A stretch of 40,793 nucleotides of DNA, from contig QHWB01000068.1 in assembly GCA_003222395.1 (NCBI GenBank), positions 1 to 40,793 on the forward strand, written 5' to 3'. This DNA comes from Acidobacteriota bacterium (lineage in GTDB: Bacteria; Acidobacteriota; Vicinamibacteria; Vicinamibacterales; CAVVIG01). Positions 1-40,793 of this stretch are shown one piece after another (positions within the stretch are counted from its first letter, which is position 1; each line of letters starts with the position of its first letter). Position numbers and translations under genes: made by a program. The notes beneath the pieces are model-generated. The model was given only the letters and a program-made list of their open reading frames with translations, did no database searches and was not told the DNA's origin.

Positions 1-1
1 G

Positions 2-79
2 GGCGATCTGAGAGACGTGTACTTCTACCGTTCGCAGTTGGAGGGCCACATCGAGCGCCAATACCATCCCGGTCACTGA
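2..79 (+). CDS. C-terminal end of an unknown protein (partial)
   Basis: An open frame enters from the left edge and stops with TGA at 77-79, leaving about 25 residues that end in RQYHPGH. The sequence is rich in aromatic and charged residues and reads like a natural C-terminus, but it is too short to assign a family. Its stop overlaps the stop of the convergent alkB gene by 7 bases. The sequence to the left of the window would settle whether it is real. Confidence 0.4.
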   Translation, partial: GDLRDVYFYRSQLEGHIERQYHPGH

Positions 80-705
80 GTTGAGGAGTCGTACTGACGA
101 AAGGTGAGGTTGAATCTCCCACTCATCCCCAGCTCCAGCGGTGCGGTACCGGGCAGGATGCGCGACACGCCGTGATACCGCAGGCGCGCAGGACCGCCGA
201 ATACAAACGCGTCGCCTGATTCGAGCGGCAGCGCCTCCACCGGCTCGCGCCGCTTCAACCCGCCGAACAAAAACCGCGCCGTGTCGCCGAGCGACACGGA
301 CACCACCGGTAGCCCCGCCGCGATCGACGCTGCACTTTCATCCTTGTCCTGGTGCAGACCCATCCGGCCGTCGGCGTCGTAGTAATTAAGGATGCAGAGG
401 TCGGCGTCGAGCGACATCCCCACCGAGGAGGCGATCCCGCCGGCCAGACGTCGGAACTCTTCCGGCAGCGGCGGCGCCGGCAGGTCGTCGAAGTCCGATC
501 GCGTCGGCTCGTAGCGGTACGTCTTGCCGTTCCAGTGGCGGCCGAGGCAGAGCATGCGCACGTGCATCATCCCGCCGCCGCGGACGACCGGCACGTAGGC
601 CGGCACGGCGCCGTCGACGAGCTCGCGGCACCGATCCGCCATCGCGCGCTGGCGTTCGAGGCTGAGGCAGTGCTGAAGGTGAAACGCGCCAGGGGCGATC
701 TCCAT
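73..705 (-). CDS. alkB: AlkB-family Fe(II)/2-oxoglutarate DNA dealkylase
   Basis: Oxidative demethylase that repairs N1-methyladenine and N3-methylcytosine in DNA, using Fe(II), oxygen and 2-oxoglutarate in the cytoplasm. At 210 residues it is close to the 216 of E. coli AlkB. The iron ligands are visible as HQD (H118, D120) and H178 in RYHGV. The 2-oxoglutarate-binding arginines lie in the terminal block GRFNLTFRQ (R197, R203), which closely matches the E. coli ending. The NYY motif (107-109) and the substrate-loop region near 45-65 are also as expected. The ATG at 703-705 gives a full-length family member. No adaptive-response regulator (Ada) is seen next to it. The divergent gene starts only 24 bases away, so any promoters must lie partly inside coding sequence. 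Confidence 0.95.
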   Translation of the reverse strand: MEIAPGAFHLQHCLSLERQRAMADRCRELVDGAVPAYVPVVRGGGMMHVRMLCLGRHWNGKTYRYEPTRSDFDDLPAPPLPEEFRRLAGGIASSVGMSLDADLCILNYYDADGRMGLHQDKDESAASIAAGLPVVSVSLGDTARFLFGGLKRREPVEALPLESGDAFVFGGPARLRYHGVSRILPGTAPLELGMSGRFNLTFRQYDSSTQ

Positions 706-729
706 GACCGTACGCTAACATTGCCCGCC

Positions 730-1815
730 GTGCGACGACTGATTGTTGGTAGGGGCGTGTTTTGCGTCCTCTGTGCTCTGCTGTTGCCGCGGTCGGCCTT
801 CGCGCACCCCGTCCCGTTCAGCTATCTCGATCTCCGGATCCAGCCGGACGCAATCGACGGCGTCCTCGTCGTGCACATGTTCGATGCCGCGCACGATCTC
901 GATGTCAACCCGGCCGAACGACTGCTCGAGCCGGCGGTCGCGGCTCAATACACGGCGGCGCTCACGGCGCTGCTGGCGCCGCGTCTCACCGTGGCGGCCG
1001 ACGGCCGCGCGCTGACGCCGCAGTGGATCGGCCTCGAAACGATTTCCGAGCGACAGTCGCTCCGTCTGCGACTGCGCTTCGCGCTCCACGCGCCGCCGGG
1101 CACCGTCGAGGTGACCACACGGATGTTCCCGTACGATCCCGCGCACCAGACATTTCTCAACGTGTACGAAGGCAGCGCGCTCACACAGGCCATTCTCGAC
1201 GGCGCGCACGATCGCTTCGAGTACTTTGCGGGCACGCGTCAGGGCGCGGTCGCCGTCATCGAGAAGTTCCTTCCGGCGGGCATTCACCACATTCTGATCG
1301 GACCCGACCATCTCCTGTTTCTCGTCGGCCTGCTGCTTCTCGGCGGCACCATCCGTCAGCTGGCCGTCGTCGTCACCGCCTTCACCGTCGCGCACAGCAT
1401 CACGCTGTCGCTCGCGGCGCTGAACCTCGTGTCGCCGCCGGCGCGGATCATCGAGCCGGCCATCGCGCTGAGCATCGTGTACGTCGGCGCCGACAACCTG
1501 CTCGTGCGCGAAGGACGCGACGTGCGCGCGTACATCGCCTTTGCGTTCGGCTTCATCCACGGATTCGGCTTCGCGAACGTGCTGCGCGAGATGGATCTGC
1601 CGGCGCGCGCGCTCGGCTGGTCGCTGTTCGCGTTCAACGTCGGCGTGGAAATCGGACAACTGATCGTCGTCGTGGCCGTCGCGTCGGCGTTCGCCGCGCT
1701 GCGCTCGCGCAGCGAGGCGGCGGGACGGCAGCTGGCGTTCGCGGGATCGATCGTCGTGATCGCCGCGGGCGCGTTCTGGTTCGTCCAACGGGTCTTCTTT
1801 CCTGGAGCGATTTGA
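730..1815 (+). CDS. HupE/UreJ-like membrane protein with periplasmic N-domain
   Basis: About 361 residues. A signal peptide (1-25, ending AFA before HPVPF) leads to a soluble extracytoplasmic domain of about 150 residues. A C-terminal block of six or seven hydrophobic helices (about 185-355) follows. The membrane block carries the HupE/UreJ signature HHILIGPDHLLFLVG (186-200) with H186, H187 and H194, plus further buried histidines H222 and H277 and E307, a pattern suggesting metal binding. HupE/UreJ proteins are linked to nickel transport for hydrogenase or urease, but neither enzyme is encoded here, so the substrate is unknown. The open frame extends far upstream across alkB, and that extension looks like antisense translation. 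I chose GTG 730 because it gives a normal signal peptide; TTG 721 and GTG 757 are alternatives. Confidence 0.8.
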   Translation: MRRLIVGRGVFCVLCALLLPRSAFAHPVPFSYLDLRIQPDAIDGVLVVHMFDAAHDLDVNPAERLLEPAVAAQYTAALTALLAPRLTVAADGRALTPQWIGLETISERQSLRLRLRFALHAPPGTVEVTTRMFPYDPAHQTFLNVYEGSALTQAILDGAHDRFEYFAGTRQGAVAVIEKFLPAGIHHILIGPDHLLFLVGLLLLGGTIRQLAVVVTAFTVAHSITLSLAALNLVSPPARIIEPAIALSIVYVGADNLLVREGRDVRAYIAFAFGFIHGFGFANVLREMDLPARALGWSLFAFNVGVEIGQLIVVVAVASAFAALRSRSEAAGRQLAFAGSIVVIAAGAFWFVQRVFFPGAI

Positions 1816-1849
1816 TGCGGCGCCTCCGCGAGAAAGTGAGGAACGGCAA

Positions 1850-2779
1850 ATGAAACGTGCATTCGTGCTCGGGCTGCTGGTCGCAGCGGGGACGCTCGCG
1901 TCCCTCGAGGCGCAGCCGCCGCAGCAGCAGGGACCGAGAACCATCGACGTCGACAAGGTGAAGGACAACCTCTGGGTGCTCAAGGGCGGCGGCGGCAACA
2001 CCGCCGTGTTCGTCACCGCCGACGGCGTGACGGTCGTCGACGCGAAGAATCCCGGATGGGGACAGCCGATCCTCGACAAGATCAAGGAGCTGACGCCCAA
2101 GCCGGTCACGCGTCTGATCAACACGCACACGCACGGCGATCACGTCAGCGGCAACGTGGAGTTCCCCGCGTCGGTCGAAATCGTGACGCAGGAGAACACG
2201 AAGACGAACATGGAGAAGATGGACATCTTCAAGCAGAACAGCGGCAAAGGCCTGCCGAAGCGGACGTTCAAGGACAAGATGACGATCGGCAAGGGTGCGG
2301 ATCAGATCGACCTCTACTACTTCGGTCCGGGCCACACCAACGGCGACGCCTGGATCGTGTTCCCCGCCCTGCGCACCGTGCACGCGGGCGACCTCTTCGC
2401 CGGAAAGAATCTGCCGCTCGTCGATCCCGGCAACGGCGGCAGCGTGCTGCATTACCACGAGACGCTGAACAAGGTCCATTCGGGGATCAAGAACGTCGAC
2501 ACGATCATCAACGGCCACAACAACACGACGACGACGTGGGCCGATTTGAAGACGTTTGAGGAATTCAATCAGGACTGGCTGAACTGGGCGCAAACCGGAC
2601 TGAAGGCAGGCAAGACGCCGCAGCAGCTCGCCGACGAAGGGTGGACCGTCCCGGCGAAGTACTCCGGCGCCGGCTATCCGCAGACGGTTGCGAATCCGAA
2701 AACACCACCGCCCAACCCTCCGCTGTTCGGTGGGTTGACCGGTCGCATCCAGAAACTCGCGGAGGAGATGAAGAAATGA
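1850..2779 (+). CDS. Secreted metallo-beta-lactamase-fold hydrolase (copy 1)
   Basis: A 309-residue protein with a signal peptide (about 1-21, ending SLEA) and a complete binuclear zinc site of the metallo-beta-lactamase fold: HTHGDH (93-98), H162 in GHTNGD, D181 and H223 in NGHN. The substrate cannot be read from the sequence. The family includes B-type beta-lactamases, quinoprotein-relay proteins and many uncharacterised periplasmic hydrolases. A good ribosome site (GAGGA) lies about 9 bases before the ATG. The gene follows the HupE-like gene by 34 bases and overlaps the next gene by 4 bases (ATGA). It is clearly paralogous to that next gene. The C-terminus (about 285-300) has a proline-rich stretch that the other copy lacks. 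Confidence 0.85.
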   Translation: MKRAFVLGLLVAAGTLASLEAQPPQQQGPRTIDVDKVKDNLWVLKGGGGNTAVFVTADGVTVVDAKNPGWGQPILDKIKELTPKPVTRLINTHTHGDHVSGNVEFPASVEIVTQENTKTNMEKMDIFKQNSGKGLPKRTFKDKMTIGKGADQIDLYYFGPGHTNGDAWIVFPALRTVHAGDLFAGKNLPLVDPGNGGSVLHYHETLNKVHSGIKNVDTIINGHNNTTTTWADLKTFEEFNQDWLNWAQTGLKAGKTPQQLADEGWTVPAKYSGAGYPQTVANPKTPPPNPPLFGGLTGRIQKLAEEMKK

Positions 2780-3663
2780 CACGCGCGCGCCTCGTCCTCG
2801 TCCTCGGCGCCATCGGCGCCGTTTCGCTCGGCCTGCGCGCGGCGCAGCAGCCGGCGCAGCCGCAGGGTCCGAAGGTCATCGACGTCGAGAAAGTGAAAGA
2901 CAACCTCTACATGCTGAAGGGCGGCGGCGGCAACACCGCCGTGTACGTCGGTGCGAACGGCGTCACAGTCGTCGACGCCAAGAACCCGGGATGGGGCCAG
3001 CCGATCCTCGACAAAATCAAGGAGCTGACGCCCAAGCCGGTGACGCTGCTGATCAACACGCACACGCACGGCGACCATGTGAGCGGCAACGTGGAATTCC
3101 CGGCGACGGTCGACATCGTCGTCCAGGAGAACACGAAAGCGAACATGGAGAAAATGGACATCTTCAAGGAGCACAAAGGCCGCGGGCTGCCGAAGAAGAC
3201 GTTCAAGGACAAGATGACGCTCGGCAGCGGCAAGGACCGCATCGACCTGTACTACTTCGGCCGCGGTCACACCAACGGCGATGCGTTCATCGTGTTCCCG
3301 GAGCTGCGCGTCGCCCACGCCGGCGACATCTTCTCGGGCAAGAATCTGCCGCTGCTCGACTACAACAACGGCGGCAGCGGACGGGAGATCGGCGAGACGC
3401 TCACCAAAGCGCACGCGGGCATCAAGAACGTCGAGACGGTCATCACGGGCCACAGCACGATGATGTCCTGGGACGACTTGGGCGAGTACGCGCAGTTCAA
3501 CAAGGACTTTCTCCACGATGTCCAGACGGCGATGGCGTCGGGCATGATGGCCGACAGCATCGGGACCGGCTGGAAGCCGGCGGACAAATACAAGGGCTAC
3601 ACCATCCAGCCGGAGAGGCTGAAGACCAACGTCCTCGCGATCTACTCCGAGCTCAAGAAATAG
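2776..3663 (+). CDS. Secreted metallo-beta-lactamase-fold hydrolase (copy 2)
   Basis: A 295-residue tandem paralogue of the preceding gene, translationally coupled to it (ATG at 2776 inside the ATGA overlap, with GGAGG 10 bases upstream). It has a signal peptide (about 1-23, ending RAA) and keeps every zinc ligand: HTHGDH (96-101), H165, D184 and H226. Long runs are nearly identical to copy 1, for example the region around PGWGQPILDKIKELTPKPVT. The sharpest differences are in the loop after D184 and in the C-terminal region, where substrate contacts often lie, so the copies may have different substrates. The function is unassigned beyond metal-dependent hydrolase. Confidence 0.85.
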   Translation: MTRARLVLVLGAIGAVSLGLRAAQQPAQPQGPKVIDVEKVKDNLYMLKGGGGNTAVYVGANGVTVVDAKNPGWGQPILDKIKELTPKPVTLLINTHTHGDHVSGNVEFPATVDIVVQENTKANMEKMDIFKEHKGRGLPKKTFKDKMTLGSGKDRIDLYYFGRGHTNGDAFIVFPELRVAHAGDIFSGKNLPLLDYNNGGSGREIGETLTKAHAGIKNVETVITGHSTMMSWDDLGEYAQFNKDFLHDVQTAMASGMMADSIGTGWKPADKYKGYTIQPERLKTNVLAIYSELKK

Positions 3664-3666
3664 ACG

Positions 3667-4635
3667 ATGCGCACCACAATCGCCGTCGTTGCCGCGATCG
3701 CGATTGTGGTGCCGTCCAGAGCCGCTGACCCGACCTTCCGTTTTCAAAACAATTTCTGGGTCAACCTGCATCACGTCCTGCGCGGTGAGGCGCGGCGCCG
3801 CACCGCCCAGATGGCAACGGGCGTCAAGGCCGACGCGCTCACCGAAGCCGAGCGCGTCGCGTGGACGTCGGCGCTCGACGGGTACGCGGACAACGCGAGG
3901 CGCGATCTGTTGTTCGACGACGCGCTCAGGCGCATCACGAACGCGCTGGCGGTCGTCGCCAACGAAGTGGCGCTGGACCCGATGCCGGCCGCGATCGACG
4001 ATGCGACATCGCGTGCCCTGACGAGGGCCGCGCCGATCTATCGGGCGCATTACTGGAGTGCGCAGCGCCAGCTGAACGATCGGTGGATCGCCGCGCTGCA
4101 GCCGTTGCTCGCCGCGCACGGATCGGGCATGTCGGCCGCGATCGCGCGGACATACCGCGTCGAGTGGCCGGCGGCGCCGATCATCGTCGACGCCGCGGCC
4201 GAAGCGGGACCGTTCGGCGGCTATACGATCGACGGTCCCGACGGCACCGCCGCACATACGATCATCGAAGCGTCGAACCCAGAATACCAGGGCGACATGG
4301 CGTTCGAGATGCTCTTCCACGAGGCGTCGCACGCCAGAGCCATCGGCGGCCGCATCATCGCGGCGATCAACGCCGAGGCCGCGCGGCAGCATGTCACCGC
4401 GCCGCGCGACCTGTGGCACACCGTCATCTTCTACACGGCGGGCGAGCTCGCGCGCCGCGAGCTCGGCAAGACCGGCGACGCGCAGTATCAGGCTTACGCG
4501 TACCGCTACGGCGTCTACACGCGCGGCTGGCAGCCGCTGCGTGACGCGCTCGAACGCGACTGGCAGCCGTATCTCGACGGCCGCCTTGGATTCGACGAAG
4601 CGCTGACTGCGCTGGTGAGAGATACGACCCGGTAG
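3667..4635 (+). CDS. Secreted protein of unknown family with a HEASH zinc-protease-like motif
   Basis: A 322-residue protein starting at an ATG 3 bases after the stop of the previous gene, so probably in the same operon. It has an N-terminal signal peptide (about 1-19, ending SRA). The rest is a mostly alpha-helical, alanine-rich domain. Residues 218-222 read HEASH, which fits the HExxH zinc-binding pattern of gluzincin/metzincin peptidases, within AFEMLFHEASHARAIGG. A downstream glutamate such as the one in the AGELARRE segment (about 258-265) could be the third ligand, but that is a guess. I do not recognise the family. Its position behind two secreted zinc hydrolases suggests an extracytoplasmic role. 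Confidence 0.65.
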   Translation: MRTTIAVVAAIAIVVPSRAADPTFRFQNNFWVNLHHVLRGEARRRTAQMATGVKADALTEAERVAWTSALDGYADNARRDLLFDDALRRITNALAVVANEVALDPMPAAIDDATSRALTRAAPIYRAHYWSAQRQLNDRWIAALQPLLAAHGSGMSAAIARTYRVEWPAAPIIVDAAAEAGPFGGYTIDGPDGTAAHTIIEASNPEYQGDMAFEMLFHEASHARAIGGRIIAAINAEAARQHVTAPRDLWHTVIFYTAGELARRELGKTGDAQYQAYAYRYGVYTRGWQPLRDALERDWQPYLDGRLGFDEALTALVRDTTR

Positions 4636-4670
4636 GCGCGGTTGTAGGGCCACGCGAAGATCCGCGGGCG

Positions 4671-5264
4671 TCACCGGTGCTGCATCAGGAAGGCTCGCAC
4701 CGCGTCGAGCGTCGGCGCCTGCTGGACGCCATGTGGAACGCCATCGGGATGCTGTCCGTAGGCGACGATCGGGACGCCGTACTGCTTCGCCAGCCACATC
4801 TCCGATTCCGTTCCCTCGCGTCCGGGCAGCGCGACGATCGCGTGTGCCGACAGCACGTTGACGTGATTGCGGCTCGAACGCAGCGTTCCCTCTTTTCCGC
4901 TGTCCGGCAGGTGCGTGTAGATCGCGATCTCCACCCATTCGTTCGGGTAGCCCGCGGGCGGGTCGTAGACGACGTTCGCGGCCGTCCGCTCCTCGATCTG
5001 GTCCAGCCCGTGAACCCGCGCCGGAATGATCCCGATGACGAGGCCCGATCGCGGCGACGTCTCGGAGAACGCGCGGCTCACCGCCTCCATCACGCCCCGG
5101 CCGCCGCCGGTCAAGAGATGAAAGCCGAGCGTCGCGATCAATCGTCCGACCTCGGCGCAATGCGCGTCGGCGGCGCGACCTGACCCGATCACCGCCGCAA
5201 TCGGCCGGCATCGGGGGCACCGGGGATGCGTCCGTGGAGGCATGGCGCGGCCAATATTACTCAT
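4671..5264 (-). CDS. LOG-family / TIGR00725-like nucleotide-binding protein
   Basis: A protein of about 197 residues with the two hallmarks of the LOG (lysine decarboxylase-like) Rossmann family: GGGRGVMEAVSRA and PGREGTESE, the latter a form of the PGGxGTxxE motif. Some relatives are cytokinin-activating phosphoribohydrolases acting on nucleoside 5'-monophosphates; others have no known role. The glycine after PG is replaced by arginine here, so activity should not be assumed. ATG 5264 is preferred over ATG 5243 because an AAGAGAG run lies 11 bases before it. It is the last minus-strand gene below the biosynthetic operon, separated by 224 bases, and is probably not part of that pathway. Confidence 0.75.
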   Translation of the reverse strand: MSNIGRAMPPRTHPRCPRCRPIAAVIGSGRAADAHCAEVGRLIATLGFHLLTGGGRGVMEAVSRAFSETSPRSGLVIGIIPARVHGLDQIEERTAANVVYDPPAGYPNEWVEIAIYTHLPDSGKEGTLRSSRNHVNVLSAHAIVALPGREGTESEMWLAKQYGVPIVAYGQHPDGVPHGVQQAPTLDAVRAFLMQHR

Positions 5265-5488
5265 CGGAGCGCCAACTCTCTTGTGAGCAGCGCCGTCTAA
5301 CGAGTCTACATAGCAGACAGATGGCGGAGCCGGCCTACCTCGGCGAATTCGAGCACCTGCTGCTGCTCGCGGGAGGTGCGACGTTCTGTTCTGGATACGC
5401 CCGAGCGCGGCATCCGCGGCTCGAGCGAGCGCGAAGGCGCGAGCGCACCTCGAAATCCATTGAAGATCGCGTCTGACGTGCTTCGAGT

Positions 5489-6721
5489 TCAGGCCCGCTT
5501 TCCATCGAATCGCCGAATCACGAGCGCACCATTGTTGCCGCCAAACGCCAGCGATGTGGAGACGCCGCACGTCACGGCAACGTTGCGAGCTTCGTTCGCG
5601 ACGACGTCAACGTCGCACTCAGGGTCATCTTCACGGTAATTCACGGTTGGAGGAACGACGCCGTGGGCGATTGACATCGCAACAGCGGCCGCCTCGATCG
5701 CGCCCGCCGCCGCGAGGCAGTGTCCGACCATCGACTTGATCGAGGTCACCGGAATCCGCCGAACGCGTTCGCCGAAGACCAAGCGCATGCCGCGCGCCTC
5801 GGCCCGATCGTTTTGCGGCGTCGCCGTTCCGTGTGCATTCACATGGTCCACGGCGTCGGGAGGCATGCGTGCGGCCCGCAGCGCGTCGTGCACGAGATCG
5901 GCGACTGCATGCCCCTCAGGCTCCGGCGCAGTCGGGTGGTACGCCTCGCAGCGGACGCCGTACCCCGCAATCTCCGCGTAGATACGCGCGGCGCGGCGCC
6001 TGGCGTGCGAGAGATCCTCGAGGACGAGGATGGCGGCCGATTCGCCGAGGTTCATGCCTTTCCGCGTGCGGCAGAACGGGCGGCACGGCTCCGTGTCGAC
6101 GAGGCGCAGCGCGTTGAAGCCACTGAACGTCAGACGACATAACACATCGCTCGCGCCCGCGAGTGCCGCGTCGATCTGGCCCCACCGAATCGCGTCGGCG
6201 CCGTAGCCGACGGCGACCGTTCCTGATGAGCAGGCCGACAGCACGGATGCCTTGAGGCCCTCGAGTCCGAAGGTCGCGGCGACCGTGTCGCTTGGCGTGC
6301 TGGGAAAGTGATTGAAGATCTTCGCGGGAGAGGCGCGTCGGACGCCGACACGGCGCATCTCGGCGAACCACTCCTCATTACGCATCAGATTCGCGGTGCC
6401 CGATCCGAGCAGTACGCCGATGCGCGCGCGGTCGACATCACCCTCGAGCAGGCCCGCGTCATCGAGTGCCTCGCGCGACGCGATGATCGCGACCTGGTCG
6501 CTGCGTGAGAGCCGGCGCCACGCCTTCTCGGAATACGCCGCATCCCGCGTATACGCAGGAATCTCCGCGGCGAGTTGGCTGCGGTATCCCGTGGTGTCGA
6601 ACTGAGTGACGGAGGCGATGCCGCAGCGTCCCGACACCAGGCCGTGCCACACCGCCTCACGCGTCGTGCCGAGCGCGCTCATCAGGCCGATCCCGGTCAC
6701 CACGACGCGCCGATCGGTCAC
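5489..6721 (-). CDS. Beta-ketoacyl-ACP synthase (KAS II/FabF-type), catalytically intact
   Basis: Condensing enzyme that extends an ACP-bound acyl chain by two carbons. The 410 residues have the thiolase fold and a full Cys-His-His triad: C164 in LSACSSGT, H297 in NAHGTATPQND and H334 in SIKSMVGH, with the usual K329. The start is GTG 6719-6721, inside a 4-base GTGA overlap with the PHP gene upstream. It is the last gene of a seven-gene minus-strand operon that begins with a ketosynthase lacking all three catalytic residues. The two probably form a KS/chain-length-factor heterodimer, as in aryl-polyene and type II polyketide systems. Primary FabF is less likely given the companions. Confidence 0.92.
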   Translation of the reverse strand: MTDRRVVVTGIGLMSALGTTREAVWHGLVSGRCGIASVTQFDTTGYRSQLAAEIPAYTRDAAYSEKAWRRLSRSDQVAIIASREALDDAGLLEGDVDRARIGVLLGSGTANLMRNEEWFAEMRRVGVRRASPAKIFNHFPSTPSDTVAATFGLEGLKASVLSACSSGTVAVGYGADAIRWGQIDAALAGASDVLCRLTFSGFNALRLVDTEPCRPFCRTRKGMNLGESAAILVLEDLSHARRRAARIYAEIAGYGVRCEAYHPTAPEPEGHAVADLVHDALRAARMPPDAVDHVNAHGTATPQNDRAEARGMRLVFGERVRRIPVTSIKSMVGHCLAAAGAIEAAAVAMSIAHGVVPPTVNYREDDPECDVDVVANEARNVAVTCGVSTSLAFGGNNGALVIRRFDGKRA

Positions 6722-7731
6722 GTCGATTCGCTTTCGGCAGCGGGGTTAGCGATCGCGACGGCGCCTGTCGGCGTCGCGGCCGCCGCGTCCCATTCGCGGC
6801 GGTACGCGCGGACGCGCGCGGCCTCTGCGCGCTTGTCGAGCGCCGCAACCAGCAGCGGGCTGAACTCGAACGGCAGCGTGACTGCGGAAAACGCCAGGCC
6901 GAGCGCGCGGCGCGGCAGCGACAAGCCAGGCCGTCCGCCGCCGACAAGCGACGCCCAGTAGCGCGCCACCACGCCGTAGATCTCGCGCGCTTCGCGAAGG
7001 GTGCTGCCGTGGCGTCCGTCCGCCCGCGCGCGGCCGGCGCGAAGGCCGCACACGAAGCGATCGCGCGGCGACCCGTGCGACTCCTCACGCTCTTCCTGCT
7101 CATCGCGCCCCGTGACTTCAGTAAACGTCGTCGCGACGCCGGCAAGCGTGTGTGCGTCGCTGCCACCGATCGTCACGAATGGCGGACCGCCCTGCGCGCC
7201 GCACGCGCTGACGATCGCCTGCGCCAGCAGATTGTGCTCGGGCAGCATCGTGCCGTTGCGGACTTCGAAGGCCGGAAACAGCCCGACGAGCATCGCGACG
7301 TACTCCGCAAATGGGATTTGGCCGGTGAAGAAGAAAAACGGATGGTTGAGCGCGTAGAACACGTCACGGCTGCGCAGGTACGCTACCACGTCGTGCACGT
7401 CGCACCGCAGCGGCTGAATCTCGCGGTGGATGCGCTCATCGATGGCGTACGCGCCGATATGCGCCTTGAGCGTCGTGCCGGGAAACGAGCATTCGACCTC
7501 TTCGCTGATGAAGAAGTCTTCGGCGTCAGGGTGCCGATTCAGGAACTCCAGGCAGCCGTCGATGCTGTCGTGGTCGGTGATCGTGACCACGTCCATGCCG
7601 CGCGCTCTCGCCGCGGCGTAGACCGCTTCAGGCTCGGAGTAGCAATCGCGCGCGCGGAGGATGCGCAGGTGCCGCGCATAACCCGAATGATACGAGTGGA
7701 CGTGGAGATCCGCGCGCAGCACGCCGCTCAT
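6718..7731 (-). CDS. PHP-domain metal-dependent phosphoesterase
   Basis: A 337-residue protein with the four-part PHP signature: motif I DLHVHSYHSG (H10, H12), motif II TITDHDSIDG (D53, H54), a central E77/E78 with H91, and a late GGSDAHT. PHP enzymes hydrolyse phosphate esters or anhydrides with a three-metal centre; the substrate here is unknown. The ATG at 7731 sits in a 4-base ATGA overlap with the outer-membrane gene before it, and the stop overlaps the ketosynthase start in the same way. It is therefore translated with the biosynthetic genes. PHP proteins are unusual in aryl-polyene-type clusters. A role in removing phosphate from a lipid-linked or sugar-phosphate intermediate is conjecture. 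The last 100 residues hold no recognised domain. Confidence 0.85.
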   Translation of the reverse strand: MSGVLRADLHVHSYHSGYARHLRILRARDCYSEPEAVYAAARARGMDVVTITDHDSIDGCLEFLNRHPDAEDFFISEEVECSFPGTTLKAHIGAYAIDERIHREIQPLRCDVHDVVAYLRSRDVFYALNHPFFFFTGQIPFAEYVAMLVGLFPAFEVRNGTMLPEHNLLAQAIVSACGAQGGPPFVTIGGSDAHTLAGVATTFTEVTGRDEQEEREESHGSPRDRFVCGLRAGRARADGRHGSTLREAREIYGVVARYWASLVGGGRPGLSLPRRALGLAFSAVTLPFEFSPLLVAALDKRAEAARVRAYRREWDAAAATPTGAVAIANPAAESEST

Positions 7732-10649
7732 AAGGGCTTCAGCAGCAGGATCTGGAGCACCGTCGACCCGGCGCGGCGGTAAGTGTCGGGCAGGAAGCTC
7801 TTCCCAAAGTCGAGCTGCAGAATCGTGTTTCGAGGCGCCCGCAGATTGAGACGCACGCCGGTCCCTGTCACTTGATGCCACCCGTCATCTATCCGTGGAT
7901 CGCGTCCGCTCGCCTGGTCGAGGAAAAGATCGAACCGGTACTGCTCGAACAAATTGAATGAGTACGAGCCGCGGAGCATGGCCAGCTCGGCGAAGCGGAC
8001 CGCCGACGGCACACCGTGCATGCGCGTCGCATCGAACAGACCGAACTGGTACATGCTGAAACGATCGAGACGCCGGCCGCCGAAGTACGTCGCGTTCAAG
8101 TGGATCGTGTTAAATGTCTTGAAGACGAAATCCTTCGACAGCCCGATGTCGTACTTCGTGTACGTGCGCGCATCCGCGTCGAAGTCTGCGCCCGTTCCCC
8201 ACGAGGTCCACTTCGTACGCTGGTACGCGGCGACGTTCGCAGTCGCGGAGTAGCCGCGGCGCCTGAACTCGTAACCGGCGCCCTCGCCGTTGGTGGCCGT
8301 GTCCGACGGTATCGCGAAACCGGCGGCCGTCGTGGGGTCGCGGAAGTACGCATCGTAGTGCAGCTCGTAGTGGCCGGTGAGCTTGTGGAACGGCGTCACC
8401 TGATAGCCGATATTGACGCCGGTCGCGACGGGAATCCGGTTGACGCGTTCGCCGCTCCTCCGTCCGAGAGCGTCGAACACGTCGTCGTTCGATTTCACGG
8501 CGAGACCGAAGAAGTCGATGCTCGCGTCGAACTTGCCGCCCCACAAGTTCGGGTGCTGGAGGTTGCCGAGCGCGATGACTCCGCCGTACAGCAGCGCCAG
8601 CTGCATGTCGCGGTTGAGGAAGTTGAAGTCCAGGATGTCGAGACCGCCGATGGGCAGCGGATAGTCGAACGATGGATCGACGTCCGCGCCAAGCGCGAAC
8701 GCGCGCGCCGACGTGGTCATCTGGTTGCTGACCACCCGCGTCTCCCCTTTCTTCACGAGGTACCGAACCCCTTGGTCGGTGTCGCGGTACATGATGCGGT
8801 TCGACGCGCGGGCCGCCGTTCGCACAGCGTAGAAGTCCGGCACGTTCAGGGAGACGTCCGTGAAGTGCAGCTCCCGTTCGACGAGGACGCTGCGGCCGGC
8901 GATGAGGAACACCTGCTTGCTGACCAGATGGTTCATCAGCCACGCGGGACGTCCCGGAAGTCCGCCGGCCTCCGCGTAGATCTGCGTCTCGTCGTTCGAC
9001 ACGACCGGACCGGCCAGCTTCGTCTCCACTGCTTGGACCTTGAGCCTGACGAAGCTGCGCCGATCGATCCACACCGTACCGCGGTAGAGCGCCCGCCGCG
9101 CATCGACAGGATCGAAACGGATGACGAACGCGGGCCGTCCGCTGACCGGCTCGACGCCGTCCAGGCGATATGTGTAGTCCTCGTTCAACCGGAGATCGAG
9201 GGGCAACGAAAGCACCTTCTCCGGCTGCACGAGCGGAAACGCCGGTCGATTCGCCGTCCATTTCGCGCCGTTCAGCTCGAAGCTCAACTCCTCCCACTCG
9301 ACGCCGACGCGGTCAGCGAACAGACGGTTCTCCGTCACGATGTTGTACGACGGATCCGCGGGTGAAGGATGGAAGTGCTGCTCGATGCGGACGTGCGCGA
9401 TGTAATTCTCGAGCGCCGCGTCCTGCGCCGCCTGCGCCTGTCGGTAGCGGAAGATGATTTCCTCGACGCGCGGCAGTGATTCCTTCTGCGCTTCGCTCGT
9501 GAGTATGTACGTGTCGCCGATGCCGAAGTTGAAATCGAGAACGAGCGGGTGATCGGCAAGCGGCAGCGTGAATCGCAGTCGCTTGCCCGCTCCGTCGGTC
9601 TGGCTGCGCAGCGGTTTCTGGGTCGTTCCGGCCAGCAGATCGCGCACCATCGGGTTCGTCGCGTTCGCGACGCTGATCTCGAGGTCGATTGTCGCGCCCG
9701 CGGCGGGACCGTACACGAGAAACGTATCGAAGCCGGTGAGGCTGTACAGCAGCGTGTGCGCAACCGACGGCGTGACGTCGCGTTCGGCCTGCGTGAAGCG
9801 GAGAACAGCGGCGCGCTCGTCGAGGGTCACCAGATCGGCGGCGATCAGATCCGCGATTCGGCGGGCGGCCGACAGCGCTGCCGCGATCGCCGCCGGCTCA
9901 CCGTCGTACGCAACGACGTGGACGAACGTGCCGAGCGCGCGCGTCCGCGTCTCCACGAACTGCGCTGCTGCCTGTGCGGGATCGGCCGGCAGATGGACCG
10001 GTCCGATGATCGCGAGGCCGGAGGGCTTCTCTTTTTCGATGACCGTCGTCATCGGTCCCGCCGAAGACGGCAAGCCGTCGATCGCGACCGCGTCGATGTA
10101 GGGACCGGCGCCTGCAGCGAACACGCGGGCTTCCCACTCGACCGAGCCCGGGGGAATCGGGCCCTGTACCACGACCGCCGTCGATTCGACGGTGCGCAGC
10201 TGAACGGCCGCGAGTTTCAGCAGATAGACGTAACGATTGACGTCATGCTCGTCACCCGCCGCGACCGCGCCGATTTGATATGCGACCACGGCGCCGCTGC
10301 AACGTTCGGCGACCAAGCGGAGGAATTGACGCCACGCCTCGACGTCGGCATCGGCGGATGGAAACGTCCCGAGCGCCAGTAACACCGCCACATGACTGGA
10401 TTGGTAGATCTTCAGACGTTCCTGTAAGCGGTCCCATGCGGTGCTCGCGGACGAACCGTCGAACACGTGGCGATCGATCGCCAGCCGGGCGACGAGCGGG
10501 ACGTCCGCCGGAGGCGCAGGAATCGGCTCGGCCTCGAGCGACTGCTCGATTGCGACGCCACGGATCGCGGGCGCCGCCAGCGCGGTGGACGCGGCACACG
10601 ACCAGGCCGTTGCGCCGAGCACGGCGGTCACGATACCGCGGACGGTCAT
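7728..10649 (-). CDS. Large exported protein: glycosidase-like domain, LolA-like domain and outer-membrane barrel
   Basis: A 973-residue protein. A signal peptide (about 1-26, ending LAA) is followed by a TIM-barrel-like region (about 28-300) with the alternating strand/helix pattern of clan-A glycosidases. Where the catalytic WNEP-type motif would be, the sequence reads AYQIGAVAAG, so the domain may be non-catalytic. A middle region (about 440-610) resembles the LolA/LolB-like lipid-binding fold of outer-membrane lipoprotein-sorting proteins. The last 320 residues are rich in alternating aromatic and polar strands typical of an outer-membrane barrel. The ATG at 10649 overlaps the deacetylase stop (ATGA), and a frame extension further upstream is an antisense artefact. 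Domain assignments come from composition and motif reading only. The likely role is outer-membrane handling of the cluster product. Confidence 0.65.
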   Translation of the reverse strand: MTVRGIVTAVLGATAWSCAASTALAAPAIRGVAIEQSLEAEPIPAPPADVPLVARLAIDRHVFDGSSASTAWDRLQERLKIYQSSHVAVLLALGTFPSADADVEAWRQFLRLVAERCSGAVVAYQIGAVAAGDEHDVNRYVYLLKLAAVQLRTVESTAVVVQGPIPPGSVEWEARVFAAGAGPYIDAVAIDGLPSSAGPMTTVIEKEKPSGLAIIGPVHLPADPAQAAAQFVETRTRALGTFVHVVAYDGEPAAIAAALSAARRIADLIAADLVTLDERAAVLRFTQAERDVTPSVAHTLLYSLTGFDTFLVYGPAAGATIDLEISVANATNPMVRDLLAGTTQKPLRSQTDGAGKRLRFTLPLADHPLVLDFNFGIGDTYILTSEAQKESLPRVEEIIFRYRQAQAAQDAALENYIAHVRIEQHFHPSPADPSYNIVTENRLFADRVGVEWEELSFELNGAKWTANRPAFPLVQPEKVLSLPLDLRLNEDYTYRLDGVEPVSGRPAFVIRFDPVDARRALYRGTVWIDRRSFVRLKVQAVETKLAGPVVSNDETQIYAEAGGLPGRPAWLMNHLVSKQVFLIAGRSVLVERELHFTDVSLNVPDFYAVRTAARASNRIMYRDTDQGVRYLVKKGETRVVSNQMTTSARAFALGADVDPSFDYPLPIGGLDILDFNFLNRDMQLALLYGGVIALGNLQHPNLWGGKFDASIDFFGLAVKSNDDVFDALGRRSGERVNRIPVATGVNIGYQVTPFHKLTGHYELHYDAYFRDPTTAAGFAIPSDTATNGEGAGYEFRRRGYSATANVAAYQRTKWTSWGTGADFDADARTYTKYDIGLSKDFVFKTFNTIHLNATYFGGRRLDRFSMYQFGLFDATRMHGVPSAVRFAELAMLRGSYSFNLFEQYRFDLFLDQASGRDPRIDDGWHQVTGTGVRLNLRAPRNTILQLDFGKSFLPDTYRRAGSTVLQILLLKPL

Positions 10650-11479
10650 GCGTCGACCGCGCTGAGGCCCAGGACTTCTCCCATCGGCGCGAACGTCGCG
10701 CCGCGAATGATCTGTTCGAGCCGCGTCTGAAAACCGCCCAGGCGAAAGTAGTGCGCGAACTGCCTGGCCAGCGGCAGTGTCACGCGCGGCGGATCGCGAT
10801 CGATTTCCCAAGGATGAACGACGAGTGCAATGGGAATGCCGCGGCGGTTGCGCTCGGCGATCGCAGCGAGGACCCGCGCCGGGTCGCTCATCCGAAGGCC
10901 CCAGCCGACCCCCAGTGGCATGTTCTGCCCGAAGCGGCGGTCGACGAGCGGCGGGAACTCGATGACCTCGCCGTGCGCGGTCGCCCGCACGTGCGGCCGC
11001 TGCGGATACGCAGGATCGCCGACGATCCGCATCGGCGCCATGCTCGAGTCGAACGCGAACCGAGCGCGCGCCAGCACGTCGAGGGCCCACGGCGCTCGCC
11101 CGTTGATCGACCACTCGGGCGCGCGAAAGCCTCGCACGTCGGCGACGCCCGCGGCGGCAAGCGCCGCGCGGCTCTCCGCGAGATCGGCGCCGAAGCTTTC
11201 GGGCGTCAGCTCGTACACGCGCCGATGGAGATGTCCATGCGAGGCGATTTCATGGCCGGCCCGGGCGATATCACGCACGAGCGTCGGATGCCGCGCGGCG
11301 ACCCAGCCGAGCACGAAGAACGTCGCGCGCGTTCCGCACGCATCGAACAGGTCCAGCAAATCGCGCGTTGTTTCCACGACGCGGCTAGGCAGCGTATCCC
11401 AGTGCTCGAAAGCAAACGGACCGCTGATGCCGCAAACGTGGAACCACTCCTCGACGTCGACGGTCAGGCAGTTGCGCAT
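10646..11479 (-). CDS. Polysaccharide deacetylase (NodB homology)
   Basis: A 277-residue carbohydrate esterase family 4-type enzyme, expected to remove N-acetyl groups from a sugar using a metal centre. Motif 1 is TVDVEEWFH (catalytic D8), motif 2 is SHGHLH (H81 and H85 as metal ligands) and motif 3 is GFRAPEWS (R119). The opening DVEEWFHV and overall length resemble the deacetylases found with exopolysaccharide/PEP-CTERM loci. There is no signal peptide, so it probably acts in the cytoplasm on a lipid-linked or nucleotide sugar. It lies 11 bases after the ACP gene and overlaps the next gene by 4 bases. With the glycosyltransferase further on, it hints that the product carries an amino sugar. 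Confidence 0.9.
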   Translation of the reverse strand: MRNCLTVDVEEWFHVCGISGPFAFEHWDTLPSRVVETTRDLLDLFDACGTRATFFVLGWVAARHPTLVRDIARAGHEIASHGHLHRRVYELTPESFGADLAESRAALAAAGVADVRGFRAPEWSINGRAPWALDVLARARFAFDSSMAPMRIVGDPAYPQRPHVRATAHGEVIEFPPLVDRRFGQNMPLGVGWGLRMSDPARVLAAIAERNRRGIPIALVVHPWEIDRDPPRVTLPLARQFAHYFRLGGFQTRLEQIIRGATFAPMGEVLGLSAVDA

Positions 11480-11490
11480 TGGCCGCGCGG

Positions 11491-11760
11491 CTATCCGGTC
11501 GGCTGCCGGGACACCTCGATGAACTCGACGATGGTGCGCACACTGTGCAGTACACGCTTACCGACCTGCTCGTCACTGATCTCCACGCCGAACGAGCGTT
11601 GCAGCTCGAGGACGATCTCGAGCGCGTCGATCGAGTCGAGGCCGAGCCCTTCGTCGAACAGCGGCATGTCGTCCTGGATTTCCGCGGGCGTGATCGGCAT
11701 CCGCAGACACCGCACGATCGCCGTTTTCACCTGATCCAACAGTGTCCCGTTTCCATCCAT
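11491..11760 (-). CDS. Acyl carrier protein
   Basis: An 89-residue carrier protein with the phosphopantetheine site at S43 in GLDSIDALEIV, followed by the acidic recognition helix. It shuttles the growing acyl chain between ketosynthase, ketoreductase and dehydratase. It lies 16 bases after the ketoreductase gene and 11 before the deacetylase gene, within the minus-strand operon. Only one ACP is seen in the cluster, whereas aryl-polyene clusters of Proteobacteria often have two. No phosphopantetheinyl transferase is present in the window, so one encoded elsewhere must activate it. Confidence 0.93.
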   Translation of the reverse strand: MDGNGTLLDQVKTAIVRCLRMPITPAEIQDDMPLFDEGLGLDSIDALEIVLELQRSFGVEISDEQVGKRVLHSVRTIVEFIEVSRQPTG

Positions 11761-11776
11761 GGTGGATACCGTTACC

Positions 11777-12526
11777 TTACATCAACCCGCCGTCGACGCC
11801 GATGATCTGACCGGTGATGTAGCTCGCCGCCGGCGACGCGAGGAAAGCCACGAGCGGCGCCACCTCCTCTGCGTTCCCCGTGCGGCCGAGCGCGACGTCG
11901 CGCAGCAACTCCTGTCGTTTCTCTTCCGACAGCGCGCTCAGCATGTCCGTCTCGATGAGCCCGGGCGAGACGGCGTTCACGAGCACTCCCTGGCGCGCGC
12001 ACTCGCGCGCGAGCGTGCGCGTCAGGCCGACGAGACCAGCCTTCGACGCAGAGTACGCCACCTGACCGATCGCGCCGACGTCGCTGCTCGCCGAGACGAT
12101 GTTGATGATCCGGCCCCATCGCCGCAGCAGCATCTCGCGGATGACGGCGCGGATGCACAGGAACGCGCCGTTCAGGTTCGTTTCGAGGACCTCGTTCCAC
12201 CGATCGCGCGTCATGAACACGATGAGGCCGTCGCGTACGATCCCGGCGTTGTTGACGAGAATGTCGATCGGCCCCAGCTCGCTCCGGACCTGCTCGAAAA
12301 ATGTCGTCACGGACGCCTCGTCGGTCACATCGCACGGCGCCGCATACGCGTTCGCACCGTGCTGTTTCACCAGGGCGATGGTCTCCCGCGCGGCGTCCTC
12401 GCGCGCGCGATAGCAGATCGCTACGGAAGCGCCGCGCCGCGCGAGCGCCGTCGTGATGGCGCGGCCGATGCCTCGCGATCCGCCGGTCACGACCGCAACG
12501 CGGCCGTTGAGGCTGAATTCGTCCAT
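11777..12526 (-). CDS. fabG: 3-oxoacyl-ACP reductase (FabG-type)
   Basis: Short-chain dehydrogenase/reductase that reduces the beta-keto group of the ACP-bound chain with NAD(P)H. The 249 residues show the nucleotide-binding TGGSRGIG (14-21), NNAG (92-95), and the catalytic S145, Y158 and K162 at the spacing found in E. coli FabG. The ending [11 protein letters not shown] is also typical of FabG. It lies between the ketosynthase-like gene (54 bases upstream) and the ACP gene (16 bases downstream), so it is the cluster's own ketoreductase rather than a housekeeping copy. Confidence 0.93.
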
Positions 12527-12580
12527 CTCTTGTGGAATGTGGCGGGCCGCGTGAATGATAGCCGCACGCGGGAGTCGCGC

Positions 12581-13804
12581 TCAAGCGCGCGCGGCCCGAA
12601 TCGCGAGGCTGTACGCCGTGCCGCCGCAAGCGACCGCGTTGACCAGGAACGTCTCGCCCGCGACCGCTTGCGAAGCACCGCTGGCGGCTACGGCGCATTC
12701 GGGATCGGGCTCGGCCAAGCCCACCGTCGGCACGATGCTGCCTTCTGCCATTGATCGCAGCGCGAGGACGATACCGGCAGCGGCAGCGGCGCCCGATTCG
12801 CCGACCGCGCCCTTGACCGACGCGACGGGCACAGTGCGAGCACCAAATACGTCCGCGATCGCATCCGACTCCAGTTTGTCGAGCCGCGGCGCGCCGTTTG
12901 ACGCGGCGACGACCGCGCCCACGTTGTCCGCTGCGAGCCCGGCATCGGTCAGCGCGAGGCGCATCGCACGGACGACGCCCGACCTGTCGGCCGGCCAGTC
13001 GTTCAGGGCAGCGGCCGAGGCCGCAGCGCCGACGCCGAGGACCTCTCCGTACGGCTGCGCGCCGCGACGCTCGGCTGCGGACTTGGCCTCGAGAAGCAGC
13101 AGATAGCCGCCTTCGCCCAGGACGTATCCGTTCCTCCGCCGATCGAAGGGGCGTGCGCCCTCGTCGCCGTCGCGCATTGGCGACAGTGCGCGGAACCGAT
13201 CGTGCACTTTGAAGAATGTCTCCTCGACGCAGTCGGCGCCGCCGCATACCATAGCGGCTGCGCGCCGGTCGCGGACGACGCCCACGGCGAAGGCGATCGC
13301 GGCCGGGCTCGACGCTTCGCGCAGATTGAACGTGACATTCGGACCGCGCAGCCCGAACTCGATCGCACACAGGCTGGCGGGCGCGTTCGAAACTGTGTTG
13401 CTGAACAGGATCGCGGGCACGCCGGTCGGACCGTGATCGGTGAGGCCGCCCACGTACTCGACGACGCTGTCGAGGCCGGCCGTATACGTGCCGAGCGCGA
13501 TGCCGACATCATCGGCCGCGCCCGGGCCCACCTCGCGCCGCGCATGCTCGAAGAGCAGACGTGCGGAGGCGACCGCGACGCGGCTCACCGCATCGAACCG
13601 GCGGAGCTTCATCGGGGGGATGAACGCTGCGGGGTCGAAGCCGCGGATCGTCGCCGCGAGGTGCGAGCGGCACGCCGACGTGTCGAACGCCGTGATTGCT
13701 GAAATCCCCGAGGCGCCCGACGCCACAGCGTCGGCGAGCGCCGCATGGCCGAGCCCGAACGAGGAGATGCACCCGATGCCCGTGATGACGACCCGCTCGC
13801 GCAC
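12581..13804 (-). CDS. Ketosynthase-like chain-length-factor homologue, catalytic residues lost
   Basis: A 407-residue protein with a clear ketosynthase fold: it opens RERVVITGIGCISSFG and has VCGGAD and GEGGYLLLLE blocks. All three catalytic positions are changed. The cysteine block reads REASSPAAI (Ala164 instead of Cys), the HGTGTP block reads SNGAPRLDK, and the KSxxGH block reads VKGAVGESG (Glu336 instead of His). In type II polyketide and aryl-polyene systems such a subunit pairs with an active ketosynthase and shapes chain length. The start is GTG 13804, because upstream in-frame sequence is not conserved in character. It heads the minus-strand operon, and its 5' end overlaps the putative start of the divergent LolA-like gene by 20 bases. 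Confidence 0.88.
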   Translation of the reverse strand: MRERVVITGIGCISSFGLGHAALADAVASGASGISAITAFDTSACRSHLAATIRGFDPAAFIPPMKLRRFDAVSRVAVASARLLFEHARREVGPGAADDVGIALGTYTAGLDSVVEYVGGLTDHGPTGVPAILFSNTVSNAPASLCAIEFGLRGPNVTFNLREASSPAAIAFAVGVVRDRRAAAMVCGGADCVEETFFKVHDRFRALSPMRDGDEGARPFDRRRNGYVLGEGGYLLLLEAKSAAERRGAQPYGEVLGVGAAASAAALNDWPADRSGVVRAMRLALTDAGLAADNVGAVVAASNGAPRLDKLESDAIADVFGARTVPVASVKGAVGESGAAAAAGIVLALRSMAEGSIVPTVGLAEPDPECAVAASGASQAVAGETFLVNAVACGGTAYSLAIRAARA

Positions 13805-14456
13805 GGAGCCGCTACCGTACCATGCGGGCCCGCACGCTTCAACGATTGCGGTCGCACTGCTGCTCCTCGCCTGTTCGGCCGCGACTGATGCCGCACGGGA
13901 TCGCTTCGCCGAGATCTTCGCACGCACGCTGCAGGTCCGGCAGACGATGCATTCGATCCGCGCGCGTTTCACGGAGACGACGACGTCGAGCCTGCTGCAG
14001 AAGCCGTTCGTCGCCCACGGCACCGTGCTCGCGGCCCCGCCGTCGCGCGTGCTGATGACCTACACCGACCCCGAACGGCGCATCGTGGCCATCGACGATC
14101 AATCGCTCACGGTGTCGTGGCCGGATCGCGGCGAGCGCGAAGCGATCGACATTCGCCAGACGCAGAAACGGATCGATCAGTACTTCGCGCGTGCGAGCCT
14201 GGACGCGCTGCGGTCGATGTTCGAGATTGTCGTCGAGCCGGATGCGGCGGTGCGCGGCGCCGACCGTGTCGACCTGCGACCGAAGCGGAAGCCGATCAAG
14301 GCGGGACTCGAGCGGCTGCAGCTGTGGATCGATCGCGAATCGCTGCTGCTCGTTCAGATGCAGATGACCTTTCCCGGCGGAGATACGAAGTCGATCCGGC
14401 TGGACCAAGTCACCCTCAACGTGCCGGTGACGGACGAGATGTTCCGGATCCGCTGA
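13785..14456 (+). CDS. LolA-like outer-membrane lipid/lipoprotein carrier
   Basis: A protein of about 223 residues with an N-terminal hydrophobic segment ending LLLLACSA, which resembles both a signal peptide and a lipobox (C30). The body reads as the LolA fold: VRARFTET-like early strands, a central SWPDRGEREAID strand pair and the late LWIDRESLLLVQMQMTF. LolA homologues in aryl-polyene clusters are thought to ferry the product across the periplasm. The start is uncertain. ATG 13785 (or GTG 13782) is in frame but overlaps the divergent gene, while ATG 13822 is in the wrong frame. A non-standard start nearer the signal peptide is possible. Its 3' end overlaps the convergent radical SAM gene by 41 bases. 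Confidence 0.75.
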   Translation: MTTRSRTEPLPYHAGPHASTIAVALLLLACSAATDAARDRFAEIFARTLQVRQTMHSIRARFTETTTSSLLQKPFVAHGTVLAAPPSRVLMTYTDPERRIVAIDDQSLTVSWPDRGEREAIDIRQTQKRIDQYFARASLDALRSMFEIVVEPDAAVRGADRVDLRPKRKPIKAGLERLQLWIDRESLLLVQMQMTFPGGDTKSIRLDQVTLNVPVTDEMFRIR

Positions 14457-15915
14457 ACGGCGTGCCGCCATCGGTCTGGACCGCGTGCAGCTCGTGCTCG
14501 GCGAGGCAAACATCGGGCCGCATCATGCGCTGCGTCCGGATCAGCATCCGTGTCAGCAACGGCAGATCGCGCGCGCGGACCTGGCGCGCCCAGTCGCGCC
14601 ACGACTTGTGGCCGCCGAGGTTTAGGATCGACCGGCGCCACGTCTCGCAGTACAGCTCGAAGAATCGCGCGGCCCCGAGCTGCGGTTCCCACACCAGATG
14701 ATGCATGTCGAACTGCGCCCATCGGACGGCGCGCAACCGTGGCAGCATTTCCTCGAAGTACGCCGTGCCGGGGAGCGGTGTCAGGATCGTGAACCCGGCG
14801 CGGTGCAGTCCGTGTGCCTCGACGAACGCCCAGAGCCGCTCGAAATCGGCCTCACGCCAGCTCGGATCAACCACGAAGTTGCCGGTGACGCCATATCCGA
14901 ACTGTCGCGCGACCGCGACGGCGTCGACCGTCCGATCAACGGTCGTGTCCTTGACGAGCGCGTTCAGCGCTTCGTTGGTCACCGCCTCGAGACCGAAGAA
15001 GATGTCGAAGTCCTGTGCGATGGGCCGCCAGGCCTCGAGGAGCTCCGGATGCGTGGCCGCGAGGTCGGTGCGCGTTTGCACGAGCATCCATCGCTTGCGG
15101 ACGCCACGCCGCTTCAACTCGGCCGCGAGCTCCAGGCTGCGCGACGGCTGATACCAGAAAAGATCGTCGGCGACGAAGACGTGCGGTCCGGTGGCCGCGA
15201 AGTCGTCGCAGACGCTGTCGATGGATCGAAGCCGGATGCCGCGATCATGGAGGGGCCACACCGAGCAGAACGAACAGCGGAACGGACAGCCTCGCGCCGT
15301 CTCGATGAGCCAGACCGGACGGAACAAGAGACACGCGTACTGACGACGCCATCGATCGACGTCGCGGCGAAGCGGCAGCGGCACCGAATCGAGCGCGAAC
15401 GTCTGGCCGGATGCGCGCGTCGACCTGAAATCGTGTCCGGCATCCGGCGGACCGCCGCCGGCGCGATCTTCATCGCGGATCAGCAGCCCCGGGACAGTGG
15501 ACGCTCTCTCTCGGCGCTGCAGCGCGTCAGCCAGCGCCGGAATGACCGCTTCGCCATCCTCCACGCAGATCGCGTCGACGCCGCGCGTGAAGAACGGCCA
15601 TGGATACGCCGCCGCCGAGTGGCCGCCGACGACGATGAATACCTCCGGCATCGCACGCCGGACGTGCGCGACGACCGCCAGCGCCTCGTCGGTCTCGAGC
15701 GCATGCATGCACGCGACGCCGACGAGCGCGGGCCGCACGCGCCGCAGGTACCAGTCGATCGATCGGCTGTAACGGAGGTCGACGACGGTCGTGCAGTGGC
15801 CGCGCTGTTCGAGTGCGGCGGCGATGTACTCGATGCCGAGCGGCTCGATGCGGAAGAACGGACCGAGGCCGAACCGATCGTTAACCGGTACGGGTCGAAG
15901 CAGCAGGACGTGCAT
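14416..15915 (-). CDS. Cobalamin-binding radical SAM enzyme
   Basis: A 499-residue protein of the class B arrangement. An N-terminal B12-binding Rossmann-like domain (about 1-135, with PLGIEYIAAALEQRG and IVVGGHSA) precedes a radical SAM barrel with its [4Fe-4S] ligands in RGCPFRCSFC (C210, C214, C217). The classic DxHxxG motif is absent, as in many members that bind B12 through other contacts. Relatives include methylases of unactivated carbons such as HpnP/HpnR and ring-forming enzymes such as BchE. Here it may methylate or otherwise modify the acyl chain, but the reaction cannot be deduced. ATG 15915 starts exactly at the conserved MHVLLLRP strand. It is a lone minus-strand gene between the LolA-like gene and the exporter. 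Confidence 0.88.
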   Translation of the reverse strand: MHVLLLRPVPVNDRFGLGPFFRIEPLGIEYIAAALEQRGHCTTVVDLRYSRSIDWYLRRVRPALVGVACMHALETDEALAVVAHVRRAMPEVFIVVGGHSAAAYPWPFFTRGVDAICVEDGEAVIPALADALQRRERASTVPGLLIRDEDRAGGGPPDAGHDFRSTRASGQTFALDSVPLPLRRDVDRWRRQYACLLFRPVWLIETARGCPFRCSFCSVWPLHDRGIRLRSIDSVCDDFAATGPHVFVADDLFWYQPSRSLELAAELKRRGVRKRWMLVQTRTDLAATHPELLEAWRPIAQDFDIFFGLEAVTNEALNALVKDTTVDRTVDAVAVARQFGYGVTGNFVVDPSWREADFERLWAFVEAHGLHRAGFTILTPLPGTAYFEEMLPRLRAVRWAQFDMHHLVWEPQLGAARFFELYCETWRRSILNLGGHKSWRDWARQVRARDLPLLTRMLIRTQRMMRPDVCLAEHELHAVQTDGGTPFSGSGTSRPSPAR

Positions 15916-15961
15916 GCGCCGTGGAGCGAGGCTATCATCCGACTTGCGGTTGATCAAGCGC

Positions 15962-18430
15962 ATGAGCGGCGAGCCGATGGCCCCCGTGCTCCTGTTCGCA
16001 CGCAGACACGCACGGCTGGTCGTTCTTTCGACGATCGGCGCGGCGCTCGTCGGCGCATGGCTGGTCTCGCGCGTGTCGTTCGACGCGAACATCCTGCGTC
16101 TCCTGCCGCAGCGGTCGCGTTCTGTTGCGAGCTTCCAGACATTCCTTCGCGACTTCGGGAGCCTCGATCATCTCTACGTCCTCTTCGAAGCCGCCGACGG
16201 CATCGGAGAACATACGGGTCTCGTCGATGCCTACGTCGCCGCGCTGCGGCGCGCACCGGACATCGAGTCGGTCGACGCACAGCTCTTCGAACCCGGCAAG
16301 GACTGGTCGTACTTGTCGGACCGCGTGCTCTATTTGCTCGGGCCGGACGGTGCGCGGGCCGCGCTGGATCGGTTCAGCCCCGACGGCGTAGAGCGAGAGC
16401 TGCTGCATGCTCGCGATCTTCTGTCAATGCCCGCGCCACAGGTCAAGGCGATCGTGCAGGAGGATCCGCTCGGACTGCTGGCCCTGACGCGCGATCGACT
16501 AGGGCGGCGAAACGGGCTCATTGCGGCCGACCCGACGCAGGAAGGCTACGTCAGCGCCGACGGCCGGAGTCGCCTCGTCATCGTCAAGCCCAAAGGCGCG
16601 CCGTTCGACGCCGACTTCTGCAAGGAACTGTTCCGGCGCCTGTCCTCCGTCGAAAGTGAAGCGCGGCACAGAGTTGGCGCGTCGGATCCGGAGGCCGCGA
16701 CGGTCACGATCCAAGTGGCCGGCGCCTATCGGGTTGCGCTCGAGGCCGAAGATCTGATCCGGCGCGAAGGCGTTGTCAATGCAATCGGATCGCTGGCGCT
16801 GCTGCTCATCATGGTGTTCGCTCTGTTTCGCACGCCATGGATCATGCTGTACGGATCGATTCCACTCGCGCTCGCGGCGTTGCTCACGCTCGGCGTCAAC
16901 GGCGCGGCGCGCGGCAGCCTGACGCCGGCCACAAGCGGATCCGCTGGCATGCTGTTCGGTCTCGGCATCGACGGCATCGTCGTGCTCTACATGCGGTATC
17001 TCGAGCAGCGGCGACCCGATTCGTCGCCGGAATGCGCCATCCGTCGCATGGCCGGCACGGCGTCGAGCGTCGGACTTGCGCAAATGACGACGGCGGCGAC
17101 GTTCCTTGCACTGCTGTTCGTCGATTTCCCCACGCTGCAGGAGCTGGGTGCGCTCGTCGGCGTTGGGATTCTGATCTGCTGCGGCTTCACGCTCGTCCTG
17201 TTGCCGGCCCTGCTGGGGCGGGGAATCGGCTGTCAGACCGGCCGCCCGTTGGCTTCGGCGTGGCTCGGCCGCTTCGTCTCGCGGGCGGCAACGCCGCTCG
17301 TCTGGGGCGGCGTCGTCGCGACAGTCGCGCTCGGCGCCGCGGCGGTTCGGCTGCGGCTCGATCCCGGCATCGAGAAGCTTCAAGCGCGGACGTCCGCTAC
17401 TGACCTCGAGGAGAAGATCGCGGCCCGGTTTTCGCTGCCGCGCGACGTGCTGCTCGCCGTCGGCGAAAGCCAACATCTGGAGCCGCTCATCGAGGCCGGC
17501 GAACGGCTGACACGCAGCCTCGATGCAAGGATGCCCTCCCGAATCGTCGACACCGGCATAGGCCTGCTGTTGCCCTCGGCGCGCAGTCAGTCGGCGGTCG
17601 CCGAGATGCTGTCGAAATCACGTATCACGCCCGCAAGCGCACGGGAGGCAATCGAGACCGCGGCGGCGCGAATCGGCTTCCGGCCCGGAAGCTTCTCGCC
17701 GTTTCTCGATCGGCTGCCGCGGCTGCTCGATCCGGCGCTGCGCGTGACCTACGAGGGACTGGCCGCGAGCGGCATCGGATCGATCCTGTCGCGCTTCGTC
17801 GCGCGGCGTGACGGACGTTTCGAGACGGTCACATATCTGTATCCGCGAGGCAGCGTCGATTTCGACGCGCTCGGCCGCCTCACGCGGGCGTCCGATCCCG
17901 CCCTCCAGCTCACAGGCCTGCCCATCATCAATCACGAGCTGCGATCGCGCCTCCTCTTCCAGTTCGCGAAGGGTATCGCGATTGGCACGATCGTGGTCGC
18001 GATCCTGATCTACGCGGTCTTCCGCAGCCTCCGGCTGACGCTGCTGGCGCTCGCGCCGACCGCCGTCGGCTTCGTCTGGAGCGCCGGCGTGCTCGCGCTC
18101 GCGCGCGTCGAGCTGGACCTGTTTTCGCTGTTCGCGGCGGTCACGTTCATCGGCATCGCGGTCGACTACGGGATCTACGTGCTCTATCGCTATGCGATCG
18201 AAGGTCACGAGGCCATGCCCGAAGTGCTGGCGCGGATCGGCGCCCCAATCATGATCGCCTGCGCGACGGCGCTCGTCGGCTACGGGACGCTCGTCCATTC
18301 GAGCTACGGACCCTTGCGAGTTTTCGGCATCGTCTCGATCGTGACGCTCGCATGTTGTCTGGTGACGTCAATCGTGTTTCTGCCTGCGTTCGTCATCCAC
18401 TCGGAGCGATGGTCGTCATCTGCGCGGTGA
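15962..18430 (+). CDS. MMPL/RND-family lipid exporter
   Basis: An inner-membrane transporter of about 822 residues with the two-repeat RND layout. One transmembrane helix near residue 20 is followed by a periplasmic domain and five helices (about 270-420). A second helix (about 440), a second periplasmic domain and five more helices (about 650-815) complete it. A charged intramembrane motif is visible in each half: FGLGIDGIVVLYMRY, and GIAVDYGIYVLYRYA with an Asp and Tyr that fit proton relay. MMPL-type exporters in aryl-polyene clusters move the lipid-linked product toward the outer membrane. ATG 15962 was chosen, with ATG 15977 also possible. The 3' end overlaps the glycosyltransferase gene by 22 bases. 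Confidence 0.9.
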   Translation: MSGEPMAPVLLFARRHARLVVLSTIGAALVGAWLVSRVSFDANILRLLPQRSRSVASFQTFLRDFGSLDHLYVLFEAADGIGEHTGLVDAYVAALRRAPDIESVDAQLFEPGKDWSYLSDRVLYLLGPDGARAALDRFSPDGVERELLHARDLLSMPAPQVKAIVQEDPLGLLALTRDRLGRRNGLIAADPTQEGYVSADGRSRLVIVKPKGAPFDADFCKELFRRLSSVESEARHRVGASDPEAATVTIQVAGAYRVALEAEDLIRREGVVNAIGSLALLLIMVFALFRTPWIMLYGSIPLALAALLTLGVNGAARGSLTPATSGSAGMLFGLGIDGIVVLYMRYLEQRRPDSSPECAIRRMAGTASSVGLAQMTTAATFLALLFVDFPTLQELGALVGVGILICCGFTLVLLPALLGRGIGCQTGRPLASAWLGRFVSRAATPLVWGGVVATVALGAAAVRLRLDPGIEKLQARTSATDLEEKIAARFSLPRDVLLAVGESQHLEPLIEAGERLTRSLDARMPSRIVDTGIGLLLPSARSQSAVAEMLSKSRITPASAREAIETAAARIGFRPGSFSPFLDRLPRLLDPALRVTYEGLAASGIGSILSRFVARRDGRFETVTYLYPRGSVDFDALGRLTRASDPALQLTGLPIINHELRSRLLFQFAKGIAIGTIVVAILIYAVFRSLRLTLLALAPTAVGFVWSAGVLALARVELDLFSLFAAVTFIGIAVDYGIYVLYRYAIEGHEAMPEVLARIGAPIMIACATALVGYGTLVHSSYGPLRVFGIVSIVTLACCLVTSIVFLPAFVIHSERWSSSAR

Positions 18431-19083
18431 TCGCCGCGTTCAACGAAGAACGGCACGTCGCCGACGTGGTGGCCGGCACTCGCGCTCACGTCGCCGATGT
18501 ACTCGTCGTCGACGACGGGTCGTCCGACGAGACGGCAGCGCGGGCACACAAGGCCGGCGCGCGCGTGGTGCGGCACGATCGCAACCGCGGCAAGGGGTCG
18601 GCCGTGCGTACGGGGCTGGCGCACGCGCTCAACGGGCCGTACTCACACGTGTTGTTTCTCGACGCCGATCTGCAGCACGATCCCGCTGAGATCCCGAAGC
18701 TCGTCGAGCGCGCGGAGCACGGCATCGGCGATCTGGTCCTCGGCGAGCGCGAGCTGGTGAGGCACGCGATGCCTGCGGCCCGCTATTACTCGAACGTGAT
18801 TGGCAGCCGTATCCTCTCGGCTCTGATCGGCGCCGAGGTTGGAGACTCGCAGTCGGGGTTTCGCCTGATCCGCACCGACTGTTTGCGCGGCGTCAGCCTG
18901 ACCGGAACCGGATACGAGATTGAGACCGAGATGCTGATCAAGCTCGTGAGAGCGGGCGCGCGGATCGAGCGCGTTCGCGTGGGGCGATTGCAGTACGAGG
19001 GCGCGCGGAGCAAGATCCGGCCCGTCCGCGACACATTTCGTACGTGCATGCTCGCGCTGGCGTATCGATTCTTTCGAAGATGA
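18409..19083 (+). CDS. Family 2 glycosyltransferase (dolichyl-phosphate-mannose-synthase-like)
   Basis: A 224-residue GT-A enzyme. The nucleotide-sugar site reads VVDDGSSDET (33-42), the metal-binding DAD is at 85-87 in FLDADLQHDPAE, and the acceptor region around 140-165 reads GDSQSGFRL, as in polyprenyl-phosphate sugar transferases. It has no C-terminal membrane anchor, so it is a short DPM1-like form. It probably moves one sugar from a nucleotide donor to a lipid or to the polyene head group. It is tightly coupled: 22 bases of overlap with the exporter and a 4-base ATGA overlap with the acyltransferase. Confidence 0.9.
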   Translation: MVVICAVIAAFNEERHVADVVAGTRAHVADVLVVDDGSSDETAARAHKAGARVVRHDRNRGKGSAVRTGLAHALNGPYSHVLFLDADLQHDPAEIPKLVERAEHGIGDLVLGERELVRHAMPAARYYSNVIGSRILSALIGAEVGDSQSGFRLIRTDCLRGVSLTGTGYEIETEMLIKLVRAGARIERVRVGRLQYEGARSKIRPVRDTFRTCMLALAYRFFRR

Positions 19084-20000
19084 TGCGCAGCGACTCGAAC
19101 CTCTCGGCGATCCGCTGGCACGCAGGGGCGCTGAATAACGGCGTCGTCTTCGGCGCGACCTACTACGGCGTGACGCACCTCCCGCGCGCCTGCAGCTACG
19201 CAATCGGCCACGTCGGCACCTGGCTGGCGTACCGCCTGATGCAGGATGGAACCCACGCGGTCGTCGACAACCTTCGCGCCATCAGGCCCCAGGCGAGCGA
19301 GCGCGAGCTGCGGTACCTCGCACTGCTCACGTATCGCAGCTATGCGCGCGACACCATCGACTTCATCCGCAGTCTCGAGATGGACCGCGCGCGCCTCGCG
19401 CCGATGATGGCGTCGTTCGACGCCGCCGCCCTCGACGATCTCCTCGCGCAGGGCCGCGGCGTTCTCCTCGTCGGCGGTCACTTCGGCAACTGGGAGCTGG
19501 GCGGCGTCGCGCTTCGGCTGCTGCACGGATATGCCCTTACGGTCATCGGCAAGGCCGAGGCAAGCCCGATCGTCGGCGCGTTTCGCCGCCGGATGCGCGA
19601 CTCGTTCGGCATCGAGACGCTCGAGATCGGCCAGATGCTCGAGACGGCGCTGCGGATTCGCGGTTTGCTTTCGGCGAATCGGATCGTCGCGATGCTGCTC
19701 GATCGGCACATCGGCCGCGACTGCGTGGAGGTGACGTTCTTTGGCCGGTCGACGCCATTCCTGCGAACGCCGGCGATGATCGGCTACCTTTCGGGTGCGC
19801 CGCTGCTGCCTGCGTTCATGATTCGCCGGCCCGATGGACGCTTCGATGGCCTGTTCGGCGAGCCGATCCGTGTCGACGCGTCACAGTCGACGGAGAAGGC
19901 CGTTCATGCGGCGACGCAGACGTTCGCGCGTCAGCTCGAGCATCACATCCGTGAGCGGCCGCATCTCTGGTATCAGTTTTATCCGTATTGGCGGACGTGA
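19080..20000 (+). CDS. LpxL/HtrB-like lipid acyltransferase
   Basis: A protein of about 306 residues of the bacterial lipid A biosynthesis acyltransferase family, with the HxxxxE catalytic motif as GGHFGNWEL (H134, E139) and the later LDRHIGRDCVEVTFFG segment. An N-terminal hydrophobic stretch (about 20-55) would anchor it to the inner membrane. In aryl-polyene clusters this type of acyltransferase is proposed to attach the polyene to a lipid or sugar carrier; lipid A acylation is the alternative. ATG 19080 overlaps the glycosyltransferase stop (ATGATG), and 19083 is also possible. It ends exactly where the convergent dehydratase gene ends. Confidence 0.87.
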   Translation: MMRSDSNLSAIRWHAGALNNGVVFGATYYGVTHLPRACSYAIGHVGTWLAYRLMQDGTHAVVDNLRAIRPQASERELRYLALLTYRSYARDTIDFIRSLEMDRARLAPMMASFDAAALDDLLAQGRGVLLVGGHFGNWELGGVALRLLHGYALTVIGKAEASPIVGAFRRRMRDSFGIETLEIGQMLETALRIRGLLSANRIVAMLLDRHIGRDCVEVTFFGRSTPFLRTPAMIGYLSGAPLLPAFMIRRPDGRFDGLFGEPIRVDASQSTEKAVHAATQTFARQLEHHIRERPHLWYQFYPYWRT

Positions 20001-20435
20001 TTACGCCCGTGGAGCGACGTCGGCGAGCGTGACGCTGCCGGTCGCCACCTCGACACCGTCGGCGAGGACCTCGCCCTCGATCCTGATCAACATCCCGATG
20101 CGGCGCACAACGCGCGCGCGGGCCTCGAGCTGCTGGTTCGGGCGCGCGGCGCTCGGAAACTTGAACGGTCCGAGCGCGGCGAGCCGCAGCATCGGCGTCG
20201 CGCGGCGCTCGTCGCTGGCCGCGGCGAGGCCGCCTGTTTGCGCGAGCAGCTCGATCAGCACGATCGCGGGGACGACGGGGTCGCCCGGAAAGTGGCCCTG
20301 AAAATACCAGTCGTCGGGATGAGCGATGCGCAGCCCGCGCGCCGACATCCCGGGCACGATGTCCTCGATGGCTTCCACCAGGCGCATGGGCGGTCGATGT
20401 GGCAGCGCGTCGACGAGCGAACGACTTGCAGTCAT
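20001..20435 (-). CDS. 3-hydroxyacyl-ACP dehydratase (FabZ-like)
   Basis: A 144-residue hot-dog-fold enzyme that removes water from the 3-hydroxyacyl-ACP and leaves a trans double bond. The catalytic H48 in YFQGHFPGDP and E62 in VLIELLAQ match FabZ, and the opening LPHRPPMRLVEAI is characteristic. With no enoyl reductase in the cluster, the double bonds it makes would persist, which implies a polyene. It is a lone minus-strand gene sandwiched between plus-strand genes. Its start is 25 bases from the divergent AMP-ligase start, and its stop abuts the acyltransferase stop. Confidence 0.92.
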   Translation of the reverse strand: MTASRSLVDALPHRPPMRLVEAIEDIVPGMSARGLRIAHPDDWYFQGHFPGDPVVPAIVLIELLAQTGGLAAASDERRATPMLRLAALGPFKFPSAARPNQQLEARARVVRRIGMLIRIEGEVLADGVEVATGSVTLADVAPRA

Positions 20436-20460
20436 CTGGACAACCGGGCATTCTAACGCC

Positions 20461-21924
20461 GTGTCGGCGAGCGTGATTGCCGAACGGTTTGGTCAGGTGG
20501 CTCGCGACCATCGCGATGCGGCGGCCGTCCGCGTGCTGCCGGACGGCCGCGCGATTTCTTTTGCCGATCTGCGCTCCGATTTCTCCACGATGAGCCGGGC
20601 GTTCGCGGCTGCGGGCCTCGACCGCGCGTCCGCGATCGTGTCGCTCGTCGGTAATCGACCCGAGTTCTTCCCACTGTTCGCCGCCTGTATGGACGTGGGC
20701 GCCGCGCTGATCCCGCTCGGCGACGCGACGGACGCGGAGGTGGCAGCGCTCATCCAGCGCGCGGGCGCGAGCGCTGTCGTCGTCGAGCGGCCGATGCGGC
20801 TGCGCGCAACACGCGAACTGGCGCTCCCTGGAGGCCTGCGTCTGCTGCGGCTCGCCGATCCGGCGGTGGCGCCTGAGTACGGCGAGTCTGTCGTCCTCAA
20901 GCTGACGTCCGGATCGACCGACCTGCCGAAAGCGGCGATCGCGCCGGAGCGGTGTCTGGTCAACGACGGCCGCCACATCATCGAGGCGATGGGCATCACG
21001 CGCGCCGACGTGAACTTCGGCTGCATTCCACTCTCGCACTCGTACGGCCTCGGCAACCTGGTGATGCCGCTCCTCTGGCAGGGAACATCGGTGGCGCTGC
21101 GGCAGTCGTTCAATCCCGCGCAGTTCGTCGAGGACGTCGCGGTCAGTCAGGCGACCATATTCCCGGGCGTGCCGTTCGTGTTCGAGCGGATGAAGACTCT
21201 TGGACTCACGAGCCTGCCGGTGTCGCTCCGGTTGTTGATCACGGCCGGGGCGCGCATCGATCCGGCCACGGTTCGGTGGACGCGCCGGCATCTCGACCGC
21301 AAGCTGCACTCGTTCTACGGCAGCAGCGAAACCGGCGGCATCGCGTACGACGATTCCGACGAGGTCTCCGATCCGCTCGACGTCGGGCGGGCGATGCCCG
21401 AAACGAAGGTGACAATCCGCGTTTCGGACCATGCCGCGTCCGACGGCCGCATCTTCGTCGCCGGAAATGCTGTCGCGAGCGGTTATGCCAGAGCCGGCGC
21501 CGACGCCGTCGCCCAATTCTTCGAGGGTGGCTTCGTGACCGGCGACCTCGGTCACTTCGATGATCGCGGCCGCCTCTTCCTCACGGGGCGCGCATCGCCG
21601 CTCGTCAACGTCGCGGGCCGCAAGGTCGATCCCGCAGAGGTCGAGCGCGCGCTCGTCGACCTGCCAGGCATCTCCGATGCGCGCGTGTTCGGCATGAGAT
21701 CCGACACCCGGGGCCAGGAGGTCGTGGCGTTCATCGTGCGCTCCGACGACTCGCTGACGCCGCTCGCCATCCGTCAGCGCTGCGCGATGACGCTGTCGAC
21801 GTACAAGATCCCGAGACGATTCGTCTTCGTCGATCGCTTTCCGGTCGATCCGCGCGGCAAGGTCGACTGCCGCGCACTCGAGGTTCTCGCGGCCGAGAAG
21901 ACTGACGTGCTCTGGATCCCATAG
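20461..21924 (+). CDS. Acyl-AMP ligase (ANL superfamily)
   Basis: A 487-residue adenylate-forming enzyme that would activate a carboxylic acid with ATP and load it onto the ACP or CoA. The P-loop reads LTSGSTDLPK (148-157), with Asp where Gly is usual. The SYG acceptor-loop region (SHSYGLGN), FYGSSETGG, TGDLGHFDDRGR and the hinge GRASPLVNVAGRKVDP follow. The catalytic C-terminal lysine is in PRGKVD. Its likely job is priming the KS/CLF system with a starter acid, like ApeH-type ligases. The starter is unknown, because no ammonia lyase or chorismatase gene is nearby. GTG 20461 is the start; the frame before it runs into the divergent gene. Confidence 0.88.
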   Translation: MSASVIAERFGQVARDHRDAAAVRVLPDGRAISFADLRSDFSTMSRAFAAAGLDRASAIVSLVGNRPEFFPLFAACMDVGAALIPLGDATDAEVAALIQRAGASAVVVERPMRLRATRELALPGGLRLLRLADPAVAPEYGESVVLKLTSGSTDLPKAAIAPERCLVNDGRHIIEAMGITRADVNFGCIPLSHSYGLGNLVMPLLWQGTSVALRQSFNPAQFVEDVAVSQATIFPGVPFVFERMKTLGLTSLPVSLRLLITAGARIDPATVRWTRRHLDRKLHSFYGSSETGGIAYDDSDEVSDPLDVGRAMPETKVTIRVSDHAASDGRIFVAGNAVASGYARAGADAVAQFFEGGFVTGDLGHFDDRGRLFLTGRASPLVNVAGRKVDPAEVERALVDLPGISDARVFGMRSDTRGQEVVAFIVRSDDSLTPLAIRQRCAMTLSTYKIPRRFVFVDRFPVDPRGKVDCRALEVLAAEKTDVLWIP

Positions 21925-21972
21925 CGGTTTGTCGCACGAAAAGGAGCTCGGACTTCGCCTCGAAGTGTGGAT

Positions 21973-23280
21973 ATGCGCGATTCGGCGGTCGACTGTGACG
22001 TCATCGTGATCGGCGGCGGGCCGGCCGGATCGACGGCTGCGGCGTGGCTTGCTCGCGCAGGGCGATCGGTCATCCTCTTCGAGCGAGACATGTTCCCCCG
22101 CTTTCACATCGGTGAATCGCTGCTCGCGTCGGTCAACGACGCGCTCGCCGCAATCGGGGCGGCCGACATCGTCCGCGCGGCCGGCTTTCCGCAAAAATGG
22201 GGCGCGACCTTCATGTCGGCCGACGGCATCGTCGAGCGGTTTGCCGATTTCGCCGAGGCACCCGGCGTCCCGATGCCACAGACGTGGCAGGTGCCGCGGG
22301 CGACGTTCGATCAGTTGCTGCTGCGACACGCGGCAGCGAGTGGAGCCGACGTGCGTCAAGGCTGTCGCGTGCTCGACGTTGCCGTCGAGGCCGGCGGCGT
22401 GACGGCAACGATTCAGGCGACCAACGGAACCAGCGCCGCGCACGCCGTTCGCGGGCACGCCGTGATTGACGCGTCCGGCCGCGGTTCGGTCCTCTCGCGA
22501 AAATTACGCTTGCGGATCGACGAACCACGGCTCGCCAATCTCGCCGTGTTCTCCCACTACTCGAACGTGCCGCGGCGCGAAGGGCGGCGCGCGGGCGACA
22601 TCCGCATTGTCTCGCGTCCGGATCTCGGCTGGTTCTGGCTCATTCCGATTTCCGCGGAGCTGATGAGCGTAGGCGTGGTGCTTCCGCGCACGGCCGCCCG
22701 CGGATTCCAGGGAGTGGACCACGGCGCGCTGCTCGAACGGGCGATCGGCGAGACGCCAGCCGTCGCGGCGCTGCTCGCGAACGCACGGCGGGAATGGCCG
22801 GTGCGGATCGAGAAGGACTTCTCGTTTGGATCGCGCGCGTACGCCGGCGATCGCTGGCTGCTTGCGGGCGATGCCGGGTCGTTTCTCGATCCCGTCTTCT
22901 CGACCGGGGTGGCAATTGCCGTTGAATCCGGCCTCGAAGCCGCGCAGGCCGCGGCCGACGGGCTCGCCGCCGGCGATCTGTCGGCGCGGACGTTCAGGCG
23001 GTACGCCCGGCGTCAGTATCAACGTTATCGTTCGTTTCGCCGATTCGTGCTCGGCTTCTACACGCCCGAGTTCCGCGAGCTGTTTTTCGCGGAGAATCCG
23101 CCGCTGCGAATGTTCCGCTCCCTCGTCACCGTGTTTGCCGGATACTGGCGGCCGCCACTGACGACGCGCATGTGGGTGGCGGCGTTCTTCGTCCTCGTCC
23201 GCCTACAACGCTGGATCCGGATCGCGCCCAGGCTCGGTGCCCATCCGATGGAGACGCATGGCCCAGCCGCTGCCGGCTGA
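21973..23280 (+). CDS. Flavin-dependent halogenase-like oxidoreductase
   Basis: A 435-residue FAD protein. The dinucleotide-binding GGGPAGS is at 14-20, the FHIGESLL block at 45-51 and the second FAD contact GDAGSFLDPVFSTG at 299-312. It also has WFWLIP (220-225), which fits the WxWxIP signature of flavin-dependent halogenases, and a lysine (K75) in FPQKWGATF at about the place of their active-site lysine. Halogenase-like enzymes occur in xanthomonadin-type clusters, whose products are brominated, so a halogenated polyene is possible. Hydroxylases and geranylgeranyl-reductase-like proteins share much of this fold and remain alternatives. GTG 21967 is another possible start. It overlaps the methyltransferase gene by 23 bases. 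Confidence 0.85.
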   Translation: MRDSAVDCDVIVIGGGPAGSTAAAWLARAGRSVILFERDMFPRFHIGESLLASVNDALAAIGAADIVRAAGFPQKWGATFMSADGIVERFADFAEAPGVPMPQTWQVPRATFDQLLLRHAAASGADVRQGCRVLDVAVEAGGVTATIQATNGTSAAHAVRGHAVIDASGRGSVLSRKLRLRIDEPRLANLAVFSHYSNVPRREGRRAGDIRIVSRPDLGWFWLIPISAELMSVGVVLPRTAARGFQGVDHGALLERAIGETPAVAALLANARREWPVRIEKDFSFGSRAYAGDRWLLAGDAGSFLDPVFSTGVAIAVESGLEAAQAAADGLAAGDLSARTFRRYARRQYQRYRSFRRFVLGFYTPEFRELFFAENPPLRMFRSLVTVFAGYWRPPLTTRMWVAAFFVLVRLQRWIRIAPRLGAHPMETHGPAAAG

Positions 23281-24001
23281 AACGCGGTACTGGAGTCGCT
23301 CCGACGATCGCCAGCGAGTCGTGAACGCGTTGTTCAATCGAGCCGCGTGCCACTACGACCGCATCTGCCGGCTGATGTCATGCGGCTCGGGACAGCGCTA
23401 CCGCCGCGATGCGCTGAGGCGCGCGGGGGTGCAGCGCGGCATGTGCGTGCTCGACGTCGGGATTGGCACAGGATTGCTCGCGCGCGAGATTCTGGACCTC
23501 ACCGGGCCGTCCGGGCGCGTGGTCGGTATCGATCCCTCCCCGGCGATGATGGCGATAGCGCACGAGCAGCTCGCCGTCGGGCTCGTGCAGGGCATCGGCG
23601 ATCGGCTGCCGTTCGGCGATGCCTCCTTCGATTTCGTGACGATGGGATATGCGCTGCGTCATGTCGCCGATCTCGACGCGGCGTTCGACGAGTACCGCCG
23701 CGTGCTGAGGGCCGGCGGCCGCTTGTTGCTGCTGGAGATTACGCCGCCGGAGTCGACGCTCGGCCTCGCGCTGGCGCGCACCTACTTCGGCACCCTCGTG
23801 CCGCTCGTCGTGCGCATCGCGACGCGTGACTCCGCAGCCGCCGATTTGATGCGGTTTTTCTGGGACAGCATCAACCTCTGCGTGCCGCCTGACGCAGTCC
23901 TCGCGTCGCTGCGAAGGGCCGGCTTCGCGGCGGCGCGACGGTCCGTGGTGCACGGCGTTTTCAGCGAATACACCGTCGGCACCACCCATTCGCACGAATG
24001 A
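23258..24001 (+). CDS. UbiE/MenG-like class I SAM methyltransferase
   Basis: A 247-residue methyltransferase. The SAM-binding motif I is VLDVGIGTGL (64-73), with the acidic GIDPSP at the end of strand 2 and the MGYALRHVADL segment typical of the UbiE/Coq5 group. The N-terminal FNRAACHYDRI also matches that group. It would transfer a methyl group to a ring carbon or hydroxyl, perhaps on the aromatic or polyene head. Menaquinone methylation is the alternative, but the position at the end of the AMP-ligase/halogenase-like run argues for a pathway-specific role. The start ATG 23258 lies inside the end of the preceding gene. Confidence 0.88.
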   Translation: MAQPLPAETRYWSRSDDRQRVVNALFNRAACHYDRICRLMSCGSGQRYRRDALRRAGVQRGMCVLDVGIGTGLLAREILDLTGPSGRVVGIDPSPAMMAIAHEQLAVGLVQGIGDRLPFGDASFDFVTMGYALRHVADLDAAFDEYRRVLRAGGRLLLLEITPPESTLGLALARTYFGTLVPLVVRIATRDSAAADLMRFFWDSINLCVPPDAVLASLRRAGFAAARRSVVHGVFSEYTVGTTHSHE

Positions 24002-24083
24002 TCCGCGTACGTGCTGCGCAAGTGAGAGCGCGAATCGAAGCCACCATCAGGAGTCGTGACAACGCTCAATGACGTCCAACGAC

Positions 24084-24110
24084 CGGGCTATAATGCCCGC
24101 GCCTCAGGAG
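24084..24110 (+). promoter_or_regulatory. Putative promoter and ribosome site for the Tes-like gene
   Basis: A perfect TATAAT at 24089-24094 is flanked by an exact 5-base inverted repeat, CGGGC (24084-24088) and GCCCG (24095-24099). A start of transcription near 24101 would give a leader of about 20 bases containing AGGAG at 24106-24110, ten bases before the ATG. The -35 region is weak: nothing close to TTGACA at 16-18 bases. The arms around the -10 could be an operator. Together these support separate transcription of the radical SAM gene and support its start. Confidence 0.55.
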
Positions 24111-24120
24111 AAGATTTCGC

Positions 24121-26019
24121 ATGCTCGGTCAACGACAGCTCGAGACCGTCGTGGCGTACGCTGCAGGCGGCGCTTGGCGTCTGCTACAGAGCATCAATCG
24201 CCAAGTACCCGGCGGATCGTTTCAACCGACGTGGGCGGCTGCGCCACTGTCCAGTAGCCCGCAGCGATCAACTCCGGCGCTCGGTTGGCCGCGCACGACC
24301 GACTCGCTCTGCCCGCGCTGCGTGCGGGAGGCGCGCCAGCGGATCCTCGCCGGCGACATCGACCTCGACGCGCTCGTGAACGACAAGAGCGGCGAGATCA
24401 AAGCCCGGATCTTCGAGCGCGATGGCAAGGTTCTCATCGAGAAAACGTGTCCCGAACACGGTACGTTCAGCGACGTGCTCGCGGTAAACCCCGACTTCCT
24501 GCGCCGCATCGAGCGGCTGTTCCCCGGCCGCGACTACGCCGCGGTGACCGACCGGCTGCACAACCACGGCACCTCGTCCATCAAATACGGGCGCGGGGCC
24601 GTCCTCACCGTCGATCTCACGAATCGCTGCAACATGATGTGCGATCCATGCTTCATGGACGCCAACCAGGTCGGCTACGTGCACGAGCTCACGCTCGACG
24701 AGGTGAAGCGGATTCTCGATGACGCGCTGACGATCAAGCCGCGACGCCAGCTGTCGGTGCAGTTCTCGGGCGGCGAGCCGACCATCTCGCCGATCTTTCT
24801 CGACGCCGTCGCCTACGCTCGGCAGATCGGCTATTACAGCGCACAGGCGGCGACAAACGGCATTCACTTCGCGCAGGACGCCGATTACGCGATGGCCGCG
24901 GCGAAGGCCGGCCTTCGCATCGCGTACCTGCAATTCGACGGCGTCGGTGAGGACGCGAACGCGCACCGCAAGGTCGGCAACCTGTTCGAAGTGAAGCTGC
25001 GTGCGATTGAGAACCTCCACCGAGCCGGCGTCGACATCGCGCTCGTCGTCACGATCGTGCGCACCGTCAACGACGACCAGGTCGGCCGGATCGTGAAGTT
25101 CGCGGTTGAGAACTGCGACAAGGTGAGCTTCGTCTCGTTCCAGCCGGTTTCCTTCACCGGCCGCGACGAGGACATCGACGACGAAACGCGCGCGATGCGG
25201 CGCTACACGCTGTCGCACCTCGCGGAGGACGTCAAGCGGCAGACCGGCGCGACGGAGCCGCTCCGCGACTGGTTTCCGCTGTCGGCGGCGGGCGCCGTGT
25301 CCGATGTGACCGACCTGATCGCCGGGCCCGGCGCAGAGTGGGGCACGATGAAGTGCGGCTGCCACCCGAACTGCGGCACCGGGACGGCGCTGCTCGTCAG
25401 CAAGAAGACGAAGCAGTGGGCGCCGCTGCCGGAGGTCTTCGACGTCGAACGTTTCTTCGCCGATGCGCGGACGATCGCCGACGCGGCGCGCGGACCGTTT
25501 CTCACGAAGCTGCAAACTGCCTTGAGCGTCCTTCGCAACTATCGGCCGTCGCGCGCGCCGGAAGGATTCCGCCTCTTCGATCTGATCAAGAAGTTCGACA
25601 AGCAAAGCGGTGGCGCGCTCGGCGGCGTCGGCGCTCCCGTCGATGGCAACCGCAAGTCCGATGAGTGGCTCGTACTGTTCATCGCCGGCATGTGGTTCCA
25701 GGATCTCTGGACTTACGATTTCCGCCGTACCGAAATGTGCATCATTCCGTACGCCACGCAGATGGGCGAGATCTCGTTCTGCGCCTACAACACCGGAGTC
25801 GGCTGGCGGTACATCGTCGAGAAGATGCACCACACGGCGAGCGTGGCCGACTGGTACAAGCTGCACGGCAAACACGCCGTTTATGCCAATCCGCGGAAAT
25901 CGGTGCCGCTCGGGCCGCGCGTCCATCCCGTCGCGCTCACGATTCCGAAGGATGGACTTCTCGTGCCGGTCGTGTCCAAGAGGCCGCCGGTGTCAGCCGC
26001 AGCGCTCGCCGACATTTGA
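24121..26019 (+). CDS. Tes/MJ0619-like radical SAM enzyme, candidate membrane-spanning lipid synthase
   Basis: A 632-residue protein. A zinc/rubredoxin-like N-terminal part has SLCPRC (C64, C67) and KTCPEHGTF (C110). The radical SAM core follows with TNRCNMMCDPCF (C170, C174, C177) and QFSGGEPT. Later cysteines in KCGCHPNCG (C412, C414, C418), C540 and C554 probably bind an auxiliary cluster. This order matches tetraether synthase (Tes) and MJ0619 relatives, which join lipid tails carbon to carbon; MJ0619 was first described as a pterin methylase. The CxxxCxLCxxH motif that Tes has between the N-terminal part and the core is missing, so this is a divergent subgroup. Acidobacteria make iso-diabolic acid, a tail-to-tail product, so that role is plausible but inferred. 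It is probably a separate transcript from the genes before it. Confidence 0.8.
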   Translation: MLGQRQLETVVAYAAGGAWRLLQSINRQVPGGSFQPTWAAAPLSSSPQRSTPALGWPRTTDSLCPRCVREARQRILAGDIDLDALVNDKSGEIKARIFERDGKVLIEKTCPEHGTFSDVLAVNPDFLRRIERLFPGRDYAAVTDRLHNHGTSSIKYGRGAVLTVDLTNRCNMMCDPCFMDANQVGYVHELTLDEVKRILDDALTIKPRRQLSVQFSGGEPTISPIFLDAVAYARQIGYYSAQAATNGIHFAQDADYAMAAAKAGLRIAYLQFDGVGEDANAHRKVGNLFEVKLRAIENLHRAGVDIALVVTIVRTVNDDQVGRIVKFAVENCDKVSFVSFQPVSFTGRDEDIDDETRAMRRYTLSHLAEDVKRQTGATEPLRDWFPLSAAGAVSDVTDLIAGPGAEWGTMKCGCHPNCGTGTALLVSKKTKQWAPLPEVFDVERFFADARTIADAARGPFLTKLQTALSVLRNYRPSRAPEGFRLFDLIKKFDKQSGGALGGVGAPVDGNRKSDEWLVLFIAGMWFQDLWTYDFRRTEMCIIPYATQMGEISFCAYNTGVGWRYIVEKMHHTASVADWYKLHGKHAVYANPRKSVPLGPRVHPVALTIPKDGLLVPVVSKRPPVSAAALADI

Positions 26020-26102
26020 ACGACGCGATTTCGTCGCTCAGATAGAGCCTTGGCACGTCCGCGAGTCCCTCCGGATCGATATCGGCGGCGCGCACGACGG
26101 TC

Positions 26103-26822
26103 TCAGGATCGTGAAGCGCGGCTGGATCGGGCGCCAGAATCTCGTCCGACATGCCCAACGACAGCGCGCCGTCCGACGTCGAGCGGCCGGACGCGTTCGA
26201 GCGCTTTGAGGCTGCCCTTGACGCGCAGCCCGTGTCGACGGGCTTCGGCCAGCGTGAACCGGCCTGTCAGCGCCGCGACGACGACCTGCGGCCGGCCCGA
26301 CACCACGGCGTCGGGAGCATCGCAAGTCCCCGGCCGCGCGCGCACGCTTCCGTTCACCGTCTCCACGACGATCGGTGGGCCGCCGGTGTCGACCTCGATC
26401 GCAATCGGCTTGCGTTTCGGAGCGCGGTCGATGAGGTGCAGCTCGATTGGCATCGCGATCCAGTGGCTGCGGAACGCATCGGTCGGCGCCGCATCCTTCA
26501 AGAGCGCCGCGCCCCAGCGTCCGATCGCGTGCACCACGGCGCGCAGCTCCTCGCCGCGCGGCGTCAGGCGAATGAGCATGGTCGCGACGGGCGGCGGCTC
26601 CCTCTCCCGGACGGTGATGCCTGCGGCCTCGAGCTCGCGCAGCCGTGCGGCCAGCAGGTTCGTCGCGATCCCCGGCAGGCCGGCGAGCAGATCGGTGTAG
26701 CGGCACGGCCCGCGCAGCAGCAGCTCGCGGACGATGAGCATCGTCCAGCGATCGCCGATCACGTCGAGCGCCTTCGCGAGCGCGCAGTACTGGCCGTAGC
26801 CGCGCTTCTGTTCATGTGCCAT
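26103..26822 (-). CDS. HxlR-type winged-helix regulator with C-terminal SCP2-like extension
   Basis: A 239-residue transcription regulator. Residues 12-110 form an HxlR/MarR-like winged helix: CALAKALDVIGDRWTMLIVREL, then the recognition helix region around ATNLLAARLRELEAAG. This is the usual full length of HxlR proteins. About 100 further residues follow, containing GSVRARPGTCDAPDAVV and ALTGRFTLAEA, resembling the SCP2 sterol-carrier fold seen in a subset of such regulators and possibly a ligand-binding domain. The final 30 residues are arginine- and serine-rich and look unstructured. It converges on the Tes-like gene with 83 bases between stops and probably regulates itself through the palindrome upstream. 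Confidence 0.85.
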   Translation of the reverse strand: MAHEQKRGYGQYCALAKALDVIGDRWTMLIVRELLLRGPCRYTDLLAGLPGIATNLLAARLRELEAAGITVREREPPPVATMLIRLTPRGEELRAVVHAIGRWGAALLKDAAPTDAFRSHWIAMPIELHLIDRAPKRKPIAIEVDTGGPPIVVETVNGSVRARPGTCDAPDAVVSGRPQVVVAALTGRFTLAEARRHGLRVKGSLKALERVRPLDVGRRAVVGHVGRDSGARSSRASRS

Positions 26823-26851
26823 GCGGATCCCCGGGTCGGAACGCGGTAAGG

Positions 26852-26863
26852 TTAGTTTACTAA
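26852..26863. promoter_or_regulatory. Palindromic candidate operator upstream of the HxlR-type gene
   Basis: The sequence TTAGTTTACTAA is a perfect inverted repeat with arms TTAGT and ACTAA around a TT centre, 29 bases before the regulator's ATG. It lies in a strikingly AT-rich island (about 26848-26898) within otherwise GC-rich DNA, which fits a promoter/operator region. HxlR proteins bind short inverted repeats as dimers. The divergent gene begins at 26998, so the site could serve both directions. Confidence 0.45.
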
Positions 26864-26997
26864 ATCAACTCGTTCCTTGATAAAATAAACATACACCTTA
26901 GCGCGCGTCGCGGCATACGCGCCGGCCCGGCGCGCATCGCAGATCGATCCGGCGCGCGTCCTTCGGGAGAGCTGATAATCGGCCACAATAGCTGATC

Positions 26998-28242
26998 GTG
27001 CCCGAACGGCGCCGCGTCGCTGCCGTCATTGTTGTCGTTGTCCTCACGTTCTCACCGCGCTTCGCAGCCGGGCAGGACGATCGCCGGTACGTCGGTGTGC
27101 TCGATCGCGACATGACGCCGGCAGCCGGCGCCGCCGACCTGCTGACGATCGAGCGTGCGCTCGCCGACGTCGAGGATCGATGGCTGCCGCCGCTGCGCTT
27201 CGATGAGCCGACGCCGCTGAAGCACGCGCTCGGCATCGGCTACCGTTTTGGAAAGTGGTTCGGACTGGATTTGCCGCAGGACCATTTCCTGATGGTGGTC
27301 GGGCACGAAGTGTTCGGCCACGGCGCGAGGCTGCGCGAAATCGGCGCGGGAGATATCAGGTATCGCTTCGATGCGCCGATTCCGTACGGCGGCGGCGGCG
27401 CGTCCACAGAATTCGAAGGCGACGTGCTGGTGACGCGCGCCGACGTGCTCGGCATCGACACGGGCGGCATCGAAGCGCAGAACGTGCTGGCGGATCGGAT
27501 CGGCCGGCAGGCGCTCGCGGCTGACGCTCTGCACTACCGTGAGGCGTGGCTGTATCTCGAGTCGCGGCTCGACGGGCTTCGCTACGTCCGCAGCGTGTCG
27601 CCGCGATCGCCTGAGGGACACGACGTTGCCGCGTTCCTGCACGACGTCAACGACGAGTGCGACCCGCCCGCGTGCACGCCGTTCATCGCGTCGACGCTGA
27701 AGCGGCGCGCGCTGCTGATGCTCGCCGATCCGCTGCTGGCGTATGCCGCCTACGGGTGGGCCTGGTCGTACCTGATCCGCGGGCGGACGTCGGCGGCGCT
27801 GCCGATGATTCCGCTGCCGCATGACGTGCGCTATCTGCCCGCGCTGCATTTCGAGATGACGCCCTACGGCACCGCCTTGACGACCGAGCACGCCATCATC
27901 CGCCGGCAGCGACTGATGAGCGTCTCGATCGGCGTGGGCGACACCGGAGGGCGGCGCGCGTGGGATCTCGGAGTCGTCGCCACCGACGTTCTGCGCAGCG
28001 CATGGTTGCGCGGCGACGTCGCGGTGAACGTGTGGCGTCAGCCGTCACTCGATGCGCCGCCAGATTTTCAGCTGTTCACCACCGGCGGCCTCGGTGCGGC
28101 AACGGTGCGGATTCCGATCGGCCGCGGTGCGGAACGCACCGGCGTCCTCGTTCAGATCGGCTACAAGTCGGACGGCTTCGTCCGCGGCGAGCAACTCCAC
28201 CGAGGACCGATCGTCCGCGTCGGGATGACGTTCATCCCTTAG
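26998..28242 (+). CDS. Exported protein of unknown family with a HEVFGH motif
   Basis: A 414-residue protein from GTG 26998, with a signal peptide (about 1-25, ending FAAGQ). A middle helical region contains VVGHEVFGHGARLRE (H103, E104, H108), a histidine/glutamate cluster reminiscent of, but not identical to, HExxH zinc sites. A cysteine pair lies near 222 and 226. The C-terminal 130 residues alternate polar and hydrophobic positions and end in VRVGMTFIP, like an outer-membrane strand. I do not recognise the family. It probably sits in the periplasm or outer membrane. It runs divergently from the HxlR-type gene and overlaps the convergent DUF1801 gene by 11 bases. Confidence 0.65.
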   Translation: MPERRRVAAVIVVVVLTFSPRFAAGQDDRRYVGVLDRDMTPAAGAADLLTIERALADVEDRWLPPLRFDEPTPLKHALGIGYRFGKWFGLDLPQDHFLMVVGHEVFGHGARLREIGAGDIRYRFDAPIPYGGGGASTEFEGDVLVTRADVLGIDTGGIEAQNVLADRIGRQALAADALHYREAWLYLESRLDGLRYVRSVSPRSPEGHDVAAFLHDVNDECDPPACTPFIASTLKRRALLMLADPLLAYAAYGWAWSYLIRGRTSAALPMIPLPHDVRYLPALHFEMTPYGTALTTEHAIIRRQRLMSVSIGVGDTGGRRAWDLGVVATDVLRSAWLRGDVAVNVWRQPSLDAPPDFQLFTTGGLGAATVRIPIGRGAERTGVLVQIGYKSDGFVRGEQLHRGPIVRVGMTFIP

Positions 28243-28669
28243 TTCGCGTCGACGAACGACGGCCGGTGCGGGCCTGACGCTTCTTCGGCGCCGCAGCCTT
28301 GCCGCTCTCGCGCTCGCCGACTTCCTTCACGCGGAGTTTCGCGATTCGTCCGATCAATTTCACCGGGATGGCCTCAGACAGCGGGAACCGGATCGTGCCC
28401 TTGCTGATCTCGTACGGTGCAAGTTCGTCCTTGAACGCCGTGACGAGGCGGCCGGTTGCCGGATAGAGGGAGTAGTGGTTCTGCCACGCGGCGAAATAGA
28501 GCACCGTGGCGCCGTCCATCTTGTACGCGGGAATGTTGTACGAGATCACTTCCTCGGCTCGGGGCAGGGCCTCGCGGATGGTACTGCGCACTCGTCTCAG
28601 CAAGCCGCGCACGGTGTCGGGTTGCGATGCCATGTACTCGTCCACGGACTTGTAACTGCTCTTGGCCAA
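28232..28669 (-). CDS. DUF1801 (YdhG-like) protein
   Basis: A 145-residue protein of the DUF1801/YdhG fold: VDEYMASQPDTVRGLLRRVR at the start, EEVISYNIPAYKMDGATVLYFA in the middle, then YPATG and ISKGTIRFPL. YdhG-type proteins relate to the frataxin-like iron-chaperone fold, but their function is not established. A lysine/arginine-rich tail (about 120-145) could bind nucleic acid or be disordered. The start is the unusual TTG at 28667-28669, supported by AAAGGA at 28676-28681, six bases upstream. Confidence 0.85.
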   Translation of the reverse strand: MAKSSYKSVDEYMASQPDTVRGLLRRVRSTIREALPRAEEVISYNIPAYKMDGATVLYFAAWQNHYSLYPATGRLVTAFKDELAPYEISKGTIRFPLSEAIPVKLIGRIAKLRVKEVGERESGKAAAPKKRQARTGRRSSTRTKG

Positions 28670-28780
28670 GATAGATCCTTTCTATCGAGCAGACGGCTGA
28701 ACCAATTCTTTCTGGTGGCTTCGGGACCTCGTGGTGGTACGCATGCGTGACCGACGCGACAGTCGAAGCTGACGCGAGGC

Positions 28781-30445
28781 TCAGCGAGTCGTCGTCACCA
28801 CCTGAGTCCCGGTGAAGCCCGCGCGCGCGAGCCGCTGCTGCGCGTCCTGAGCTTTGGCAGAAGATGCGTACGGGCCGGCGAGCACCTGCTGCCAATTTCC
28901 GGTCGTCCGTCGGCGAACCGGTTCCCCCAGCGCCGCTATCTGCGCGGCGACGTCGGCGGCGCGTGCGGCGGTGTGAAACGACGCGACCACGATCTCGACT
29001 GCCTCACCCGCTGGTTCGGGCGACCGCATTGCGGTCCCCGTCGCTTCAGGGGCACGCGAAGTCACCGCCGGCGCGGCGGACGCTGTCGGTTGCGATGTGT
29101 CACGCGAAGGAGCGGCAACAATTGGTGCCGCCTGCGGCGCGGTCGTCGGCTGCACGGCCGCTGCCGGCGGTTGAACGTGTTCGCCTTCCCCGCGCCGGTT
29201 CAGGGCGCGCCCGCCGAGCCACAACGCGGCGCCGACGAGCGCGAGCGACGCCGCAACGATCGCGTAACGGCGCACATGTCCCGTCCCGCCTGTCGGCCGC
29301 GGTTCGTCGCGCGTGGGAGCTGGACTCGTGACAAGCTCCGGCCACATTGGCGACGTGGATGCAGGGTTCAGGGTGCCGCGTGCATCGTGCAGGGTGACGG
29401 GTGCATCGTGCGGGGTACTGAGTGCATCGTCCAGGGTGGTGGGTGCATGGTGCTCTGTGCTGGTTGTTGCCGGAGAGGCGGGCTCGGCAGCCGCCGTTGA
29501 GGCGGCGGCCTGAGGCGCAGCAATCAGGTCCAGAGTCTGCGCGGCCGCGTTGATCAACGCCGCGTCGACCGGCCGCGACCGCCGTTCGTACGCGGCCTCG
29601 AGCGCGCGGTCGCAGAGAAGATTCACCACTCGCGGGATTCCACGCGAAAGCTGCGCCACCGCACGAACCGCCTCTGGTGTGAACGCCGACTCCGAATTCG
29701 TCCGCTCCCATTCTGCCAGCTCGCGCTCCAGATCTCCTGCACCCGGGATGTTCGACTGCAGCTGCCGCTCGCGCGCGACGGCGAGCCGATGGCCGATGTA
29801 GAGCGCGACTTCGGGTTCGCTCAGGGGATCGAGCTTCACGTGTCGCGACACCCGCTGTTGCAACTGACGCAGCTCCGGCTGCGATAACAGCCTCTCCAGG
29901 TTCGTTTGCCCGACCAGGATGACTTGCAGCATCGTGCCGCGCTCGTCCTGAATGTTCGACACAAGGCGGATCTGCTCGAGGACGTCCGGCTGCACGTGCT
30001 GCGCCTCGTCGATGATGACGGCCGCATGCGCCCGGAGCTGCCTGAGCGACGAGAGAAACTCCTCCAGGGCGCGAATGAGATCGTGACGGTTCGTCTGCGT
30101 CACGACCGTTCGATCCTTCGAGAGGACGCCGAAGTCCTGAAGCATCTGCTTGAGAAGATCGTCCCGTTCGAGCAGTGGGTCGTTGACAATCGACAGGAAC
30201 GTCTTGCGCTCGAGCCGCTCGAGAACGGTCCTGCAGAGCAGCGTCTTGCCGGTGCCGATTTCACCGGTTACGACGACGACCGGTTCGCGCCGCTCGAGTG
30301 CGTACGTGATCTGGGAGAGGGCCGCGGCGTGCGACGCGCTCTGGAACCAGAATCGGGGATCCGGCGCGAGGCTGAACGGCGCCTGGTGGAATCCAAAAAA
30401 CCGCTCGTAGCTGTTCGGCCGTTCGCTCGACGTGTCGTGACCCAT
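28781..30445 (-). CDS. ExeA-like AAA ATPase with transmembrane helix and C-terminal SPOR domain
   Basis: A 554-residue protein. An ExeA/GspA-type AAA domain (about 12-310) opens YERFFGFHQAPFSLAPDP and has Walker A GEIGTGKT (61-68) and Walker B VIIDEAQH (143-150). A low-complexity Ala/Thr/Pro linker, one transmembrane helix (about 393-411), another Pro/Ala-rich linker and a SPOR-like peptidoglycan-binding domain (about 477-554, QQVLAGPYASSAKAQDAQQRL) follow. ExeA proteins use ATP to help secretin rings cross or assemble on peptidoglycan, and the SPOR tail fits that. No secretin or type II/IV pilus gene is next to it. The first linker contains a 7-residue repeat. Confidence 0.9.
   Translation of the reverse strand: MGHDTSSERPNSYERFFGFHQAPFSLAPDPRFWFQSASHAAALSQITYALERREPVVVVTGEIGTGKTLLCRTVLERLERKTFLSIVNDPLLERDDLLKQMLQDFGVLSKDRTVVTQTNRHDLIRALEEFLSSLRQLRAHAAVIIDEAQHVQPDVLEQIRLVSNIQDERGTMLQVILVGQTNLERLLSQPELRQLQQRVSRHVKLDPLSEPEVALYIGHRLAVARERQLQSNIPGAGDLERELAEWERTNSESAFTPEAVRAVAQLSRGIPRVVNLLCDRALEAAYERRSRPVDAALINAAAQTLDLIAAPQAAASTAAAEPASPATTSTEHHAPTTLDDALSTPHDAPVTLHDARGTLNPASTSPMWPELVTSPAPTRDEPRPTGGTGHVRRYAIVAASLALVGAALWLGGRALNRRGEGEHVQPPAAAVQPTTAPQAAPIVAAPSRDTSQPTASAAPAVTSRAPEATGTAMRSPEPAGEAVEIVVASFHTAARAADVAAQIAALGEPVRRRTTGNWQQVLAGPYASSAKAQDAQQRLARAGFTGTQVVTTTR
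29380..29463. repeat. 21-bp tandem minisatellite inside the ExeA-like gene
   Basis: Four head-to-tail 21-base units begin at 29380, 29401, 29422 and 29443, each opening GTGCATSGT on the plus strand and most containing a GGGT core. Because 21 is a multiple of three, changes in copy number keep the frame and add or remove a 7-residue unit of the form TLHDAxx in the linker (about residues 328-355). A weaker related stretch precedes it at about 29359-29379. Confidence 0.75.
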
Positions 30446-30608
30446 CAGGGGGATTGTACCGCCACCCGGTCGTGAACTGACGAAGTCGGATCACTCGGCC
30501 ATGTACGCGCGTTTAGCGATGACCGTACCTTTTCGACCAACCAGGCTGACAGCGATTCGCCGCTCGCGGCCGATCTCGGCCGAGCGTGTTTCACGGTACG
30601 ATGAACAC

Positions 30609-31562
30609 ATGACGATGACTACGATTGCCGGCTCGGTGCTCCATGCAATCGGCCGCACGCCGCTCGTTCGACTGCGCCGAATCGTGCCGGCTGGCGCTGC
30701 CGATGTGCTCGTGAAGCTCGAGTTCTACAACCCCACCGGCTCGTACAAGGACCGAATGGCGCTCGCGATGATTGAGGGCGCCGAAGCGCGAGGCGCACTC
30801 GGTCCTGGCATGCGCGTCGTCGAGTTCACCGGCGGCAGCACGGGATCGTCGCTGGCGATGGTGTGCGCTGCGAAGGGATACGCATTCGTCGTCCTCTCGT
30901 CTGACGCGTTCGCGCGCGAGAAGCTTCAGACGATGGCCGCGTTTGGAGCGGAGGTAAGGATCGTGCCGAGTGAAGGCGGCAAGGTGACGCCGTCGTTGTT
31001 CGAGCGATTCAAGCACGAAATCAAGGCGCTTGCTGAAGAGCCGAACACGTTCTGGACCGATCAGTTCCACAACAGCGATGCGATCGCGGGATACATCGAG
31101 ATCGGACGCGAACTGCTCGAGCAGACCGGCGGGCGGATCGATGCGTTCTGCGGCGCCGTCGGCACCGGCGGGATGCTGCGCGGCGTCGCGCAGGCGCTCA
31201 GGGAAGGCCGCAGTGGCGCGCGCATCGTCGCGTTGGAGCCATCGAGCTCGCCCGCGTTGACCGAAGGACGCGGTGGAGCGCACAGCGTCGAGGGGACCGC
31301 CACGGGCAGCGTGCCGCCGCACATGGCCGACAAGCCGTACGACGAGGCGCGCGCCGTCGACGAAGCGGAAGCGCGCCTGATCGCGCGGCGCCTTGCCCGC
31401 GAAGAAGGATTGCTCGTCGGCACGTCGAGCGGACTGAACATCGCCGCCGCCATCCACCTTGCGCGCGAGCTCGGGCCGGGAAGAGTGGTGGCTACCGTCG
31501 CGGTCGATACCGGGCTGAAATATCTGGCCGGCGATTTGTACGACGCAGTTCCATCTCGCTGA
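30609..31562 (+). CDS. Cysteine synthase / cystathionine beta-synthase family PLP enzyme
   Basis: A 317-residue fold-type II PLP enzyme. The cofactor lysine is K47 in NPTGSYKDR, the phosphate-binding loop is TGGSTGSS (74-81), and VGTGGMLRGV and the late GTSSGLNIAAA are standard for O-acetylserine sulfhydrylases and relatives. The substrate cannot be fixed: O-acetylserine, O-phosphoserine and other beta-replacement donors are all possible. ATG 30609 starts just before the conserved IGRTPLVRL. The in-frame extension to 30501 lacks family character. About 160 bases separate it from the divergent ExeA-like gene. Confidence 0.9.
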   Translation: MTMTTIAGSVLHAIGRTPLVRLRRIVPAGAADVLVKLEFYNPTGSYKDRMALAMIEGAEARGALGPGMRVVEFTGGSTGSSLAMVCAAKGYAFVVLSSDAFAREKLQTMAAFGAEVRIVPSEGGKVTPSLFERFKHEIKALAEEPNTFWTDQFHNSDAIAGYIEIGRELLEQTGGRIDAFCGAVGTGGMLRGVAQALREGRSGARIVALEPSSSPALTEGRGGAHSVEGTATGSVPPHMADKPYDEARAVDEAEARLIARRLAREEGLLVGTSSGLNIAAAIHLARELGPGRVVATVAVDTGLKYLAGDLYDAVPSR

Positions 31563-31569
31563 CTCACCA

Positions 31570-32160
31570 GTGCGCATGCGTGCCGTGTCGTGGCGCGGCG
31601 GCGAGGGCGTGGCCGGCTCGCATTGAACGCATCGGTAAATACTGCGGCGTTAGAACGAAGCCGAAGTAGGGAGGACGGTCTCGTGCGCTGAGCATGAGCA
31701 CCAACGGCTTGTGCGCGGGCCGTGTACGTCTTTACATGCACCGGCGACAGTGCGCGGATGCGCCGCGAGATCTCCGTCGTCAGGAGGCACAGCGCGATGC
31801 GGAGTCGGAGAAGGTTCCTCGATGGCTCACTGGCGCGGTCCTTCTCCGGAAGGGGAAACAGGTTGGTGGCGTTTCTGTCGAACCAGCCCATCCGGTCGGC
31901 GTAGATGGCGGGCACGGTCCACTCGACGCCTGCACCTGCTCGTCCGGCCGCTCGCCCTGCCTCATGCCGTGAATCGTCTGGTCGAGAATGGACTTGATGC
32001 TGTCACAGTACGCCGTGAGCGCGGCGCGCGCAGCGGCGGCACCGACGACCGGCCGCGTGTGGCTCGGCACGACGTGCTCCGGTCCCAGCGCGATTAGCTT
32101 CTCGAGACTCGCGATCCAATCCTCGGGAGTCCATAGCCACGCCGCGGATAGGGAGGCTGC
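31570..32160 (-). pseudogene. Broken remnant of an alkylsulfatase-like (SdsA/BDS1) metallo-beta-lactamase protein
   Basis: On the minus strand one frame reads WLWTPEDWIASLEKL, then GPEHVVPSHTRPVVG and SILDQTIHGMRQGE, as in the C-terminal half of the hydrolase domain of SdsA-type alkylsulfatases. Near 31930 the homology jumps frame to WTVPAIYADRMGWFDRNATN, the dimerisation-region motif of the same family. About 25 residues between these blocks are missing. A further frame change near 31680 leads to a segment reading RPPYFGFVLTPQYLP. The N-terminal zinc-binding HxHxDH part is absent. The gene is therefore truncated and frameshifted, and its lost 5' end abuts the tannase-family gene. Confidence 0.7.
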
Positions 32161-32184
32161 GTTTTCGGGTTTACACTTCCACGC

Positions 32185-33699
32185 ATGAGAATCGCAACAT
32201 TGATTGCCCTGCTCGGTGCGGCGACGCCTGACGCATTGAATGCAGCGGCGCCTGCGCCGAGAGCGTGCGAATCGCTCGCGCAGATGAAGGTGACGAACGG
32301 ACGGGTGCTGTCGGCTGATTCCGTGCACGCCGGCGCGTTCGCGCCTCCAAATGCGGCCAACGCGAATGCGACCGCGCCGTTCAAAACGCTCCCGGCGTTC
32401 TGTCGCGTGACGCTGAAGCTGACTCCGTCCAGTGACTCCGACATCCGCGTTGAAGTCTGGCTGCCGCAGTCCGGATGGAATCACAAACTGCAGGCGTCCG
32501 GGAACGGCGGATTAGGCGGTGCGATTCCATATCCGGCGATGGCGGCGTCGGTGAAAGCTGGATATGCAGCTGCGGGGACGGACTCCGGTCACGTCGGCGG
32601 CAACGCCGATTTCGTCGCCGGCCATCCCGAGAAACTCGTGGACTTCGCATATCGGGCGATTCACGAGATGACGGTCACCGCAAAAACGATCGTTACCGCG
32701 CATTACGACGCGCTCCCCACGCGCGCGTATTTCAACTCGTGCTCGACCGGTGGACGCCAGGCGCTGATTGAAGCGCAGCGCTATCCCGACGATTTCGACG
32801 GCATCGTCGCCGGCGATCCATCGTGGGACCAGATGCGGCTCTACGCCGCGCGCGTGTGGTTGAACACGTACGTCAATCGCACGCCGGCGGCGGTGATTCC
32901 CGCGAGCAAGTATCCGATGATCCACGACGCCGTCCTCGACAAGTGCGATGCCCTGGACGGTGTGAAAGACGGCGTCATCGAGGATCCGAGCAAGTGCTCC
33001 TTCGATTTCACGACGTTGACGTGCAGTAGAGAGGACCGTGCCGATTGCCTGACGAAAGATCAGGTCGAGACCGCGAACGCGATGACGCGTCCGATCCGCG
33101 ATCCGAAGAGCGGCGCCGTGCTGCATCCGGGCCGCTACTATCCGGGATCCGAACTCGGATGGGGCGGCGTGGCGGGGCCATCACCGTCCGGCGAATCACA
33201 CGAAGGGATGCGGAAGATCGTCTTCACGCCCGACTGGGACTACCACGCCATCAAAGTGCCCGACGACGTGGAGCGCGCGGTGAAGGCGGACAAGGGACTG
33301 CTATATGGCGGCGATCCGGATGTTTCGCGTTTCTTCAAGCGCGGCGGCAAGCTGCTGATGTATCACGGCTGGGCCGATCCGCTCGTCTCGCCCGACACGA
33401 GCCTGATCATGTTCAAGCGGATCAACGACACGGTCGGAGCGTCGGCCGCGAATTCGCTCGCGCTGTTCATGGTGCCGGGCATGGGGCACTGCCAAGGCGG
33501 TGCCGGCACCGACGTCTTCGACAAAGTCGCCGCGGTCGATCAGTGGGTCGAAACGGGGAAGAAGCTGCAGTCGATCGAAGCCGCACACATGAACGCCGGC
33601 GTCGTCGATCGCACGCGTCCGCTGTGCGCGTATCCGGCGACGGCGCACTACAACGGCACCGGCAGCACGGATCATGCGGAGAGTTTTCGGTGTCAGTAG
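32185..33699 (+). CDS. Tannase / feruloyl esterase family secreted esterase
   Basis: A 504-residue alpha/beta hydrolase that would cleave gallate, ferulate or similar aromatic esters of plant polymers outside the cytoplasm. A signal peptide (about 1-21) is followed by the family's CS-D-HC layout: C186-S187 in FNSCSTGGRQ (nucleophile S187 and a disulfide cysteine), D398 in GWADPLVSP, and H435-C436 in PGMGHCQGG. A further cysteine cluster in the lid (about 254-288) probably binds calcium or forms disulfides, as in this family. The length is normal. It stands alone, with a decayed sulfatase upstream on the other strand. Confidence 0.92.
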   Translation: MRIATLIALLGAATPDALNAAAPAPRACESLAQMKVTNGRVLSADSVHAGAFAPPNAANANATAPFKTLPAFCRVTLKLTPSSDSDIRVEVWLPQSGWNHKLQASGNGGLGGAIPYPAMAASVKAGYAAAGTDSGHVGGNADFVAGHPEKLVDFAYRAIHEMTVTAKTIVTAHYDALPTRAYFNSCSTGGRQALIEAQRYPDDFDGIVAGDPSWDQMRLYAARVWLNTYVNRTPAAVIPASKYPMIHDAVLDKCDALDGVKDGVIEDPSKCSFDFTTLTCSREDRADCLTKDQVETANAMTRPIRDPKSGAVLHPGRYYPGSELGWGGVAGPSPSGESHEGMRKIVFTPDWDYHAIKVPDDVERAVKADKGLLYGGDPDVSRFFKRGGKLLMYHGWADPLVSPDTSLIMFKRINDTVGASAANSLALFMVPGMGHCQGGAGTDVFDKVAAVDQWVETGKKLQSIEAAHMNAGVVDRTRPLCAYPATAHYNGTGSTDHAESFRCQ

Positions 33700-34030
33700 G
33701 CGCGCCGGCGTGCCTGCCCGACGATCGGTGTACTCGGGCCGAGGACCAAAAGGACAGACGGCCAAACGCACCGCGGCAGTATTGCCGTCACACCGACGCG
33801 TGCCGATTCGGCTTCATGGCATCGAGCACGCCGGCATTGTGAGCGATCGCAGCGTCGCGCCGCTGATCATCCGACGCCACACCCGCGGGCGGCGACGTTT
33901 GAGTTTGCGCGTCGCGGCGCCGGATGATTGTTCGCAATTGGGACGCAGCCGTCCATCCGCGATCGTCACTCAACCGAGTGCGAGAAAACGCTCGAATCGC
34001 GTTGAGCAGCGATTCCCGAGCGGACGTGTG
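33700..34030. other. Non-coding stretch between the tannase-family and ADOP genes
   Basis: About 330 bases between two converging genes. Open frames cross it on both strands but lack recognisable motifs or ribosome sites. I see no gene, repeat or clear terminator. Confidence 0.5.
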
Positions 34031-36532
34031 TCATTCGTAACGGAGCGCGAGGATCGGATCGACGCGGCTCGCGCGATGCGCCGGGATCAATCCAGCGAGC
34101 GCCGAAATGATCGTCAATAGCAGCGTCGTACCCACCGCGACCCACGGGTCGTGGCCTTGGATGCCATACAGCTGAGCCGACACGAACTTGCCGAGTCCCA
34201 ATCCCGTCGGAATGCCGACTGCGAGGCCGATCGCCAACAGCAACAGCACTTCCTGCATTACCGACCAGAGAATCGCGATCTGCTGCGCGCCGAGGGCTAT
34301 CCGAATGCCGAGCTCTTTTCGGCGCCGCGCGACGACGAACGCCATCACCCCGTAGAGACCGATTGATGCGAGCAGCGTGGCGAGCATGCCAAATCCTGCC
34401 GACAGCAATGCGACGAGTCGATCGGTGAGCAGCGTCTCGTCGAGCTGCGCCTGCACCGTCTTCGTTTCGAACACCGGCAGCGATCGATCGAGCGCCTGCA
34501 ATTCGCGTCGCACGCGCGCGAACGCCGCCGACGAGGACATCGTCGTCCGCACGTAGAACGTCGCGCCCCCTTTGCCCCACAATGGGATGAAGACCTGCCG
34601 CCGCACGCCTTCGCGCGGTCCTTCGTACAGCGAGTCGTCGGCGACGCCGATGATTTCGATATCGAGTTTCGGATTCGGACCGCCACCCTGTCCGAGGTGA
34701 CGGCCCAACGCGCTCTTGTCGCCGAAGAAGTGTTTGGCAAACCGGCGATTGACGATAGCAATCTTCGCGTCCTGGCGGACGTCCGACTGGTTGAAATCGC
34801 GCCCCTCGAGAACCGGGATCTGCATCGTCTTGAAATAGTCGGGCGACAGCGCGTTCATGAACGCCTGCATGTCTTCGCCGTCGGCGGCCTTGTGCCCTTC
34901 GACCGCCGTGCGGTTGTCCCACTCGTTGCCGCTCAGGATAGGCACGGCGGCGAGCGCCGCTGATGTGACGCCCGCCGACCCGCGCAACCGATCGAGCAGT
35001 TCTTGATAGAGATGCATCGTCCGCGGACCGTCGTAGCCGTTCAATTGCGGCGCGAGTTGAAACGTGATGAGGTTGTCGAGCGCGACGCCCGTGTCGGTGG
35101 TCTTCAGGTTCTGCAGGCTGCGGACGAACAGCCCCGCGCCAAAGAGCAGCAAGAAGCTGAGCGCGACTTGCGCGGTTACGAGACCCTTGCGCAAGAACAG
35201 CGACCCGCTGCCGCCGGCAATCGAGCCCATCGTGTCTTTGAGCGTCGTCCATGGATCCGATCGGCTCGCGCGAATCGCGGGGATCAGTCCGAAGATGATG
35301 CCGGTCGCTCCGGTCAAGACCGCCATGACGCCGAGGATCCGCAGGTCGGGACGCGCGGTAATCGACAGCGGCTGACCGTCATTCGGCACGAGCGCGAGCA
35401 GCGCGCGCGTCAGCGCAACCGCAAGCGCGACGCCGACGATGCCACCGAGCGCCGACAGGACGCAGCTCTCGACGAGCATCTGACGGACCAGACGTCCACG
35501 TGATGCGCCCAGCGACAAGCGGACCGCGAGCTCTTTCTGCCGCGTGAACGCGCGTGCGATCAGCAGGTTCGCGACGTTCGCGCACGCGATCAGCAACACG
35601 AGACCGACCATGCACATCAACACGATGAGGCCGGTCGAGAAATCGTTGCGCAGCGGCGAGAATCCGGTCGCCGCCGTGGTGACGAGCATCTTCCCTTTCA
35701 TGAACTGATCGCGGAAATATGCGGACCAATCCTTCGCCGCCGGCAGCGTGATCTCGTACTGGCGGATTTGCGTGAAGAGCAGTTGGAGCGGCGCGGCGGC
35801 GGTTTCGACCGTGTATCCCGGCTTCAACCGCCCGAAGACTTGCACCCAACGCGCGCGCCGATCGTCCGCGCGCATCCACGTCCACTCCGGCAACATGACG
35901 CGCTTCATCAGGATCGGCACGCGGATCTGCGGCGACTGCGTCGGATCGAGGCCGCGGAATTCGGCGGACGACACGCCGACGATGTTCATCGGGTAGTCGT
36001 TGACGAGGATTTTCTTCCCTATGACATTCGGATCGCGCGCGAAGCGGCGCACCCAGTAGTCGTAACCGAGCACGACAACGGGATGGCCGCCGTAGACGCG
36101 GTCATCTTCTTCGGAGGAAAACACGCGTCCGATCGCCGGTTTCACGCCGAGCATCGAGAAGTAGTTGCCCGACACCAGTTCGGCATTGACCCGCTCGGTC
36201 TCGTTGTCGATGCTGACCGACGCCGGCGCGAGGCGACGGCAGATCACTTCGCCGAGCGGTTCGGCGCGCTGCTGCAGGTCTTGGTAGACGGGGTACGAAT
36301 GCATCCGCGTGCCCATGTTGCTGCCGTTGTGCGCACCCTGTTGATAAAGCATCACCAGCCGATCCGGGTCTTTGACCGGCAGCTTGCGCAACAGGATTTG
36401 ATCCATCAGCGTGAAAATCGCCGTGTTCGCGCCAATCCCAAGCGCGAGCGACAGCGTCGCGACGATGGCAAAGAGTGGATTGCGGCGCAGCCCGCGGATG
36501 GCCAGGCGCAGGTCTGCCGTCGAAGCAGTCAT
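34031..36532 (-). CDS. ADOP-type FtsX/MacB-like permease
   Basis: An 833-residue membrane protein with the duplicated-permease layout of ADOP proteins, which are strongly expanded in Acidobacteria. The N-terminal block DLRLAIRGLRRNPLFAIVA precedes a first transmembrane helix (about 21-42). A MacB-type periplasmic domain (about 50-240) follows, then an FtsX domain with three helices (about 275-425), a second periplasmic domain (about 470-680) and a final FtsX domain (about 700-833, ending SRVDPILALRYE). No ATPase gene is adjacent, which is usual for these orphan permeases. The substrate is unknown, with toxin or lipoprotein export the usual guesses. ATG 36532 is preferred and ATG 36559 is also possible. 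The PadR regulator that often precedes such genes was not seen. Confidence 0.92.
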   Translation of the reverse strand: MTASTADLRLAIRGLRRNPLFAIVATLSLALGIGANTAIFTLMDQILLRKLPVKDPDRLVMLYQQGAHNGSNMGTRMHSYPVYQDLQQRAEPLGEVICRRLAPASVSIDNETERVNAELVSGNYFSMLGVKPAIGRVFSSEEDDRVYGGHPVVVLGYDYWVRRFARDPNVIGKKILVNDYPMNIVGVSSAEFRGLDPTQSPQIRVPILMKRVMLPEWTWMRADDRRARWVQVFGRLKPGYTVETAAAPLQLLFTQIRQYEITLPAAKDWSAYFRDQFMKGKMLVTTAATGFSPLRNDFSTGLIVLMCMVGLVLLIACANVANLLIARAFTRQKELAVRLSLGASRGRLVRQMLVESCVLSALGGIVGVALAVALTRALLALVPNDGQPLSITARPDLRILGVMAVLTGATGIIFGLIPAIRASRSDPWTTLKDTMGSIAGGSGSLFLRKGLVTAQVALSFLLLFGAGLFVRSLQNLKTTDTGVALDNLITFQLAPQLNGYDGPRTMHLYQELLDRLRGSAGVTSAALAAVPILSGNEWDNRTAVEGHKAADGEDMQAFMNALSPDYFKTMQIPVLEGRDFNQSDVRQDAKIAIVNRRFAKHFFGDKSALGRHLGQGGGPNPKLDIEIIGVADDSLYEGPREGVRRQVFIPLWGKGGATFYVRTTMSSSAAFARVRRELQALDRSLPVFETKTVQAQLDETLLTDRLVALLSAGFGMLATLLASIGLYGVMAFVVARRRKELGIRIALGAQQIAILWSVMQEVLLLLAIGLAVGIPTGLGLGKFVSAQLYGIQGHDPWVAVGTTLLLTIISALAGLIPAHRASRVDPILALRYE

Positions 36533-37072
36533 GGCTGCTTTGACGTGGGCGGGCGCCAAACGGTTGTCGCGGGCGCGGCCGACCTATTCGCTGGTCGACC
36601 CAGTGGTCGGCATCGCGCAAACCGAGGCGAAAGCGATGGCCTTTTTCGTTTCCGTGCGTGCCTCGCCGAGCGCGACGATCTCATCGGTCTCTGATTTCCT
36701 CAAACTCGCATTGGCATGTCGATGGAAGCGGCTCCTCCGGCAGCACACCCGCTGTCTATAGCCCGCTTCGCATAACGCCGAGGAAGGTCACATTGCCGCA
36801 TCGGGAAACACAAAGGCGAAAGCCAAGAGGATTGCGAACGGCATGCGGATCCGGTGACGCGTTCGGTCAATCGTGCAGCGCGGACCCTCTAACGGCGAGC
36901 GATGTACGGAATCAGGCTGATACGAAACGCCAGAAGCTGGAACGTAGCGCCGCCCACTTCGCGAATTCTCTCTTCTGAAATCCCGCAAAAATCGGGAGCC
37001 ACAGTGGCACGCCGTCCGCAAGGCAGCGATGTGATCCAACGGATCGTCCATCGTTGGATGCGGCTCGCCTTT
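36533..37072. other. Non-coding stretch upstream of the ADOP gene
   Basis: About 540 bases between two minus-strand genes. Short frames exist on both strands, for example one ending near 36889 in FQLLAFRISLIPYIARR, but none has family motifs or a convincing start. It probably holds the ADOP promoter. I see no repeats or RNA genes. Confidence 0.5.
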
Positions 37073-38218
37073 CTACACCTCGACCGCGACGCGCAACGCC
37101 CGGTCGAGATCAGCCCAGAGGTCCTCGACGGCCTCGATGCCGACACTCAAGCGCAGAAGGGAGGGCGGCAGGTGCTCCTGCCCCGGCACGCTCGCGCGGC
37201 GCTCGATGGTGGATTCCACCGCGCCTAGGCTCGTGGCATGTTGAATCAGCCGCAGCCGGGCGCAGACCGCGTCCGCAGCCTCGGCGCCCCCGCGGATGTC
37301 AAACGAGATGATCGTCCCAAAGCCTTTCAGCTGGCGGCGCGCCGCCTTGTGCGTCGCGTGGCTCGCCAAGCCCGGGTAGCGCGTGATCAGCACCTCCGGA
37401 TGATCGGCCAGGCGCTCGGCGAGGACCATGGCGTTTCGTTGCGCGCGCTCCAGCCGCACGGCCAGCGTTCGCGCGCCGCGGACGGCGAGAAACGTCTCGA
37501 GCGTGCCGGGTGTCGCGCCTGCCAATTCCCGTGCCTGCCGCAACGCGGCTAGCAACGCCGAGTCCCGGACCGTGATCACGCCGCCGAGCAAGTCCGAGTG
37601 CCCGCCGATGAACTTCGTCACCGACTCCACCGCGACGTCGGCGCCGAGCGCCAGCGGCCGCTGGTTCAAGGGCGTGGCGAAGGTGTTATCCACGCCCAGG
37701 ATCGCGCACGGCTTGCGCGGCGCCGCGCAGATCGTTTCCAGCTCCGCCACCACCAGCAGCGGATTGGAGGGCGATTCCAACCAGATCAGATCTGACTCGG
37801 CGCATGCCTGAATCCAACTTGCCGTGTCGGCGACCGCGATTCGATGTACGCTCCAGCGGCCTCGGCTTTGTCCCGCGTTGGCGAGTCCCGCCACTCCCTG
37901 GTAGCAGTCATCGGGCAGCGCCACTGTCGCGCCGGTAGGAAGCTGGTCGAAAATCGCGGTGATCGCTGCCATGCCTGACGCGAAAGCGACCGACGAGCCT
38001 CCCTCGAGGCCGCCGACGATCTCCTCCAACGCGTCCCAGCTCCGCGTACCGTCGTCTCGCGCATAGGCCCGCTGTCCGCCCAGCACGAAGTTCGACGCGG
38101 GGCATGGCGAAACGTTGAGTGGCGCGCCGGGCCTGCGATCTCGCCCCGCCGATACCAGCCAAGACTCAATCGACCCCACGTCACCCGCGTGGGGCCCTGT
38201 CGTATCGCTCGATCCCAT
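37073..38218 (-). CDS. Cystathionine gamma-synthase/lyase family PLP enzyme
   Basis: A 381-residue fold-type I enzyme of the Cys/Met metabolism family. The PLP lysine is K202 in ESVTKFIGGHSD. The usual FASGMAAI (79-86), DNTFATP (177-183) and RYPGLASH segments are present, and the ending SVGIEAVEDLWADLDRAL is characteristic. It catalyses gamma-replacement or elimination in the interconversion of cysteine, homocysteine and methionine. Family members of different specificity cannot be told apart by eye. The N-terminal Y-x-R tetramer-contact motif is present as YAR (52-54), followed by an unusual DDGTRSWDALE in place of YxRxxNPT. It is not adjacent to other sulfur genes, although a cysteine-synthase-family gene lies about 6 kb away. 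Confidence 0.9.
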   Translation of the reverse strand: MGSSDTTGPHAGDVGSIESWLVSAGRDRRPGAPLNVSPCPASNFVLGGQRAYARDDGTRSWDALEEIVGGLEGGSSVAFASGMAAITAIFDQLPTGATVALPDDCYQGVAGLANAGQSRGRWSVHRIAVADTASWIQACAESDLIWLESPSNPLLVVAELETICAAPRKPCAILGVDNTFATPLNQRPLALGADVAVESVTKFIGGHSDLLGGVITVRDSALLAALRQARELAGATPGTLETFLAVRGARTLAVRLERAQRNAMVLAERLADHPEVLITRYPGLASHATHKAARRQLKGFGTIISFDIRGGAEAADAVCARLRLIQHATSLGAVESTIERRASVPGQEHLPPSLLRLSVGIEAVEDLWADLDRALRVAVEV

Positions 38219-38359
38219 TGCCCAAGTGTAGCAACCGTCGTCCCCTTGACGGAGGCGCGAGCACGATTTCGTTGGGAATCCTTATCTTTCAGCCACATGT
38301 GACTGTCAAGGAACAGGTGCGGATCGATGCGGGAATTTCGGCGTTCTGCGTAAGTAATG

Positions 38360-38624
38360 CCTGGTCGCGATCCTGTCAGTGTGCGGTCTTGCTTTTGCGC
38401 AGAACTCTTCGCGGGGGCAAGAAGCAAACCCCTCGACGACGTCTGACGCACAACTCTCATTCGGTGCGTTGAAGAGGCTGGCGGGCACGTGGACCGGTCG
38501 AGTCGCGACCGATCCGCGTAATCCCGAGATAGACGGGGACATCCAAGTCACGATGCGCGTGGCCTCCCGCGGAAGCGTCTTAATCGTCGTCCTCAACTGG
38601 CCTGCACTGTTGTTGAAGAAGTAA
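38360..38624 (+). pseudogene. Truncated remnant of a small secreted protein
   Basis: The frame reads LVAILSVCGLAFAQ, a signal peptide, then SFGALKRLAGTWTGRVATDPRNPEIDG and IQVTMRVASRGSVLI before breaking off into VVLNWPALLLKK and a stop. The body resembles the opening of secreted proteins that begin with an LAGTW-type lipocalin-like motif and run to about 150 residues. Only about 80 residues remain. An in-frame TAA precedes the signal peptide, and the nearest ATG (38357) is one base out of frame. This suggests a 5' frameshift as well as loss of the 3' half. GTG 38379 could still start an 81-residue peptide. Confidence 0.5.
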
Positions 38625-38697
38625 GTCAAGAATTCACGGCAGTCATCAACCGCGCGTCCCACGCTGGATGGTTTCCGGTCGCGTTATGTTGTGGTGC

Positions 38698-40317
38698 CTA
38701 CGGCATCGAGATCGTCTCGCCCGGAAGCGCCGGCGTGTGAACCGGACGCCGGCGTGCCTTTGTCGCCTGCTCGAAGCTGTAGCCGAGTGAGAGCAGTTTC
38801 GACTCGCCGAACGCGCGGCCGAAGAACGACAGTCCGACCGGCAGGCTGTCGCCGGTGAATCCAGCCGGCACGATCAAATCCGGGAATCCGGTGAGGTTCG
38901 CGATGTCTGTCGCGCCGAGTCCCGAGGCCGACAGCGCCGAAGCGACGGTGGTGCCGGCGCCCGCGGTGGCGGTGATGAGGCTCGGGCGGCGCGACGCGGT
39001 GGGATACACGATCGCGTCGAGCTGTTGCGCCTCGAACATTCCTTCGACAACGGCGCGCACCATCGGCAGTCCATAGTCATGGACCGCGGTGTAGCGGTAA
39101 TCGGTCATCGAGCCTGCCTCGACCTCCCGCTTGAAGAGCGTCCAACGGCTCGGATTCGGCCGCGCACCATCGCCGCGCGTGCCGGTGAATTGGTTGGCCC
39201 GCTCGATCATCTCGCCGAGTGTTTTCGGATACTTCGGACCAGTGCCCTTCAGGTATTCCGCGATCTGCACCGCGAATTCCGGATAACGAATTGCGGTGTA
39301 GAACTCGCCCTTCACGTCGAGCAGCCACTTCGGGTATCGGACATCGACCAGCGTCGCTCCCGCCTTGCGCATCGCGGAGAACGCGGCCTCCATCACCCAG
39401 TCGACGTCGGGATCGGCGCCCATGAAGTCTCGCGCCACGCCGATCCGCGCGCCGTTGAGCGCATCGACGCGAAGGCCCGCGGTGTAACCGGTCTGGAATT
39501 TCGCTTCGCTCTTCGCGGTCGCCGGGTCGGCGGCGTCGACGCCGGTCATGATGCCGAGCGCGGCCGCCACGTCGAACACGCTGCGCGCCATCGGACCGCC
39601 GGTGTCGAAGCTGAGCGCCAGGGGAATGATGCCGGAGCGGCTCAGCAACCCGTGCGTCGGCTTCAATGCGGCGATGCCGTTCGTGGTCGCCGGTCCTCGA
39701 ATCGAGCCCCCGGTGTCGGTGCCCATCCCAACGACCGCGTACGCCGCGGCGATCGCGACGCCGGTGCCGCCCGACGATCCCGAAGGGCCGCGCGTGAGGT
39801 CGTGCGGGTTCAGCGACTGGCCGCCGAGCGAGCTGTAGGTTCCGCCCGATGCAAACTCTGACATGTTCACTTTGGCGAGAATGATCGCGCCGGCATCGCG
39901 CAGCTTCTTGACGACGAACGCGTCCTTCGAGGGAATCGATCCTTCGAGCAGGATCGAGCCGCCGGTGGTCGGCATGTCGAATGTGTCGTAATTGTCCTTG
40001 AGGACGACGGGGATGCCGTGAAGGGGCGATCGACGGCCCTTGGCCTTTCGCTCTGCGTCGAGCGCGCGGGCCTGCTCGAGCGCCCTGGGGTTGAGAAAGA
40101 TCACCGCATGCAGCGTCGGCCCGTTGCGGTCGAACGCGTCGATCCGTGCCAGACATATCCTGGTCAGCGCCTCGGACGTCAACGTGCCGGCATCGAAGGC
40201 CGCGTTGATGTCGGCGATAGTCGCCGCGTCGACTTCTATCGTTCTGGCAGTGGCGGAACCGAGCGGGAGGAGCGTCGCGACGGCGATCGCGACCCATAAG
40301 CGGTGAGTTCGTGGCAT
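38698..40317 (-). CDS. Exported amidase (amidase signature family)
   Basis: A 539-residue hydrolase of carboxamides with the Ser-cisSer-Lys triad: K107 in VVLKDNYD, the cis-serine in GPSGSSGGTG (about 181-182) and the nucleophile S205 in GTDTGGSIRGPA. A signal peptide (about 1-24, ending SATA) places it in the periplasm or outside. The ATG at 40317 has a strong AGGAGG 5 bases upstream, so the longer open frame is not used. The final blocks FPDLIVPAGF and LPVGLSFFGRAF are typical of this family's secreted members. The substrate is unknown. A cluster role is unlikely, since the gene is isolated and divergent from the last gene. Confidence 0.92.
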   Translation of the reverse strand: MPRTHRLWVAIAVATLLPLGSATARTIEVDAATIADINAAFDAGTLTSEALTRICLARIDAFDRNGPTLHAVIFLNPRALEQARALDAERKAKGRRSPLHGIPVVLKDNYDTFDMPTTGGSILLEGSIPSKDAFVVKKLRDAGAIILAKVNMSEFASGGTYSSLGGQSLNPHDLTRGPSGSSGGTGVAIAAAYAVVGMGTDTGGSIRGPATTNGIAALKPTHGLLSRSGIIPLALSFDTGGPMARSVFDVAAALGIMTGVDAADPATAKSEAKFQTGYTAGLRVDALNGARIGVARDFMGADPDVDWVMEAAFSAMRKAGATLVDVRYPKWLLDVKGEFYTAIRYPEFAVQIAEYLKGTGPKYPKTLGEMIERANQFTGTRGDGARPNPSRWTLFKREVEAGSMTDYRYTAVHDYGLPMVRAVVEGMFEAQQLDAIVYPTASRRPSLITATAGAGTTVASALSASGLGATDIANLTGFPDLIVPAGFTGDSLPVGLSFFGRAFGESKLLSLGYSFEQATKARRRPVHTPALPGETISMP

Positions 40318-40502
40318 GGACGCCTCCTGAAAGACCGGTAAGTATGACTTGGATTCTGACGGGCGCGTCGCTCGCGGTGAGTGGTGCTGGCGCGTCTCTC
40401 GCCGGTCGATCGCGCACTCCGAGCCGACCGCACGTGCGTGTTGCAGATCGAGGCGGCGCGGGAGCACCATATGCGGCCACAATCGAGTGCAGGAGAACCG
40501 CC

Positions 40503-40793
40503 ATGAATGTCAGATGCACCGCGTTGGTTGGCGCTGCCGTCGCAGTCGTGCTTTCCTCGGCACCTGTCCACGCCGGCGACGAACAGGCGGACAGGAAGCA
40601 AGTCCAACAGCTGTTCGAAAAGTATTTGTCGTCGGTGAAAGGCGCCGATCTGGTGCTGGCGTCGGAGGTGTGGTCGCAAACCGCAGATGTCGTCGCGGTG
40701 ACGCCGTTCGGCCGGTTTCAGGGTTGGGACAGCGTCAAAACGAACATCTACATCAATTTCCTCCAGAAGGCCTTCTCGGAACGAAATCTGGAA
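40503..40793 (+). CDS. Secreted SnoaL/DUF4440-like protein (partial, runs off the window)
   Basis: The first 97 residues of a protein with a signal peptide (about 1-24, ending VHAG) and then a helix followed by VLASEVWSQTADVVAVTPFGRFQGWDSVK, the pattern of SnoaL/NTF2-like small-barrel proteins. AGGAG lies eight bases before the ATG. The 185-base gap to the divergent amidase start should hold both promoters. Its C-terminus lies beyond the right edge. Confidence 0.7.
   Translation, partial: MNVRCTALVGAAVAVVLSSAPVHAGDEQADRKQVQQLFEKYLSSVKGADLVLASEVWSQTADVVAVTPFGRFQGWDSVKTNIYINFLQKAFSERNLE

Follow-up and report, generated by a model that had tools for sequence, protein, structure and literature searches.

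A probable xanthomonadin-like aryl-polyene lipid locus of Acidobacteriota with a linked Tes-type radical-SAM gene

The window analyzed here, a stretch of 40 793 nt from an Acidobacteriota bacterium (GCA_003222395.1, contig QHWB01000068.1), was annotated using Pfam and NCBIfam scans of 20 window proteins, and 17 genes were found to form one locus at positions 5489–26019 (Table 1). An earlier, sequence-only reading had named as its core a ketosynthase (KS) and a KS-like partner, an ACP, a ketoreductase (KR), a dehydratase, an AMP ligase, a LolA-like protein, an MMPL exporter, a GT2 glycosyltransferase and an LpxL-like acyltransferase, all of which were identified by Pfam and NCBIfam where it had placed them. 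The B12-binding radical-SAM enzyme, PHP protein, NodB-family deacetylase and large outer-membrane protein listed as additions were also present, the PHP protein being recognized only through an NCBIfam match below cut-off. Three genes had escaped that reading. Two encode a flavin-dependent halogenase and a methyltransferase of UbiE type, and the third, which lies immediately beyond the stretch covered by the reading, encodes a Tes-like radical-SAM enzyme, a paralogue of tetraether synthase (Tes) and membrane-spanning-lipid synthase (Mss). As had also been noted, no ammonia lyase, chorismatase or thioesterase was found with Pfam or NCBIfam among the genes called in 5489–24001, nor was a stand-alone enoyl reductase. 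The KR does match PF13561, a family named for enoyl reductase, but NCBIfam ranks 3-oxoacyl-ACP reductases highest for it.

Table 1. Genes of the locus, with their positions in the window and the basis of each assignment.
Feature	Position	Strand	Basis
KS alpha, catalytic Cys-His-His intact	5489..6721	-	PF00109/PF02801
PHP / CehA-McbA-type hydrolase	6718..7731	-	NF038032, below cut-off
973-aa protein, probably outer-membrane	7728..10649	-	PF03888 and predicted structure
Polysaccharide deacetylase (NodB family, DUF3473, XrtA type)	10646..11479	-	PF01522, PF11959
ACP	11491..11760	-	PF00550
KR (FabG/ApeQ-like)	11777..12526	-	PF13561, PF00106, TIGR01830
Chain-length-factor (CLF)-like KS partner, catalytic residues lost	12581..13804	-	Pfam, alignment, tree
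LolA-like periplasmic carrier	13785..14456	+	PF03548, E 8e-13
B12-binding radical-SAM enzyme, HpnR-like, probably C-methylase	14416..15963	-	PF02310, PF04055
MMPL/RND lipid exporter	15977..18430	+	PF03176
GT2 glycosyltransferase (polyprenyl-phosphate sugar type)	18409..19083	+	PF00535
LpxL-like acyltransferase	19083..20000	+	PF03279
Hot-dog dehydratase (FabZ/FabA-like)	20001..20435	-	PF07977
AMP ligase (aryl-acid:ACP ligase type)	20386..21924 (start uncertain, 20461-20497 also possible)	+	PF00501
Flavin-dependent halogenase (CndH/CmlS type)	21973..23280	+	3e1t, NF033113, motifs
UbiE-type methyltransferase	23258..24001	+	PF01209
Cluster-linked Tes/Mss paralogue, radical-SAM	24121..26019	+	NF045702, 7tol

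Clusters of this kind, scored by the CLF-like partner, were present in 20 of the 162 genomes of the order, with the window's own included and with several of the 20 known as contig fragments only. Gene order was kept in relatives from several families and, since the block is syntenic in this way, its composition is not due to chance. The companions lay with the CLF gene wherever contigs were long enough, except in one genome (G413). Among the 20 genomes, the window's included, ACP and LolA were each found in 19, the deacetylase in 18, KS and the outer-membrane protein in 17, MMPL in 16, KR, GT2 and the LpxL-like protein in 15, the dehydratase in 14 and a ligase of the window's type in 12. In a tree with FabF, the KS formed a group of its own (SH-aLRT 99) and the partner group was likewise apart from FabF, which together with the synteny rules out a plain FabF duplication; the E. 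coli proteins ApeO and ApeR were long branches in that tree, with the window KS placed with neither. Both comparisons, of gene order and of ketosynthase phylogeny, had been proposed as checks by the sequence-only reading, and they support its claim of a dedicated lipid pathway of aryl-polyene type.

The partner had been called degenerate, and its catalytic His pair was indeed replaced by Asn and Glu in all of the 19 aligned sequences, the window's included, with the catalytic Cys changed to Ala in 16 of 19. The KS, in turn, was intact as claimed, with the Cys and the first His kept in 14 of 14 sequences and the second His in 13, the remaining sequence being truncated at that point; its best solved structural relative was 9s5h. 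A search of plasmids with the CLF gave 30 records, all at 28–33% identity and either FabF-like or unannotated.

With regard to the features that define aryl-polyene clusters, the locus thus brings together a KS with a degenerate partner, ACP, KR, dehydratase and AMP ligase, as well as LolA, an MMPL exporter and a GT2 plus LpxL-like acyltransferase pair corresponding to ApeJ. A halogenase in the cluster, which sets apart the xanthomonadin subtype, is also present. That protein matched 3e1t with an E-value of 1e-59, its active-site Lys being aligned with that of 3e1t, and scored 206.9 bits on NF033113 (below the cut-off of 900). It carries WFWLIP at 220, FLDPVFSTG at 304 and QKWGATF at 74; WxWxIP and FxxPxxSxG motifs together with an active-site Lys, which we take to be the marks of flavin-dependent halogenases, are all found in it. 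Close homologues occurred in 4 of the 20 cluster genomes and none at E ≤ 1e-40 in the sister genome G229, where contig gaps separate the acyltransferase and ligase genes, and in three other genomes homologues of the halogenase and the UbiE-type protein shared a contig with a chorismatase.

The lack of an aromatic starter enzyme, which the sequence-only reading had emphasized, held for the window and failed as a trait of the family. A chorismatase of FkbO/Hyg5 type was found in eight cluster-bearing relatives, directly adjoining the dehydratase gene in six of these and one gene off in another (G515), and four other cluster genomes, all from f88, had an aromatic ammonia lyase with its own ligase. 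The window locus itself contains neither a XanB2-type chorismatase nor an ammonia lyase, and family searches of its genome gave no chorismatase and no UbiC. One weak chorismatase match (E 0.035) was wrong-frame across a GT2 gene and was discarded, and the single aromatic lyase of the genome was rejected as a starter enzyme, being HutH as judged from the urocanate hydratase gene that follows. The window AMP ligase, however, nested among the chorismatase-linked ligases. It shares a fairly long branch with the G229 ligase, and its sisters (SH-aLRT 84) are ligases from two genomes that have a chorismatase. Since the E. coli aryl-polyene cluster likewise encodes no starter enzyme, according to the available parts of PMC8253772, a starter gene within the locus is not a universal property of such clusters.

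Several of the remaining proteins resembled known families at some distance. The B12-binding radical-SAM enzyme had TIGR04367 as its best NCBIfam match (219.9 bits), so that it shares B12-binding and radical-SAM domains with the hopanoid C-3 methylase HpnR while scoring far below the equivalog cut-off of 650; on TIGR04072 it reached 59.8 of 360 bits, and a ladderane pathway was discarded on that basis. At E ≤ 1e-90 it was found in 10 of the 20 cluster genomes versus none of the 142 others. The PHP protein gave no Pfam match and matched NF038032 (CehA/McbA metallohydrolases) with E 2e-14 and 53.7 bits, below the cut-off of 80, with close homologues (at least 47% identity, the window's included) in 11 of 20 versus 0 of 142 genomes. 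The deacetylase scored 232.5 bits on TIGR03006 (cut-off 276.2). The 973-aa protein has a PslG/GH39-like N-terminal domain, an RseB/LolA-like middle part and a predicted beta-barrel end; its AF2 model had a mean pLDDT of 60.7, being good in the N-terminal part only, and Foldseek matched it to PslG (4zn2, E 1.3e-9) and, more weakly, to barrel proteins including TamA and LptD. It was discarded as a cluster marker, since 138 of the 396 phylum genomes have a homologue; none of 12 such loci viewed outside the order held the cluster. Two of those 12 had single homologues of MMPL, KR or KS.

The Tes paralogue scored 314.5 bits on NF045702, below the curated equivalog cut-off of 450, and matched PDB 7tol with E 1.6e-63. 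It is homologous to bacterial Mss and shares the Fe-S cysteines, every one of the 14 aligned Tes homologues (10 of them cluster-linked) having the radical-SAM CxxxCxxC motif and the full set of 11 invariant cysteines, and it differs in belonging to a separate cluster-linked group, which formed one side of a branch with SH-aLRT 84, the housekeeping group having 100. Cluster-type copies were found in 13 of the 20 cluster genomes versus 1 of the 142 others, directly after the AMP ligase gene in six relatives. A further homologue with 61–62% identity (G367:C61) fell in neither group, on a long branch, and was left out of this count. No cluster-type copy was found in G116 or in the four g14 genomes that have the cluster, so that Tes is evidently not needed for the core pathway.

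From the observed gene content, synteny, active sites, phylogeny and co-occurrence we infer the chemical steps of a possible route. The AMP ligase would load a hydroxybenzoate-type acid, made by no enzyme of the cluster, onto the ACP, whereupon KS/CLF, KR and dehydratase would extend this starter by malonyl units to give a conjugated polyene, with the halogenase and the UbiE-type methyltransferase presumably decorating the ring. GT2, the deacetylase and the LpxL-like acyltransferase could link the polyene to an amino-sugar glycolipid, for transport to the outer membrane by MMPL, LolA and the large outer-membrane protein. The alkyl part may be modified by the HpnR-like enzyme and the Tes paralogue, the latter most likely acting by coupling two sp3 chain ends, a step that we propose only tentatively. 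The presence of a dedicated Tes-type copy beside the cluster raises the prospect of a pigment lipid that extends across the whole membrane. We put forward as a possibility, rather than as the expected outcome, that the Tes paralogue, the B12 radical-SAM C-methylase and the PHP hydrolase together act on a halogenated aryl-polyene glycolipid to give a polyene lipid that is either membrane-spanning (bola-shaped) or coupled at its tails.

It could also be that the core makes an aryl polyene and that these three enzymes serve ordinary membrane phospholipids, of iso-diabolic-acid or brGDGT type, being merely co-located or co-regulated with the cluster. A Tes/Mss homologue of some kind was found in 121 of the 162 genomes, so that membrane-spanning lipids are probably normal in the order, and the absence of cluster-type Tes from the four g14 clusters, together with a cluster-type copy that adjoins the housekeeping copy in G413, would fit such a separation. 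The host of the window, however, retains its own housekeeping Tes (G000:C54), and the co-occurrence counts given above for the Tes paralogue, the HpnR-like enzyme and the PHP protein tie these to the cluster; we regard the phospholipid assignment as conceivable, though doubtful.

Priming might instead be non-aryl here, with the chorismatase lost and the ligase loading a fatty or other non-aromatic acid to give a halogenated polyene fatty acyl glycolipid, as could be argued from a genome lacking chorismatase, UbiC and a dedicated ammonia lyase and from the ligase branch shared with G229. This we consider unlikely, with the ligase falling inside the chorismatase-linked group, with the halogenase and UbiE partners lying beside chorismatases elsewhere and with E. 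coli having its starter enzyme outside the cluster as well (PMC8253772, in the parts available). The combination of GT2, NodB, an acyltransferase and KS/ACP is also the gene set of Nod-factor synthesis, and its presence might point to an acylated amino sugar whose unusual unsaturated acyl chain is supplied by KS/ACP. Against this, the AMP ligase, CLF, LolA and MMPL match aryl-polyene clusters and a deacetylase is already known from the arcuflavin cluster (PMC3949708, in the parts available), making a product resembling Nod factor highly improbable. We thus regard the locus as probably encoding a xanthomonadin-like pathway dedicated to an aryl-polyene lipid, in the Acidobacteriota order that includes Luteitalea. 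That this pathway has lost its own starter enzyme is suggested by the starter enzymes of the relatives, the nesting of the ligase and the deacetylase, outer-membrane protein and halogenase shared with arcuflavin.

This would add a conserved version of aryl-polyene synthesis from an important group of soil bacteria with few cultured members, in which closely related genomes have exchanged one starter enzyme for another. If true, a membrane-spanning polyene lipid would join aryl polyenes and diabolic-acid-type lipids, which we found described only separately. The linked Tes paralogue gives a lead that carbon–carbon tail coupling may also serve a specialized lipid, a point relevant to the bacterial synthesis of the membrane-spanning lipids that act as climate proxies.

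Aryl-polyene clusters have been placed in Proteobacteria, Bacteroidetes and one spirochaete (PMC3949708), aryl polyenes have been described from anaerobic clostridia (PMC12144888) and KS-CLF genes have been reported in Acidobacteria (PMC10132072), as given in the accessible portions of these sources; the portions of PMC7750434 and PMC11220033 at hand contained nothing about such clusters being assigned to Acidobacteria, and searches for literature on a Luteitalea pigment or a ladderane KS structure gave nothing usable. Compared with apeA-R of E. coli CFT073, the window has homologues of KS, CLF, ACP, KR, ligase, MMPL and LolA at only 21–40% identity in blastp, with the ACP 40% identical to ApeE and the KR 37% to ApeQ, the matches of MMPL to ApeM and of LolA to ApeL being weak, and with GT2 and the LpxL-like protein matching the two halves of ApeJ (E 2e-18 and 4e-10). 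At 407 aa, the window CLF is longer than its E. coli counterpart, for which the annotation gives 240 aa. The thioesterase ApeK and the LolB-like ApeN (DUF3261) had no match among the 20 window proteins by Pfam, NCBIfam or blastp, nor did ApeG or the dehydratases ApeI and ApeP by blastp, the locus having just one dehydratase. Likeness to flexirubin clusters stayed below cut-offs, with LolA having flexirubin LolA2 (NF053544) as best NCBIfam match at 53.3 bits (cut-off 125) and FlxB being among the best five NCBIfam matches of the KR at 255.3 of 340 bits; among the relatives, an ammonia lyase was confined to f88.

The arcuflavin/xanthomonadin clusters of Azoarcus sp. BH72, Xanthomonas and Lysobacter share with the locus KS, KS-like partner, KR, dehydratase, ACP and AMP ligase, as well as glycosyltransferase, acyltransferase, LolA and exporter, and the arcuflavin cluster also holds a deacetylase (arcN), an outer-membrane protein (arcC), a halogenase (arcA) and a methyltransferase (arcM) according to Table 1 of PMC3949708, a source available in part. 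The proposal of an undescribed class, drawn from the missing starter enzyme and the odd partners, was hence only partly right, the deacetylase and the outer-membrane protein having this precedent, whereas for the HpnR-like enzyme, the PHP protein and the Tes paralogue as cluster companions we found none in the accessible parts of the aryl-polyene literature. Relative to the arcuflavin/xanthomonadin systems, the window lacks the chorismatase that its relatives retain, and it adds the Tes, HpnR-like and PHP genes together with a protein of PslG-like, LolA-like and barrel parts.

We found that the locus does encode a pathway of its own, conserved among relatives and best described as a variant of the aryl-polyene/xanthomonadin type. 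Genes were called from open frames, third-position G+C and homology, and with Pfam and NCBIfam 17 genes were assigned to 5489–26019, on a window that is one complete contig (C29, 40,793 bases) within a 7.74-Mb genome. The last four plus-strand genes, encoding in order the AMP ligase, a halogenase, a methyltransferase and a paralogue of tetraether/membrane-spanning-lipid synthase (Tes/Mss), are separated by operon-like gaps of 48, −23 and 119 bases. The sequence-only reading had named its listed genes correctly but, by ending the cluster at 24001, stopped one gene short of the Tes paralogue lying just beyond, and it omitted the halogenase and methyltransferase.

Features of the window and of the host genome, with positions on the forward strand
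Feature	Position	Strand	Basis
KS, PHP, OMP, deacetylase, ACP, KR, CLF, B12 radical-SAM, dehydratase	within 5489–26019	−	Pfam, NCBIfam
LolA, MMPL, GT2, LpxL, AMP ligase, halogenase, UbiE-type methyltransferase, Tes-like radical-SAM	within 5489–26019	+	Pfam, NCBIfam
Large putative outer-membrane protein (OMP, 973 aa)	7728–10649	−	
Cluster-type Tes paralogue	24121–26019	+	
Separate housekeeping Tes (contig C54)	G000:C54:192797-194626		
Two tandem metallo-beta-lactamase-fold genes, partly alike	1850–3663	+	read off translations
Tannase/feruloyl-esterase-like protein, ~6 kb beyond the cluster	32185–33699	+	read off translation

Among 162 genomes of the host's order, a homologue of the degenerate ketosynthase partner (CLF) with at least 40% identity, above the FabF background of about 30–35%, was found in 20, host included and that of G420 being partial. 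Regions around these homologues were fetched and annotated with the window proteins, using presence thresholds of our own and counting the window as present. Taking all fetched regions of these 20 cluster genomes together, ACP and LolA were each found in 19, the deacetylase in 18, the intact ketosynthase (KS) and the OMP each in 17, MMPL in 16, KR, GT2 and LpxL each in 15, the dehydratase in 14 and the window-type ligase in 12, with many of the missing genes explained by contig ends (G426, G466, G414, G116). The comparison of gene order among relatives, as proposed earlier, thereby found the companions together with CLF in cluster genomes with sufficiently long contigs, the true exception being G413, whose viewed 20 kb showed only CLF and KS, plus a weak match to UbiE. 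In G229:C187 (L098) a split LpxL and a partial ligase are followed by a second GT2 tail and a full LpxL, which reflects either incomplete duplication or faulty assembly. When a named genome collection was scanned with a CLF alignment, 186 stretches matched and 17 encoded a relative, of which 14 were close (41–68%; titled Acidobacteria, Vicinamibacteria or Luteitalea sp. Dino_bin50) and represent clusters already counted, not extra cases. One further relative was from a gp22 Acidobacteria bacterium (37%), and matches from Chloroflexota (33%) and Mesorhizobium (29%) grouped with FabF in a tree. Beyond the close group, the gp22 bacterium, AA2, has a distant cluster relative (L148) with ligase, PHP, ACP, KS and CLF; its single Tes match is on a contig other than that of L148 (40,434 versus 58,878 bases).

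Catalytic residues are intact in the KS; in the partner, both catalytic His are gone in 19/19 sequences and the Cys in 16/19. The best solved structural relative of the KS is 9s5h. That the pair might belong with housekeeping FabF was contradicted by a 54-row tree, where one branch (SH-aLRT 99) set off the 14 KS sequences and another (SH-aLRT 100) the 20 partner sequences, both separate from FabF of the host genome and of relatives. Both E. coli aryl-polyene ketosynthases were long branches in this tree, which thus gives no proof that they are the nearest kin of the KS.

The cluster-type Tes was found in 14/162 genomes, namely in 13 of the 20 cluster genomes and, among the 142 others, in G399 alone (Fisher p 2e-13, kinship of genomes ignored), a count omitting G367:C61 (61–62%, long branch) and the second Tes match of G414. 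A tree of 31 rows had one branch (SH-aLRT 84) that separated the 14 cluster copies from the rest and another (SH-aLRT 100) that did so for 14 housekeeping copies. All 11 invariant cysteines were retained in 14/14 aligned copies, 10 of them cluster-linked, and Tes directly follows the ligase in G379, G515, G436, G420, G229 and G468. In G413:C81 (L125) a cluster-type Tes, cut by the contig end, lies in tandem with a housekeeping copy, perhaps as a trace of duplication. A Tes/Mss homologue of some kind was present at E <= 1e-20 in 121/162 genomes of the order, a hint that these soil bacteria commonly have membrane-spanning lipids.

The HpnR-like enzyme (10/162 genomes at E <= 1e-90) and the PHP protein (11/162 at at least 47% identity) were confined to the 20 cluster genomes; G427 has a 49% HpnR-like copy near Tes, not between LolA and MMPL. 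Weaker PHP homologues occurred in 17 further genomes, including the cluster genome G414 with a partial 46% match scored as absent. Within the 20 cluster genomes, Tes and PHP were both present in 11 and both absent in 7 (fragmentary G426 and G414 included), with Tes but not PHP in two (G466, G413) and PHP without Tes in none; both are missing from four Luteitalea-like genomes (g14) and, separately, from G116. The OMP was also considered as a cluster marker, but its family occurs in 138/396 genomes of the phylum and the cluster was absent from all 12 OMP loci viewed outside the order, so that it counts as a shared component rather than as a marker. Its AlphaFold2 model (mean pLDDT 60.7, 7 sequences) had an alpha/beta-barrel-like N-terminus of good confidence, the rest being weak, with PslG as top structural match (E 1.3e-9) and an RseB-like match in the middle; the sole, short Pfam match of the window member is MucB/RseB. 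This widespread acidobacterial family thus joins a glycosidase fold resembling that of PslG to an RseB/LolA-like part and to a predicted barrel.

The absence of an aromatic-starter enzyme, as originally claimed, holds for the window, the host genome having neither chorismatase nor aromatic lyase except HutH, but not for all cluster relatives. An FkbO/Hyg5-type chorismatase (PF21168) was found in 11/162 genomes, 10 of them above cut-off, and 8 of these 10 carry the cluster. It adjoins the dehydratase in six (G379, G325, G367, G125, G514, G436), is one gene from it in G515, and in G116 is on a different contig, within a related second locus. Four genomes of one group (f88: G427, G429, G430, G431) have instead a second ligase and an aromatic amino-acid lyase, the lyase within ~2 kb of Tes. 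Of these lyases, that of G429 was identified by Pfam, and the other three are 75–97% identical to it. G229 had no chorismatase, and no lyase in the regions viewed. In a 19-row ligase tree, the window and G229 ligases were sister to those of the chorismatase genomes G379 and G515 (SH-aLRT 84), and the lyase-linked ligases formed their own group (SH-aLRT 99). Judging by these starter enzymes of relatives and the ligase placement, the ancestral pathway would most likely have been aryl-primed. The E. coli cluster is described as taking 4-hydroxybenzoate from UbiC, encoded outside the cluster (PMC8253772). UbiC was not found in the host genome. Enzymes resembling tannase or feruloyl esterase liberate phenolic acids, and the putative one beyond the cluster is a possible source of the aromatic starter.

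The halogenase is similar to 3e1t (E 1e-59), which we take to be CndH, and contains WFWLIP and FLDPVFSTG, presumably halogenase motifs. It had matches at E <= 1e-40 in 60/162 genomes, and homologues of at least 50% identity in five besides the host. In three of these (G116, G470, G477) it shares one contig with chorismatase, a UbiE homologue (45–47%), ligase, KS and a partial deacetylase match (30–35%), and these contigs tie halogenase and methyltransferase to aryl-polyene head groups; in G420 and G515 it lacks those contig partners. The three loci (L204, L205, L206) form a second, related cluster type. With the halogenase in 4/20 and UbiE in 2/20, neither is a general companion among the cluster genomes.

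The proposed steps of loading, extension, reduction and dehydration are deduced from what is known of the enzyme families and from the homologues in the E. coli pathway, and the linkage of halogenase and methyltransferase suggests that they may decorate the ring. Homology to ApeJ, LolA and MMPL points to glycolipid attachment and export, with the OMP possibly replacing ApeN as outer-membrane acceptor. Mss has been proposed to join iso-C15 acyl chains (PMC13274423) and Tes is described as making C–C bonds between termini of lipid tails (PMC9433317); by analogy, such coupling might also apply to the lipid of the cluster, although we consider this rather doubtful.

No report of aryl polyenes combined with Tes or membrane-spanning lipids was found among 15 of 40 matching papers, none of the 15 mentioning aryl polyenes, in a collection covering few subscription papers. 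The features without precedent in the literature consulted are the Tes paralogue, the HpnR-like enzyme and the PHP protein. Much of what had been called atypical partners is not odd, since Table 1 for arcuflavin contains a polysaccharide deacetylase, outer-membrane protein, halogenase, chorismatase and methyltransferase, in addition to LolA, exporter, GT and acyltransferases (PMC3949708), a Lysobacter pigment cluster has a dolichyl-phosphate-mannose-synthase-like gene with a KS–CLF pair (PMC3691225), and KS–CLF pairs of Acidobacteria have been mentioned (PMC10132072). Compared with the aryl-polyene cluster of E. coli CFT073, the window dehydratase has no homologue there, whereas KS, CLF, ACP, KR, MMPL and AMP ligase do and LolA weakly so, at identities of 21–40%, and the window GT2 and LpxL correspond to the two halves of ApeJ.
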